Under the pieces are notes generated by a model, which was given only the letters and a program-made list of their open reading frames with translations, made no database searches and had not been told where the DNA came from. Both the position numbers and the translations under genes were made by a program. A stretch of 64,000 nt of DNA from Chondrosia reniformis (lineage: Eukaryota; Porifera; Demospongiae; Chondrillida; Chondrillidae). Location: assembly GCA_947172415.1 (NCBI GenBank), contig OX359190.1, positions 248,001-312,000 of the forward strand, written 5' to 3'. Shown here piece by piece: positions 1 through 64,000 of this stretch. Positions within the stretch are counted from its first letter, which is position 1; each line of letters opens with the position of its first letter.

Positions 1-527
1 TTTGATGTTCACTCATATTTGCCCTATATCTCACCATACTTTAAATTTGTATACAAGAATCTAATGTACATTTAATGCTGTAACTCTGTCAATTGGAAAG
101 ATGTGAAGCTGGAACTTGTTGTCAGCATTCACAGACATCCTTAAAGCATATCCAAAGAGTTTTACAGATTTTGATGTTCTATCATATTTGCCCTATTTCT
201 CACCATACATTAAATTTGTATAGCAGAATCTAATGTACATTTAGTGCTGTAACTCTGTCAATTGGAAAGATGTGAAGCTGAAACTTCCTGTCAGCATTCA
301 CAGCTATCCTTAAAGCATATCCAAAGAGTTTTACAAATTTTGATGTTCACTCATATTTGCCCTATATCTCACCATACTTTAAATTTGTATACAAGAATCT
401 AATCTACATTTAGTGCCGTTCCTCTGTCAATTGGAAAGATATGAAGCTGAAACCTCTTGGCTGTATGCACATATAGCTATACAGTATATCCTGCTAGTTT
501 TGTAAAATTTCAAAAAAGGATACCTGA
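1..527 (+). repeat. AT-rich satellite, about 170-bp monomer, diverged variant
   Basis: About three head-to-tail monomers that begin near TTGATGTTCACTCATATTTG and share the boxes CCCTATATCTCACCATAC, GTGCTGTAACTCTGTCAATT and TCAGCATTCACAG. They are diverged relatives of the longer array that follows: TCTGTCAATTGG replaces TCTTCCAAATGA. No gene is seen here. Confidence 0.9.
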
Positions 528-1180
528 GTTACTGCAGATCGAATAATACCCTATTCTAAAGTATTGAAGATTCGCCAACCACAAGCGTTTTCATAGGCAA
601 TTACTTTATTTAAATAGAAGATAAAACCTTATAATAGTAGGCCTACCTGGACACATCTCTATGGTGGTTGCGGTTCCCATAGAGGTTGGTAGCGCTTAGA
701 CTCTGAAGCTGTCTCCTAATCGGTTGGTGCCATAGAGACGTGCTCACCAATAATCCGGATTTCGGGGGGGTTCCACGTAATGTGGGATTGGCATCTGATA
801 TCTTAGGATTCATATGAGTCGGCCATATCGAGAAGAACTGGTTCTTCTCACGTAAGTGACACCCAAAGCTCAACTCGGCAGAGCGTTACCACCGATCCCG
901 GCCTCTGAGCGTCGTGGATGGTAGCGTTCGGTATGGTCCAATTTTTTTCCTTTGGAGTTTCTTTAGCAGTCGATTGACGATTTTTCACTTTAGCGACATC
1001 CATATATTATAATATAACAGATACTACGTACTTCAAAAGAATCAAGTATTACAGAGTGAATATCCATGTGTATTAAAATCTTTAAAAGCGTTCTCGTCAT
1101 TCAAAATATACATATAAAAGTACCGTATTTTCAATATTCCCTTCTCTAGGTCGGCCATTTATATTATTACGAAACTCCCG
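528..1180 (-). mobile_element. unclassified satellite-embedded element, copy 1 (short form)
   Basis: This element interrupts the satellite and is nearly identical to 2698-3350. Its core is shared in opposite orientation with 16439, 19706 and 23469. It contains a 76-codon open frame (643-873, minus) and a strong donor-like CAG/GTAGGC at the frame's end. It also holds two short hairpins, one with GAGAAGAA and TTCTTCTC arms and one at 657-684. On the plus strand a tRNA-like A-box (AGCTCAACTCGGCAGAGCG), a weak B-box-like GCGTTCGGTATGG and a T run occur in Pol III order. I cannot assign a transposon family. No clear terminal inverted repeat or target duplication is visible. Confidence 0.6.
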
Positions 1181-1345
1181 TACATTAAATTTCTATACAA
1201 GAATCTAATGTACATTTAGTGCAATAACTCTGTCAATTGGAAAGATGTGAAGCTGAAACTTCTTGTCAACATTCACAGACATACATAGAGCATATCCAAA
1301 GAGTTTTACAAATTTTGATGTTCACTCATATTTGTCCTACGTACG
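1181..1345 (+). repeat. satellite monomer, forward orientation
   Basis: A single forward monomer between element copy 1 and the inverted block. It ends at the palindromic junction TACGTACGTACTTT near 1338-1350. Confidence 0.75.
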
Positions 1346-2536
1346 TACTTTAAATTAAGATATAGAAAGTTAATGTATGGTGAGAGATAGGGCAAATTTT
1401 AAGTTTCATCAAAATTTCACAAACCCATTGGACATGCTCTATAGAGATCTGTGAATGCTGACACAAAGGTTTAGCTTCATATCTCTCCATTTGATAGAGT
1501 TACAGCCCTCAATGTACATTAACTTCTGGTATAGAAAGTTAATGTATGGTGAGAGATAGGGCAAATTTTAAGTTTCATCAAAATTTCACAAACCCATTGG
1601 ACATGTTGTATAGATGTCTGTGAATGCTGACACAAAGGTTTAGTTTCATATCTCTCCATTTGATAGAGTTACAGCCCTCAATGTACATTAAATTAAGATA
1701 TAGAAAGTTAATGTATGGTGAGAGATAGGGCAAATTTTAAGTTTCATCAAAATTTCACAAACCCATTGGACATGCTCTATAGAGATCTGTGAATGCTGAC
1801 ACAAAGGTTTAGCTTCATATCTCTCCATTTGATAGAGTTACAGCCCTCAATGTACATTAAATTAAGATATAGAAATTAAAGTTAATGTATGGTGAGAGAT
1901 AGGGCAAATTTTAAGTTTCATCAGAATTTTACAAACCCATTGGACATGCTCTATAGAAATCTGTGAATGTTGACACAAAGGTTTAGCTTCATATCTCTCC
2001 ATTTGATAGAGTTCCAGCCCTCAATGTACATTAAATTAAGATATAGAAAGTTAATGTATGGTGAGAGATAGGGCAAATTTTAAGTTTTATCAAAATTTCA
2101 AAAACCCATTGGACATGCTCTATAGAGATCTGTGAATGCTGACACCAAGGTTTAGCTTCATATCTCTCCATTTGATAGAGTTACAGCCCTCAATGTACAT
2201 TAACTTCTGGTATTGAAAGTTAATGTATGGTGAGAGATAGGGAAAATTTTAAGTTTCATCAAAATTTCAAAAACCTATTGGACATGTTGTATAGATGTCT
2301 GTGAATGCTGACACAAAGGTTTAGCTTCATATCTCTCCATTTGATAGAGTTCCAGCCCTCAATGTACATTAAATTAAGATATAGAAAGTTAATGTATGGT
2401 GAGAGATAGGGCAAATTTTAAGTTTCATCAAAATTTCACAAACCCATTGGACATGCTCTATAGAGATCTGTGAATGCTGACACAAAGGTTTAGCTTCATA
2501 TCCCTCCATTTGATAGAGTTACAGCCCTCAATGTAC
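1346..2536 (-). repeat. inverted block of the same satellite, about 7 monomers
   Basis: Monomers of about 169-170 bp (GTTAATGTATGGTGAGAGAT recurs at about 1371, 1540 and 1709). Read on the minus strand they align box for box with the forward monomer: TGCCCTATCTCTCACCATAC, the GCTGTAACTC box and the CAGCATTCACAG box. The block is therefore an inversion of one satellite family, not a second family. Confidence 0.85.
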
Positions 2537-2697
2537 GTATCTCACCATACTTTAAATTTGTATACAAGAATCTAATCTACATTTAGTGCTGTAACTCTGT
2601 CAATTGTAAAGATATGAAGCTGAAACTTCTTGGCTGTATGCACATATAGCTATACAGTATATCCTGCTAGTTTTGTAAAATTTCAAAAAAGGATACC
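2537..2697 (+). repeat. satellite monomer, forward orientation
   Basis: Orientation returns to forward at CAATGTACGTATCTCACCATAC. This monomer matches the one that precedes element copy 1 (about 370-527), so the element and its flank were duplicated together with a spacing of 2173 bp. Confidence 0.75.
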
Positions 2698-3350
2698 CGA
2701 GTTACTGCAGATCGAAAAATACCCTATTCTAAAGTATTGAAGATTCGCCAACCACAAGCGTTTTCATAGGCAATTACTTTATTTAAATAGAAGATAAAAC
2801 CTTATAATAGTAGGCCTACCTGGACACATCTCTATGGTGGTTGCGGTTCCCATAGAGGTTGGTAGCGCTTAGACTCTGAAGCTGTCTCCTAATCGGTTGG
2901 TGCCATAGAGACGTGCTCACCAATAATCCGGATTTCGGGGGGGTTCCACGTAATGTGGGATTGGCATCTGATATCTTAGGATTCATATGAGTCGGCCATA
3001 TCGAGAAGAACTGGTTCTTCTCACGCAAGTGACACCCAAAGCTCAACTCGGCAGAGCGTTACCACCGATCCCGGCCTCTGAGCGTCGTGGATGGTAGCGT
3101 TCGGTATGGTCCAATTTTTTTCCTTTGGAGTTTCTTTAGCAGTCGATTGACGATTTTTCACTTTAGCGACATCCATATATTATAATATGGACAGATACTA
3201 CTTCAAAACAATCAAGTATTACAGAGTGAATATCCATGTGTATTAAAATCTTTAAAAGCGTTCTCGTCATTCAAAATATACATATAAAAGTACCGTATTT
3301 TCAATATTCCCTTCTCTAGGTCGGCCATTTATATTATTACGAAACTCCCG
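2698..3350 (-). mobile_element. unclassified satellite-embedded element, copy 2 (short form)
   Basis: Near-identical copy of 528-1180, including the 76-codon frame at 2816-3046 (minus). The flanks on both sides match copy 1, so it arose by segmental duplication of the array, not by a separate insertion. The covarying hairpin is at 2830-2857. Confidence 0.6.
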
Positions 3351-6300
3351 TACATTAAATTTCTATACAAGAATCTAGTGTACATTTAGTGCAATAACTC
3401 TGTCAATTGGAAAGATGTGAAGCTGAAACTTCTTGTCAACATTCACAGACATACATAAAGCATATCCAAAGAGTTTTACAAATTTTGATGTTCACTCATA
3501 TTTGTCCTACGTACATTAACTTCATATAGCAGTAATAAAAAGTACATTAAGGGCTGTAGCTATTCCAAATGAAGAGATATGAATCTGAAACTCTATCTCA
3601 ATATTCACAGAGATGTATAAAAGGCATCCAATGAGTTTTGCAAATTTTGATATTTACTCAAGTTTGCCCTATTTCTCATCATACATTAACTTCATATAGA
3701 TGTAATTTAAAGTACATTAAGCGCTTTAACTCTTCCTAAAGAAAAGATATGAATCTGAAACTCTATCTCAGTATTCACAGAGATGTATGAAAGGCATCCA
3801 ATGAGTTTTGCAAATTTTGATATCTATTCAAATTTGCCTTTTCTCTCACCATACGTACATTAACTTCATATAGATGTAATTTAAAGTACATTAAGAGCTG
3901 TAACTCTTCCAAATGAAGAGATATCAATCTGAAACTCTATCTCAGTATTCACAGAGATGTATGAAAGGCATCCAATGAGTTTTGCAAATTTTGATATTTA
4001 CTCAAATTTGCCCTATCTCTCACTATACATTAACTTCATATAGATGTAATTTAAAGTACATTAAGTGCTGTAACTCTTCCAAATAAAGAGATATGAATCT
4101 GAAACTCTATCTCAGTATTCCCAGAGATGTATGAAAGGCATCCAATGAGTTTTGCAAATTTTGATATTTACTCAAATTTACCCTATATCTCACAATACAT
4201 TAACTTCATATAGATGTAATTTATAGTACATTAAGTGCTGTAACTCTTCCAAATGAAAAGATATAAATCTGAAACTCTATCTCAGTATTCACAGAGATGT
4301 ATGAAAGGCATCCAATGAGTTTTGCAAATTTTGATATTTACTCAAATTTGCCCTATCTCTCACAATACATTAACTTCATATAGATGTAATTTAAAGTACA
4401 TTAAGTGCTGTAACTCTTCCAAATGAAAAGATATGAATCTGAAACTCTATCTCAGTATTCCCAGAGATGTATGAAAGGCATCCAATGAGTTTTGCAAATT
4501 TTGATATTTACTCAAATTTACCCTATATCTCACAATACATTAACTTCATATAGATGTAATTTAAAGTACATTAAGTGCTGTAACTCTTCCAAATGAAAAG
4601 ATATGAATCTGAAACTCTATCTCAGTATTCCTAGAGATGTATGAAAGGCATCCAATGAGTTTTGCAAATTTTGATATTTACTCAAATTTGCCCTATCTCT
4701 CACAATACATTAACTTCATATAGATGTAATTTAAAGTACATTAAGTGCTGTAACTCTTCCTAAAGAAAAGATATGAATCTGAAACTCTATCTCAGTATTC
4801 ACAGAGATGTATGAAAGGCATCCAATGAGTTTTGCAAATTTTGATATCTATTCAAATTTGCCTTTTCTCTCACCATACGTACATTAACTTCATATAGATG
4901 TAATTTAAAGTACATTAAGAGCTGTAACTCTTCCAAATGAAGAGATATCAATCTGAAACTCTATCTCAGTATTCACAGAGATGTATGAAAGGCATCCAAT
5001 GAGTTTTGCAAATTTTGATATTTACTCAAATTTGCCCTATCTCTCACTATACATTAACTTCATATAGATGTAATTTAAAGTACATTAAGTGCTGTAACTC
5101 TTCCAAATAAAGAGATATGAATCTGAAACTCTATCTCAGTATTCCCAGAGATGTATGAAAGGCATCCAATGAGTTTTGCAAATTTTGATATTTACTCAAA
5201 TTTACCCTATATCTCACAATACATTAACTTCATATAGATGTAATTTATAGTACATTAAGTGCTGTAACTCTTCCAAATGAAAAGATATAAATCTGAAACT
5301 CTATCTCAGTATTCACAGAGATGTATGAAAGGCATCCAATGAGTTTTGCAAATTTTGATATTTACTCAAATTTGCCCTATCTCTCACAATACATTAACTT
5401 CATATAGATGTAATTTAAAGTACATTAAGTGCTGTAACTCTTCCAAATGAAAAGATATGAATCTGAAACTCTATCTCAGTATTCCCAGAGATGTATGAAA
5501 GGCATCCAATGAGTTTTGCAAATTTTGATATTTACTCAAATTTACCCTATATCTCACAATACATTAACTTCATATAGATGTAATTTAAAGTACATTAAGT
5601 GCTGTAACTCTTCCAAATGAAAAGATATGAATCTGAAACTCTATCTCAGTATTCCTAGAGATGTATGAAAGGCATCCAATGAGTTTTGCAAATTTTGATA
5701 TTTACTCAAATTTGCCCTATCTCTCACAATACATTAACTTCATATAGATGTAATTTAAAGTACATTAAGTGCTGTAACTCTTCCAAATGAAAAGATATGA
5801 ATCTGAAACTCTATCTCAGTATTCCTAGAGATGTATGAAAGGCATCCAATGAGTTTTGCAAATTTTGATATTTACTCAAATTTGCCCTATCTCTCACAAT
5901 ACATTAACTTCATATAGATGTAATTTAAAGTACATTAAGTGCTGTAACTCTTCCAAATGAAAAGATATAAATCTGAAACTCTATCTCAGTATTCACAGAG
6001 ATGTATGAAAGGCATCCAATGAGTTTTGCAAATTTTGATATTTACTCAAATTTGCCATATCTCTCACAATACATTAACTTCATATAGATGTAATTTAAAG
6101 TACATTAAGTGCTGTAACTCTTCCAAATGAAAAGATATGAATCTGAAACTCTATCTCAGTATTCACAGAGATGTATGAAAGGCATCCAATGAGTTTTGCA
6201 AATTTTGATATTTACTCAAATTTGCCTTATATCTCACCATACATTAACTTCATATAGATGTAATTTAAAGTACATTATTTGCTGTAACTCTTCCAAATGA

Positions 6301-6825
6301 AAAGATATGAATCTGAAACTCTATCTCAGTATTCACAGAGATGTATGAAACGCATCCAATGAGTTTTGCAAATTTTGATGTTTACTCAAATTTACCCTAT
6401 CTCTCACAATACATTAACTTCATATAGATGTAATTTAAAGTACATTAAGTGCTGTAACTCTTCCAAATGAAGAGATATGAATCTGAAACTCTATCTCAGT
6501 ATTCCTAGAGATGTATGAAAGGCATCCAATGAGTTTTGCAAATTTTGATATCTACTCAAATTTACCCTATATCTCACAATACATTAACTTCATATAGATG
6601 TAATTTAAAGTACATTAAGTGCTGTAAGTTTGACAAATGGAGAGATACGAATATGAAACTCTATCTCAGTATTCACAGAGATGTATGAAAGGCATCCAAT
6701 TAATTTTGCAAATTTTGATATTTACTCAAATTTGCCCTATCTCTCACCATACATTAACTTCATATAGATGTAATTTAAAGTACATTAAGTGCTGTAACTC
6801 TTTCATATGAAGGGATATGATTTTT
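3351..6825 (+). repeat. 170-bp satellite array with a 1,024-bp higher-order repeat
   Basis: About 20 monomers with a strict 170-bp period: TAACTTCATA recurs at 4031, 4201, 4371, 4541 and 4711. A six-monomer block from about 3,730 is repeated at a 1,024-bp offset. The shared private variants are GCCTTTTCTCTC at 3836 and 4860, AAATAAAGAG at 4081 and 5105, and TTATAG at 4221 and 5245. The array is AT-rich, has nucleosome-scale periodicity and contains no gene. Confidence 0.92.
3730..5765 (+). repeat. higher-order repeat: two tandem 1,024-bp blocks
   Basis: Two consecutive six-monomer blocks share diagnostic substitutions in the same order and are virtually identical. This indicates recent unequal crossover or amplification within the array. 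The extra 4 bases over six times 170 come from a GTAC insertion before one ATTAAC box. Confidence 0.8.
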
Positions 6826-7440
6826 GGCTTGCTGGTGCTTAAGCCAAAAATGGAGTTGAGTTAATACATATATTATACGTATATTGTTTTTGTAGATTTT
6901 AGTATTTTGAATTATGTTTTTGTGTTAATATGCTACTAACTACTGCTACTTATATAAATCATGTGTGCTTAAAACTATTTAAATATTCCTACCAGTTAGA
7001 ACTTGCGTAGTAAAGACAAAGAAAGTCATCTTTGTCTATAACTACGTATATATGTGCAAACTAACTTTAATTCCAGTTTTGCATCAGTTTCGTTAGCACA
7101 TGCAGTTATATTATAGTTAAGCTTTATTGTTTATGTTGCAAACTATAGATCGATTGTACTATGGTTCGTATCTATACCAGTGGAAGGTACTGACATGTGA
7201 AATACTTATAAAAAGCTCATTCAACTATCTGAAATAATTCGGAAACATTTTGTTGATATATATCAAAACATTGAATAAAGCTTCTAAATACATTCATTGT
7301 ACAAGAAAATAGAAACTTTTGAAAGTGTAAATGAATTTGTAATTTATGCCCACAGCAAACGAGAGTAAGGTTTTTCAAGCAACGATATTAGTAGAGCATT
7401 TGTAATTAAGAAAATGGCTGCTGGCTAATAATTTCAGACG
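6826..7440. other. upstream region of HUS1 copy 1, with array-boundary repeat
   Basis: The satellite stops inside TTTTTGGCTTGCTGGTGCTTAAGCC, a boundary repeat also found at 15,968-16,095 and 25,187-25,350. The rest is colinear with 25,350-25,935 and with 46,175-46,640, so it belongs to the HUS1 duplication. It carries a TATAGATCGATTTTA-like motif also present upstream of the TRIM genes. No coding signal is seen. Confidence 0.6.
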
Positions 7441-7769
7441 ATGCGTTTTAGAGGCAAACTTGAAAATGTTGCAAATATTATGCAGTTAACACGTAATTGT
7501 TCACTCTCTGCTCGCGTTTGTGAGTTTGTAGATCGTTTTCTGTTGCTGCAGGAGTTGTGACTTCATTGAGCAAAGCGAAGAAGGACTGCGTTATCAAACT
7601 GTCTCTAACGAAAGTGTGTTTCATCGGAGTAGAGTCTGGTGTGCTGGGAGGAATCAGTTTGTGGAGCGAGATACAGCAAGTAGGTCTCAGCTGTCCCCAA
7701 CTGTATAGCTACGAGTGGTCGTGATGTTAGAGTAGTGATGACCCACCTCCCCTGGGGTAGACACATGAC

Positions 7770-8010
7770 TGATGTTACTATTGCATTGAATAGTATATAA
7801 AATGTATGTTACTATTGCATTGAATAGTATATAAAATGGGTGTTACCATTGCATTGAATAGTATATAAAATGTATGTGACTATTGCATTGACTAGTATAT
7901 AAAATGGGTGTTACCATTGCATTGAATAGTATATAAAATGTATGTGACTATTGCATTGACTAGTATATAAAATGGGTGTTACTATTGCATTGAATAGTAT
8001 ATAAAATGGG
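7770..8010 (+). repeat. minisatellite in HUS1 intron 2, about 34-35 bp unit
   Basis: About seven units of the type TGTTACTATTGCATTGAATAG plus TATATAAAATG. The same array occurs in the intact copy (26,265-26,510) and in copy 3 (46,930-47,070) with different unit numbers. Confidence 0.9.
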
Positions 8011-8204
8011 TACATACTCCCTGGACGTGTGTCTCACTGTAGAACAAGTACTTTGATGATTATCATATTGAGGGAAGAGACGAGAGAAATGAAATTTATT
8101 TGGAATGCAATTTAGAGCAGTTGTCTCGCGCTCTTAAATCTGCTCAGAATGCTCAACTGTTAAAAATAAAACTTGCCAGAAAGGAGGGAGCCATTTTATC
8201 CATT

Positions 8205-8480
8205 GAAGTCATCCAGGTACTCCCACCCCCCTCCCCTGGGGTAGACACACTTCTGTATATAGTCCAGTCATCCAGGTACTCCCACCCCCCTCCCCTGGGG
8301 TGGACACACCTCTGTATATAGTCCAGTCATCCAGGTACTCCCACCCCCCTCCCCTGGGGTAGACACACCTCTGTATATAGTCCAGTCATCCAGGTACTCC
8401 CACCCCCCTCCCCTGGGGTAGACACACTTCTGTATATAGTCCAGTCATCCAGGTACTCCCACCCCCCTCCCCTGAGGTAT
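8205..8480 (+). repeat. 59-bp minisatellite in HUS1 intron 3, about 4.7 units
   Basis: The unit begins with the 3' end of exon 3 and its splice donor (GTCATCCAG/GTACTCCC) and continues through CCCCTGGGGTAGACACAC and TGTATATAGTCCA. Each unit therefore carries a copy of the exon-intron junction. Unit number differs among HUS1 copies: about 5 here, 11 at 26.7 kb and 26 at 47.3 kb. Confidence 0.92.
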
Positions 8481-9199
8481 AGACTACATTTCTCTATCAT
8501 CCACTGACCTCACTAGACATTTCATACTAACTCTCAATAGATACAGTCAGTTCCACTAAGTTGCTGAAGGTGTTCCTTCTCTCTCTAGCCTACCCTCTCC
8601 AGCATGCAGCGTTAGCTGGTCCACGAGGTCCCAGTAGTGCTAGTTCCTCCTCGACTGTGGGGGGACTACCAGGAGCCAGTAATGCCAGACATCAATGTCA
8701 GCATCTACTTACCTCTCCTCAAGTCCATTAAGACACATGTCAACCGGATGAAACACATTAGCCCATATTTGGTAAGTCTTTAATTCCATATTTGGAAGGC
8801 ATAACCATATTTGGTAGCTCATATGAGCTGTTTCCATTTCAGTATGTTAGTGCCAACATGGCTGGTGAATTTAAACTCAGAGTGGAGACAGATGCAGTTA
8901 CCGTGGGAACACTCTTTTCAAACTTACAGAACCACAGATTTGGTAAGTCATGTCACATGACCCGCATGTGACAGTCATGTGATTGCTTTCTTTACAGATG
9001 GTTGTGATGATCAAGGAGATGCAGAATACATGTTTGAGGCATGTATTAACGGGAAAAGGTTTTCTTCATTTTTGGGGACACCATTTATACCAAATAAGGC
9101 AATTTGTAGTGAGTGGTAATAGCATATGGCTGGCATGCTCATGTTGTATGATAATTGACTTGACACTCAAATCCCGAGTTAAGTTAACAGTTTTAGACT

Positions 9200-9484
9200 T
9201 TGAGCTTCACCACACCCCCATCTTACTTGACCACACCCCCATCTCACTGGACCATCCATTGGTCCACCCGACTTGATGAAGCACTTGCAGATAAATCGTA
9301 TGGGTCTGAAGCAACTGTTGTACTTCTGCCATTGAACTTTCACGAAACCTTGTTATCCAAATGATATAGCGATGACAGGTAATTGGGAATTTTACATTTT
9401 TCATAGACAATGGAAATATATCACAACCTTTGCACAGTGTTCAGTTAACTGTCTCTTTCGACAGTTTATTAGATTTTGTGTTAT
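9200..9484. other. breakpoint region between HUS1 copy 1 and PEX12 copy 1
   Basis: A short CACCACACCCCCATCTTACTT minisatellite lies at 9203-9262, followed by about 190 bp with no match elsewhere in the window. Within it 9265-9364 is open in one frame and reads like coding sequence (RLDEALADKSYGSEATVVLL, ending at TGA). I do not recognise it; it may be an exon remnant of another gene. From about 9455 the sequence joins PEX12 intron 1. Confidence 0.45.
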
Positions 9485-10559
9485 TAGGAGTTTGTAGACT
9501 GTTTGTGGAGTACTTTTACAATTTAGAAAGATTGAAGCCACTCCCCCAACCACGCCTACCTCTGAGGAACCGCCTGTTCTCTCTACTCTTTGTGGTTGGT
9601 CATTAAACACTTTCAACTTGTGCAGTTCAAATGTAGTGACATTGTCCATCTCAGTAGGTAGGACTTCCTTATGTCAAGATGAAAATGGAGGACATTTATC
9701 ATCAGTCTTGTGAGCAGCAGGACAGTGGAGAGACTGTACCACATCAGTGGAAGTGGTTTGTGAAGATGTACCCTATCCTTCATTTCATAGAGGAGGTCAG
9801 TTTAAGTTGTTACCATGGCAACCTAGTCCTCGCCCTACTCTCTCTTCTGTGTAGGTTGTAAAATTGTTGTTTATTTTCTCTTATTTGATTGAGAAAAGTA
9901 AATATTATTCCCTTGAGCAGTGGATGAGTGGAGTGTGTCTGCTGAATTAGGGAGGGGGTAGGAGGAAGTGTCAGGTGAGCTGGGACTAGTAGTTATTGAG
10001 TGTCATCTAAAGGGACACTCGCCAGCTGAAACACCACTTGTATATTCTTGTATATTCTTGTATATTGAAGGGGAAATAAAAGTTATAATTGACTGAGGTC
10101 ATGTATAAATTACTATATATAGAATATTTCCCTTCACTTTCTGGAGTGTGTTTAGCTGTACTTTAGAGAATGCTGAAATAACAGACTAGAAACTCCAACT
10201 GCTCTTTCTAGTTACTAGTAGAGCTCTCTACTTTAGGTGTCTCTCTGTGGTCATGTTGGGAGCAGCCTACGTGCTGAGGTTCCTTGACTGGTGGATGGCA
10301 GAGGAGGGACGCACCGCATTGCAGGCTGTGACTGCCTTACTAAACCCTCCCCCACCCAAGGACACACAGGTAGGATTGTCTTAATGGTTGCTAGGCAACC
10401 ATCTAAAACTGCTGATTCTTGTGTTTACAGGTCCAGAGTCTCTTTCCTGCAAATGTGTGTCCTTTGTGCCACAGTTGCCATAGCAACCCCACCACCCTCA
10501 CTACCTCAGGATATGTCTATTGCTACTCATGTATCATTCCTCATGTTCTTGTCCTCTGA
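9485..10559 (+). pseudogene. PEX12: PEX12 copy 1: peroxisome biogenesis RING protein, pseudogene
   Basis: PEX12 is a membrane RING-finger subunit of the peroxisomal ubiquitin ligase that recycles the import receptor PEX5. Recognisable pieces are exon 2 (VEYFYNLERLKPLPQPRLP), exon 3 (LPYVKMKMEDIYH...HQWKWFVKMYP), exon 4 (LIEKSKYYSLEQWM), exon 5 (MLGAAYVLRFLDWWMAEEG, then NPPPP) and the last exon with the zinc-binding CPLCHSC and TSGYVYCYSC motifs. The first exon is absent, the start of exon 2 is rearranged, and a deletion after IPHV in the last exon brings in a TGA at 10557, removing the terminal CPLT and LYT segments. A possible AATAAA signal lies at 10628. Its 3' end converges on the TRIM gene at 10,872. 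Confidence 0.85.
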
Positions 10560-10871
10560 CTGCCTACACTGGCAGTGTTATATTATACACTTCAAACACA
10601 TAGCTACTGTATAAATATCTAATATTGAAATAAACTATTTCTAATGACATGTGAAATTTCAATATTTAATTCATTTTCAATTGAACAAAGTGACATTGTA
10701 CTGGCTCTTTGAGTGGATGGTAGATTACCAAATAAGGAAAACACTTGAATATAATTTGTAAATAAACATATGAATTGAACTTTAAATTGAAACTGAATAA
10801 ATCATTGTACAACTAATAATTTAATAAATTTGTAAAATGTTCACAGTTAACAACTTGTTCTCTAAAAGTTC
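10560..10871. other. convergent 3' intergenic segment
   Basis: AT-rich segment between convergent PEX12 and TRIM ends. It is conserved in outline in front of every TRIM gene: the motif ACCAAATAAGGAAAACACTTG plus TTTGTAAATAAA recurs at about 10,730, 30,650, 36,900, 43,670, 50,110 and 55,140. It is probably the shared TRIM 3' UTR. Confidence 0.5.
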
Positions 10872-13064
10872 TCAAAGTACTACTACTCTACTGTTATTAC
10901 TGTTATAATCTGCTATGTAAATGAGTCCATCACTATCAACTGCTACACCACGAGGACCTTTCAATCCAATATCAGTCACTTCATGGACACACTGTCCATC
11001 TTGTGTGAAGATGCTGAACTTATTAGCACCAACTGAAGCTACCACTATATGTCCATCACTTGTGACTGCTATACCTCGTGGATGCTTCACAATGCCATTA
11101 CCAAACTGCCTAATAAACTGACCATTCTGCTGAAACACTTGAATGCGATTATTATCACCATCTGTGACATACACCAAATCATCAGGTGTTATGAGAATGT
11201 AACGAGGGTAATTAAACTCTCCTTCACCTTTACCCTTGTGACCAAACCTGTACAGGAATGTACCTTTTTCTGTAAACACAGAAACACAATGACCTCCCCA
11301 CTCTACCACAAATATATGTCCCTCCTTGTTAACTGCCACACCTAATGGATTACTAGGTTGACCTTGATCTTTACCTTCTCCTCCAAACTGCCTTACAAAT
11401 TCACCAGCTGCTGTGTAAATACTGATGTAGCCATTACTCCAGTCACTAACTATCACTTTCCCTGTTCTACTTAGTGCTATTCCATACAATCTACCACCAT
11501 TCTTGACTTTGAAGCTTCTTATAACTTGACCTTGTCTGTTTAGGATAGTCACTTGTCCTTTGTCATCTGAACAGTATAGCAAACCATCCGGACCTACTAC
11601 AACACCGTAATACCGAGAACCTGATGGATGCTTGAACTCCTGCTTGACTGCAGTAATTCCGCTAACACCAACTACCTTCACCTCTACTGGACTGCCTGCT
11701 ACATCATGTCCTCCAACAGTCACACTCAGATGGCACTTCTCTGATGGAACACTTGCAAACTGCACCTCATATGTGCCATCTCTCATGTCTGCTACTTTAC
11801 CAAACACAGGAACACCTGCTGTCACAGGACGAAGGACAGTCAACACTTTCTCTCCTCCTCTGCACTCATTGCCTCTCTCGTCTCTTGTCATCACCTTCAA
11901 GTTAATAGGGTTCTTTATCCAAGGTCTCATTCTGCAGGTAATGACGTCATCCTTCACTTCCACTTCTTCCATAGTGCAGTTTGGTGGATGGGGACTGTGA
12001 TGGATGCTTCCAAGTGACAAGATGTACTTTTCCACTTCTTCTCGATCACAGCTCTTCAGACCAACAGAAGGTTGGATGGAGGCTCTTGGCATTGAGATAC
12101 TGCTGCTGAGAGATGACATGCGACGGACAATCTTCTTTGTCACTGATAACTGCTCTTCTGTTGTTCCATTCAAACTCATCTCTTCTGACAGGCAATGGAA
12201 TGCATCAAGCTTCTTCAGACTGACCTTCAATTCTCTCTCGCGTCTCTCAAGTTCTCTTCTTCCTTTGTCTTCTGCTTCCCTCACTTTAGCAGCAAGACCA
12301 TCACAGCGGGCTGTCACCATGGCAAACAGATACTCCTTCATTCCAGCAATCTCTCCTAACGCATTCTCAGACTGCTGTTGGAGACTAGCTTTGCTGTCCT
12401 GCACTTCTTGAAGAGCAGATCTGATTGCCTTCCTTTGAGTCCTCACGGATGAAAGGCACTGCGTCAGAGTGGTCTTGTTCGACTCTCCCAGCTTATCGTC
12501 AATGTACGACACTTCATGAGAATGGTGAGGTTCGATCGATCGACAAATGTGACAAATCATTTCTTCACAAGTGTGACAGTAAAGTTCGCAATTCTTTCTG
12601 TGTTTCGAGCATTTGAACAAATCCTCTTTCTTACCGCCTTGCTCAAACACTCCTTGCAACGGCTTTAATTCGTGTTTTTTAAGGAACTTGTGAGATTTGT
12701 GTTCATCGACGCATTCCTGGCAAATGAACGCATCGCAAGTCGAGCAGAAACTTACGGCCGATCTCTCTTCTTCGTGTTCCCCTTGACAGATGACGCCTTC
12801 CTTCCGGTACTGGTTGCTCAAAGCCTTCCTCAGAGCGAACGGATGGTCAGAAAGATCCTTGAGAGACAAGGAGAACACTTCCTCGCAAATCTTGCAGGAG
12901 ATGCTGCGATGGAGAATCTTCTCTCGACATTCTACCTTCTCGCACAAAGCTAATGAGTGGAGACACGGTAGACATTTCAACTCTTCTACTTTCTCTCCGC
13001 AACCGACACAAGAGAGACTAAGCTCGCTGGACTGAAGGGGTGGGACCGCTGGAAGCTCCGCCAT
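10872..13064 (-). CDS. TRIM-NHL protein, copy 1 (730 aa, intact, single exon)
   Basis: Predicted RING-type E3 ubiquitin ligase of the TRIM2/TRIM3/TRIM71 architecture. Atypical RING at residues about 19-60: C19-x2-C22, C34-x-H36, C41, C46 and C57-x2-C60, with C41 and C46 four residues apart instead of two. B-box 1 is at about 93-131, and B-box 2 is at about 152-183 (C-x2-H-x7-C-x2-C-x4-C-x2-C-x5-H-x2-H). A coiled coil spans about 190-300, a filamin repeat about 365-465, and six NHL blades about 475-730. In this family NHL propellers bind RNA or protein. Blade-entry residues, which differ among copies, are RYY, RLY, NPL, NYPRY, HPR and KGPR. The start MAELPAVP is shared by all full copies except a slight change in copy 7. 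Function is inferred from domains only. Confidence 0.93.
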   Translation of the reverse strand: MAELPAVPPLQSSELSLSCVGCGEKVEELKCLPCLHSLALCEKVECREKILHRSISCKICEEVFSLSLKDLSDHPFALRKALSNQYRKEGVICQGEHEEERSAVSFCSTCDAFICQECVDEHKSHKFLKKHELKPLQGVFEQGGKKEDLFKCSKHRKNCELYCHTCEEMICHICRSIEPHHSHEVSYIDDKLGESNKTTLTQCLSSVRTQRKAIRSALQEVQDSKASLQQQSENALGEIAGMKEYLFAMVTARCDGLAAKVREAEDKGRRELERRERELKVSLKKLDAFHCLSEEMSLNGTTEEQLSVTKKIVRRMSSLSSSISMPRASIQPSVGLKSCDREEVEKYILSLGSIHHSPHPPNCTMEEVEVKDDVITCRMRPWIKNPINLKVMTRDERGNECRGGEKVLTVLRPVTAGVPVFGKVADMRDGTYEVQFASVPSEKCHLSVTVGGHDVAGSPVEVKVVGVSGITAVKQEFKHPSGSRYYGVVVGPDGLLYCSDDKGQVTILNRQGQVIRSFKVKNGGRLYGIALSRTGKVIVSDWSNGYISIYTAAGEFVRQFGGEGKDQGQPSNPLGVAVNKEGHIFVVEWGGHCVSVFTEKGTFLYRFGHKGKGEGEFNYPRYILITPDDLVYVTDGDNNRIQVFQQNGQFIRQFGNGIVKHPRGIAVTSDGHIVVASVGANKFSIFTQDGQCVHEVTDIGLKGPRGVAVDSDGLIYIADYNSNNSRVVVL

Positions 13065-13180
13065 TTGCCGACCTCGCCTAGTTGCTGTATTCGGTAAATG
13101 TTTATTCTATCTGTCTGTTGTTTGTCTAATTTTAGTAATCAGTTCAGTTGTTACTATTTTGGTGCTTTATGGTTTATGTA
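13065..13180 (-). promoter_or_regulatory. conserved 5' flank of TRIM copy 1
   Basis: About 100 bp just upstream of the start codon is nearly identical in front of all seven TRIM starts or start regions visible (TCGCCTAGTTGCTGTATTCG, then GTAAATGTTTATTCTATCTG). It is the candidate promoter and 5' UTR. The start context is GGCAAATGG. No TATA box is obvious. Confidence 0.5.
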
Positions 13181-14418
13181 GCAATCTATAGATCGATTTT
13201 AATTAAGCTTTATTGTTTATATAGATCGATTTTAGTATTTGTCGCTTAAATCATTCTTAAAACTTGTAGGAAAGTTTTATTAGTTTTATTATATTAAAGT
13301 ATAGTATTAGTAAATTGATAAGGAAGAATATGTATATTCATTTATGTACATTAATATTTGCAGATCAAAATGGCAGTCGTCGGGTAAAGTTGTTTGCAAA
13401 TGGAACGGTAATTTAATTATAGCGTTTCTTTTTAAGATTGAGGTTGTTTCATTTCCTTCTACTTACACTCGTAAATTTGCCTTTGTAACCTAAACTAAAG
13501 ACTGCATTATTACATTACAAGTGTTTCCATTTGCACTTGTAGCAATCTTTTCAGAACGTTGTGGATATTGGAGGATTCTCAATAGTTTTTCTAGTTCACT
13601 TTGATGGACCATGTTTCTTTGTTTGACATGTTACAAATGGTTTGAGTGTGAGTTTTGACATTTTGGAATATGACAACTGATGCAACATTTTATTAAATTA
13701 ATCTGTACGTACTGTAGACATTTCACAAGTACATTTGAATAATACTTTGTAGAAAATTGAGCACATGATATTTGGATTTCAAATTCTGTGTACATTGTAT
13801 GTATGTAAGTTCTAAGAATACCTGCAAAAGTTAATTGTTCAAAAGCTGGACTTTAATTAATCACAGCTGTTACTATGTAGTTTTAGGTGCTGCTATAATA
13901 TTTATTTGTACTTATGAAATTATTGGGAAGGGCAATGTAGAAGTCCATGTTCATTTTATAGGATGATCATCGGCTATCATGTTTATAGAAAAAATACAAG
14001 TTTTTTAGAATTATAGAGTGTGCAATTGTTTTATATATGATCTGTAAAGAGTCTATGTCATACAGTATTAATTGGAGTGATTTGTATGGTTTAATTAAAA
14101 TTGGTTTGAACAAAGAATCTTTTAAGTGTTTGTGGCAATTATTTGACATAAACAATAGCTCCATTTAGAGTTTGTTACAGGTCAAGTGTTTGGAACCAAT
14201 TAGTAACTGATTAACACCTTATTAACACGTGATAAGGCTAACCATACAGAAGTGACTACTGAAATTTAAGTGCTTTACTATACACAGCACTTTTATGTGA
14301 ATTCATCATTATAATTCTGGCAACCATGTCTGGTATAGCAATGGCTAATTTGCCTTTTATACTTGACCACTCCCCCATCTTACTTGACCACTCCCCCTCT
14401 ATTTATATTCCTGGACAG
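13181..14418. other. duplicated non-coding segment between TRIM copy 1 and the PSMD6 remnant
   Basis: Colinear with 52,540-53,698 apart from indels. A short part (GCAGATCAAAATGGCAGTCG at about 13,361) also appears at 52,719 and 59,505. A 65-codon frame on the minus strand is AT-rich and has no recognisable domain, so I do not call it. A CTTGACCACTCCCCC minisatellite lies at 14,362-14,400. Confidence 0.5.
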
Positions 14419-14756
14419 AGACCTCTCCAGATTTGTGGCAATGGGACGTTTGAACTGCAGAATAGACAGAGTAGCAGAAACTAACAGACCGGACCAGAAG
14501 AACTACCACTATCAGGTGAGCACTACTAACGTGAGGCAGACCCTCCAGTCCTCCATGTTTTGTTGAGGGGAAATGTCAGATCTAAGAAATCTAATAGTCT
14601 AAAGTCTTTAAAGTCTTTATTTTTGTGGTTACTCCTTCCAGTGTACTATATACATGTAACGTTTCCTTCTTCTTGTCCTCTAATTAGGCGACCATCAAGC
14701 AGGGAGACTTGTTACTGAACAGGTTACAGAAGTTGAGCAGGATTATCAACATTTAG
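14419..14756 (+). pseudogene. PSMD6: PSMD6 3' remnant, copy 1 (last two exons)
   Basis: PSMD6 (Rpn7) is a lid subunit of the 26S proteasome. Only its extreme C-terminus is here. Exon 14419-14515 reads [17 protein letters not shown], then [13 protein letters not shown]. Exon 14688-14756 reads TIKQGDLLLNRLQKLSRIIN and a stop. Both match the conserved C-terminal helix of Rpn7. Nine bases, an in-frame deletion of GVV, are missing relative to the other copies. No upstream PSMD6 exons exist in the window, so this is a duplicated fragment. Confidence 0.85.
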
Positions 14757-15967
14757 CAGTTGTTTGACTCTTAAAACTTTGAACTGTCTCTGTGATAATC
14801 ATAATTTTAGAGTTGTAATGTTCAGTTGACAATTATACAATACATTTACATACTGAATGCATATTTGCAATATGTGAAAATAATAGATTTTAATAAATTG
14901 GTCCTGCGCAAGTTATAATGCAACAACTTTTATAAACCATATACATAGATTACAAAACTACACGCTTGTTATACAATAATATACTAGAGTATACTGAATG
15001 CTAAATGCTACATGGCTTATAGTTTAATATAGATTTATAGCTTAAAACAAACGTTATATACGTCAAAATTGGAAGATGTTACATCGATAATCCGTAATAC
15101 ATCGCAACTTTTGCACAGAGTAGAAGTTGAGGCAAGGGGGACCAAGCAATGTCACACACACCACTGTTCAAATCACACGCGAACATGGGATCCTCTGAAG
15201 GGGAGAAAACACATCAATTTCTGTATACAAGTATATACTATCCTAATATACTTACAAGTATATATACATTACACGTACATCATTACTTAATTAAGCTGCC
15301 AATACATACATATATACGTACATACGTATGTACATATGTAGTACTTAATAAGGTTGGCTGTATGTACATACGTATGTACACAATACATACGTATGTTTGC
15401 ATGTAAATAGTCGGGCTTTCCAAGTTTGTTTTTCGATGGCTTCGAGACATTAGTTAAATAGAAATATTTAAAAAGAAAGAACAATCGGTTTTGGAAGGCG
15501 CTTTGCCTGACGGTGCAGTTAACTTGGACTTGATCGTTTATGGCGAACTAGGTAATGTGCTCTGCATTAGGGAATGAATCATTAAATATCGAGGTTAGAC
15601 TGTTCGTTTTGATTCTGTCAGGAAAGTAAAGCGTGGAATACATTGAAGCGTTGGTTAATCATAGCGACTCACAGCCAGGTTTAGCAGCACGTAGGCCATG
15701 CAATGACCAACTCCAACACGTTCTCGCATTAATAAACAATATATAGTCCGTCTTTTTGCTTTAAAATAAGACCGTGAATTCATATGCATACAATTTTCCA
15801 TAATTATATCCTATATGCTGCTCCCATTCTTCATCCACATGTACAAGTAGGTGATGCTTAACATTCAGTCTACTTTAAGTACAAGTAGACGATGCTTGTA
15901 CTTTAAGCACCGGAAAGCAAATGGGAACAGTTTGGGTCTCCAACTACTAAACCTACAGATGTATGAT
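14757..15967. other. non-coding single-copy stretch with ACGTAC-rich microsatellite
   Basis: AT-rich sequence without a recognisable gene. At 15,300-15,400 there is a self-complementary TACATACGTATGTACATA-type microsatellite. At about 15,840-15,910 a short repeat based on TACAAGTAG and GATGCTT occurs twice. No homologue occurs elsewhere in the window. Confidence 0.5.
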
Positions 15968-16095
15968 TAGCTGGTGCTTAAGCCAAAAAATGGATTAAGC
16001 ACCAGGAGGCCAATAGGAGCTGCATTGTGTCATTTCAAATCACCTCAATTACATTTTTCAATAGTACAAGACTTGCTGGTGCTTCAGCCAAAAAA
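15968..16095 (+). repeat. array-boundary repeat with GGTGCTTAAGCC hairpin
   Basis: One unit of about 105 bp plus the start of a second. Each begins with GCTGGTGCTTAAGCC; the inverted pair CTGGTGCTTAA and TTAAGCACCAG encloses 13 bases. Related units stand at the other satellite edges, 6,830 and 25,187-25,350. Confidence 0.7.
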
Positions 16096-16438
16096 TGGAT
16101 TAACTTTGTATAGCAGTAATAAAAAATACATTAAGTGCTGTAATTCTTCCAAATGAAGAGATATGAATCTGAAACTCTATCTCAGTATTCACAGAGATGC
16201 ATGAAAGCCATCCAATGAGTTTTGCAAATTTTAATATTTACTCAAATCCTATCTCTCACCATACGTTAACTTCATATAGCAGTAATTTAAAGTACATTAA
16301 GTGCTGTAACTCTTCCAAATGAAAAGATATGAATCTGAAACTCTCTCTCAGTATTCACAGAGATGTATGAAACGCATCCAATGAGTTTTGCAAATTTTGA
16401 TATCTACTCAAATTTGCCCTATCTCACCATACATTAAC
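16096..16438 (+). repeat. 170-bp satellite, left edge of second array
   Basis: Two forward monomers of the same family as 3351-6825, with the boxes GTGCTGTAA, ATGAATCTGAAACTC and GAGTTTTGCAAATTTT. Confidence 0.88.
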
Positions 16439-17490
16439 TCCTAATTGCGTAATACTATAAATGGCCGACCTTGAGTAGGTATAAGAGTGAAATACGGTGC
16501 TTCATATATTTCTGAAAATTAAAACTCTTTGAAAGATTTCTTATACACATGGATATGCACTGTGTAGTACTTGATTGTTGTTGAAGCAGTATTTATCCAC
16601 ATATATTATATGGATGTCGTTAAAGTGAAATTTTGCCAATCGACGGCCAACGAAACTCCAAAGAAAAAAAGTTGGACCATACCGAACGCTACCATCCACG
16701 ACGCTCAGAGGCCGGGATCGGTGGTAACGCTCTGCCGAGTTGAGCTTTGGGTGTCACTTGCGTGAGAAGAACCAGTTCTTCTCGATATGGCCGACTCATA
16801 TGAATCCTAAGATATCAGATGCCAATCCCACATTACGTGGAACCCCCCCGAAATCCGGATTATTGGTGAGCACGTCTCTATGGCACCAACCGATTAGGAG
16901 ACAGCTTCAGAGTCTAAGCGCTACCAACCTCTATGGGAACCGCAACCACCATAGGGATGTGTCCAGGTAGGCCTACTTTATAAGGTTTTGCGCTTCTATT
17001 TAAACAACAAAATTTCAAAAGGAAACGATTGTGGTTGGCGCTATTCCATACTTAAGAATAGGGTATTTGCGAGAAAAATGTAGTCAAATTATACCAAGTT
17101 AATTCGGGATCAGTGCATCGTTCCAAGCCATTTTAAAGGTATATCCAGTATTTGTGGTTCATCTAGAAAGTGGGAAAAATGGATAGAATCCTGTAAGTGT
17201 CTTGATTGGCGGAGGAGAACTACTTTTCTGGTCCCATGTAGAAACGATTTTTGCGAGAGGTGTTCCGATATGAACGTAAACTAGTATAACCAGCCACACT
17301 CAATCTCAATTGCTGTAATAGCGTAATGGCTACCTGCCTCTATATAAAGACCTTCTGATAGCTGCGTTCTGGACTGTCCCTGCGTGTTTCTAGTTGCCCC
17401 ATTCATGTCAAATCATTTTAACTTGGTATACCGATACTTTCCATAATAGTATCGCACGATATTAATGCTACACTATTAAAGGTCGTATAG
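16439..17490 (+). mobile_element. unclassified satellite-embedded element, copy 3 (long form)
   Basis: About 1,050 bp. The first 600 bp match the two short minus-strand copies; the rest (from about 17,060) is unique to the long form. It holds two overlapping open frames, 16571-16765 (64 codons) and 16740-16970 (76 codons). The second ends in a consensus-like donor CAG/GTAGGC. Hairpins: GAGAAGAA-CCAG-TTCTTCTC at 16764-16783, and CTCTATGG with CCATAGGG at 16929-16956, the latter containing a U.G pair. Neither frame resembles a protein I know. It could be a non-autonomous transposon, a captured exon or a structured-RNA gene. Confidence 0.55.
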
Positions 17491-19705
17491 TAGAAATTTA
17501 ATGTACATTAAGTGCTGTAACTCTTCCAAATGAAAAGATATGAATTTGAAACTCTATGTCAGTATTCACAGAGATGTTTGAAAGGTTTTCATTGAGTTTT
17601 GCAAATTTTGATATCCACTCAAAATTGCCATATCTCTCCCTTTACATTAACTTCGTATAGCAGTAATTTAAAGTACATTAAGTGCTGTAACTCTTCCAAA
17701 TGAAGAGATATGAATCTGAAACTCTATCTCAGTATTCACAGAGATGTATGAAAGGCATCCAATGAGTTTTGCAAATTTTGATATTTACTCAAATTTGCCC
17801 TATCTCTCACCATACATTAACTTCATATAGATGTAATTTAATGTACACTAAGTGCTGTAACTCTTCCAAATGAAAAGATATGAATCTGAAACTCTATCTC
17901 AGAATTACCAGAGATGTATGAAACACATCCAATGAGTTTTGCTAATTTTGATATTTACTCAAATTTGCCCTATATCTCACCATACATTAACTTCATATAG
18001 CAGTAATTTAATGTACATTAAGTGCTATAACTCTTCCAAATGAAGAGATATGAATCTGAAACTCTATCTCAGTATTCACAGAGATGTATGAAAGGCATCC
18101 AATGAGTTTTGCAATTTTTGATATTTACTCAAATTTGCCATATCTCTCACCATACATTAACTTCATATAGATGTAATTTAAAGTACATTAAGTGCTGTAA
18201 CTCTTCCAAATGAAGAGATATGAATATGAAACTCTATCTCAGTATTCACAGAGTTGTATGAAAGGCATCCAATGAGTTTTGCAATTTTTGATATTTACTC
18301 AAATTTGCCCTATCTCTCACCATACGTACATTAACTTTATATAGATGTAATTTAAAGTACATTAAGTGCTGTAACTCTTCCAAATGAAGAGATATGAATC
18401 TGAAACTCTATCTCAGTATTCACAGGGTTGTATGAAAGGCATCCAATGAGTTTTGCAATTTTTTGATATTTACTCAAATTTGCCCTATTTCTCACCATAC
18501 ATACATTAACTTCATATAGCAGTAATTTAAAATACATTAAGTGCTGTAACTCTTCCAAATGAAGAGATATGAATCTGAAACTCTATCTCAGTATTCACAG
18601 AGATGTATGAAAGGCATCCAATGAGTTTTGCAAATTTTTGATATTTACTCAAATTTGCCCTATATCTCACCATACATTTACTTCATATAGATGTAATTTA
18701 AAGTACATTAAATGCTATAACTCTTCCAAATGAAGAGATATGAATCTGAAACTCTATCTCAGTATTCACAGAGATGTATGAAAGGCATCCAATGAGTTTT
18801 GCTAATTTTGATATTTACTCAAATTTGCCCTATATCTCACCATACATTAACTTCATATAGATGTAATTTAAAGTACATTAAGTGCTGTAACTCTTCAAAA
18901 TGAATAGATATGAATCTGAAACTCTATCTCAGTATTCACAGGGTTGTATGAAAGACATCCAATGAGTTTTGAAAATTTTGATATTCACTCAAATTTGCCC
19001 TATATCTCACCATACATTAACTTCATATAGATGTAATTTAAAATACATTAAGTGCTATAACTCTTCCAAATGAAGAGATATGAATCTGAAACTCTATCTC
19101 AGTATTCACAGAGATGTATGAAAGGCATCCAATGAGTTTTGCAATTTTTGATATTTACTCAAATTTGCCCTATCTCTCACCATACGTACATTAACTTCAT
19201 ATAGATGTAATTTAAAGTACATTAAGTGCTGTAACTCTTCCAAATGAATAGATATGAATCTGAAACTCTATCTCAGTATTCACAGGGTTGTATGAAAGGC
19301 ATCCAATGAGTTTTGAAAATTTTGATATTCACTCAAATTTGCCCTATATCTCACCATACATTAACTTCATATAGATGTAATTTAAAGTACATTAAGTGCT
19401 GTAACTCTTCCAAATGAAAAGATATGAAGCTGAAACTCTATCTCAGTATTCACAAAGATGTATGAAAGGCATCCATTGAGTTTTGCAATTTTTGATATTC
19501 ACTCAAATTTGCCTTATCTCTCACCATACATTAACTTCATATAGCAGTAATTTAAAATACATTAAGTGCTGTAACTCTTCCAAATGAAGAGACATGAATC
19601 TGAAACTCTATCTCAGTATTCACAGAGATGTATGAAAGGCATCCAATGAGTTTTGCAATTTTTGATATTCACTCAAATTTGCCCTATCTCTCACCATACA
19701 TTAAC
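17491..19705 (+). repeat. 170-bp satellite array between element copies 3 and 4
   Basis: About 13 forward monomers with variants at GATATGAATCTG and CAGAGATGTATGAAAGGC. The first monomer, with GTTTGAAAGGTTTTCATTGAG, recurs after element copy 4, showing that the element and its flank were amplified as a block. Confidence 0.92.
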
Positions 19706-20757
19706 TCCTAATTGCGTAATACTATAAATGGCCGACCTTGAGTAGGTATAAGAGTGAAATACGGTGCTTCATATATTTCTGAAAATTAAAACTCTTTGAA
19801 AGATTTCTTATACACATGGATATGCACTGTGTAGTACTTGATTGTTGTTGAAGCAGTATTTATCCACATATATTATATGGATGTCGTTAAAGTGAAATTT
19901 TGCCAATCGACGGCCAACGAAACTCCAAAGAAAAAAAGTTGGACCATACCGAACGCTACCATCCACGACGCTCAGAGGCCGGGATCGGTGGTAACGCTCT
20001 GCCGAGTTGAGCTTTGGGTGTCACTTGCGTGAGAAGAACCAGTTCTTCTCGATATGGCCGACTCATATGAATCCTAAGATATCAGATGCCAATCCCACAT
20101 TACGTGGAACCCCCCCGAAATCCGGATTATTGGTGAGCACGTCTCTATGGCACCAACCGATTAGGAGACAGCTTCAGAGTCTAAGCGCTACCAACCCCTA
20201 TGGGAACCGCTACCACCATAGGGATGTGTCCAGGTAGGCCTACTTTATAAGGTTTTGCGCTTCTATTTAAACAACAAAATTTCAAAAGGAAACGATTGTG
20301 GTTGGCGCTATTCCATACTTAAGAATAGGGTATTTGCGAGAAAAATGTAGTCAAATTATACCAAGTTAATTCGGGATCAGTGCATCGTTCCAAGCCATTT
20401 TAAAGGTATATCCAGTATTTGTGGTTCATCTAGAAAGTGGGAAAAATGGATAGAATCCTGTAAGTGTCTTGATTGGCGGAGGAGAACTACTTTTCTGGTC
20501 CCATGTAGAAACGATTTTTGCGAGAGGTGTTCCGATATGAACGTAAACTAGTATAACCAGCCACACTCAATCTCAATTGCTGTAATAGCGTAATGGCTAC
20601 CTGCCTCTATATAAAGACCTTCTGATAGCTGCGTTCTGGACTGTCCCTGCGTGTTTCTAGTTGCCCCATTCATGTCAAATCATTTTAACTTGGTATGCCG
20701 ATAATTTCCATAATAGTATCGCACGATATTAATGCTACACTATTAAAGGTCGTATAG
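19706..20757 (+). mobile_element. unclassified satellite-embedded element, copy 4 (long form)
   Basis: Nearly identical to copy 3 over the full 1,050 bp. The open frames are at 19838-20032 and 20007-20237. The second-frame hairpin at 20196-20223 now pairs perfectly as CCCTATGG with CCATAGGG. The flanks match those of copy 3. Confidence 0.55.
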
Positions 20758-23468
20758 TAGAAATTTAATGTACATTAAGTGCTGTAACTCTTCCAAATGA
20801 AAAGATATGAATTTGAAACTCTATGTCAGTATTCACAGAGATGTTTGAAAGGTTTTCATTGAGTTTTGCAAATTTTGATATCCACTCAAATTTGCCCTAT
20901 CTCTCCCTTTAAATTATCTTCATATAGATGTAATTTAATGTACACTAAGTGCTGTAACTCTTCCAAATGAAAAGATATGAATCTGAAACTCTATCTCAGA
21001 ATTACCAGAGATGTATGAAACACATCCAATGAGTTTTGCTAATTTTGATATTTACTCAAATTTGCCCTATCTCTCACCATACATTAACTTCATATAGATG
21101 TAATTTAAAGTACATTAAGTGCTATAACTCTTCCAAATGAAGAGATATGAATCTGAAACTCTATCTCAGTATTCACAGAGATGTATGAAAGGCATCCAAT
21201 GAGTTTTGCAATTTTTTATATTTACTCAAATTTGCCCTATCTCTCACCATACATTTACTTCATATAGATGTAATTTAAAGTACATTAAGTGCTGTAACTC
21301 TTCCAAATGAAGAGATATGAATCTGAAACTCTATCTCAGTATTCACAGAGTTATATGAAAGGCATCCAATGAGTTTTGAAAATTTTGATATTTACTCAAA
21401 TTTGCCCTATCTCTCACCATACATTAACTTCATATAGATGTAATTTAAAGTACATTAAGTGCTATAACTCTTCCAAATGAAGAGATATGAATCTGAAACT
21501 CTATCTCAGTATTCACAGAGATGTATGAAAGGCATCCAATGAGTTTTGCAATTTTTGATATTTACTCAAATTTGCCCTATCTCTCACCATACATTAACTT
21601 CATATAGATGTAATTTAAAGTACATTAAGTGCTGTAACTCTTCCAAATGAATAGATATGAATCTGAAACTCTATCTCAGTATTCACAGAGATGTATGAAA
21701 GGCATCCAATGAGTTTTGAAAATTTTGATATTTAATCAAATTTGCCCTATATCTCACCATACATTAACTTCATATAGATGTAATTTAATGTACATTAAGT
21801 GCTGTAACTCTTCCAAATGAAGAGATATGAATCTGAAACTCTATCTCAGTATTCACAGAGATGTATGAAAAGCATCCAATGAGTTTTGAAAATTTTGATA
21901 TTTAATCAAATTTGCCCTATATCTCACCATACATTAACTTCATATAGATGTAATTTAAATTACCTTAAGTGCTATAACTCTTCCAAATGAAGAGATATGA
22001 ATTTGAAACTCTATCTCAGTATTCACAGAGATGTATGAAAGGCATCCAATGAGTTTTGCAATTTTTGATATTTACTCAAATTTGCCCTATCTCTCACCAT
22101 ACATTAACTTCATATAGATGTAATTTAAAGTACATTAAGTGCTGTAACTCTTCCAAATGAATAGATATGAATCTGAAATTCTATCTCAGTATTCACAGGG
22201 TTGTATGAAAGGCATCCAATGAGTTTTGAAAATTTTGATATTTACTTAAATTTGCCCTATCTCTCACCATACATTAACTTCATATAGATGTAATTTAATT
22301 TACACTAAGTGCTGTAACTCTTCCAAATGAAAAGATATGAATTTGAAACTCTATGTCAGTATTCACAGAGATGTATGAAAGGCATCCAATGAGTCTGACA
22401 ATTTTTGATATTTACTCAAATTTGCCCTATCTCTCACCATACATTAACTTCATATTGATGTAATGTAAAGTATATTAATTGCTGTAACTCTTCCAAATGA
22501 AGAGATATGAATCTGAAACTCTATCTCAGTATTCACAGAGATGTTTGAAAGGTTTTCATTGAGTTTTGCAAATTTTGATATCCACTCAAATTTGCCCTAT
22601 CTCTCCCTTTACATTAACTTCGTATAGCAGTAATTTAAAGTACATTAAGTGCTGTAACTCTTCCAAATGAAGAGATATGAATCTGAAACTCTATATCAGT
22701 ATTCACAGAGATGGATGAAAGGCATCCAATGAGTTTTGCAAATTTTGATATTTACTCAAATTTGCCCTATATCTCACCATACATTAACTTCATATAGATG
22801 TAATTTAATGTACACTAAGTGCTGTAACTCTTCCAAATGAAAAGATATGAATCTGAAACTCTATCTCAGAATTACCAGAGATGTATGAAACACATCCAAT
22901 GAGTTTTGCAAATTTTGATATTTACTCAAATTTGCCCTATCTCTCACCATACTTTAACTTCATATAGATGTAATTTAATGTACACTAAGTGCTGTAACTC
23001 TTCCAAATGAAAAGATATGAATTTGAAACTCTATGTCAGTATTCACAGAGATGTATGAAAGGCATCCAATGAGTTTTGCAATTTTTGATATTTACTCAAA
23101 TTTGCTCTATCTCTCGCCATAAATTAACTTCTTATAGATGTAATTTAAAGTATATTAAGTGCTGTAACTCTTCCAAATGAAGAGATATGAATCTGAAACT
23201 CTCTCTCGGTATTCACAGAGATGTATGAAAGGCATCCAATGAGTTTTGCAATTTTTGATATTCACTCAAATTTGCCCTATCTCTCACCATACATTAACTT
23301 CATATAGATGTAATTTAATGTACACTAAGTGCTGTAACTCTTCCAAATGAAGAGATATGAATCTGAAACTCTATCTCAGTATTCACAGAGATGTATGAAA
23401 GGCATCCAATGAGTTTTGCAATTTTTGATATTCACTCAAATTTGCCCTATCTCTCACCATACATTAAC
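20758..23468 (+). repeat. 170-bp satellite array between element copies 4 and 5
   Basis: About 16 forward monomers. The element-to-element distance is 3,763 bp here and 3,267 bp before, a difference of about three monomers, as expected from unequal crossing over. A TTTACATTAACTTCGTATAGC variant seen near 17,640 recurs near 22,608. Confidence 0.92.
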
Positions 23469-24520
23469 TCCTAATTGCGTAATACTATAAATGGCCGACC
23501 TTGAGTAGGTATAAGAGTGAAATACGGTGCTTCATATATTTCTGAAAATTAAAACTCTTTGAAAGATTTCTTATACACATGGATATGCACTGTGTAGTAC
23601 TTGATTGTTGTTGAAGCAGTATTTATCCACATATATTATATGGATGTCGTTAAAGTGAAATTTTGCCAATCGACGGCCAACGAAACTCCAAAGAAAAAAA
23701 TTTGGACCATACCGAACGCTACCATCCACGACGCTCAGAGGCCGGGATCGGTGGTAACGCTCTGCCGAGTTGAGCTTTGGGTGTCACTTGCGTGAGAAGA
23801 ACCAGTTCTTCTCGATATGGCCGACTCATATGAATCCTAAGATATCAGATGCCAATCCCACATTACGTGGAACCCCCCCGAAATCCGGATTATTGGTGAG
23901 CACGTCTCTATGGCACCAACCGATTAGGAGACAGCTTCAGAGTCTAAGCGCTACCAACCCCTATGGGAACCGCTACCACCATAGGGATGTGTCCAGGTAG
24001 GCCTACTTTATAAGGTTTTGCGCTTCTATTTAAACAACAAAATTTCAAAAGGAAACGATTGTGGTTGGCGCTATTCCATACTTAAGAATAGGGTATTTGC
24101 GAGAAAAATGTAGTCAAATTATACCAAGTTAATTCGGGATCAGTGCATCGTTCCAAGCCATTTTAAAGGTATATCCAGTATTTGTGGTTCATCTAGAAAG
24201 TGGGAAAAATGGATAGAATCCTGTAAGTGTCTTGATTGGCGGAGGAGAACTACTTTTCTGGTCCCATGTAGAAACGATTTTTGCGAGAGGTGTTCCGATA
24301 TGAACGTAAACTAGTATAACCAGCCACACTCAATCTCAATTGCTGTAATAGCGTAATGGCTACCTGCCTCTATATAAAGACCTTCTGATAGCTGCGTTCT
24401 GGACTGTCCCTGCGTGTTTCTAGTTGCCCCATTCATGTCAAATCATTTTAACTTGGTATGCCGATAATTTCCATAATAGTATCGCACGATATTAATGCTA
24501 CACTATTAAAGGTCGTATAG
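23469..24520 (+). mobile_element. unclassified satellite-embedded element, copy 5 (long form)
   Basis: Nearly identical to copy 4, sharing the C-G form of the hairpin at 23959-23986. The open frames are at 23601-23795 and 23770-24000. One G-to-T change (AAAATTTGG for AAAGTTGG) separates it from copies 3 and 4 in the first frame. Confidence 0.55.
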
Positions 24521-25186
24521 TAGAAATTTAATGTACATTAAGTGCTGTAACTCTTCCAAATGAAAAGATATGAATTTGAAACTCTATGTCAGTATTCACA
24601 TAGATGTATGAAAGGCATCCAATGAGTTTTGCAAATTTTAATATCTACTCAAATTTGCCCTATCTCTCCCTTTACATTATCTTCATATAGATGTAATTTA
24701 ATGTACACTAAGTGCTGTAACTCTTCCAAATGAAAAGATATGAATCTGAAACTCTATCTCAGAATTACCAGAGATGTATGAAACACATCCAATGAGTTTT
24801 GCTAATTTTGATATTTACTCAAATTTGCCCTATCTCTCACCATACATTAACTTCATATAGATGTAATTTAAAGTACATTAAGTGCTATAACTCTTCCAAA
24901 TGAAGAGATATGAATCTGAAACTCTATCTCAGTATTCACAGAGATGTATGAAAGGCATCCAATGAGTTTTGCAATTTTTTATATTTACTCAAATTTGCCC
25001 TATCTCTCACCATACATTTACTTCATATAGATGTAATTTAAAGTACATTAAGTGCTGTAACTCTTCCAAATGAAGAGATATGAATCTGAAACTCTATCTC
25101 AGTATTCACAGAGTTATATGAAAGGCATCCAATGAGTTTTGAAAATTTTGATATTTACTCAAATTTGCCCTATCTCTCACCATACA
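24521..25186 (+). repeat. 170-bp satellite, right edge of second array
   Basis: About four monomers closely matching 20,760-21,420, after which the array stops at CTCACCATACAATAAGCACC. Confidence 0.9.
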
Positions 25187-25355
25187 ATAAGCACCAGGAG
25201 ACCTATAGGATCTGCATTGTGTCATTTCAAGACACCTCGATTGAATTTTCCAATAGTACAAGGCTTGTCGGTGCTTAAGCCAAAAATTGATTAAGCTCCA
25301 GGAGGCCTATTTGTGAATAGTACAAGGCTTGCTGGTGCTTAAGCCAAAAATGGAG
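25187..25355 (+). repeat. array-boundary repeat, about 1.5 units
   Basis: Two decayed units with GGTGCTTAAGCCAAAAATTG and CTGGTGCTTAAGCCAAAAAT. The last unit continues into the same sequence that follows the first array at 6,853. Confidence 0.7.
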
Positions 25356-25935
25356 TTGAGTTAATACATATATTATACGTATATTGTTTTTGTAGATTTT
25401 AGTATTTTGAATTATATTTTTGTGTTAATATGCTACTAACTACTGCTACTTAAATCATGTGTGCTTAAAACTATTTAAATTGTCCTATATACCAGTTAGA
25501 ACTTGCGTAGCAAAGACAAAGAAAGTCATCGTTGTCTATAACTACGTATATATGTGCAAACTAACTTTAATTCCAGTTTTGCATCAGTTTCGTTAGTACA
25601 TGCATAGTTAAGCTTTATTGTTTATGTTGCAAACTATAGATCGATTTTACTATGGTTCGTATCTATACCAGTGGAAGGTACTGACATGTGTAATATATAC
25701 TTATAAAAAGCTCATTCAACTATCTGAAATAATTCGGAAACATTTTGTTGATATATATCAAAACATTGAATAAAGCTTCTAAATACATTCATTGTACAAG
25801 AAAATAGAAACTTTTGAAAGTGTAAATGAATTTGTAATTTATGCCCACAGCAAACGAGAGTAAGGTTTTTCAAGCAACGATATTAGTAGAGCATTTGTAA
25901 TTAAGAAAATGGCTGCTGGCTAGTAATTTCAGACG
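25356..25935. other. HUS1: upstream region of the intact HUS1
   Basis: Colinear with the 5' regions of the other two HUS1 copies. It contains CTATAGATCGATTTTAC and a run of short AT-rich blocks. ATGGCTGCTGGCTAG (25,910) is a YY1-like ATGGC motif just before the start codon. No coding sequence is seen. Confidence 0.45.
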
Positions 25936-28117
25936 ATGCGTTTTAGAGGCAAACTTGGAAATGTTGCAAATATTATGCAGTTAACACGTAATTGTTCACT
26001 CTCTGCTCGCGTTTGTGAGTTTGTAGATCGTTTTCTGTTGCTGCAGGAGTTGTGACTTCATTGAGCAAAGCGAAGAAGGACTGCGTTATCAAACTGTCTC
26101 TAACGAAAGTGTGTTTCATCGGAGTAGAGTCTGGTGTGCTGGGAGGAATCAGTTTGTGGAGCGAGATACAGCAAGTAGGTCTCAGCTGTCCCCAAAACTG
26201 TATAGCTACGAGTGGTCGTGATGTTAGAGTAGTGATGACCCACCTCCCCTGGGGTAGACACATGACTGATGTTACTATTGCATTGAATAGTATATAAAAT
26301 GTATGTTACTATTGCATTGAATAGTATATAAAATGGGTGTTACCATTGCATTGAATAGTATATAAAATGGGTGTTACCATTGCATTGAATAGTATATAAA
26401 ATGTATGTGACTATTGCATTGACTAGTATATAAAATGGGTGTTACTATTGCATTGACTAGTATATAAAATGGGTGTTACTATTGCATTGAATAGTATATA
26501 AAATGGGTACATACTCTCTGGACGTGTGTCTCACTGTAGAACAAGTACTTTGATGATTACCATATTGAGGGAAGAGACGAGAGAAATGAGATTTATTTGG
26601 AATGCAATTTAGAGCAGTTGTCTCGCGCTCTTAAATCTGCTCAGAATGCTCAACTGTTAAAAATAAAACTTGCCAGAAAGGAGGGAGCCATTTTATCCAT
26701 TGAAGTCATCCAGGTACTCCCACCCCCCTCCCCTGGGGTAGACACACTTCTGTATATAGTCCAGTCATCCAGGTACTCCCACCCCCCTCCCCTGGGGTAG
26801 ACACACCTCTGTATATAGTCCAGTCATCCAGGTACTCCCACCCCCTCCCCTGGGGTAGACACACCTCTGTATATAGTCCAGTCATCCAGGTACTCCCACC
26901 CCCCTCCCCTGGGGTAGACACACCTCTGTATATAGTCCAGTCATCCAGGTACTCCCACCCTCCTCCCCTGGGGTAGACACACCTCTGTATATAGTCCAGT
27001 CATCCAGGTACTCCCACCCCCCTCCCCTGGGGTAGACACACCTCTGTATATAGTCCAGTCATCCAGGTACTCCCACCCCCCTCCCCTGGGGTAGACACAC
27101 CTCTGCATATAGTCCAGTCATCCAGGTACTCCCACCCCCCTCCCCTGGGGTAGACACACTTCTGTATATAGTCCAGTCATCCAGGTACTCCCACCCCCCT
27201 CCCCTGGGGTGGACACACTTCTGTATATAGTCCAGTCATCCAGGTACTCCCACCCCCCTCCCCTGAGGTAGACACACCTCTGTATATAGTCCAGTCATCC
27301 AGGTTCTCCCACCCCCCTCCCCTGGGGTAGACTACATTTCTCTATCATCCACTAACCTCACTAGACATTTCACACTAACTCTTAATAGATACAGTCAGTT
27401 GAACTAAGTTGCTGAAGGTGTTCCTTCTCTCTCTAGCCTACCCTCTCCAGCATGCAGCGTCAGCTGGTCCACGAGGTCCCAGTAGTGCTAGTTCCTCCTC
27501 GACTGTGGGGAGACTACCAGGAGCCAGTAATGCCAGACATCAATGTCAGCATCTACTTACCTCTCCTCAAGTCCATTAAGACACATGTCGACCGGATGAA
27601 ACACATTAGCCCATATTTGGTAAGTCCATATTTCCATATTTGGAAGGCATAACCATATTTGGTAGCTCATATGAGCTGTTTCCGTTTCAGTTTGTTAGTG
27701 CCAACATGGCTGGTGAATTTAAACTCAGAGTGGAGACAGATACAGTTACTGTGGGAACACTCTTTTCAAACTTACAGAACCACAGATTTGGTAAGTCATG
27801 TGATTGCCTTCTTTACAGATGGTTGTGATGATCAAGGAGATGCAGAATACATGTTTGAAGCATGTATTAACGGGAAAAGGTTTTCTTCATTTTTGGGGAC
27901 ACCATTTATACCAAATAAGGCAATTTGTAGTGAGCGGTAATAGCATATGGCTGGCATGCTCATGTTGTGTGATAATTGACTTGACACTCAAATCCCTTGC
28001 ATCACATGAGTGTCTCAATCTCTCCCTTCAGATGTGGTGGACGGAAGAGCTGTTCAGGTGTTTCTGTTGCATGATGAAGTTTGCATTCAACTGTACTTTC
28101 CTGCAATTGCAAAGTGA
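25936..28117 (+). CDS. HUS1: HUS1 copy 2: 9-1-1 checkpoint clamp subunit, intact (275 aa)
   Basis: HUS1 forms the PCNA-like RAD9-RAD1-HUS1 ring loaded at damaged DNA, where it activates ATR signalling. Seven exons: 25936-25987, 26047-26174, 26546-26713, 27437-27619, 27691-27790, 27819-27929 and 28032-28117, all with GT-AG borders and compatible phases. They sum to 828 bases, or 275 codons plus stop; human HUS1 has about 280 residues. Hallmarks are MRFRGKLGNVA at the start, SLWSEIQQ, NEIYLE, LSRALKSAQNAQLLKIKL, PRLWGDYQEPVMPD, VSIYLPLLK, KAICNVV and the C-terminal LLHDEV...YFPAIAK. Introns 2 and 3 are swollen by minisatellites. This is the only unbroken HUS1 of three in the window, hence probably the working gene. 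Confidence 0.93.
26265..26510 (+). repeat. minisatellite in HUS1 intron 2
   Basis: About seven units of 34-35 bp, TGTTACTATTGCATTGAATAG plus TATATAAAATG. Order and number differ from the copy 1 array. Confidence 0.9.
26704..27330 (+). repeat. 59-bp splice-donor minisatellite, HUS1 intron 3, about 10.6 units
   Basis: The array starts inside exon 3 (GTCATCCAG) and repeats the exon end together with its donor GTACTCCC. Units differ by single changes (TTCTGTA or CTCTGTA, GGGGTAG or GAGGTAG). Confidence 0.93.
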
Positions 28118-28258
28118 CTTTTTAGTGCAATATATATACTGTATATTGAATATTTATGCATCCGGATATTCTAGTAAAATTACGTAAAACTGGTTTAACT
28201 GGCGGGAGTTGGGCGCCTGGAACAAGACTGAAGGGATATGGTTTCGTTGGAGGATAAA

Positions 28259-29016
28259 ATGGACAATTACGAGAAGTTGGAGAAGATTGGAGAAGGGACG
28301 TACGGGGTAGTGTACAAAGCGAAGGAGAAGAACACCTCCAAACTGGTGGCAATGAAAAAGATTCGCTTGGACGTGTGAGGACGCACATTGCGACACTTTA
28401 TTAGCAAAGCGAAACGACTGAATAGACTGTCGCCTTTGCCGCACAAAATCTTTATTGATGTGGTTATTTTGACGCTTTATACAGTCCTCTTGAACTTGGT
28501 ATGACTGAACTTGAACAAGTTGAAGAAACTAAAAATTATAAACACATTAAAAATAATCGTTAAATTTGACCATATGCATGTCAGAAACCTCTTGTATCCT
28601 CATCCAAAGCTCTCATTAGGTTTAGTTCCCTATAGGCCTTCTACTGTAGAGTGGATGTAGTATGTAAGAAAGTGTTTTTACTCATAGCTAGTGTATATCT
28701 AATACACCATTTTTCTTACATGCTACATTTAAAGGCCTATAGGGAACTAAACCTAGTGAGAGCTTTGGATGAGAATACAGGAGTCTTCTCCTTCAACTTC
28801 TCTTCTTCTCCACACAGTGACTTTGAGGGTGTTCCTTCCACCACCATACGTGAGATCTCTTTGCTGAGAGAACTGAGTCACCCAAACATAGTGACTCTCT
28901 ACCAGATCCTGCACTTGGACCAGAAACTGTATCTCGTGTTTGAGTTTCTGGACTACGACCTGAAGCAGTACATTGACAGTTGTGGTGTTGCCGGGATACC
29001 CAGCCAACATGTAAAG
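28259..29016 (+). pseudogene. CDK1/2-like kinase, 5' fragment (first 105 aa)
   Basis: Cell-cycle cyclin-dependent kinase, N-terminal lobe only. Exons 28259-28374 and 28818-29016 join in phase (315 bases). Visible motifs are the glycine loop [10 protein letters not shown], the catalytic-lysine segment VAMKKIRL, the cyclin-binding helix as [20 protein letters not shown] (PSTAIRE with A to T) and [12 protein letters not shown]. An in-frame ATG also exists 21 bases upstream (28238). After a good donor at 29017 the sequence passes into a CCACACCCC minisatellite and PSMD6 exons. HRD, DFG and the C-lobe are absent. It is therefore a truncated duplicate unless further exons are spliced from outside. 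The intron carries a 185-bp fold-back. Confidence 0.85.
28594..28778. repeat. 185-bp fold-back element in the CDK intron
   Basis: The left arm (28594-28641) starts CTCATCCAAAGCTCTCATTA. The right arm (28730-28778) is its near-perfect inverse, ending TGAGAGCTTTGGATGAG. Inner arms GTATGTAAGAAA and TTTCTTACATGC extend the pairing. It is a MITE remnant or a precursor-type hairpin; no target duplication is clear. Confidence 0.8.
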
Positions 29017-29035
29017 GTGAGTTGTGCTTATTATA

Positions 29036-29232
29036 GCCCACCTTACTGAACCACACCTCCACCTTACTAGACCACGCCCCACCTTACTGGACCACACCCC
29101 AATCTTACTTGACCACACCCCCATCTCACTGGACCACACCTCCATCTTACTTGACCACACCCCCATCTTACTTGACCACACCCCATCTCACTGGACCACG
29201 CCCTCCTCTTACTTGACCACTCCCCCTCTATT
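29036..29232 (+). repeat. CTTGACCACACCCC minisatellite at the CDK/PSMD6 junction
   Basis: About ten units of 17-20 bp of the type CTTACTTGACCACACCCC. Related units occur at the HUS1 copy 1 breakpoint (9203-9262) and before the other PSMD6 fragments (14,362 and 53,545). Confidence 0.85.
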
Positions 29233-29247
29233 TATATTCCTGGACAG

Positions 29248-29595
29248 AGACCTCTCCAGATTTGTGGCAATGGGACGTTTGAACTGCAGAATAGACAGAG
29301 TAGCTGGAGTAGTGGAAACTAACAGACCGGACCAGAAGAACTACCACTATCAGGTGAGCACTACTAACGTGAGGCAGACCCTCCAGTCCTCCATGTTTTG
29401 TTGAGGGGAAATGTCAGATCTAAGAAATCTAATAGTCTTAAAGTCTTTATTTTTGTGGTTACTCCTTCCAGTGTACTAAATACTTGTAACATTTCCTTCT
29501 TCTTGTCCTCTCATTAGGCAACCATCAAGCAGGGAGACTTATTACTGAAGGTTACAGAAGTTGAGCAGGATTATCAACATTTAGCAGTTGTTTGA
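29248..29595 (+). pseudogene. PSMD6: PSMD6 3' remnant, copy 2 (frameshifted)
   Basis: Exon 29248-29353 has the complete segment [20 protein letters not shown]. The last exon (from 29518) has lost two bases after GDLLL (AAGGTT for AACAGGTT), so it reads KVTEVEQDYQ instead of NRLQKLSRI and stops at 29593-29595. It lies directly downstream of the truncated CDK. Confidence 0.85.
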
Positions 29596-30183
29596 CTCTT
29601 AAAACTTTGAACTGTCTCTGTGATCATCATAATTTTAGAGTTGTAATGTTCAGTTGACAATTATAAAATACATTTACATACTGAATGCATATTTGCAATA
29701 TGTGAAAAATATTGATTTTAATAAGTTAATCTTGTGCAAGTTATAATATAAGCGACAAAATGTTGTAAAATAGTACATAAATTTAATCTAATAAAACAAC
29801 TATTTTTTATTATTCCCTTTTTTAAACTGTTTTGTCTAAATCTGAATGGTCACACTAGGGAGAGGGTAGGAGGAAGTGTCAGGTGAGCTGGGACTAGTAG
29901 TACTGTTATTGAGTGTCTTGTAAAGGGACACTCGCCAGCTGAGACACCACTTGTATATTCTTGTATATTCTTGTATATCCTAGTATATTCTTGTATATAT
30001 TTAATTGTATATATTGAAGGGAAAATAAAAGTTATAATTGACTGAGGTCACGTATAAACTACTATATATAGAATATTTCCCATCACTTTCTGGAGTGTTT
30101 AGCTGTACTTTAGAGAATGCTGAAATAACAGACTAGAAACTCCAACTGCTCTTTCTAGTTACTAGTAGAGCTCTCTACTTTAG
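29596..30183. other. junction of the PSMD6 remnant with PEX12 intron 4
   Basis: AT-rich sequence, then from about 29,859 (GGGAGAGGGTAGGAGGAAG) typical PEX12 intron 4, with a TTGTATATTC repeat at 29,950-30,000. No exon is seen. Confidence 0.55.
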
Positions 30184-30544
30184 GTGTCTCTCTGTGGCCA
30201 TGTTGGGAGCAGCCTACGTGCTGAGGTTCCTTGACTGGTGGATGGCAGAGGAGGGACGCACCACACGACAGGCTGTGACTGCCTTACCAAACCCTCCCCC
30301 ACCCAGGGACACACAGGTAGGATTGTCTTAATGGTTGCTAGGCAACCATCTAAAACCACTGCTTCTTGTGTTTACAGGTCCAGAGTCTCTTTCCTGCAAA
30401 TGTGTGTCCAATGTGCCACAGTTGCCATAGCAACCCCACCACCCTCATTACCTCAGGATATGTCTATTGCTACTCATGTGTCATTCCTCACGACTGCCTA
30501 CACTGGAATGGCAGTGTGCTAGATTATATATTTCCAACACATAG
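30184..30544 (+). pseudogene. PEX12: PEX12 copy 2: last two exons only
   Basis: Exon 30184-30315 (MLGAAYVLRFLDWWMAEEG, TALPNPPPPRD) is intact. The last exon (from 30378) reads FPANVCPMCHSCHSNPTTL and TSGYVYCYSCVIPH. A deletion then removes the VLQHQSCPL segment and shifts the frame. Upstream exons are missing. Confidence 0.85.
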
Positions 30545-30795
30545 CTACTGTATAAATATCTACACTGACATGTGACATTAACTATTTCTATTATTTAATT
30601 CATTTGAACAAACATTGTACTATATAGATCTTTGAGTGGATTTACCAAATAAGGAAAACACTTGAATATAATTTGTAAATAAATATAATTGAACTTTAAA
30701 TTGAAACTGAATAAATCATTATATAACTAATAATTTAATAATTTCTATAAATTTGTAAAATGTTCACATTTAACAAACTTGTTCTCTAAAAGTTC

Positions 30796-32976
30796 TCAAA
30801 GTACTACTACTCTTCTATTATTACCATCTGTTATGTAAATGAGTCCATCACTATCAACTGCTACACCATGAGGACCATTCAATCCAATATCAGTCACTTC
30901 ATGGACACACTGTCCATCTTGTGTGAAGATGCTGAGCTTATTAGCACTCCGTGAAGCTACCACTATATGTCCATCACTTGTGACTGCTATACCTTTTGGA
31001 ACCATAACAATGCCATTACCAAACTGCCTAATAAACTGACCATTCTGCTGAAACACTTGAATGCGATCATTATCACCATCTGTGACATACACCAAATCAT
31101 CAGGTGTTATAAGAATGTAATTTGGGTAAAAAAACTCTCCTTCAGCTTCACCCTCGTGACCAAACCTGTACAGGAATGTACCTTCTTCTGTAAACACAGA
31201 AACACAATGACCTCCCCACTCTGCCACAACTATATGTCCCTCCTTGTTAACTGCCACACCAAAGAGATTACTAAGTTGACCTTGACCTTTACCTTTTCCT
31301 CCAAACTGCCTTACAAATTCACCAGCTGCTGTGTAGATACTGATGTAGCCATTACTAATGTCACTAACTATCACATTCCCTGTTCTACTTAGTGCTATTC
31401 CATACAACCAACCACCACTCTTGACTTTGAAGCTTCTTATAACTTGACCTTGTCTGTTTAGGATAGTCACTTGTCCATTGTTATCTGAACAGTATAGCAA
31501 ACCATCCGGACCTACTGCAACACCCAAATACACAGAACCTGATGGATGCTTGAATGCCTGCTTGACTGCAGTAATTACGCTACCACCAACTACCTTCACC
31601 TCTACTGGACTGCCTGCTACATCGTGTCCTCCAACAGTCACACTCAGATGGCACTTCTCTGATGGAACACTTGCAAACTGCACCTCATATGTGCCATCTC
31701 TCATGTCTGCTACTTTACCAAACACAGGAACACCTGCTGTCACAGGACAAAGGACAGCCAACACTTTCTCTCCTCCTCTGCACTCATTTCCTCTCTCGTC
31801 TCGTGTCTTCACCTTAAAGTGAAGAGGTTTCTTGGCAAAGCTTCTACAGGTATTGACGTTATCCTTCACTTCCACTCCTTCCATAGTGCAGTTTGGTGGA
31901 TGGGGACCGTGTTGGATGCTTCCAAGTGATGTGATGTACTTTTCCACTTCTTCTCGATCACAGCTCTTCAGACCAACAGAAGGTTGGATGGAGGCTCTTG
32001 GCATTGAGATACTGCTGCTGAGAGATGACATGCGACTGACAATCTTCTTTGTCACTGATAACTGCTCTTCTGTTGTTCCATTCAAACTCATCTCTTCTGA
32101 CAGGCAATGGAATGCATCAAGCTTCTTCAGACTGACCTTCAATTCTCTCTCGCGTCTCTCAAGTTCTCTTCTTCCCTTGTCTTCTGCTTCCCTCACTTCA
32201 GCAGCAAGACCATCACAGCGGACTGTCACCATGGTAAACAGATGCTCCTTCATTCCACCAATCTCTCCTAACGCATTCTCAGACTGCTGTTGGAGACTAG
32301 CTTTGCTGTCCTGCACTTCTTGGAGAGCAGATCTGATTGCCTTCCTTTGAGTCCTCACGGATGAAAGGCACTGCGTCAGAGTGGTCTTGTTCGACTCTCC
32401 CAGCTTATCGTCAATGTACGACACTTTGTGGGAACGATGCGGTTCGATAGAAGAGCAAATGTGACAAATCATTTCTTCACAAGTGTGACAGTAAAGTTTG
32501 CAATTCTCTTTGTGTTTCGAGCATTTGAACAAATCCTCTTTCTTACCGCCTTGCTCAAACACTCCTTGCAACGGCTTCATTTCGTGTTTCTTTAAGAATT
32601 TACGCGTTTTATGAAGATCAACGCATTCTTGGCAAATGAACACATCGCAAGTCGAGCAGAAACTTACGGCCGATCTCTCTTCTTCGTGTTCCTCCTGACA
32701 GATGACGCCTTCCTTCCGGTACTGGTTGCTCAAAGCCTTCCTCAGAGCGAACGGATGGTCAGAAAGATACTTGAGAGACAATGAGAACACTTCCTCGCAA
32801 ATCTGGCAGGAGACGCTGCGATGGAGAATCTTCTCTCGACATTCTACCTTCTCGCACAAAGCTAACGAGTGGAGACACGGTAGACATTTCAACTCTTCTA
32901 CTTTCTCTCCGCAACCGACACAAGAGAGACTAAGCTCGCTGGACTGAAGGGATGGGACCGCTGGAAGCTCCGCCAT
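30796..32976 (-). CDS. TRIM-NHL protein, copy 2 (726 aa, intact, single exon)
   Basis: Same RING, two B-boxes, coiled coil, filamin and six-NHL layout as the copy at 10,872. All zinc ligands are present (RING C57/C60 segment SCQIC; B-box 2 CSKH...CHTC...CHIC). Blade-entry residues are VYL, WLY, NLF, FYPNY, VPK and NGPH, a different set from every other copy. The filamin segment is four residues shorter (CRSFAKKP for CRMRPWIKKP), an in-frame change. It converges with PEX12 copy 2. FBXO7 copy A, also on the minus strand, lies upstream of its promoter. Confidence 0.93.
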   Translation of the reverse strand: MAELPAVPSLQSSELSLSCVGCGEKVEELKCLPCLHSLALCEKVECREKILHRSVSCQICEEVFSLSLKYLSDHPFALRKALSNQYRKEGVICQEEHEEERSAVSFCSTCDVFICQECVDLHKTRKFLKKHEMKPLQGVFEQGGKKEDLFKCSKHKENCKLYCHTCEEMICHICSSIEPHRSHKVSYIDDKLGESNKTTLTQCLSSVRTQRKAIRSALQEVQDSKASLQQQSENALGEIGGMKEHLFTMVTVRCDGLAAEVREAEDKGRRELERRERELKVSLKKLDAFHCLSEEMSLNGTTEEQLSVTKKIVSRMSSLSSSISMPRASIQPSVGLKSCDREEVEKYITSLGSIQHGPHPPNCTMEGVEVKDNVNTCRSFAKKPLHFKVKTRDERGNECRGGEKVLAVLCPVTAGVPVFGKVADMRDGTYEVQFASVPSEKCHLSVTVGGHDVAGSPVEVKVVGGSVITAVKQAFKHPSGSVYLGVAVGPDGLLYCSDNNGQVTILNRQGQVIRSFKVKSGGWLYGIALSRTGNVIVSDISNGYISIYTAAGEFVRQFGGKGKGQGQLSNLFGVAVNKEGHIVVAEWGGHCVSVFTEEGTFLYRFGHEGEAEGEFFYPNYILITPDDLVYVTDGDNDRIQVFQQNGQFIRQFGNGIVMVPKGIAVTSDGHIVVASRSANKLSIFTQDGQCVHEVTDIGLNGPHGVAVDSDGLIYITDGNNRRVVVL

Positions 32977-33378
32977 TTGCAGACCTCGCCTAGTTGCTGT
33001 ATTCGGTAAATGTTTATTCTATCTGTCTGTTGTTTGTCTAATTTTAGTAATCAGTTCAGTTGTTACTATTTTGGTACTTTATGGTTTATGTAGCAATCTA
33101 TAGATCGATTTTAGTTAAGTTTTATTGTTTATGTACATCGATTTTTAATATTATTTTGAATTATGTGTTGTGTTAGTATACTACTAATTTTAATATTAAT
33201 AATATTAATAATATACTACTAATTTTAACCATGTGTGCTTAAAACTATTTATATTGTCCAACCTGTGAGTTGTGAAACTTTATAGATCATTGATTTTAGT
33301 TAAGCTATAGCAATGGACACTTCAGTCGCTTTCATGTGTAACATTTCTATAAAGCTCATTCAATAGCAGAACTGCCTT
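32977..33378. promoter_or_regulatory. 5' flank of TRIM copy 2 and end of FBXO7 copy A
   Basis: The conserved promoter-side block (TCGCCTAGTTGCTGTATTCG) is followed by TATAGATCGATTTTAGTTAAG and AT-rich sequence with a TTAATAATATTAATAATA run. No exon is seen. A tandem head-to-tail TRIM/FBXO7 spacing of about 400 bp. Confidence 0.45.
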
Positions 33379-35120
33379 TTACTCTGTAAATCTGGTAGCT
33401 ATAGAACTTTTTAAAGTTTGATTCAAGTGTAAACGTAAAGTGAAGAGTGACGCATATAAAGTAGATCTTTGAATATAACGGATGTCACTCTCATCAATAA
33501 AGTGATCTAAAAAGTAACGGAATGGATCCGAGTATATTCCTCCAACAGCTGGTGGGCGTGTCCCAGGAAAAAGATCTCCACCTACATACACATACACAAC
33601 AAGTACTTTAACAAATATTTATTTACAAAATTATATTATTACCAGGAGGGGGGAGTATGGTGGGGTGGTGCAACAGGTGGCAGTGTCACACTGTTACTGT
33701 ACAATTCCATATTTCTGTACAAAATCTCTTTATTCTTCAACATTTCAATCTTTTGTAAATGTAGCTTTACGTATTTAGACTTCCAATTTACAGTCTTCAA
33801 TTCCAATTGGGACTTTAACACTATCACATTGAAAATTATGTGTGAGGGTAAAATCCTTAATTAGAAACCAATTTGACTTACATTGAGATCCAAAGTCTCT
33901 CATTAACAAGTTTTTCCAAAAGAAGTCCTCTTTGCACAGATAATTGAATTCTCTGATTACCATTTCCATGGCAACCAAACTCCGACAATCTAAATGCTTC
34001 AACACTTTAACTACACAATTGTAAAAATCTGGTTGGAACAATGATTACTGTATAACAATGTCAGTACCTTTAGTTCAACGGGAACACTATTTACATCATA
34101 CTACATACAATCCTATTATTCAATATCCGTAATGGAACTGTACACTTTATTCTAATAATAATAATGCATTAATTACAGTCTGTAGAATACCTTTATTAAA
34201 GGCTACACTCTCTTCACTAAACTGATTTGGCTTCACTTGACAGCTAAACACTTGTCCTTTCACTTTAACTACAGAGACACAAGTACAAGCTGTTTCAGCA
34301 AGTCTCTCTCTTAACTTACCATGGAGGATACAGGTACTGCCCATCGTAGTACAGACTATCTTGCACCTCTGCTGAGACACGCCCTCTTCTGCCACGCCCA
34401 CTTTATCCTGTCTCTCCATCACACCTTTGTAAATGTATTCCATCTGATACAGACCATTTGAGGGGAAATCCCTTGGTAATACCCTTCCTTCATTGCTATC
34501 TGCTTCAAAACCTCTGTAAATGAGTTCCGCATGTAGAAAATAAAAATGGTCTCCACAGTGTTACGCGGAGGGTTGGACCTGTATGCTGATTGAAGGATCT
34601 CCCCCTTTCGTGACAGACATGGCACTGCTCTAGAGCTGCTCTCAGAGAGGCCATCTTCACATGCACCACTCAGATATGGACCAGGTGGGAGTGGTTCAGT
34701 GACACTTCCTCTTTGGGGGTGTGTCCTAGTGGGCGTGTCCTATCCCTGGTAGGTGTGGCAATACTCTGGGGACATGAAGCTATTCCAACCATTTCATCTT
34801 GTATAGCAACCTCTTCACTTTCTCCTGTCCAGTCCTCCAGCACCCAAATCACGTCCCCGTGCACCAGTCCGAGAGAGACTAGGGACTTTCCCTCGCCACT
34901 CAGTACATCTCTTCCGTTGAATGATAATTCGAGTTTGGAACTACCAGATAAGAAATTCAAAGTGATGGGCTATTAAAAGGTAATATAAGCGCCTAGCTTA
35001 CTCTACCTTACTTACCAGTTCCTGGAAAATGTTTCTTTTCAGTTCTCTTAGAGTCACCTTGTGATCCACTTGTAAGGAAATGGTTCGTTTGACTTGTTTA
35101 CTTTTGATCCGAATCTTCAT
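33379..35120 (-). pseudogene. FBXO7: FBXO7 copy A: F-box protein, multiply frameshifted
   Basis: FBXO7 is a substrate adaptor of SCF ubiquitin ligases and a proteasome and mitophagy regulator. Exon 1 (35016-35120) MKIRIKSK and exon 2 (from 34969) LELSFNGRDVL...LVHGDVIWVLED form the ubiquitin-like domain. CKIVCTTMGSTCILHGKLRERL marks the FP domain, KHLDCRSLVAMEMVIREFN the F-box, and LFPGTRPPAVGGIYSDPFRY the proline-rich C-terminus. Breaks are a missing base near 34,740 (relative to copy C), a one-base loss near 34,540 and another at the F-box exon start (TTAAAGTG for TTGAAAGTG), so it cannot make full-length protein as read. It shares a divergent promoter region with PEX12 copy 3. Confidence 0.85.
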
Positions 35121-35320
35121 GGCTGCAGAAAAGTAAGGGAAAATCCCGAAATAAAATGGCTGACGATACGCCTCTCATGATCAACAGTCGCTTGCTCTCT
35201 CTCTCCCCCTCCCAACCTTCTTAGAGCTACTATGAAAGGATGGAAAGGCGCTAAGAATGGCAGTTCAGTCACTAAAGTAATGTGTTCCGCTTTGGATGCG
35301 ATCTACTTTTCCAGTACCGA
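35121..35320. promoter_or_regulatory. FBXO7/PEX12 head-to-head promoter region (copy A)
   Basis: The FBXO7 start (35120, minus) and the first coding PEX12 sequence face each other. The gap has AAAATGGCTGACGATACGCC, a YY1-like motif, and a CTCTCTCTCTCCCCCTCCC pyrimidine tract. The same arrangement is kept at 41,930 and 60,730. For PEX12, an upstream ATG at 35,232 can join YRMEYSEI through a 38-base GT-AG intron; I cannot tell which start is used. Confidence 0.5.
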
Positions 35321-36690
35321 ATGGAGTACAGTGAGATCGTTCAAGCAGCAGTTGATGGAATCTTCATTTTGACTCAAGGTATGTACGCTACTTGCGAGTC
35401 GTGCAATGTAGGAATGTCGCAGTGTTGAAACTGAACAAGGTCTGGCTGAGCGACGGCAAAATAGTACACGAATATTTTAATATTTTAATATCTTAATATT
35501 TAGTCTATCTTAATATTTTTTTATATATTTTTCTACAGTTTTTGTGTTATTAGGAGAATCGTTTGTAGAGTACTTTTACAGTTTAGAAAGATTGAAGCCA
35601 CTCCCCCAACCACGCCTACCTCTGAGGAACCGCCTGTTCTCTCTACTCTTTGTGGTTGGTCATTAAACACTTTCAACTTGTGCAGTTCAAATGTAGTGAC
35701 ATTGTCCATCTCAGTAGGTAGGACTTCCTTATGTCAAGATGAAAATGGAGGACATTTATCATCAGTCTTGTGAGCAGCAGGACAGTGGAGAGACTGTACC
35801 ACATCAGTGGAAGTAGTTTGTGAAGATGTACCCTATCCTTCATTTCATAGAGGAGGTCAGTTTAAGTTGTTACCATGGCAACCTAGTCCTCGCCCTACTC
35901 TCTCTTCTGTGTAGGTTGTAAAATTGTTGTTTAATTTCTCTTATTTGATTGAGAAAAGTAATATTATTCCCTTGAGCAGTGGATGAGTGGAGTGTGTCTG
36001 CTGAATTAGGGAGAGGGTAGGAGGAAGTGTCAGGTGAGCTGGGACTAGTAGTTATTGAGTGTCATCTAAAGGGACACTCGCCAGCTGAGACACCACTTGT
36101 ATATTCTTGTATATTCTTGTATATTGAAGGTGAAATAAAAGTTATAATTGAGTGAGGTCATGTATAAATTACTATATATAGAATATTTCCCATCACTTTC
36201 TGGAGTGTGTTTAGCTGTACTTTTGAGAATGCTGAAATAACAGACTAGAAACTCCAACTGCTCTTTCTAGTTACTAGTAGAGCTCTCTACTTTAGGTGTC
36301 TCTCTGTGGTCATGTTGGGAGCAGCCTACGTGCTGAGGTTCCTTGACTGGTGGATGGCAGAGGAGGGACACACCACATGACAGGCTGTGACTGCCTTACC
36401 AAACCCTCCCCACCCAGGGACACACAGGTAGGATTGTCTTAATGGCTGCTAGGAAACCATCTAAAACTACTGATTCTTGTGTTTACAGGTCCAGAGTCTC
36501 TCTCCTGCAAATGCATGTCCTGTTGCCATAGCAACCCCACCACCCTCATTACCTCAGGATATGTCTATTGCTACTCGTATATCATTTCTCACGTTAGATT
36601 ATACACTTCCAACACAGACTCACTACCTCACTACCTCAGGATATGTCTATTGCTACTCATGTATCATTCCTCAAGTTTGACAGCACCAAT
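35321..36690 (+). pseudogene. PEX12: PEX12 copy 3: nearly full length, broken
   Basis: Exon 1 has MEYSEIVQAAVDGIFILTQ, exon 2 ESFVEYFYSLERLKPLPQP, exon 3 MKMEDIYHQSCEQQDSGETV, and exon 5 LRFLDWWMAEEG. It carries a TAG in exon 3 (CAGTGGAAGTAG at about 35,815, where other copies read TGG). It also has TGA for CGA after HTT in exon 5 (about 36,380), a 10-base loss that removes CHSC of the RING in the last exon, and a partial internal duplication of ACCTCAGGATATGTCTATTG. Membrane and RING parts cannot be made intact. Confidence 0.85.
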
Positions 36691-37054
36691 CTTGTTCTCT
36701 GACACGACTGGCAATGTGTTAGATTCCAATGCTATACATATGTATAAATATCTACAGGTATATTGAAATGTGACAATAAATATTTCTATGAAACTTAAAC
36801 TCATGAATGTTATTTCATTCTTCATTTAAAAATTAATAAAAAAACTAAAATTTGTCCATTTTCAATTGAACAAAGTGACATTGGCTCTTAGAGGTAGGTT
36901 ACCAAATAAGGAAAACACTTGAATAAAATTTGTAAATAAACATCATCAATTGAACTTTAAATTGAAACTGAATAATCATTGTACAATTAATCATTTAATA
37001 ATAAAATAAAATGTTCATAAAATGTTAGGTAACAAACATGTTCTCTAAAAGTTC
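36691..37054. other. convergent 3' intergenic segment before TRIM copy 3
   Basis: AT-rich, with the recurring ACCAAATAAGGAAAACACTTG block. No gene is seen. Confidence 0.45.
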
Positions 37055-39241
37055 TCAAAGTACTACTACTCTACTGTTATTACTATCTGCTATGTAAATG
37101 AGTCCATCACTATCAACTGCTACACCACAAGGATCATTCAATCCAATATCAGTCACTTCATGGACATGCTGTCCATCTTGTGTGAAGATGCTGAGCTTAT
37201 TAGGATCATATGAAGCGACCACTATATGTCCATCACTTGTGACTGCTATACCTTCTGGACCCTTCACAATGCCATTACCAAACTGCCTAATAAACTGACC
37301 ATTCTGCTGAAACACTTGAATGCGATGATTATTACCATCTGTGACATAAACCAAATCATCAGGTGTTATGAGAATGTAACGAGGGTAATTAAACTCTCCT
37401 TCACCTTTACCCTTGTGACCAATTCTGTATAGGAATGTACCTTCTTCTATAAACACAGAAACACAATTACCTCCCAAGTCTGCCACAAATATATGTCCCT
37501 CCTTGTTAACTGTCAAACCATATGGAATACTAATTTGACCTTGATCTTTACCTTTTCCTCTAAACTGCCTTACAAATTCACCAGCTGCTGTGTAGATACT
37601 GATGTAGCCATTACTCCAGTTACTAACTATCACATTCCCTGTTCTACTTAGTGCTATTCCATGCAACAAACCACCATTCTTGACTTTGAAGCTTCTTATA
37701 ACTTGACCTTGTCTGTTTAGGATAGTCACTTGTCCATTGTTATCTGAACAGTATAGCAAACCATCCGGACCTACTGCAACACCCAAATACCGAGAACCTG
37801 ATGGATGCTTGAACTCCTGCTTGACTGCAGTAATTACGCTACCACCAACTACCTTCATCTCTACTGGACTGCCTGCTACATCATGTCTTCCAACAGTCAC
37901 ACTCAGATGGCACTTGTCTGATGGAACACTTGCAAACTGCACCTCATATGTGCCATCTCTCATGTCTGTTACTTTACCAAACACAGGAACACCTGCTGTC
38001 ACAGGACGAAGGACAGCCAACACTTTCTCTCCTCCTCTGCACTCATTGCCTCTCTCGTCTCTTGTCTTCACCTTCAAGTGAAGAGGTTTCTTTATCCAAG
38101 GTCTCATTCTGCAGGTAATGACATTATCCTTCACTTCCACTCCTTCCATAGTGCAGTTTGGTGGATGGGGACCGTGATGGATGCTTCCGAGTGATGAGAT
38201 GTACTTTTCCACTTCTTCTCGATCACAGCTCTTCAGACCAACAGAAGGTTGGATGGAGGCTCTTGGCATTGAGATACTGCTGCTGAGAGATGACATGCGA
38301 CTGACAATCTTCTTTGTCACTGACAATTGCTCTTCTGTTGTTCCATTCAAACTCATATCTTCTGACAGGCAATGGAATGCATCAAGCTTCTTCAGACTGA
38401 CCTTCAATTCTCTCTCGCGCCTCTCAAGTTTTCTTCTTCCCTTGTCTTCTGCTTCCCTCACTTCAGCAGCAAGACCATCACAGCGGGCTGTCACCATGGC
38501 AAACAGATGCTCCTTCATTCCAGCAATCTCTCCTAACGCATTCTCAGATTGCTGTTGGAGACTAGCTTTGCTGTCCTGCACTTCTTGGAGAGCAGATCTG
38601 ATTGCCTTCCTTTGAGTCCTCACGGATGAAAGGCACTGCGTCAGAGTGGTCTTGTTGGACTCTCCCAGCTCATCGTCAATGTACGACACTTTGTGGGAAC
38701 GATGCGGTTCGATAGAAGAGCAAATGTGACAAATCAATTCTTCACAAGTGTGACAGTAAAGTTTGCAATTCTCTTTGTGTTTCGAGCATTTGAACAAATT
38801 CTCTTTCTTACCGCCTTGCTCAAACACTTTTTGCAACGGCTTCATTTCGTGTTTCTTGAAGAATTTACTTATTTTATGAAGATCGACGCATTCCTGACAA
38901 ATGAACGCATCGCAAGTCGAGCAGAAACTTACGGCCGATCTCTCTTCTTCGTGTTCCTCCTGACAGATGGCGCCTTCCTTCCGGTACTGGTTGCTCAAAG
39001 CCTTCCTCAGAGCGAACGGATGATCAGAAAGATCCTTGAGAGACAAGGAGAACACTTCCTCGCAAATCTGGCAGGAGACGCTGCGATGGAGAATCTTCTC
39101 ACGACATTCTACCTTCTCGCACAAAGCTAACGAGTGGAGACACGGTAGACATTTCAACTCTTCTACTTTCTCTCCGCAACCGACACAAGAGAGACTAAGC
39201 TCGCTGGACTGAAGGGCTGGGACCGCTGGAAGCTCCGCCAT
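37055..39241 (-). CDS. TRIM-NHL protein, copy 3 (728 aa, intact, single exon)
   Basis: Full RING, B-box 1, B-box 2, coiled coil, filamin and six NHL blades; zinc ligands are conserved. Blade-entry residues are RYL, LLH, IPY, NYPRY, GPE and NDPC. The blade-2 loop is SNWSNGY and the blade-5 loop SYDPNK. It carries copy-specific changes in the B-box 1 tail (DLHKISKFFKK) and VADLGGNC in blade 3. Its 5' flank is split by a 594-bp MITE at 39,403, which may separate distal control sequences from the start. The nearest upstream gene is FBXO7 copy B. Confidence 0.93.
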   Translation of the reverse strand: MAELPAVPALQSSELSLSCVGCGEKVEELKCLPCLHSLALCEKVECREKILHRSVSCQICEEVFSLSLKDLSDHPFALRKALSNQYRKEGAICQEEHEEERSAVSFCSTCDAFICQECVDLHKISKFFKKHEMKPLQKVFEQGGKKENLFKCSKHKENCKLYCHTCEELICHICSSIEPHRSHKVSYIDDELGESNKTTLTQCLSSVRTQRKAIRSALQEVQDSKASLQQQSENALGEIAGMKEHLFAMVTARCDGLAAEVREAEDKGRRKLERRERELKVSLKKLDAFHCLSEDMSLNGTTEEQLSVTKKIVSRMSSLSSSISMPRASIQPSVGLKSCDREEVEKYISSLGSIHHGPHPPNCTMEGVEVKDNVITCRMRPWIKKPLHLKVKTRDERGNECRGGEKVLAVLRPVTAGVPVFGKVTDMRDGTYEVQFASVPSDKCHLSVTVGRHDVAGSPVEMKVVGGSVITAVKQEFKHPSGSRYLGVAVGPDGLLYCSDNNGQVTILNRQGQVIRSFKVKNGGLLHGIALSRTGNVIVSNWSNGYISIYTAAGEFVRQFRGKGKDQGQISIPYGLTVNKEGHIFVADLGGNCVSVFIEEGTFLYRIGHKGKGEGEFNYPRYILITPDDLVYVTDGNNHRIQVFQQNGQFIRQFGNGIVKGPEGIAVTSDGHIVVASYDPNKLSIFTQDGQHVHEVTDIGLNDPCGVAVDSDGLIYIADSNNSRVVVL

Positions 39242-39402
39242 TTGCAGACCTCGCCTAGTTGCTGTATTCGGTAAATGTTTATTCTATCTGTCTGTTGTTT
39301 GTCTAATTTTAGTAATCAGTTCAGTTGTTACTATTTTGGTACTTTATTGTTAATGTACATCGATTTTTAATATTATTTTGAATTATGTGTTGTGTTAATA
39401 TA
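39242..39402 (-). promoter_or_regulatory. conserved 5' flank of TRIM copy 3
   Basis: The same TCGCCTAGTTGCTGTATTCG block as the other copies. Homology stops at the TA where the MITE begins. Confidence 0.45.
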
Positions 39403-39996
39403 GGGTAAAGCGGGGTAAAACGGAACGCGGGGTAAAACGGTACACTTGCATTCAACCAACTCTTACGAAGCAAGGAATAAATCGAACAACTTCATATCGC
39501 AGGACACTTAGGTATAACTTTCAGCGAATACATGCATGCAAAACTCTTGGGTTAACTGCGCACCATCACAAAAATACAGCGCAATAATCATTACTGAATA
39601 ACTTGTAGCACATGCTAAAATTTCGCCGCAACCAACACGAGACATTTCATTATATCTTGGAAGCCATGCCAGGAACCAAAGATCATTAGGTTATGCGAAG
39701 ACTGTTTGATCTGTGAAGACCCTTAATTCATGCTGAGATGTACTCTAAATCCAACTGTTCCCTTGTGTTCCGTTTTACCCCAACCCCCATTTTGACCGGA
39801 AATAACATCGTGTATACGAGATGAAGCCTGGTACTCGTAGCAGCGAACGGACAAGATTGATTTTACTGTAAGTAGATAGAGTAATAATACCTCTAGTATT
39901 GTACAGAAATTCAAACCCCTGGGTATCATGACTTGTTTGCGGTGCGGTGTCAAAATTGCAATCGTGAATTGTGTTCCGTTTTTCCCCGCTTTACCC
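39403..39996. mobile_element. 594-bp MITE with TA target duplication
   Basis: The terminal inverted repeats begin GGGTAAAGCGGGGTAAAACG and end TTTTTCCCCGCTTTACCC. TA flanks both ends, and the empty site is preserved at about 33,178 (TTAGTATACTACTAATTTT). GGGGTAAAACGG also recurs subterminally. It has no transposase frame. The TA duplication fits Tc1/mariner-type or a related DNA transposon; the superfamily is not certain. Confidence 0.85.
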
Positions 39997-40158
39997 TACT
40001 ACTAATTTTAACCATGTGTGCTTAAAACTATTTAAATTGTCCAACCTGTGAGTTGTGAAACTTTATAGATTGATTTTAGTTAAGCTATAGCAATGGACAC
40101 TTCAGTCGCTTTCATGTGTAACATTTCTATAAAGCTCATTCAATAGCAGAACTGCCTT
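39997..40158. other. remaining TRIM/FBXO7 spacer
   Basis: Colinear with 33,200-33,378 of the sister unit. No gene is seen. Confidence 0.4.
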
Positions 40159-41929
40159 TTACTCTGTAAATCTGGTAGCTATAGAACTTTTTAAAGTTTG
40201 ATTCAAGTGTAAATGTAAAGTGAAGAGTAACGCATATAAAGTATATCTTTGAATATAACGGATGTCACTCTCATCAATAAAGTGATCTAAAAAGTAACGG
40301 AATGGATCCGAGTATATTCCTCCAACAGCTGGTGGGCGTGTCCCAGGAAAAAGATCTCCACCTACATACACATACACAACAAGTACTTCAACAAATATTT
40401 ATTTATTATTGACAAAATTATATTATTACCAGGGAGGGGGAGTATGGAATCTTTACCTATAATCCCAGGGAGTGGGGTGGTGCAACAGGTGGCAGTGTCA
40501 CACTGTTACTGTACAATTCTATATTTCCGTACAAAATCTCTTTATTCTTCAACATTTTAATCTTTTGTAAATGTAGCTTTACGTATTCAGACTTCCAATT
40601 TACAGTCTTCAATTCCAATTGGGACTTTAACACTACATCTATCACATTGAAAATTATGTGTGAGGGTAAAATCCTTAATTAGAAACCAATTTGACTTACA
40701 TTGAGATCCAAAGTCTCTCATTAACAAGTTTTTCCAAAAGAAGTCCTCTTTGCTCAGTTGATTGAATTCTCTGATTACCATTTCCATGGCAACCAAACTC
40801 CGACAATCTAAATGCTTCAACACTTTCAACTACAAAATTGTAAAAATCTGGTTGGAACAATGATTACTGTATAACAATGTCAGTACCTTTAGTTCAACGG
40901 GAACACTATTTACATCATACTACGTACAATCCTATTATTCAATATCCGTAATGGAACTGTACACTTTATTCTAATAATAATAAAGCATTAATTACAGTCT
41001 GTAGAATACCTTTATTAAAGGCTACACTTTCTTCACTAAACTAATACTTGACAGCTAAACACTTGTCCTTTCACTTTAACTACAGAGACACAAGTACAAG
41101 CTGTTTCAGCAAGTCTCTCTCTTAACTTACATGGAGGATACAGGTACTGCCTATCGTAGTACAGACTATCTTGCACCTCTGCTGAGACACGCCCTCTTCT
41201 GCAATGCCCACTTTATCCTGTCTCTCCATCACACTTTTGTAAATGTATTCCATCTGATATAGACCATTTGAGGGGAAATCCCTTGGTAATACCCTTCCTT
41301 CATTGCTATCTGCTTCAAAACCTCTGTAACTGAGTTCCGCATGAAGGAAAATAAAAATGGCCTCCACAGTGTTAGGTGGAGGGTTGGACCTGTATGCTGA
41401 TTAAAGGATCTCCCCTTTGTGACAGACATAGCACTGCTAGAGAACTGCTCTCGGAGATGCCATCTTCACATGCACCACTCAGATATGGACCAGGTGGGAG
41501 TGGTTCAGTGACACTTCCTCTTTGGGGGTGTGTCCTAGTGGGCGTGTCCTATCTCTGGTAGGTGTGGCAATACTCTGGGGACATGAAGCTATTCCAACCA
41601 TTTCATCTTGTCCAGCAACCTCTTCACTTTCTGCTGTCCAGTCCTCCAGCACCCAAATCACGTCCCCGTGCACCAGTCCGAGAGAGACTAGGGACTTTCC
41701 CTCGCCACTCAGTACATCTCTTCCGTTGAATGATAATTCGAGTTTGGAACTACCAGATAAGAAATTCAAAGTGATGGGCTATTAAAAGGTAATATAAGCG
41801 CCTAGCTTACTCTACCTTACTTACCAGTTCCTGGAAAATGTTTCTTTTCAGTTCTCTTAGAGTCACCTTGTGATCCACTTGTAAGGAAATGGTTCGTTTG
41901 ACTCGTTTACTTTTGATCCGAATCCTCAT
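40159..41929 (-). pseudogene. FBXO7: FBXO7 copy B: F-box protein, frameshifted
   Basis: Sister of copy A with the start MRIRIKSK (41929). The ubiquitin-like domain LELSFNGRDVL is intact. The F-box exon LKVLKHLDCRSLVAMEMVIR is in phase here, unlike copy A. The one-base loss near 41,550 is shared with copy A. Further lesions lie near 41,410 (CTCCCCTTTGTG) and in the FP domain, where CTTACATGG for CTTACCATGG shifts ILHGKLRERL. A deletion removes part of the VKPNQF segment (about 41,040). The C-terminal exon LFPGTRPPAVGGIYSDP is open. Confidence 0.83.
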
Positions 41930-42129
41930 GGCTGCAGAAAAATAAGGGAAAATCCCGAAATAAAATGGCTGACGGTACGCCTCTCATGATCAACAGTCGC
42001 TTGCTCTCTCTCTCCCCCTCCCAACCTTCTTAGAGCTACTATGAAAGGATGGAAAGGCGCTAAGAATGGCAGTTCAGTCACTAAAGTAATGTGTTCCGCT
42101 TTGGCTGCGATCTACTTTTCCAGTACAGA
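41930..42129. promoter_or_regulatory. FBXO7/PEX12 head-to-head promoter region (copy B)
   Basis: Colinear with 35,121-35,320, with the same ATGGCTGACG and CTCTCTCTCTCCCC elements. Confidence 0.45.
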
Positions 42130-43527
42130 ATGGAGTACAGTGAAATCGTTCAAGCAGCAGTTGATGGAATCTTCATTTTGACTCAAGGTATGTACGCTAC
42201 TTGCGAGTCGTGCAATGTAGGAATGTCGCAGTGTTGAAATGTTAGTCAACTGAACAAGGTCTGGCTGAGCGACGAAATGTTGTAAAATAGTACATGAATA
42301 TTTTAATATTTTAATATCTTAATATTTAGTCTATCTTAATATTTTTTTTTTATATTTTTCGACAGTTTATTAGTTTTTGTGTTATTAGGAGAATCGTTTG
42401 TGGAGTACTTTTACAATTTAGAAAGATTGAAGCCACTCCCCCAACCACGCCTACCTCTGAGGAACCGCCTGTTCTCTCTACTCTTTGTGGTTGGTCATTT
42501 AACACTTTCAACTTGTGCAGTTCAAATGTAGTGACATTGTCCATCTCAGTAGGTAGGACTTCCTTATGTCAAGATGAAAATGGAGGACATTTATCATCTG
42601 TCTTGTGAACAGCAGGACAGTGGAGAGACTGTACCACATCAGTGGAAGTGGTTTGTGAAGATGTACCCAATCCTTCATTTCATAGAGGAGGTCAGTTTAA
42701 GTTGTTACCATGGCAACCTAGTCCTCGCCCTACTCTCTCTTCTGTGTAGGTTGTAAAATTCTTATTTAATTTCTCTTATTTGATTGAGAAAAGTAAATAT
42801 TATTTCCTTGAGCTGTGGATGAGTGGAGTGTGTCTGTTGAATTAGGGAGGGGGTAGGAGGAAGTGTCAGGTGAGCTGGGACTAGTAGTACTGTTATTGAG
42901 TGTCATCTAAAGGGACACTCGCCAGCTGAGACACCACTTGTATATTCTTGTATATTCTTGTATATTGAAGGTGAAATAAAAGTTATAATTGAGTGAGGTC
43001 ATGTATAAATTACTATATATAGAATATTTCCCATCACTTTCTGGAGTGTGTTTATCTGTACTTTTGAGAATGCTGAAATAACAGACTAGAAACTCCAACT
43101 GCTCTTTCTAGTTACTAGTAGAGCTCTCTACTTTAGGTGTCTCTCTGTGACCATGTTGGGAGCAGCCTACGTGCTGAGGTTCCTTGACTGGTGATGGCAG
43201 AGGAGGGACGCACCACACGACAGGCTGTGACTGTCTTACCAAACCCTCCCCCACCCAGGGACACACAGGTAGGATTGTCTTAATTGTTGCTAAGCAACCA
43301 TCTAAAAATACCAATTCTTGTGTTTACAGGTCCAGAGTCTCTCTCCTGCAAATGTGTGTCCTATGTGCCACAGTTGCCATAGCAACCCCACCACCCTCAC
43401 TACCTCAGGATATGTCTATTGCTACTCATGTATCATTCCTCACGTTCTACAGCACCAATCTTGTCCTCTGACACGACTGCCTACACTGGAATGGCAATGT
43501 GTTAGATTATACACTTCCAACACATAG
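42130..43527 (+). pseudogene. PEX12: PEX12 copy 4: complete exon set, one frameshift
   Basis: The best-preserved PEX12. Exons: 42130-42187, 42389-about 42486, 42553-42690, 42750-about 42829, 43137-43268 and 43330-43527. The last exon is fully open and shows the PEX12 RING and tail: CPMCHSC, TSGYVYCYSC, QHQSCPLTRLPTLEW and a stop after LYTSNT. In exon 5, one G is lost (GACTGGTGATGG for GACTGGTGGATGG, about 43,192), which stops the frame at FLDW. Copy 7 has the same lesion, so the two are sister duplicates. Exact ends of exons 2 and 4 are my estimates. Confidence 0.85.
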
Positions 43528-43814
43528 CTACTGTATAAATATCTATCTTGTCGTGTGACATTAACTATTTCTATGAAACATTTTATTTAATTCATTGTCC
43601 TTTTTAATAATTTGTCCATTTCCAATTGAACCAAGTGACAATGTACTGTATTGAGTGGGTGGTTGGTTACCAAATAAGGAAACACTTGAATATAATTTGT
43701 AAATAAACATATGAATTGAACTTTAAATTGAAACTAAATAAACAACTAATAATTTAATAATTTCTATAATTTGAATAAATGTTCACATTTAACAAACTTG
43801 TTCTCTAAAAGTTC
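43528..43814. other. convergent 3' intergenic segment before TRIM copy 4
   Basis: AT-rich, with the recurring ACCAAATAAGGAAACACTTG block. No gene is seen. Confidence 0.4.
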
Positions 43815-46001
43815 TCAAAGTACTACTACTCTTCTGTTATTACCATCTGCTATGTAAATGAGTCCATCACTATCAACTGCTACACCACGAGGACGATTCA
43901 ATCCAATATCAGTCACTTCATGGACACACTGTCCATCTTGTGTGAAGATGCTGAGCTTATTAGCACTCCATGAAGCTACCACTATATGTCCATCACTTGT
44001 GACTGCTATACCTTCTGGACCCTTCACAATGCCATTACCAAACTGCCTAATAAACTGACCATTCTGCTGAAACAATTGAATGCAATGATTTTCATCTGTG
44101 ACATGCACCAAATCATCAGGTGTTATAAGAATGTAATTTGGGTGATTAAACTCTCCTTCAGCTTTACCCCAGTGACCAAACTTGTACAGGAATGTACCTT
44201 CTTCTGTAAACACAGAAACACAATGACTTCCATACTCTACCACAAATATGTGTCCCTCCTTGTTAACTGCCACACCATATGGACTAATAAGTTGACCTTG
44301 ATCTTTACCTATTCCTCCAAACTGCCTTACAAATTCACCAGCTGCTGTGTAGATACTGATGTAGCCATTACTAATGTCACTAACTATCACATTCCCTGTT
44401 CTACTTAGTGCTATTCCAAACAACCAACCACCGCCATTCTTGACTTTGAAGCTTCTTATAACTTGACCTTGTCTGTTTAGGATAATCACTTGTCCTCTCT
44501 TATCTGAACAGTATAGCAAACCATCCGGACCTATTGCAACACCCAAATACCCAGAACCTGATGGATGCTTGAACTCCTGCTTGACTTCAGTAATTACGCT
44601 ACCACCAACTACCTTCACCTCTACTGGACTGCCTGCTACATCATGTCCTCCAACAGTCACACTCAGATGGCACTTCTCTGATGGAATACTCGCAAACTGC
44701 ACCTCGTATGTGCCATCTCTCATGTCTGCTACTTTACCAAACACAGGAACACCTGCTGTCACAGGATGAAGGACAGCCAACACTTTCTCTCCTCCTCTGC
44801 ACTCATTGCCTCTCTCGTCTCTTGTCATCACATTAAAGTGAAGAGGTTTCTTTATCCAAGGTCTCATTCTGCAGGTAATGACGTTATCCTTCACTTTCAC
44901 TCCTTCCATAGCGCAGTTTGGTGGATGGGGACTGTGATGGATGCTTCCAAGTGATGAGATGTACTTTTCCACTTCTTCTCGATCACAGCTCTTCAGACCA
45001 ACAGAAGGTTGGATGGAGGCTCTTGGCATTGAGATACTGCTGCTGAGAGATGACATGCGACTGACAATCTTCTTTGTCACTGATAACTGCTCTTCTGTTG
45101 TTCCATTCAAACTCATCTCTTCTGACAGGCAATGGAATGCATCAAGCTTCTTCAGACTGACCTTCAATTCTCTCTCGCGTCTCTCAAGTTCTCTTCTTCC
45201 CTTGTCTTCTGCTTCCCTCACTTCAGCAGCAAGACCATCACAGCGGGCTGTCACCATGGCAAACAGATGCTCCTTCATTCCAGCAATCTCTCCCAACGCA
45301 TTCTCAGACTGCTGTTGGAGACTAGCTTTGCTGTCCTGCACTTCTTGGAGAGCAGATCTGATTGCCTTCCTTTGAGTCCTCACGGATGAAAGGCACTGCG
45401 TCAGAGTAGTCTTGTTCGACTTTCCCAGCACATCGTCAATGTACGACACTTCATGAGAAGGGTGAGGCTGGATCGATCGACAAACAGTACAAATCATTTC
45501 TTCACAAGTGTGACAGTAAAGTTTGCAATTCTCTTTGTGTTTCGAGCATTTGAACAAATCCTCTTTCTTACCGCCTTGCTCAAACACTCCTTGCAACGAC
45601 TTCATTTCGTGTTTCTTGAAGACTTTTCGAGTTTTATGAAGATCGACGCATTCCTGGCAAATGAACGCATCACAGTTTGAGCAGAAACTTACGGCCGATC
45701 TCTCTTCTTCGTGTTCCTCCTGACAGATGACGCCTTCCTTCCGGTACTGGTTGCTCAAAGCCTTCCTCAGAGCGAACGGATGGTCAGAAAGATCCTTGAG
45801 AGACAAGGAGAACACTTCCTCGCAATTTTTGCAGGAGACGCTGCGATGGAGAATCTTCTCTCGACATTCTACCTTCTCGCACAAAGCTAACGAGTGGAGA
45901 CACGGTAGACATTTCAACTCTTCTACTTTCTCTCCGCAGCCGACACAAGAGAGACTAAGCTCGCTGGACTGAAGGGGTGGGACCGCTGGAAGTTCCGCCA
46001 T
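43815..46001 (-). CDS. TRIM-NHL protein, copy 4 (728 aa, intact, single exon)
   Basis: Standard layout. Blade-entry residues are GYL, WLF, SPY, NHPNY, GPE and NRPR. It is the most diverged copy in the zinc modules: RING end SCKNC, B-box 1 CSNC, and B-box 2 CTVCRSIQPHPSHE, with all ligands kept. The fourth-blade loop is two residues shorter (VTDENHCIQ for VTDGDNNRIQ), an in-frame change. One glycine is added before WLFG. The upstream block carries a 113-bp inversion, and a HUS1 pseudogene replaces FBXO7 upstream. Confidence 0.93.
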   Translation of the reverse strand: MAELPAVPPLQSSELSLSCVGCGEKVEELKCLPCLHSLALCEKVECREKILHRSVSCKNCEEVFSLSLKDLSDHPFALRKALSNQYRKEGVICQEEHEEERSAVSFCSNCDAFICQECVDLHKTRKVFKKHEMKSLQGVFEQGGKKEDLFKCSKHKENCKLYCHTCEEMICTVCRSIQPHPSHEVSYIDDVLGKSNKTTLTQCLSSVRTQRKAIRSALQEVQDSKASLQQQSENALGEIAGMKEHLFAMVTARCDGLAAEVREAEDKGRRELERRERELKVSLKKLDAFHCLSEEMSLNGTTEEQLSVTKKIVSRMSSLSSSISMPRASIQPSVGLKSCDREEVEKYISSLGSIHHSPHPPNCAMEGVKVKDNVITCRMRPWIKKPLHFNVMTRDERGNECRGGEKVLAVLHPVTAGVPVFGKVADMRDGTYEVQFASIPSEKCHLSVTVGGHDVAGSPVEVKVVGGSVITEVKQEFKHPSGSGYLGVAIGPDGLLYCSDKRGQVIILNRQGQVIRSFKVKNGGGWLFGIALSRTGNVIVSDISNGYISIYTAAGEFVRQFGGIGKDQGQLISPYGVAVNKEGHIFVVEYGSHCVSVFTEEGTFLYKFGHWGKAEGEFNHPNYILITPDDLVHVTDENHCIQLFQQNGQFIRQFGNGIVKGPEGIAVTSDGHIVVASWSANKLSIFTQDGQCVHEVTDIGLNRPRGVAVDSDGLIYIADGNNRRVVVL

Positions 46002-46640
46002 TTGTAGACCTCGCCTAGTTACTGTATTCGGTAAATGTTTATTCTATCTGTCTGTTGTTTGAAGCTTAACTAAAATCGATCTACGTAAACAATACAATAA
46101 AGCTAAAATCGATCTATAGATTGCTACATAAACCATAAAGTACCAAAATAGTAGCAACTGAACTGATTACTAAATTGTTTATGTAATTCGATTTTAGTAT
46201 TTTGAATTATGTTTTTGTGTTAATACTACTTAAATCATGGGTGCTTAAAACTATTTATGCTACTAACTAATAGGAAGGAAAGTCATCATTGTCTATAACT
46301 AAAGTAACTTTAATAGTTTAGCAGTACATAGTTTTTATGGTTTATGTAGCAAACTATTGATCGATTTTAGTTTGTATATTTACCAGTGGAAGGTACTATG
46401 TGTACTATGTGTAATATATACTTATAAAAATCTCATTCAACTATCTGAACTGAAAATATATTTTTTACATTTTGTTGATATCTAAACATTGAACAAAATT
46501 GAATAAAGCTTCTAAATACATTAAGAGAGAAGATAGAAACTTTTGAAAGTGTACATGAATTTGTAATTTATTCCCACAGCAAACAAGAGTAAAGAGGATT
46601 TATAATTAAGAAAATGGCTGCTGGCTAGTAATTTCAGACA
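46002..46640. promoter_or_regulatory. TRIM copy 4 promoter with microinversion, and HUS1 copy 3 upstream region
   Basis: The proximal TRIM block is conserved to about 46,061. Bases 46062-46174 are the reverse complement of the TAGTAATCAGTTCAGTTG...TAGATCGATTTTAG segment found in direct orientation in sister copies. Beyond it the sequence matches the HUS1 upstream region. No exon is seen. Confidence 0.7.
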
Positions 46641-46929
46641 ATGCGTTTTAGAGGCAAACTTGGCAAATATTACGCAGTTAACACGTAATTGTTCACTCTC
46701 TGCTCGCGTTTGTGAGTTTGTAGATCGTTTTCTGTTGCTGCAGGAGTTGTGACTTCATTGAGCAAAGCGAAGAAGGACTGCGTTATCAAACTGTCTCTAA
46801 CGAAAGTGTGTTTCATCGGAGTGGAGTCTGGTGTGCTGGGAGGAATCAGTTTGTGGAGCGAGATACAGCAAGTAGGTCGCTGTCCCCAACTGTATAGCTA
46901 CGAGTGGTCGTGATGATAGAGTAGTAATG

Positions 46930-47070
46930 ACTGATGTAACTATTGCATTGACTAATATACAAAATGGGTGTTACTATTGCATTGAATAGTATATAAAAAT
47001 ATGTGTTACTATTGCATTGAATAGTATATAAAAATATGTGTTACTATTGCATTGAATAGTATATAAAATG
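46930..47070 (+). repeat. minisatellite in HUS1 intron 2 (copy 3)
   Basis: About four units of TGTTACTATTGCATTGAATAG plus TATATAAAA, fewer than in the other two HUS1 copies. Confidence 0.85.
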
Positions 47071-47266
47071 GGTACATACTCTCTTGACGTGTGTCTCACT
47101 GTAGAACAAGTACTTTGATGATTACCATATTGAGGGAAGAGACGAGAGAAATGAGATTTATTTGGAATGCAATTTAGAGCAGTTGTCTCGCGCTCTCAAA
47201 TCTGCTCAGAATGCTCAATTGTTAAAAATAAAACTTGCCAGAAAGGAGGGAGCCATTTTATCCATT

Positions 47267-48832
47267 GAAGTCATCCAGGTACTCCCACCCCCCTACCCTG
47301 GGGTAGACACACTTCTGTATATAGTCCAGTCATCCAGGTACTCCCACCCCCCTCCCCTGGGGTAGACACACCTCTGTATATAGTCCAGTCATCCAGGTAC
47401 TCCCACCCCCCTCCCCTGGGGTAGACACACTTCTGTATATAGTCCAGTCATCCAGGTACTCCCACCCCCCTCCCCTGGGGTAGACACACCTCTGTATATA
47501 GTCCAGTCATCCAGGTACTCCCACCCCCCTCCCCTGAGGTAGACACACTTCTGTATATAGTCCAGTCATCCAGGTACTCCCACCCCCTCCCCTGGGGTAG
47601 ACACACCTCTGTATATAGTCCAGTCATCCAGGTACTCCCACCCCCCTCCCCTGGGGTAGACACACCTCTGTATATAGTCCAGTCATCCAGGTACTCCCAC
47701 CCCCCTCCCCTGGGGTAGACACACCTCTGTATATAGTCCAGTCATCCAGGTACTCCCACCCCCCTCCCCTGGGGTAGACACACCTCTGTATATAGTCCAG
47801 TCATCCAGGTACTCCCACCCCCTCCCCTGGGGTAGACACACCTCTGTATATAGTCCAGTCATCCAGGTGCTCCCACCCCCCTCCCCTGGGGTAGACACAC
47901 CTCTGTATATAGTCCAGTCATCCAGGTACTCCCAACCCCCTCCCCTGAGGTAGACACACCTCTGTATATAGTCCAGTCATCCAGGTACTCCCACCCCCTC
48001 CCCTGGGGTAGACACACCTCCGTATATAGTCCAGTCATCCAGGTACTCCCACCCCCTCCCCTGGGGTAGACACACCTCTGTATATAGTCCAGTCATCCAG
48101 GTACTCCCACCCCCCTCCCCTGGGGTAGACACACCTCTGTATATAGTCCAGTCATCCAGGTACTCCCACCCCCCTCCCCTGGGGTAGACACACCTCTGTA
48201 TATAGTCCAGTCATCCAGGTACTCCCACCCCCCTCCCCTGGGGTAGACACACTTCTGTATATAGTCCAGTCATCCAGGTACTCCCACCCCCCTCCCCTGG
48301 GGTAGACACACCTCTGTATATAGTCCAGTCATCCAGGTACTCCCACCCCCCTCCCCTGGGGTAGACACACTTCTGTATATAGTCCAGTCATCCAGGTACT
48401 CCCACCCCCCTCCCCTGGGGTAGACACACCTCTGTATATAGTCCAGTCATCCAGGTACTCCCACCCCCCTCCCCTGAGGTAGACACACTTCTGTATATAG
48501 TCCAGTCATCCAGGTACTCCCACCCCCCCTGGGGTAGACACACCTCTGTATATAGTCCAGTCATCCAGGTACTCCCAACCCCCTCCCCTGGGGTAGACAC
48601 ACCTCTGTATATAGTCCAGTCATCCAGGTGCTCCCACCCCCCTCCCCTGGGGTAGACACATCTCTGTATATAGTCCAGTCATCCAGGTACTCCCACCCCC
48701 CTCCCCTGAGGTAGACACACTTCTGTATATAGTCCAGTCATCCAGGTGCTCCCACCCCCCTCCCCTGGGGTAGACACACCTCTGTATATAGTCCAGTCAT
48801 CCAGGTACTCCCAACCCCCTCCCCTGAGGTAT
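47267..48832 (+). repeat. 59-bp splice-donor minisatellite, HUS1 intron 3, about 26 units
   Basis: The longest version of the array. Groups of variant units (GAGGTAG, CACCTCCG, GGTGCTCC, CCAACCCC) recur in the same order around 47,460-47,560 and 48,400-48,490, indicating internal duplication of multi-unit blocks. Many units contain a CCAG/GTACTC donor look-alike. Confidence 0.93.
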
Positions 48833-49457
48833 AGACTACACTTCTCTATCATCCACTGACCTCACTAGACATTTCATACTAACTCTCAATAGATACAGTC
48901 AGTTCCACTAAGTTGCTGAAAGGTGTTCCTTCTCTCTCTAGCCTACCCTCTCCAGCATGCAGCGTCAGCTGGTCCACGAGGTCCCAGTAGTGCTAGTTCC
49001 TCCTCGACTGTGGGGAGACTACCAGGAGCCAGTAATGCCAGACATCAATGTCAGCATCTACTTACCTCTCCTCAAGTCCATTAAGACACATGTCGACCGG
49101 ATGAAACACATTAGCCCATATTTGGTAAGTCCATATTTCCATATTTGGAAGGCATAACCATATTTGGTAGCTCATATGAGCTGTTTCCATTTCAGTTTGT
49201 TAGTGCCAACATGGTGAATTTAAACTCAGAGTGGAGACAGATACAGTTACCGTGGGAACACTCTTTTCAAACTTACAGAACCACAGATTTGGTAAGTCAT
49301 GTCACATGACCCGCATGTGACAGTCATGTGATTGCCTTCTTTACAGATGGTTGTGATGATCAAGGAGATGCAGAATACATGTTTGAAGCATGTATTAACG
49401 GGAAAAGGTTTTCTTCATTTTTGGGGACACCATTTATACCAAATAAGGCAATTTGTA

Positions 49458-49583
49458 GTGAGTGGTAATATCATATGGTTTGCATGCTCATGTTGTATTA
49501 TAATTAACTTGACACTCAAATCCCTTTAAGTTAACAGTTTTAGACTTTGAGCTTCTAGACACATTTACCAAATTCTTTTTCAG
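49458..49583. other. HUS1 intron 6 / PEX12 intron 5 breakpoint
   Basis: HUS1 intron 6 (GTAATATCATATGG) continues to about 49,550. TTCTTTTTCAG at 49,573-49,583 is then the acceptor of the PEX12 last exon. The fusion point lies within intronic sequence. Confidence 0.65.
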
Positions 49584-49780
49584 GTCCAGAGTCTCTTTCC
49601 TGCAAATGTGTGTCCTATGTGCCACAGTTGCCATAGCAACCCCACCACCCTCACTACCTCAGGATATGTCTATTGCTACTCATGTATCATTCCTCACATT
49701 TGACAGCACCAATCTTGTCCTCTGACACGACTACCTACACTGGAATGGCAATGTGATATATATACACTTCCAACACTTAG
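49584..49780 (+). pseudogene. PEX12: PEX12 copy 5: last exon only
   Basis: A single exon with VQSLFPANVCPMCHSC and TSGYVYCYSCIIPH, then a stop after IPHI (ACATTTGACAG). Homology continues through CAATCTTGTCCTC to the old stop region. It is fused behind HUS1 copy 3. Confidence 0.85.
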
Positions 49781-50237
49781 CTACTGTATAAATATCTATA
49801 TTGACATGTGACAAATATTTTATATATTCTTTTATTAATTTGTTTGTAAATATTGTACTGGCTCTAGGTTACCAAATAAGGAAATGGCGAGGAGCTTTCA
49901 TCAAGTATCTTTCTAATGTAATGTAAATTAAATAAACTTTAAATTGAAACATCATCATTAATCATTGCACAACTATTTAAATTTCTATAAAGAATAAATG
50001 TCCACAATTAACAAAAGTATCTATATTGAAATGTGACAACTATTTCTATGAAATTTTACTTTATTTATTTTATTCATTGTCAATTCTTTGGTTACAAAAT
50101 AAAGAAAAGTTACCAAATAAAGAAAATACTTGAATATAATTTGTAAATAAACATATTTTGACCTTAAAATTGAAACTGAATAAATCATTTAAATTTGTAA
50201 AATGTTCACAGTTAACAAACTTGTTCTCTAAAAGTTC
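49781..50237. other. convergent 3' intergenic segment before TRIM copy 5, with partial duplication
   Basis: AT-rich. Part of the usual block is present twice (ACATGTGACAA or AATGTGACAACTATTTC at 49,804 and 50,030; ACCAAATAA at 49,870 and 50,111). No gene is seen. Confidence 0.5.
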
Positions 50238-52421
50238 TCAAAGTACTACTACTCTACTGGTATTACGATCTGCTATGTAAATGAGTCCATCACTATCAAC
50301 TGCTACACCAAAAGGACCATACAATCCAATATCAGTCACTTCATGGACACACTGTCCATCTTGTGTGAAGATGCTGAGCTTATTAGCATCATATGAAGCT
50401 ACCACTATATGTCCATCACTTGTGACTGCTATACCTTGTGGATTTTTAACAATGCCATTACCAAACTGCCTAATAAACTGACCATTCTGCTGAAACACTT
50501 GAATGCGATTATTATTACCATCTGTGACATACACCAAATCATCAGGTGTTATGAGAATGTAACGAGGGGAAAAAAACTCTCCTTCAGCTTTACCCTCGTG
50601 ACCAAACCTGTACAGGAATGTACCTTTTTCTGTAAACACAGAAACACAATGACCCCAATACTCTGCCACAAATATATGTCCCTCCTTGTTAACTGCCACA
50701 CCACATGGTCCACTAAGTTGACCTTGATCTTTACCTTTTCCTCCAAACTGCCTTACAAATTCACCAGCTGCTGTGTAGATACTGATGTAGCTATAGTCAC
50801 TAGCTATCACATTCCCTGTTCTACTTAGTGCTATTCCACCCAGCGAACCACCATTCTTGACTTTGAAGCTTCTTATAACTTGACCTTGTCTGTTTAGGAT
50901 AGTCACTTGTCCCTTGTTATCTGAACAGTATAGCAAACCATCCGGACCTACTGCAACACCCAAATACTGAGAACCTGATGGATGCTTGAACTCCTGCTTG
51001 ACTGCAGTAATTACGCTACCACCAACTACCTTCATCTCTACTGGACTGCCTGCTACATCATGTCCTCCAACAGTCACACTCAGATGGCACTTCTCTGATG
51101 GAACACTCGCAAACTGCACCTCATATGTGCCATCTCTCATGTCTGTTACTTTACCAAACACAGGAACACCTGCTGTCACAGGACGAAGGACAGCCAACAC
51201 TTTCTCTCCTCCTCTGCACTCATTGCCTCTCCCGTCCCTTGTCATCACCTTCAATTGCAAAGGAGGTTTCCTTATCCGAGGTCTCATTCTACAGGTAATG
51301 ACGTTATCCTTCACTTCCACTCCTTCCATAGTGCAGTTTGGTGGATGGGGACTGTGATGAATGCTTCCAAGTGATGAGATGTATTTTTCCACTTCTTCTC
51401 GATCACAGCTCTTCAGACCAACAGAAGGTTGGATGGAGGCTCTTGGCATTGAGATACTGCTGCTGAGAGATGACATGCGACTGACAATCTTCTTTGTCAC
51501 TGATAACTGCTCTTCTGTTGTTCCATTCAAACTCATCTCTTCTGACAGGCAATGGAATGCATCAAGCTTCTTCAGACTGACCTTCAATTCTCTCTCGCGT
51601 CTATCAAGTTCTCTTCTTCCCTTGTCTTCTGCTTCCCTCACTTCAGCAGCAAGACCATCGCAGCGGGCTGTCACCATGGCAAACAGATGCTCCTTCATTT
51701 CAACAATCTCTCCTAACTCATTCTCAGACTGCTGTTGGAGACTAGCTTTGCTGTCCTGCACTTCTTGGAGAGCAGATCTGATTGCCTTCCTTTGAGTCCT
51801 CACGGATGAAAGGCACTGCGTCAGAGTGGTCTTGTTGGACTCTCCCAGCTTGTCGTCAATGTACGACACTTTGTGGGAATGGTGAGGTTCGATCGATCGA
51901 CAAATGTGACAAATCATTTCTTCACAAGTGTGACAGTAAAGTTCGCAATTCTTACTGTGCTTCAAGCAATCGAACAAATCCTCTTTCTTACCGCCTTGCT
52001 CAAACACTCTTTGCAACGGCTTCATTTCGTGTTTCTTTAAGAATTTACGCGTTTTATGATGATCAACGCATTCCTGGCAAATGAACGCATCGCAAGTCGA
52101 GCAGAAACTTACGGCCGATCTCTCTTCTTCGTGTTCCTCCTGACAGATGACACCTTCCTTCCGGTACTGGTTGCTCAAAGCCTTCCTCAGAGCGAACGGA
52201 TGGTCAGAAAGATCTTTGAAAGACAAGGAGAACACTTCCTCGCAAATCTTGCAGGAGACGCTGCGATGTAGAATCTTCTCTCGACATTCTACCTTTTCGC
52301 ACAAAGCTAACGAGTGGAGACACGGTAGACATTTCAACTTTTCTACTTTCTCTCCGCAACCGACACAAGAGAGACTAAGCTCGCTGGACTGAAGGGGTGG
52401 GACCGCTGGAAGCTCCGCCAT
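50238..52421 (-). CDS. TRIM-NHL protein, copy 5 (727 aa, intact, single exon)
   Basis: Standard layout with all zinc ligands. Blade-entry residues are QYL, SLG, GPC, FSPRY, NPQ and YGPF. The blade-2 loop is shortened to SDYSY by an in-frame deletion, and the blade-3 loop reads AEYWGHC. The filamin segment reads RPRIRKPPLQLK with one added residue, shared with the copy at 62,611. B-box 2 starts FDCLKHSKNCE, as in the copy at 56,202 (FKCLKH), which suggests exchange or recent common descent. Its upstream region matches that of copy 1. Confidence 0.93.
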   Translation of the reverse strand: MAELPAVPPLQSSELSLSCVGCGEKVEKLKCLPCLHSLALCEKVECREKILHRSVSCKICEEVFSLSFKDLSDHPFALRKALSNQYRKEGVICQEEHEEERSAVSFCSTCDAFICQECVDHHKTRKFLKKHEMKPLQRVFEQGGKKEDLFDCLKHSKNCELYCHTCEEMICHICRSIEPHHSHKVSYIDDKLGESNKTTLTQCLSSVRTQRKAIRSALQEVQDSKASLQQQSENELGEIVEMKEHLFAMVTARCDGLAAEVREAEDKGRRELDRRERELKVSLKKLDAFHCLSEEMSLNGTTEEQLSVTKKIVSRMSSLSSSISMPRASIQPSVGLKSCDREEVEKYISSLGSIHHSPHPPNCTMEGVEVKDNVITCRMRPRIRKPPLQLKVMTRDGRGNECRGGEKVLAVLRPVTAGVPVFGKVTDMRDGTYEVQFASVPSEKCHLSVTVGGHDVAGSPVEMKVVGGSVITAVKQEFKHPSGSQYLGVAVGPDGLLYCSDNKGQVTILNRQGQVIRSFKVKNGGSLGGIALSRTGNVIASDYSYISIYTAAGEFVRQFGGKGKDQGQLSGPCGVAVNKEGHIFVAEYWGHCVSVFTEKGTFLYRFGHEGKAEGEFFSPRYILITPDDLVYVTDGNNNRIQVFQQNGQFIRQFGNGIVKNPQGIAVTSDGHIVVASYDANKLSIFTQDGQCVHEVTDIGLYGPFGVAVDSDGLIYIADRNTSRVVVL

Positions 52422-53698
52422 TTGCCGACCTCGCCAAGTTGCTGTATTCGGTAAATGTTTATTCTATCTGTCTGTTGTTTGTCTAATTTTAGTAATCAGT
52501 TCAGTTGTTACTATTTTGGTACTTTATGGTTTATGTAGCAATCTATAGATCGATTTTAATTAAGCTTTATTGTTTATGTAGATCGATTTTAGTATTTGTC
52601 GCTTAAATCATTTTTAAAACTTGTAGGAAAGTTTTATTAGTTTTATTATATTAAAGTATAGTATTAGTAAATTGATAAGGAAGAATATGTATATTCATTT
52701 ATGTACATTAATATTTGCAGATCAAAATGGCAGTCGTCGGGTAAAGTTGTTTGCAAATGGAATGGTAATTTAATTATAGCGTTTCTTTTTAAGATTGAGG
52801 TTGTTTCATTTCCTTCTACTTGTCTTACACTCGTAAATTTGCCTTTGTAACCTAAACGTTGATAAAGTCTGCATTATTACATTACAAGTGTTTGCTTTTG
52901 CACTTGTAGCAATCTTTTCAGAACGTTGTGGATATTTAGTTGGAGGATTCTCAATAGTTTTTCTAGTTCTGTTCATTGTTTGATGAAGTGACATGTTACA
53001 AATAGCTCTGGTTTGAGTGTGAGTTTTGACATTTTGGAATATGACAACTGATGTAACATTTTATTAAATTAATCTGTACGTACTGTAGACATTTCACAAG
53101 TACATTTGAATAATTGGGAAGTGCAATGTAGAAGTCCATGTTCATTCTATAGGATGATCATCGGCTATCATAAGTTGTTTATAGAAAAAATACAAGTTTT
53201 TTAGAATTATAGAGTGTGCAATTGTTTTATATATGATCTGTAAAGAGTCTGTGTCATACAGTATTAATTGGAGTGATTTGTATGGTTTAATTAAAATTGG
53301 TTTGAACAAAGAATCTTTTAAATGTTTGTGGCAATTATTTGACATAAACAATAGCTCCATTTAGAGTTTGTTACAGGTCAAGTGTTTGGAACCAATTAGT
53401 AACTGATTAACACGTGATAAGGCTAACCATACAGAAGTGACTACTGAAATTTAAGTGCTTTACTATACACAGCACTTCTATGTGAATTTATCCATTATAA
53501 TTCTGGCAACCATGTCTTGTATAGCAATGGCTAATTTGCCTTTTATACTTGACCACTCCACTCTTGTCCTAGATCACGAACTCCTCTTACGTGACCACTC
53601 TCCCCTTTTGTCCTTGACCACTCCCCTCTTGTCTTTAACCACTCCCCTCTTACCTGACCACTCCCCCTCTATTTATATTCCTGGACAGAGACCTCTCC
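52422..53698. other. TRIM copy 5 promoter block and duplicated non-coding segment
   Basis: The proximal 100 bp is the conserved TRIM 5' block. The rest is colinear with 13,181-14,418, with indels (for example about 200 bp absent near 53,110). A CTTGACCACTCCCCTCTTG minisatellite lies at 53,545-53,670. No convincing gene is seen. Confidence 0.5.
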
Positions 53699-54037
53699 AG
53701 ATTTGTGGCAATGGGACGTTTGAACTGCAGAATAGACAGAGTAGCTGGAGTAGTGGAAACTAACAGACCGGACCAGAAGAACTACCACTATCAGGTGAGC
53801 ACTACTAATGTGAGCTAGACCCTCCAGTCCTCCATGTTTTGTTGAGGGGAAATGTCAGATCTAAGAAATCTAATAGTCTTTAAAGTCTTTAAAGTCTTTA
53901 TATTTGTGGTTACTCCTTCCAGTGAACTATATACATGTAACGTTTCCTTCTTCTTGTCCTCTAATTAGGCAACCATCAAGCAGGGAGACTTGTTACTGAA
54001 CAGATTACAGAAGTTGAGCAGGATTATCAACATTTAG
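53699..54037 (+). pseudogene. PSMD6: PSMD6 3' remnant, copy 3 (last two exons, open)
   Basis: Exon 53699-53794 ([17 protein letters not shown], then [15 protein letters not shown]) and exon 53969-54037 (TIKQGDLLLNRLQKLSRIIN, stop). Of the three remnants this alone has both exons without deletion or frameshift, yet the rest of PSMD6 is absent. Confidence 0.85.
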
Positions 54038-54617
54038 CAGTTGTTTGACTCTTAAAACTTTGAACTGTCTCTGTGATCATGATAATTTTAGAGTTGTCAT
54101 GTTCAGTTGACAATTATATGATACATTTACATACTGAATGCATATTTGCAATATGTGAAAAAATTGATTTTAATAAGTTGGTTTACAAAACTGTTATACA
54201 ATAATTTACAATAGTATACTGAATGCTTTTATAACTATTGACAAAAGTAACTATTATTTATTGAGCTGTGGATGAATGGAGTATGTCTGAATGGTCACAC
54301 TAAGGAGAGGGTAGGAGGAAGTGTCAGGTGAGCTGGGACTAGTAGTACTGTTATTGAGTGTCATGTAAAGGGACACTCGTCAGCTGAGACACCACTTGTA
54401 TATTCTTGTATATTCTTATATTTTCTTGTATATTCTTGTATATTGAAGGGGAAATAATACTTATATAATTGACTGAGGTCATGTATAAATTACTATATAT
54501 AGAATATTTCCCATCACTTTCTGGAGTGTGTTTAGCTGTATATACGTACTTTTGAGAATGTTGAAATAACAGACTAGAAACTCCAACTCTAGTTACTAGT
54601 AGAGCTCTCTACTTTAG
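54038..54617. other. PSMD6 / PEX12 intron 4 junction
   Basis: AT-rich spacer, then PEX12 intron 4 from about 54,300, with a TTGTATATTC repeat at 54,400-54,440. No exon is seen. Confidence 0.5.
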
Positions 54618-55007
54618 GTGTCTCTCTGTAGCCATGTTGGGTGCAGCCTACGTGCTGAGGTTCCTTGACTGGTGGATGGCAGAGGAGGGACGCACCACAC
54701 GGCAGGCTGTGACTGTCTTACCAAACCCTCCCCCACCCAGGGACACACAGGTAGGATTGTCTTAATCGTTGCTAGGCAACCATCTAAATCTACTGATTCT
54801 TGTGTTTACAGGTCCAGAGTCTCTTTCCTGCAAATGTGTGTCCTATGTGCCACAGTTGCCATAGCAACCCCACCACCCTCACTACCTCAGGATATGTCTA
54901 TTGCTACTCATGTATTCTTCCTCATGCTCAACAGCACCAATCTTGTCCTCTGACGACTACCTACACTGGAATGGCAATGTGTTAGATTATACACTTCCAA
55001 CACATAG
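54618..55007 (+). pseudogene. PEX12: PEX12 copy 6: last two exons
   Basis: Exon 54618-54750 is open (MLGAAYVLRFLDWWMAEEG, NPPPPRD). The last exon (from 54812) keeps the RING-like CPMCHSC, TSGYVYCYSC and QQHQSCPLT. It then loses two bases (GACGAC for GACACGAC) and shifts before the LPTLEW tail. Upstream exons are absent. Confidence 0.85.
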
Positions 55008-55275
55008 CTACTGTATAAATATCTATATTGACATGTGATATTAACTCTTTCTATGAAAGATGTTATTAAATTCATTGTCCTTTTTATTATTTTGTCCATT
55101 TTCAATTGAACAAGTGACTGGCTTTAAAGGGAAAGTTACCAAATTAGGAAAACACTTGTAATGTAATTTGTAAATAAAAATATGATAAATAAATTGAAAC
55201 TCGTTGTACAACAATAATTTCAATAAACTAATTAAATAATTGTTCACAGTTAACAAACTTGTTCTCTAAACGTTC
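55008..55275. other. convergent 3' intergenic segment
   Basis: AT-rich spacer, nearly the same as 62,330-62,610. No gene is seen. Confidence 0.4.
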
Positions 55276-55896
55276 TCAAAGTACTACTACTCTACTGTTA
55301 TTAAGATCTGCTATGTAAATGAGTCCATCACTATCAACTGCTACACCAACAGGACCATTCAATCCAATATCAGTCACTTCATGGACACACTGTCCATCTT
55401 GTGTGAAGATGCTGAGCTTATTAGCACTCCATGAAGCGACCACTATATGTCCATCACTTGTGACTGCTATACCTTGTGGATTTTTAACAATGCCATTACC
55501 AAACTGCCTAATAAACTGACCATTCTGCTGAAACACTTGAATGCAATGATTATCACTTGTGACATACACCAAATCATCAGGTGTCATGAGAATGTAACGA
55601 GGGAAATAAAACTCTCCTTCAACTTCACACTCGTGACCAAACCTGTACAGGAATGTACCTTCTTCTGTAAACACAGAAACACAATGACTTCCATACTCTG
55701 CCACAAATATATGTCCTTCCTTGTTAACTGCCACACCACATGGATTACTAAGTTGACCTTGATCTTCACCTTTTCCTCCAAACTGCCTTACAAATTCACC
55801 AGCTGCTGTGTAGATACTGATGTAGCCATTAATGTCACTAACTATCACATTCCCTGTTCTACTTAGTGTTATTCCATACAATCTACCACCATTCTT
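55276..55896 (-). pseudogene. TRIM-NHL 3' fragment (NHL blades 2-6 only)
   Basis: About 206 codons homologous to the end of the TRIM genes, starting at KNGGRLYGI (position about 521 of the 730-aa copy) and running to the shared RVVVL terminus. It is open throughout. Blade entries are RLY, NPC, YFPRY, NPQ and NGPV, a further distinct combination. RING, B-boxes, coiled coil and filamin are missing; homology breaks at 55,896 into AT-rich DNA. It may act as a sequence donor for gene conversion, but cannot make a TRIM protein. Confidence 0.85.
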
Positions 55897-56201
55897 ATTT
55901 CAGAGTGAAAAAAGTGGAAATGTATATATGCAAAGGATTTCCACATTTATTTGGGAATTTCTGTTAAGGAGTCAGTTAATTTACTATTTCAAATTTTATA
56001 ACATCATTTGATAGATTTTTCTATTTTTAATATGTACCTTCATTATACAGAATCAGACACGGAGACACTTTATAGTGAAATAAACTTCTCATTTTTATAA
56101 TTTTGAAGATATTAAATTAATTTAAATGAATCATTACACAATTAATTTATTCTTTAATTTAAAAAAATGTTCACAGTTAACAACTTGTTCTCTAAAAGTT
56201 C
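55897..56201. other. spacer between the TRIM fragment and TRIM copy 7
   Basis: AT-rich, with no match to the usual PEX12-TRIM spacer until about 56,165. The PEX12 exon normally found downstream of a TRIM gene is missing here. No gene is seen. Confidence 0.45.
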
Positions 56202-58391
56202 TCAAAGTACTACTACTCTACTGTTATTACTGTTATAATCTGCAATGTAAATGAGTCCATCACTATCAACTGCTACACCACGAGGACCTTTCAATCCAAT
56301 ATCAGTCACTTCATGGACACACTGTCCATCTTGTGTGAAGATGCTGAGCTTATTAGCACTCTGTGAAGCGACCACTATATGTCCATCACTTGTGACTGCT
56401 ATACCTCGTGGATCCTTCACAATGCCATTACCAAACTGCCTAATAAACTGACCATTCAGCTGAAACACTTGAATGCGATGATTATCACCATCTGTGACAT
56501 ACACCAAATCATCAGGTGTTATGAGAATGTAATTTGGGTAATAAAACTCTCCTTCAGCTTTACCCCTGTGACCAAACCTGTACAGGAATGTACCTTCTTC
56601 TGTAAACACAGAAACACAATGACTTCCATACTCTGCCACAAATATATGTCCCTCCTTGTTAACTGCCAAACCAACTGGATTACTAAGTAGACCTTGATCT
56701 TTACCTTTTCCTCCAAACTGCCTTACAAATTCACCAGCTGCTGTGTAGATACTGATGTAGCAATTATTATAGTCACTAACTATCACATTCCCTGTTCTAC
56801 TTAGTGCTATTCCAAACAACCAATCACCATTCTTGAATTTGAAGCTTCTTATAACTTGACCTTGTCTGTTTAGGATAGTCACTTGTCCTCTCTTATCTGA
56901 ACAGTATAGCAAACCATCCAGACCTACTGCAACACCCAAATACCCAGAACCTGATGGATGCTTGAACTCCTGCTTGACTTCAGTAATTCCGCTAGCACCA
57001 ACTACCTTCACCTCTACTGGACTGCCTGCTACATCATGTCCTCCAACAGTCACACTCAGATGGCACTTCTCTGATGGAACACTCGCAAACTGCACCTCGT
57101 ATGTGCCATCTCTCATGTCTGCTACTTTACCAAACACAGGAACACCTGCTGTCACAGGACGAAGGACAGCCAACACTTTCTCTCCTCCTCTGTACTCATT
57201 GCCTCTCTCATCTCTTGTCTTCACCTTCAAGTGAAGAGGTTTCTTTATCCAAGGTCTCATTTTGCAGGTAATGACGTTATCCTTCACTTCCACTCCTTCC
57301 ATAGTGCAGTTTGGTGGATAGGGACCGTGATGGATGCTTCCAAGTGATGAGATGTACTTTTCCACTTCTTCTCGATCACAGCTCTTCAGACCAACAGAAG
57401 GTTGGATGGAGGCTCTTGGCATTGAGATACTGCTGCTGAGAGATGACATGCGACTGACAATCTTCTTTGTCACTGATAACTGCTCTTCTGTTGTTCCATT
57501 CAAACTCATCTCTTCTGACAGGCAATGGAATGCATCAAGCTTCTTCAGACTGACCTTTAATTCTCTCTCGCGTCTCTCAAGTTCTTTTCTACCCTTGTCT
57601 TCTGCTTCCCTCACTTCAGCAGCAAGACCATCACAGCGGGCTGTCACCATGGCAAACAGATGCTCCTTCATTCCAGCAATCTCTCCTAACGCATTCTCAG
57701 ACTGCTGTTGGAGACTAGCTTTGCTGTCCTGCACTTCTTGGAGAGCAGATCTGATTGCCTTCCTTTGAGTCCTCACGGATGAAAGGCACTGCGTCAGAGT
57801 GGTCTTGTTGGACTCTCCCAGCTTATCGTCAATGTACGACACTTTGTGGGAATGGTGAGGTTCGATCGATCGACAAATGTGACAAATCATTTCTTCACAA
57901 GTGTGACAGTAAAGTTCGCAATTCTTACTGTGTTTCAAGCATTTGAACAAATCCTCTTTCTTACCGCCTTGCTCAAACACTCCTTGCAACGGCTTCATTT
58001 CGTGTTTCTTCAAGACTTTTCGAGTTTTATGATGATCAACGCATTCTTGGCAAATGAACGCATCGCAAGTCGAGCAGAAACTTACGGCCGATCTCTCTTC
58101 TTCGTGTTCCTCCTGACAGATGACGCCTTCCTTCCGGTACTGGTTGCTCAAAGCCTTCCTCAGAGCGAACGGATGGTCAGAAAGATCCTTGAGAGACAAT
58201 GAGAACACTTCCTCGCAAATCTTGCAGGAGACGCTGCGATGGAGAATCTTGTCTCGACATTCTACCTTCTCACACAAAGCTAACGAGTGGAGACACGGTA
58301 GACATTTCAACTCTTCTACTTTCTCTCCGCAACCGACACAAGAGAGACTAAGCTCTAACTGAATGAGTGGGACCGCTGGGAGCTCCGCCAT
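56202..58391 (-). CDS. TRIM-NHL protein, copy 7 (729 aa, intact, single exon)
   Basis: Standard layout with all zinc ligands. The N-terminus is slightly altered (VPLIQLELSLSC). Blade entries are GYL, WLF, NPV, YYPNY, DPR and KGPR. The blade-2 loop is SDYNNCY. The last blade ends ADYNSNNSRVVVL with two extra residues, exactly as in copy 1, although other blades differ. That mosaic pattern fits segmental gene conversion. B-box 1 DHHKTRKVLKK combines features of copies 4 and 5. Confidence 0.93.
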   Translation of the reverse strand: MAELPAVPLIQLELSLSCVGCGEKVEELKCLPCLHSLALCEKVECRDKILHRSVSCKICEEVFSLSLKDLSDHPFALRKALSNQYRKEGVICQEEHEEERSAVSFCSTCDAFICQECVDHHKTRKVLKKHEMKPLQGVFEQGGKKEDLFKCLKHSKNCELYCHTCEEMICHICRSIEPHHSHKVSYIDDKLGESNKTTLTQCLSSVRTQRKAIRSALQEVQDSKASLQQQSENALGEIAGMKEHLFAMVTARCDGLAAEVREAEDKGRKELERRERELKVSLKKLDAFHCLSEEMSLNGTTEEQLSVTKKIVSRMSSLSSSISMPRASIQPSVGLKSCDREEVEKYISSLGSIHHGPYPPNCTMEGVEVKDNVITCKMRPWIKKPLHLKVKTRDERGNEYRGGEKVLAVLRPVTAGVPVFGKVADMRDGTYEVQFASVPSEKCHLSVTVGGHDVAGSPVEVKVVGASGITEVKQEFKHPSGSGYLGVAVGLDGLLYCSDKRGQVTILNRQGQVIRSFKFKNGDWLFGIALSRTGNVIVSDYNNCYISIYTAAGEFVRQFGGKGKDQGLLSNPVGLAVNKEGHIFVAEYGSHCVSVFTEEGTFLYRFGHRGKAEGEFYYPNYILITPDDLVYVTDGDNHRIQVFQLNGQFIRQFGNGIVKDPRGIAVTSDGHIVVASQSANKLSIFTQDGQCVHEVTDIGLKGPRGVAVDSDGLIYIADYNSNNSRVVVL

Positions 58392-58639
58392 TTGCAGACC
58401 TCGCTTAGTTGCTTTATTTGGTAAATGTTTATTCTAACTGTCTGTTGTTTGTCTAATTTTAGTAATCAGTCCAGTTGTTACTATTTTGGTACTTTATGGT
58501 TTATGTAGCAATCTATAGATCGATTTTAGTTTAGCTTTATTGTTTATGTAGATCCATTTTTAATAGTATTTTGAATTATGTTTTTGTGTTAATGTGTGCT
58601 TAAACTTTTAATTTTATACTCCTGACCTTCTACTATTAA
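58392..58639 (-). promoter_or_regulatory. conserved 5' flank of TRIM copy 7
   Basis: The TRIM 5' block, slightly diverged (TCGCTTAGTTGCTTTATTTG), followed by the TATAGATCGATTTTAGTTTAG motif. It is interrupted by the piggyBac-type MITE at 58,640. Confidence 0.45.
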
Positions 58640-59259
58640 CCCTTTATGCGCGAGATAATTACGTGGGCGTAATAATCACCAGAAGCGATATTTAATTGTC
58701 ACGAGGACACCATGAGGCAGGAATTAAAATTCGTCACCTCGATAGGAATGTGGCAACTCTTTATGACGGTAAAACTTTGATGCCGATTTTTAGCCATATT
58801 TTGTTGCTCTATTGGCTTCTAAGATGCTCTAATTTTCGAGATATTACCTCTTTTAGTGAAGAAAGTAAGCACGGCTATGTTTTCTAAGTTCCTTCGGGTA
58901 AGAAGCTTTCTCTGACTATCTACGGAAGCAAATTCGGTCAGGAAGAGCCCTGGTTATCCTTTTGTAACGATATATCTTTAAGTAGTCTTTTCAAAGCCCT
59001 AGAACATTGGAGAAGCGTCGTAGCCTCAAACAAATTGTTTACCAAACCGTCAAGTGAAGCGTGGCAAGCAGAATAAGGCGCACAAATAAACCACCGTCTT
59101 TAGTCTTTGTATCGCCAACATTTCGGCTGCAGCAGTGTTATGTAGCTCTGTAAATCTTACTACAAAACGTCCATGGTATCTTTGACGCAAATATGCGTCT
59201 CTCGCTATTGAAGATACCTAATTAATTGACGCAAATATGCGTCACTCGCGCATAAAGGG
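58640..59259. mobile_element. 620-bp piggyBac-type MITE with TTAA target duplication
   Basis: It is flanked by TTAA at 58636-58639 and 59260-59263. The perfect terminal inverted repeats CCCTTTATGCGCGAG and CTCGCGCATAAAGGG, together with the TTAA, are diagnostic of the piggyBac superfamily. A subterminal palindrome GACGCAAATATGCGTC occurs twice near the right end (about 59,188 and 59,228). The only open frame (58696-58887) is short and unrelated to transposase, so it is non-autonomous. Confidence 0.92.
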
Positions 59260-59263
59260 TTAA

Positions 59264-59941
59264 ATAAGCTTAAAAAGTTAGAACTTGGAATAAGGAAAGT
59301 CATCATTGTACAAACTATAGCATTGTATCAGTTAAATTGTGCAATTAGCACACTCACGTGCTAATTGTTTAAAAGCTTAAAACTAATAAAGTTTTAACAC
59401 ATTCACTCGAATGAGCGAGATCACACGATCATCTAATGTAAATTGACAAGGAAGAATATATTTTTTTATGTACATATATATTCATTTTTGTGTATATAGG
59501 GTTGCAGATCAAAATGGCAGTCGTCATGTAATTGCAAGTTGAATACGGAACTTTATTTCTTTTTTTAAGAAATTGCTTCATTTCCTTCTACTTGTCTCAC
59601 ACTCGCAACTTGTATTTGTCTTTTAGTGTAACCTAGTTAAGTAAGGTTTATTTTGTGACACACCTCATTGAGTCAATTATAATGGAGACATTCTGTTATA
59701 TTCAAAGAGTTTCAGACAATTAGGACTGCGCATGCATTACTCTTCACCAAATATATTTAAGACAAACATTTGAGTTACATTTACAGTACATTATATACAT
59801 CATAACTTTTGATTTTATCATGCACTTTGAAATTAATGGATATTACAATTATAAGCAAGTAATTTATAATTTGCATGAATTATAAGCAATTGCAACTGTT
59901 TCAATGCAGTTAAAAGTTTAAAAGTGAAAAGTGCCTTAATA
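59264..59941. other. spacer between MITE and FBXO7 copy C
   Basis: AT-rich. It includes a short block shared with 13,361 and 52,719 (GCAGATCAAAATGGCAGTCG at about 59,505). No gene is seen. Confidence 0.45.
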
Positions 59942-60729
59942 TCAAGGATTTGATCTAAAAAAGTAACGGAATGGATCTGAGTATATTCCTCCAACACTTG
60001 GTGGGCGTGTCCCAGGAAAAAGATCAAACTCTCCACCTGCATACACAACAAGTACTTTAACAAACTGAGGGGAAATCCCTTGTTAATACCCTTCCTTCAT
60101 TGCTATCTGCTTCAAAACCTTTGTAAATGAGTTCCGCATGTAGGACAATAAAAATGGCCTCCACAGTGTTACGCGGAGGGTTGGACCTGTATACTGATTG
60201 AAGGATCTCCCCCTTTCGTGACAGACATGGCACTGCTCTAGAGCTGCTCTCGGAGATGCCATCTTCACATGCATCACTCAGATATGGACCAGGTGGGAGT
60301 GGTTCAGTGACACTTCCTCTTTGGGGGTGTGTCCTAGTGGGCGTGTCCTTATCTCTGGTAGGTGTGGCAATACTCTGGGGACATGAAGCTATTCCAACCA
60401 TTTCATCTTGTCCAGCAACCTCTTCACTTTCTGCTGTCCAGTCCTCCAGCACCCAAATCACGTCCCCGTGCACCAGTCCGAGAGAGACTAGGGACTTTCC
60501 CTCGCCACTCAGTACATCTCTTCCGTTGAATGATAATTCGAGTTTGGAACTACCAGATAAGAAATTCAAAGTGATGGGCTATTAAAAGGTAATATAAGCG
60601 CCTAGCTTACTCTACCTTACTTACCAGTTCCTGGAAAATGTTTCTTTTCAGTTCTCTTAGAGTCACCTTGTGATCCACTTGTAAGGAAATGGTTCGTTTG
60701 ACTCGTTTACTTTTGATCCGAATCTTCAT
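59942..60729 (-). pseudogene. FBXO7: FBXO7 copy C: internally deleted
   Basis: Exons 1 and 2 are open through the ubiquitin-like domain and linker. It keeps the base missing in copies A and B, so the frame runs through PTRTHPQRGSV, PLPPGPYLSDACEDG and EILQSVYRSNPPRN to GFEADSNEGRV. It then breaks off at DFPS and is joined directly to the final exon (FDLFPGTRPPSVGGIYSDP), losing most of the FP domain and the whole F-box. It therefore shows the probable ancestral frame of the linker while being non-functional as an F-box protein. Confidence 0.83.
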
Positions 60730-60937
60730 GGCTGCAGAAAAGTAAGGGAAAATCCCGAAATAAAATGGCTGACGATACGCCTCTATCGATCTCATGATCA
60801 ACAGTCGCTTGCTCTCTCTCTCCCCCTCCCAACCTTCTTAGAGCTACTATGAAAGGATGGAAAGGCGTTAAGAATGGCAGTTCAGTCACTAAAGTAATGT
60901 GTTCCGCTTTGGCTGCGATCTACTTTTCCAGTACCGA
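60730..60937. promoter_or_regulatory. FBXO7/PEX12 head-to-head promoter region (copy C)
   Basis: Colinear with 35,121 and 41,930. It has a short insertion (TATCGATC) before CTCATGATCAACAG. Confidence 0.45.
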
Positions 60938-62329
60938 ATGGAGTACAGTGAGATCGTTCAAGCAGCAGTTGATGGAATCTTCATTTTGACTCAAGGTATG
61001 TACGCTACTTGCGAGTCGTGCAATGTAGGAATGTCGCAGTGTTGAAATGTTAGTCAACTGAACAAGGTCTGGCTGAGCGACGAAATGTTGTAAAATAGTA
61101 CATGAATATTTTAATATTTTAATATCTTAATATTTAGTCTATCTTAATATTTTTTTTTATATTTTTCGACAGTTTATTAGTTTTTGTGTTATTAGGAGAA
61201 TCGTTTGTGGAGTACTTTTACAGCTTAGAAAGATTGAAGCCACTCCCCCAACCACGCCTACCTCTGAGGAACCGCCTGTTCTCTCTACTCTTTGTGGTTG
61301 GTCATTTAACACTTTCAACTTGTGCAGTTCAAATGTAGTGACATTGTCCGTCTCAGTAGGTAGGACTTCCTTATGTCAAGATGAAAATGGAGGAAATTTA
61401 TCATCAGTCTTGTGAGTAGCAGGACAGTGAAGAGACTGTACCACATCAGTGGAAGTGGTTTGTGAAGATGTACCCAATCCTTCATTTCATAGAGGAGGTC
61501 AGTTTAAGTTGTTACCATGGCAACCTAGTCCTCGCCCTACTCTCTCTTCTGTGTAGGTTGTAAAATTCTTATTTAATTTCTCTTATTTGATTGAGAAAAG
61601 TAAATATTATTTCCTTGAGCTGTGGATGAGTGGAGTGTGTCTGTTGAATTAGGGAGGGGGTAGGAGGAAGTGTCAGGTGAGCTGGGACTAGTAGTACTGT
61701 TATTGAGTGTCATCTAAAGGGACACTCGCCAGCTGAGACACCACTTGTATATTCTTGTATATTCTTGTATATTGAAGGTGAAATAAAAGTTATAATTGAG
61801 TGAGGTCATGTATAAATTACTATATATAGAATATTTCCCATCACTTTCTGGAGTGTGTTTATCTGTACTTTTGAGAATGCTGAAATAACAGACTAGAAAC
61901 TCCAACTGCTCTTTCTAGTTACTAGTAGAGCTCTCTACTTTAGGTGTCTCTCTGTGACCATGTTGGGAGCAGCCTACGTGCTGAGGTTCCTTGACTGGTG
62001 ATGGCAGAGGAGGGACGCACCACACGACAGGCTGTGACTGTCTTACCAAACCCTCCCCCACCCAGGGACACACAGGTAGGAATGTCTTAATGGTTGCTAA
62101 GCAACCATCTAAAAATACTGATTCTTGTGTTTTCAGGTCCAGAGTCTCTTTCCTGCAAATGTGTGTCCTATGTGCCACAGTTGCCATAGCAACCCCACCC
62201 CCTCACTACCTCAGGATATGTCTATTGCTACTCATGTATTCTTCCTCACGTTCTACAGCACCAATCTTGTCCTCTGATACGACTGCGCTGGAATGGCAAT
62301 GTGTTAGATTATACACTTCCAACACATAG
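60938..62329 (+). pseudogene. PEX12: PEX12 copy 7: complete exon set, several lesions
   Basis: Sister of copy 4 over all six exons. It shares the one-base loss at FLDW (GACTGGTGATGG, about 62,000). Its own lesions are TAG in exon 3 (TGTGAGTAGCAGG for TGTGAGCAGCAGG, about 61,415), a one-base loss in the last exon (CCACCCCCTCAC) that shifts the TSGYVYC part, and a 4-base loss near 62,286. GT-AG borders are mostly kept. Confidence 0.85.
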
Positions 62330-62610
62330 TTACTATATAAATATCTATATTGACATGTGATATTAACTCTTTCTATGAAAGATGTTATTAAATTCATTGT
62401 CCTTTTTATTATTTTGTCCATTTTCAATTGAACAAAGTGACTGGCTTTTTGAGGGAAAGTTACCAAATTAGGAAAACACTTGTAATGTAATTTGTAAATA
62501 AAAATATGAATTGATAAATAAATTGAAACTCGTTGTACAACTAATCTAATAATTTCAATAAACTAATTAAATAATTGTTCACAGTTAACAAACTTGTTCT
62601 CTAAACGTTC
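62330..62610. other. convergent 3' intergenic segment before TRIM copy 8
   Basis: AT-rich and nearly identical to 55,008-55,275. No gene is seen. Confidence 0.4.
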
Positions 62611-64000
62611 TCAAAGTACTACTACTCTACTGCTATGCTGATCTGCTATGTAAATGAGTCCATCACTATCAACTGCTACACCACGAGGACCATTCAATCC
62701 AATATCAGTCACTTCATGGACACACTGTCCATCTTGTGTGAAGATGCTGAGCTCATTATTAGCACTCCGTGAAGCTACCACTATATGTCCATCACTTGTG
62801 ACTGCTATACCTTCTGGATCCTTCACAATGCCATTACCAAACTGCCTAATAAACTGACCATTCTGCTGAAACACTTGAATGCGATTATTATTACCATCTG
62901 TGACATACACCAAATCATCAGGTGTTATGAGAATGTAATTTGGGTAATTAAACTCTCCTTCAGCTTCACCCTCGTGACCAAACCTGTACAGGAATGTACC
63001 TTCTTCTGTAAACACAGAAACACAATGACCTCCAAACTCTGCCACAAATATATGTCCCTCCTTGTTAACTGCCAAACCACATGGATTACTAAGTTGACCT
63101 TGATCTTCACCTTTTCCTCCAAACTGCCTTACAAATTCACCAGCTGCTGTGTAGATACTGATGTAGCCATTACTCCAATCACTAACTATCACATTCCCTG
63201 TTCTGCTTAGTGCTATTCCAAACAACCAACCACCATACTTGACTTTGAAGCTTCTTATAACTTGACCTTGTCTGTTTAGGATAGTCACTTGTCCATTATT
63301 ATCTGAACAGTATAGCAAACCATCCGGACCTACTGCAACACCCAAATACCGAGAACCTGATGGATGCTTGAACTCCTGCTTGACTGCAGTAATTCCACTA
63401 GTACCAACTATCTTCACCTCTACTGGACTGCCTGCTACATCATGTCCTCCAACAGTCACACTCAGATGGCACTTCTCTGATGGAACACTTACAAACTGCA
63501 CCTCATATGTGCCATCTCTCATGTCTGCTACTTTACCAAACACAGGAACACCTGCTGTCACAGGACGAAGGACAGCCAACACTTTCTCTCCTCCTCTGCA
63601 CTCATTGCTTCTCTCGTCTCTTGTCATCACCTTCAATTGCAAAGGAGGTTTCTTAGGAATTCTTGTTCCGCAGGTAATGACGTTATCCTTCACTTCCACT
63701 CCTTCCATAGTGCAGTTTGGTGGATGGGGACTGTGATGGATGCTTCCAAGTGATGAGATGTACTTTTCCACTTCTTCTCGATCACAGCTCTTCAGACCAA
63801 CAGAAGGTTGGATGGAGGCTCTTGGCATTGAGATACTGCTGCTGAGAGATGACATGCGACTAACAATCTTCTTTGTCGCTGATAACTGCTCTTCTGTTGT
63901 TCCATTCAAACTCATCTCTTCTGACAGGCAATGGAATGCATCAAGCTTCTTCAGACTGACCTTCAATTCTCTCTCACGTCTCTCAAGTTCTCTTCTTCCC
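62611..64000 (-). CDS. TRIM-NHL protein, copy 8 (partial, runs past window end)
   Basis: Open to the edge of the window; about 463 codons visible. They cover the end of the coiled coil (GRRELERRERELKVSLKKLD), the filamin repeat and six NHL blades ending ADQHSSRVVVL. The reading frame continues through GGGAAGAAG at 64,000, so the RING and B-boxes lie outside. Blade entries are RYL, WLF, NPC, NYPNY, DPE and NGPR. The filamin segment CGTRIPKKPPLQLK has the PPLQ form shared only with copy 5, with an otherwise different start. One extra residue occurs in the blade-5 loop (SANNELS). Confidence 0.92.
   Translation of the reverse strand, partial: GRRELERRERELKVSLKKLDAFHCLSEEMSLNGTTEEQLSATKKIVSRMSSLSSSISMPRASIQPSVGLKSCDREEVEKYISSLGSIHHSPHPPNCTMEGVEVKDNVITCGTRIPKKPPLQLKVMTRDERSNECRGGEKVLAVLRPVTAGVPVFGKVADMRDGTYEVQFVSVPSEKCHLSVTVGGHDVAGSPVEVKIVGTSGITAVKQEFKHPSGSRYLGVAVGPDGLLYCSDNNGQVTILNRQGQVIRSFKVKYGGWLFGIALSRTGNVIVSDWSNGYISIYTAAGEFVRQFGGKGEDQGQLSNPCGLAVNKEGHIFVAEFGGHCVSVFTEEGTFLYRFGHEGEAEGEFNYPNYILITPDDLVYVTDGNNNRIQVFQQNGQFIRQFGNGIVKDPEGIAVTSDGHIVVASRSANNELSIFTQDGQCVHEVTDIGLNGPRGVAVDSDGLIYIADQHSSRVVVL

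What the first reader, a model, noticed from the sequence alone, without database searches (positions are those of the whole stretch)
10872..64000. TRIM-NHL array with copy-to-copy variation focused on propeller loops
Seen: eight TRIM-NHL copies are almost identical from the coiled coil into the filamin repeat, but differ at corresponding places in every NHL blade. The residues just before the conserved G-I/V-A-V start of a blade differ between most copies (for example blade 6: KGPR, NGPH, NDPC, NRPR, YGPF, NGPV). So does the loop after the D of the second strand (SDWSNGY, SDISNGY, SNWSNGY, SDYSY, SDYNNCY; SVGANK, SRSANK, SYDPNK, SWSANK, SQSANK). In the 730-aa copy these sites fall near 484, 526, 573, 619, 662 and 703, a spacing of 41-47 residues, the blade period. 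Known: NHL propellers of Brat and LIN-41 bind RNA through loops on one face. Inference: a constant ubiquitin-ligase chassis carries a diversifying recognition surface, possibly an innate-immune or self/non-self repertoire.
Basis: partly seen in the sequence, partly recalled or inferred. Interest (0 to 1): 0.85.

Follow-up and report, generated by a model that had tools for sequence, protein, structure and literature searches.

The report
Sponge TRIM-NHL genes, hypervariable propeller face
A genome that appears to be a sponge's carries dozens of similar TRIM-NHL genes whose proteins differ most at ligand-contact positions on one face of their six-bladed propeller, the pattern expected of an inherited repertoire for recognising changing targets.

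Summary
Six complete TRIM-NHL genes, one cut by the window edge and one NHL-only fragment lie here. They belong to a family of at least 61 copies (57 with a frame over 700 aa) in a genome whose size fits the sponge Chondrosia reniformis. Twenty-four codons at twelve places, two per blade, differ in 73% of pairwise comparisons; the rest of NHL and the chassis differ in about 9%. Sites chosen in one set of copies keep dN/dS above 1 in the other set, and in a second family about 54% identical: 1.96-4.35, against 0.73-0.80 (rest of NHL) and 0.35-0.40 (chassis). On a confident model, 30 of 33 positively selected NHL sites lie in or beside the D-A and B-C loops and none in or beside the A-B and C-D loops. 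Eleven of 14 RNA contacts of zebrafish LIN41 fall on equivalent positions. The layout resembles that of fungal HNWD receptors. I infer diversifying selection on a recognition surface. Copies recombine, so the tempo is uncertain. Ligand, immune role and ligase activity are untested.

The parts
10872..13064 (-). complete TRIM-NHL gene, 730 aa, single open frame
30796..32976 (-). complete TRIM-NHL gene, 726 aa
37055..39241 (-). complete TRIM-NHL gene, 728 aa
43815..46001 (-). complete TRIM-NHL gene, 728 aa
50238..52421 (-). complete TRIM-NHL gene, 727 aa; reference copy for residue numbers
55279..55971 (-). NHL-only fragment (about residues 508-727; the listed open frame is 55276-55899, 207 aa), 3' of the next gene
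56202..58391 (-). complete TRIM-NHL gene, 729 aa
62611..64000 (-). TRIM-NHL gene cut by the window edge; complete in the genome (matched at C2:310614-312800, 729 aa)
52242..52367 (-). RING-like zinc-ligand motif of the reference copy (residues 19-60, C-x2-C ... C-x-H-x4-C-x4-C ... C-x2-C)
   Evidence: 57 of 57 copies keep the eight ligands; PF13920 14.9 bits, below its cut-off of 27
52014..52148 (-). best B-box stretch of the reference copy (residues 92-136); Pfam reports two stretches
   Evidence: PF00643
51039..51347 (-). filamin repeat of the reference copy (residues 359-461)
   Evidence: PF00630
50241..51026 (-). NHL six-bladed propeller of the reference copy (residues 466-727)
   Evidence: PF01436; AF2 pLDDT 92.6
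50967..50969 (-). hypervariable site 485, blade 1, D-A loop (neighbours 484 and 487 are also positive in the scan)
50913..50918 (-). hypervariable pair 502/503, blade 1, B-C loop
50838..50846 (-). hypervariable pair 526/528, blade 2, D-A loop (526 reaches 0.95 with one of the two trees)
50790..50795 (-). hypervariable pair 543/544, blade 2, B-C loop
50703..50711 (-). hypervariable pair 571/573, blade 3, D-A loop
50655..50660 (-). hypervariable pair 588/589, blade 3, B-C loop (589 does not reach 0.95 in any of the scans)
50562..50573 (-). hypervariable sites 617/618/620, blade 4, D-A loop
50508..50516 (-). hypervariable sites 636/638, blade 4, B-C loop
50436..50444 (-). hypervariable pair 660/662, blade 5, D-A loop
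50388..50393 (-). hypervariable pair 677/678, blade 5, B-C loop
50310..50318 (-). hypervariable pair 702/704, blade 6, D-A loop
50262..50267 (-). hypervariable pair 719/720, blade 6, B-C loop

Best explanation
This is a germline-encoded repertoire of TRIM-NHL proteins, generated by gene duplication and recombination between copies. Diversifying selection falls on the ligand-contact positions of the NHL propeller's upper face: the D-A and B-C loops of all six blades. Purifying selection holds the propeller core, the filamin repeat and the RING-like/B-box/coiled-coil chassis. Each copy offers a different contact surface on the same scaffold. Shown by computation: the sites, their periodicity, their face, the excess of amino-acid over synonymous change, and replication in a second family. 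Inferred: that the surfaces bind ligands that change over time (most likely protein or peptide targets from microbes, viruses or other individuals), and that binding leads to ubiquitin-dependent or oligomer-dependent signalling through the constant half.
For: The 25 most variable residues of 57 copies are all in NHL. Cross-validated dN/dS is 4.35 and 2.29 at the sites (24 and 22 NHL sites of the top 26), against 0.76-0.80 for the rest of NHL and 0.35-0.40 for the chassis. In family B, with sites taken from family A, it is 1.96 against 0.73 and 0.40. My FUBAR-like scan gives posterior over 0.95 for 23 of 24 sites with a tree that ignores them, 22 of 24 with an NHL tree that includes them and 23 of 24 with one tree per blade. 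Heterozygosity in the 24 codons is 0.45/0.46 at positions 1/2; third-base T/C in NNY codons is 0.039. Of 33 NHL sites positive with both trees, 30 are among the 109 residues in or beside D-A/B-C loops and 0 among the 89 in or beside A-B/C-D loops. NHL model pLDDT is 92.6. Eleven of 14 LIN41 RNA-contact residues map to the 24 sites. 57 of 61 gathered copies have a frame over 700 aa.
Against: Divergence at the sites is not clock-like. L010/L017 and L001/L005 have 0 changes there with 17 and 35 nucleotide changes elsewhere, whereas L015/W50238, with 47 elsewhere, differ at 25 of 31 codons; L008/L017 (28 elsewhere) differ at 16, all from codon 543 on. So blocks are exchanged and the dN/dS values are not clean rates. 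The nearest neighbour agrees between gene segments for only 4-11 of 49 copies. Counted dS at the sites is itself raised (0.136 and 0.279 against 0.046 and 0.070 in the rest of NHL; 0.168 against 0.078 in family B), and third-base T/C diversity is twice that of the rest of NHL. The site scan is my own script, not a published program; twelve chassis sites also pass 0.95, a guide to its false positives. No expression, population or ligand data are at hand. The chassis model failed (pLDDT 38.6).
Confidence: 0.75

Rival explanations
1. RNA-recognition repertoire: the faces bind different RNA sequences or hairpins (viral, transposon or host), as Brat and LIN41 NHL domains do. This differs from the best explanation only in the ligand.
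For: 11 of 14 LIN41 RNA contacts fall on the 24 sites and the other three are one residue away (8 of 14 if only the 33 sites are counted). Foldseek places the model with Thin, TRIM2, TRIM71 and Brat NHL. TRIM56 is reported to restrict Zika virus through RNA binding (PMC6623546, listing only).
Against: The 24 residues carry little positive charge (mean net +1.0, range -3 to +4), with lysine 2.3% and aromatics averaging 5.4 per copy. LIN41 uses many Arg/Lys. The same loops are the protein-binding face in HNWD WD40 propellers.
Confidence: 0.25
2. Old variation sheltered from family-wide homogenisation: gene conversion erases synonymous change across the gene while selection only keeps the contact codons different, so the high dN/dS reflects lowered dS rather than fast change.
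For: Mosaic copies and block-wise differences. Variable-site divergence correlates only weakly with local backbone divergence (Spearman 0.23). In the 241 of 7056 blade windows with no other nucleotide difference, 65% of variable codons still differ. Counted dS at the sites is raised.
Against: Conversion tracts would have to stop between sites some 50-80 bp apart at all twelve places. The rest of NHL, which lies between the sites, has lower synonymous diversity than the chassis. Non-coding flanks of 325 of 1176 pairs align over at least 600 nt; the 60 closest pairs, which were printed, show 1.1-3.6% divergence. This rival still needs selection for diversity at the sites.
Confidence: 0.3
3. Targeted mutagenesis of the loops (for example diversity-generating retroelement-like or local hypermutation).
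For: Extreme focus; bases change at codon positions 1 and 2 with the third position nearly fixed at many sites. Third-base T/C diversity at the sites is about twice that of the rest of NHL (0.039 against 0.019), and codons next to the sites are up to twice as diverse (0.06-0.08 against about 0.04).
Against: The same third-base diversity is below that of the chassis (0.051), more than ten times below positions 1 and 2 of the same codons. Adenines next to the sites or elsewhere in NHL are not enriched for change (0.040 and 0.042, no higher than C or G). A mutator has no ready way to tell codon position. No template repeat or reverse transcriptase was looked for.
Confidence: 0.05
4. Relaxed constraint: the loops are simply free to drift.
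For: They are surface loops.
Against: Drift gives dN/dS up to 1. Observed dN at the sites is 0.59-0.64, against dS of 0.046-0.070 in the rest of NHL and 0.089-0.137 in the chassis. The A-B and C-D loops of the same propeller hold none of the 33 selected sites.
Confidence: 0.03

Closest known systems
HNWD NLR family of Podospora anserina (het-d, het-e, het-r)
   Same: Propeller sensor in a paralogous family with four selected codons per repeat: 7 and 9 in the D-A loop, flanking a conserved residue, and 25 and 27 in the B-C turn, all on the interaction face (PMC1805685 and PMC12222747, passages). Here too two clusters per blade in the same two loops, 17-18 residues apart, the D-A pair flanking one residue.
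   Different: WD40 and NACHT architecture and a fungal host. In most blades here the B-C pair is adjacent, not flanking. Repeats within one gene are over 80% identical there, but 30% here. Diversity here was seen between paralogs, not between near-identical repeats of one gene.
TRIM-NHL regulators (Brat, LIN-41/TRIM71, TRIM2/3, Mei-P26, Thin)
   Same: B-box, filamin and six-bladed NHL with the same fold; the same face contacts ligand in LIN41.
   Different: Those in the papers read (passages and sections) regulate mRNAs and development. A tandem repertoire with a hypervariable face was not found in the searches made.
TRIM5 and fish finTRIM (TRIM with B30.2/SPRY)
   Same: TRIM chassis with positively selected ligand loops and gene expansion (recalled; rapid amplification of SPRY TRIMs in fish is mentioned in PMC3503706, passage).
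   Different: Different recognition domain (SPRY, not NHL) and host.

Membership tests
TRIM-NHL with filamin (TRIM class VII) | six-bladed NHL propeller | tested here: met
   PF01436; model pLDDT 92.6, Foldseek TM (query) 0.83-0.92 to NHL domains of TRIM-NHL proteins
TRIM-NHL with filamin (TRIM class VII) | B-boxes | tested here: met
   PF00643, two stretches
TRIM-NHL with filamin (TRIM class VII) | filamin repeat before NHL | tested here: met
   PF00630 33.1 bits, cut-off 26.9
TRIM-NHL with filamin (TRIM class VII) | coiled coil | tested here: inconclusive
   long helix 194-297 in a low-confidence model; weak matches to TRIM3, TIF1-beta and TRIM25 chains
TRIM-NHL with filamin (TRIM class VII) | RING finger | tested here: inconclusive
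   eight ligands conserved in 57 of 57 but x4/x4 spacing and Pfam 14.9 bits, below 27
HNWD receptors | selected codons in D-A loop and B-C turn of each blade | tested here: met
   against passages; B-C pairs mostly adjacent here, not flanking
HNWD receptors | HET/NACHT/WD40 architecture | tested here: not met
   Pfam finds B-box, filamin and NHL; no NACHT or HET among the 22 families listed at E up to 1, and only a weak WD40 match of 12 bits
HNWD receptors | near-identical repeats within one gene | tested here: not met
   blade-blade identity 30%, range 19-48%, in one copy
RNA-binding NHL domains | ligand positions on the upper face | tested here: met
   11 of 14 LIN41 contacts coincide
RNA-binding NHL domains | strongly basic face and measured RNA binding | tested here: inconclusive
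   net charge of the 24 residues +1.0 on average; other face residues not counted; binding not testable here
Immune or allorecognition receptor | allelic polymorphism and recognition phenotype | not testable with these tools
   one assembly only
Diversity-generating retroelement target | adenine-specific change | tested here: not met
   no excess at adenines outside the 24 sites
Diversity-generating retroelement target | template repeat and dedicated reverse transcriptase | not tested
   no search made

The most novel reading that the evidence does not exclude
Sponges have a propeller-based, antibody-like recognition system: at least 78 open germline TRIM-NHL genes examined here in two families (57 and 21), nearly every one showing a different contact face on one constant effector chassis, used for intracellular non-self or allorecognition. 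It would have arisen independently of the fungal HNWD system on the same twin-loop layout of a propeller blade.
Probability: 0.45. Interest if true: 0.92.

Novelty: new variant of a known kind. Interest (0 to 1): 0.8.

Why it matters
The TRIM-NHL proteins in the papers read here are mRNA and developmental regulators. A large, hypervariable TRIM-NHL repertoire in one of the earliest-branching animals would add a new recognition module to animal defence or allorecognition. It would also show that two kingdoms converged on the same loops of a propeller as a diversity platform. It names which residues to swap, so ligand recognition becomes directly testable.

Tried and rejected
Relaxed constraint was disfavoured by rates measured against the rest of NHL and by the empty opposite face. 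Local hypermutation and an adenine-targeting mutator were disfavoured by third-base and adenine heterozygosity, though third-base diversity at the sites is about twice that of the rest of NHL. A multiple alignment of flanks suggested that homology stops about 120 bp upstream of the genes. Local alignments showed this to be largely an alignment failure: 325 of 1176 pairs have at least 600 nt of alignable flank (HSPs summed, repeats may be counted twice; the 60 closest pairs were printed, of which six differ by less than 0.2 per base at the sites). Structure of the N-terminal half: model unusable. Rows dropped: 4 of 61 copies without a frame over 700 aa (L025, L030, L033, L046), and the eight most diverged copies (L048-L055) for rate tests, leaving 49 of 57. 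Family B: 21 of 33 near-full-length rows were used; two of the 21 coding sequences are identical. The set of 24 sites was picked by eye from the list: of its first 25, residues 609 and 722 were left out and 638 was added; the cross-validation used automatic lists of 26 instead. Literature searches for sponge NHL/TRIM families found nothing on point.
Full report
Setting. The window is C2:248001-312000 of a genome of 117,379,552 bases in 15 contigs. Size and number fit the chromosomal assembly of the sponge Chondrosia reniformis (117.37 Mb, 14 pseudomolecules and a mitochondrion; PMC12181767, start of abstract seen in the listing). I infer the species from this and did not test it by sequence. 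The window lies in an array of copies between C2 positions 180 and 458 kb, with further copies at C2 2.3, 3.2 and 7.45 Mb and on C1, C4, C5, C6, C8, C12 and C14. That search scored 61 of 251 candidates, so the count is a lower bound.

The genes. Six complete minus-strand frames of 726-730 aa, one frame cut by the right edge and one NHL-only fragment were found. Pfam gives B-box, filamin and NHL. A RING-like motif keeps its eight cysteine/histidine ligands in 57 of 57 copies but has unusual spacing and scores below the Pfam cut-off. With the window copies I gathered 61 family members; 57 have a frame over 700 aa.

The variable sites. In the alignment of 57 copies the 25 most variable residues all lie in NHL. 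In the numbering of the copy at 50238-52421 I work with 24 sites: 485, 502/503, 526/528, 543/544, 571/573, 588/589, 617/618/620, 636/638, 660/662, 677/678, 702/704 and 719/720. They were picked by eye from that list (609 and 722 left out, 638 added). They form two places in every blade, with near-constant spacing. Pairwise differences among 49 core copies are 72.8% at these sites, 8.6% in the rest of NHL and 9.0% in the chassis; only 2 of 1176 pairs differ at three or fewer, and there are 47 distinct site haplotypes among 49.

Selection. To avoid circularity I chose sites automatically in one set of copies and measured in another. Of the 28 most variable residues in each set, 22 are shared. 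dN/dS was 4.35 (33 array copies, sites from the others) and 2.29 (16 other copies, sites from the array), against 0.80/0.76 for the rest of NHL and 0.40/0.35 for the chassis. A second family, mainly on C9, C3 and C7 and 53-55% identical to the first, gave 33 near-full-length matches, 28 without a stop inside; 21 were aligned. Of its 24 most variable residues 21 are in NHL, three are in the chassis, and 12 are among the 24 sites of the first family. The hypergeometric P is 1.5e-13 over the whole protein and 7e-10 counting NHL positions only. With the 24 sites fixed from the first family, dN/dS is 1.96, against 0.73 and 0.40. A grid-based site scan written here gave posterior above 0.95 for 23 of 24 sites (tree without them), 22 of 24 (NHL tree with them) and 23 of 24 (one tree per blade). 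It also passed twelve chassis sites. In the 24 codons heterozygosity is 0.449 and 0.458 at bases 1 and 2, while third-base T/C in NNY codons is 0.039, against 0.019 in the rest of NHL and 0.051 in the chassis; codons next to the sites are at 0.06-0.08. Counted dS at the sites is nevertheless raised (0.136 and 0.279), part of which I put down to path counting in codons with several changes. The bulk of the change is in amino acids.

Structure. The NHL model, from an alignment of seven window copies, has pLDDT 92.6 and pTM 0.90 and matches Thin, TRIM2, TRIM3, TRIM71, Brat and Mei-P26 NHL domains. Of the 33 NHL sites positive with both trees, 30 sit in or beside D-A and B-C loops (109 residues), none in or beside A-B and C-D loops (89 residues), two in strand cores and one in the linker (Fisher P 2e-9). 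I counted the first two and the last residue of a strand with the adjoining loop. The RNA contacts of zebrafish LIN41 (PMC5908797, section 8 part 1 and section 10 read) were mapped through the gap-free repeat alignments: 11 of 14 coincide with the 24 sites and three are one residue away (P 3e-10 by binomial, treating contacts as independent; 7 of 9 distinct positions, P 4e-8; 8 of 14 coincide with the 33 sites). The mapping is by repeat register, so the blade number may differ.

History. The copies are mosaics. The nearest neighbour agrees between gene segments for only 4 to 11 of 49 copies. L008 and L017 share the variable codons up to 528 and then differ at 16. Some near pairs have no change at the sites (L010/L017, L001/L005), others many. 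Among the eight closest independent pairs the sites have 12.7 times more change per base than the surrounding NHL, but this mixes mutation with exchange. I therefore claim selection for diversity with confidence, and its tempo with less. Of the 60 pairs with the most similar alignable flanks (1.1-3.6% divergent), 54 differ by more than 0.2 per base at the sites.

What it most resembles. In the fungal HNWD receptors four codons per WD40 repeat are under positive selection: 7 and 9 in the D-A loop flanking a conserved residue, and 25 and 27 in the B-C turn. They lie on the predicted interaction face of the domain that recognises HET-C (PMC1805685 and PMC12222747, passages). The sponge sites lie in the same two loops at the same distance, with the D-A pair also flanking one residue; the B-C pair is mostly adjacent. 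It is not a member: architecture and internal repeat identity differ. This is likeness of working, not kinship.

Ligand. The variable residues are mainly N, Y, G, R, S, C, F, D, W and H, with few K, A, P and T, and mean net charge is +1.0. This is closer to a general contact surface than to a basic RNA face, so I favour protein or peptide ligands and keep RNA as the main rival. Function as an immune or allorecognition repertoire is inference from the pattern alone. No paper describing such a repertoire was found in the searches; these cover only an open-access library and the terms used, and long lists were seen only in part.

Noticed in passing
window 1-453, 1345-2536, 3380-6820, 16100-16413, 17495-23469, 24525-25190: Satellite of units of about 170 bp (166-170; up to 35 copies per block, interrupted by other sequence) in the gene-free stretches of the window.
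   Followed up: no
window 8207-8479, 26704-27332, 47269-48831: 59-bp minisatellite with one consensus at three places between TRIM-NHL genes; a 34-bp repeat lies near two of them, at 7773-8011 and 26270-26508.
   Followed up: no
codons 100-132, 166-198 and 364-396 of the TRIM-NHL genes: High synonymous diversity (pS 0.20-0.29) in the B-box region and at the filamin start, as if two or more old sequence versions are exchanged between copies.
   Followed up: partly
G000 C9:7172259/7219964 and C9:7177614/7225319: Two family-B genes recur with the same offset of 47,705 bp and equal or near-equal match scores, suggesting a segmental duplication.
   Followed up: no
5' side of the genes, residues before the start codon: The frame stays open upstream with a conserved HLPNTATRRGLQ-like stretch in many copies, perhaps part of the 5' untranslated region or an upstream exon.
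   Followed up: no
24 variable codons: Second-base C is rare (3% against 15% in the rest of NHL); serine there is mostly AGT, with TCN largely at site 526.
   Followed up: partly
G000, NHL matches: 150 of 612 NHL candidates were scored; frames of 730-930 aa with NHL on C3, C7, C11, C12 and C14 hint at further TRIM-NHL groups beyond the two families studied.
   Followed up: no
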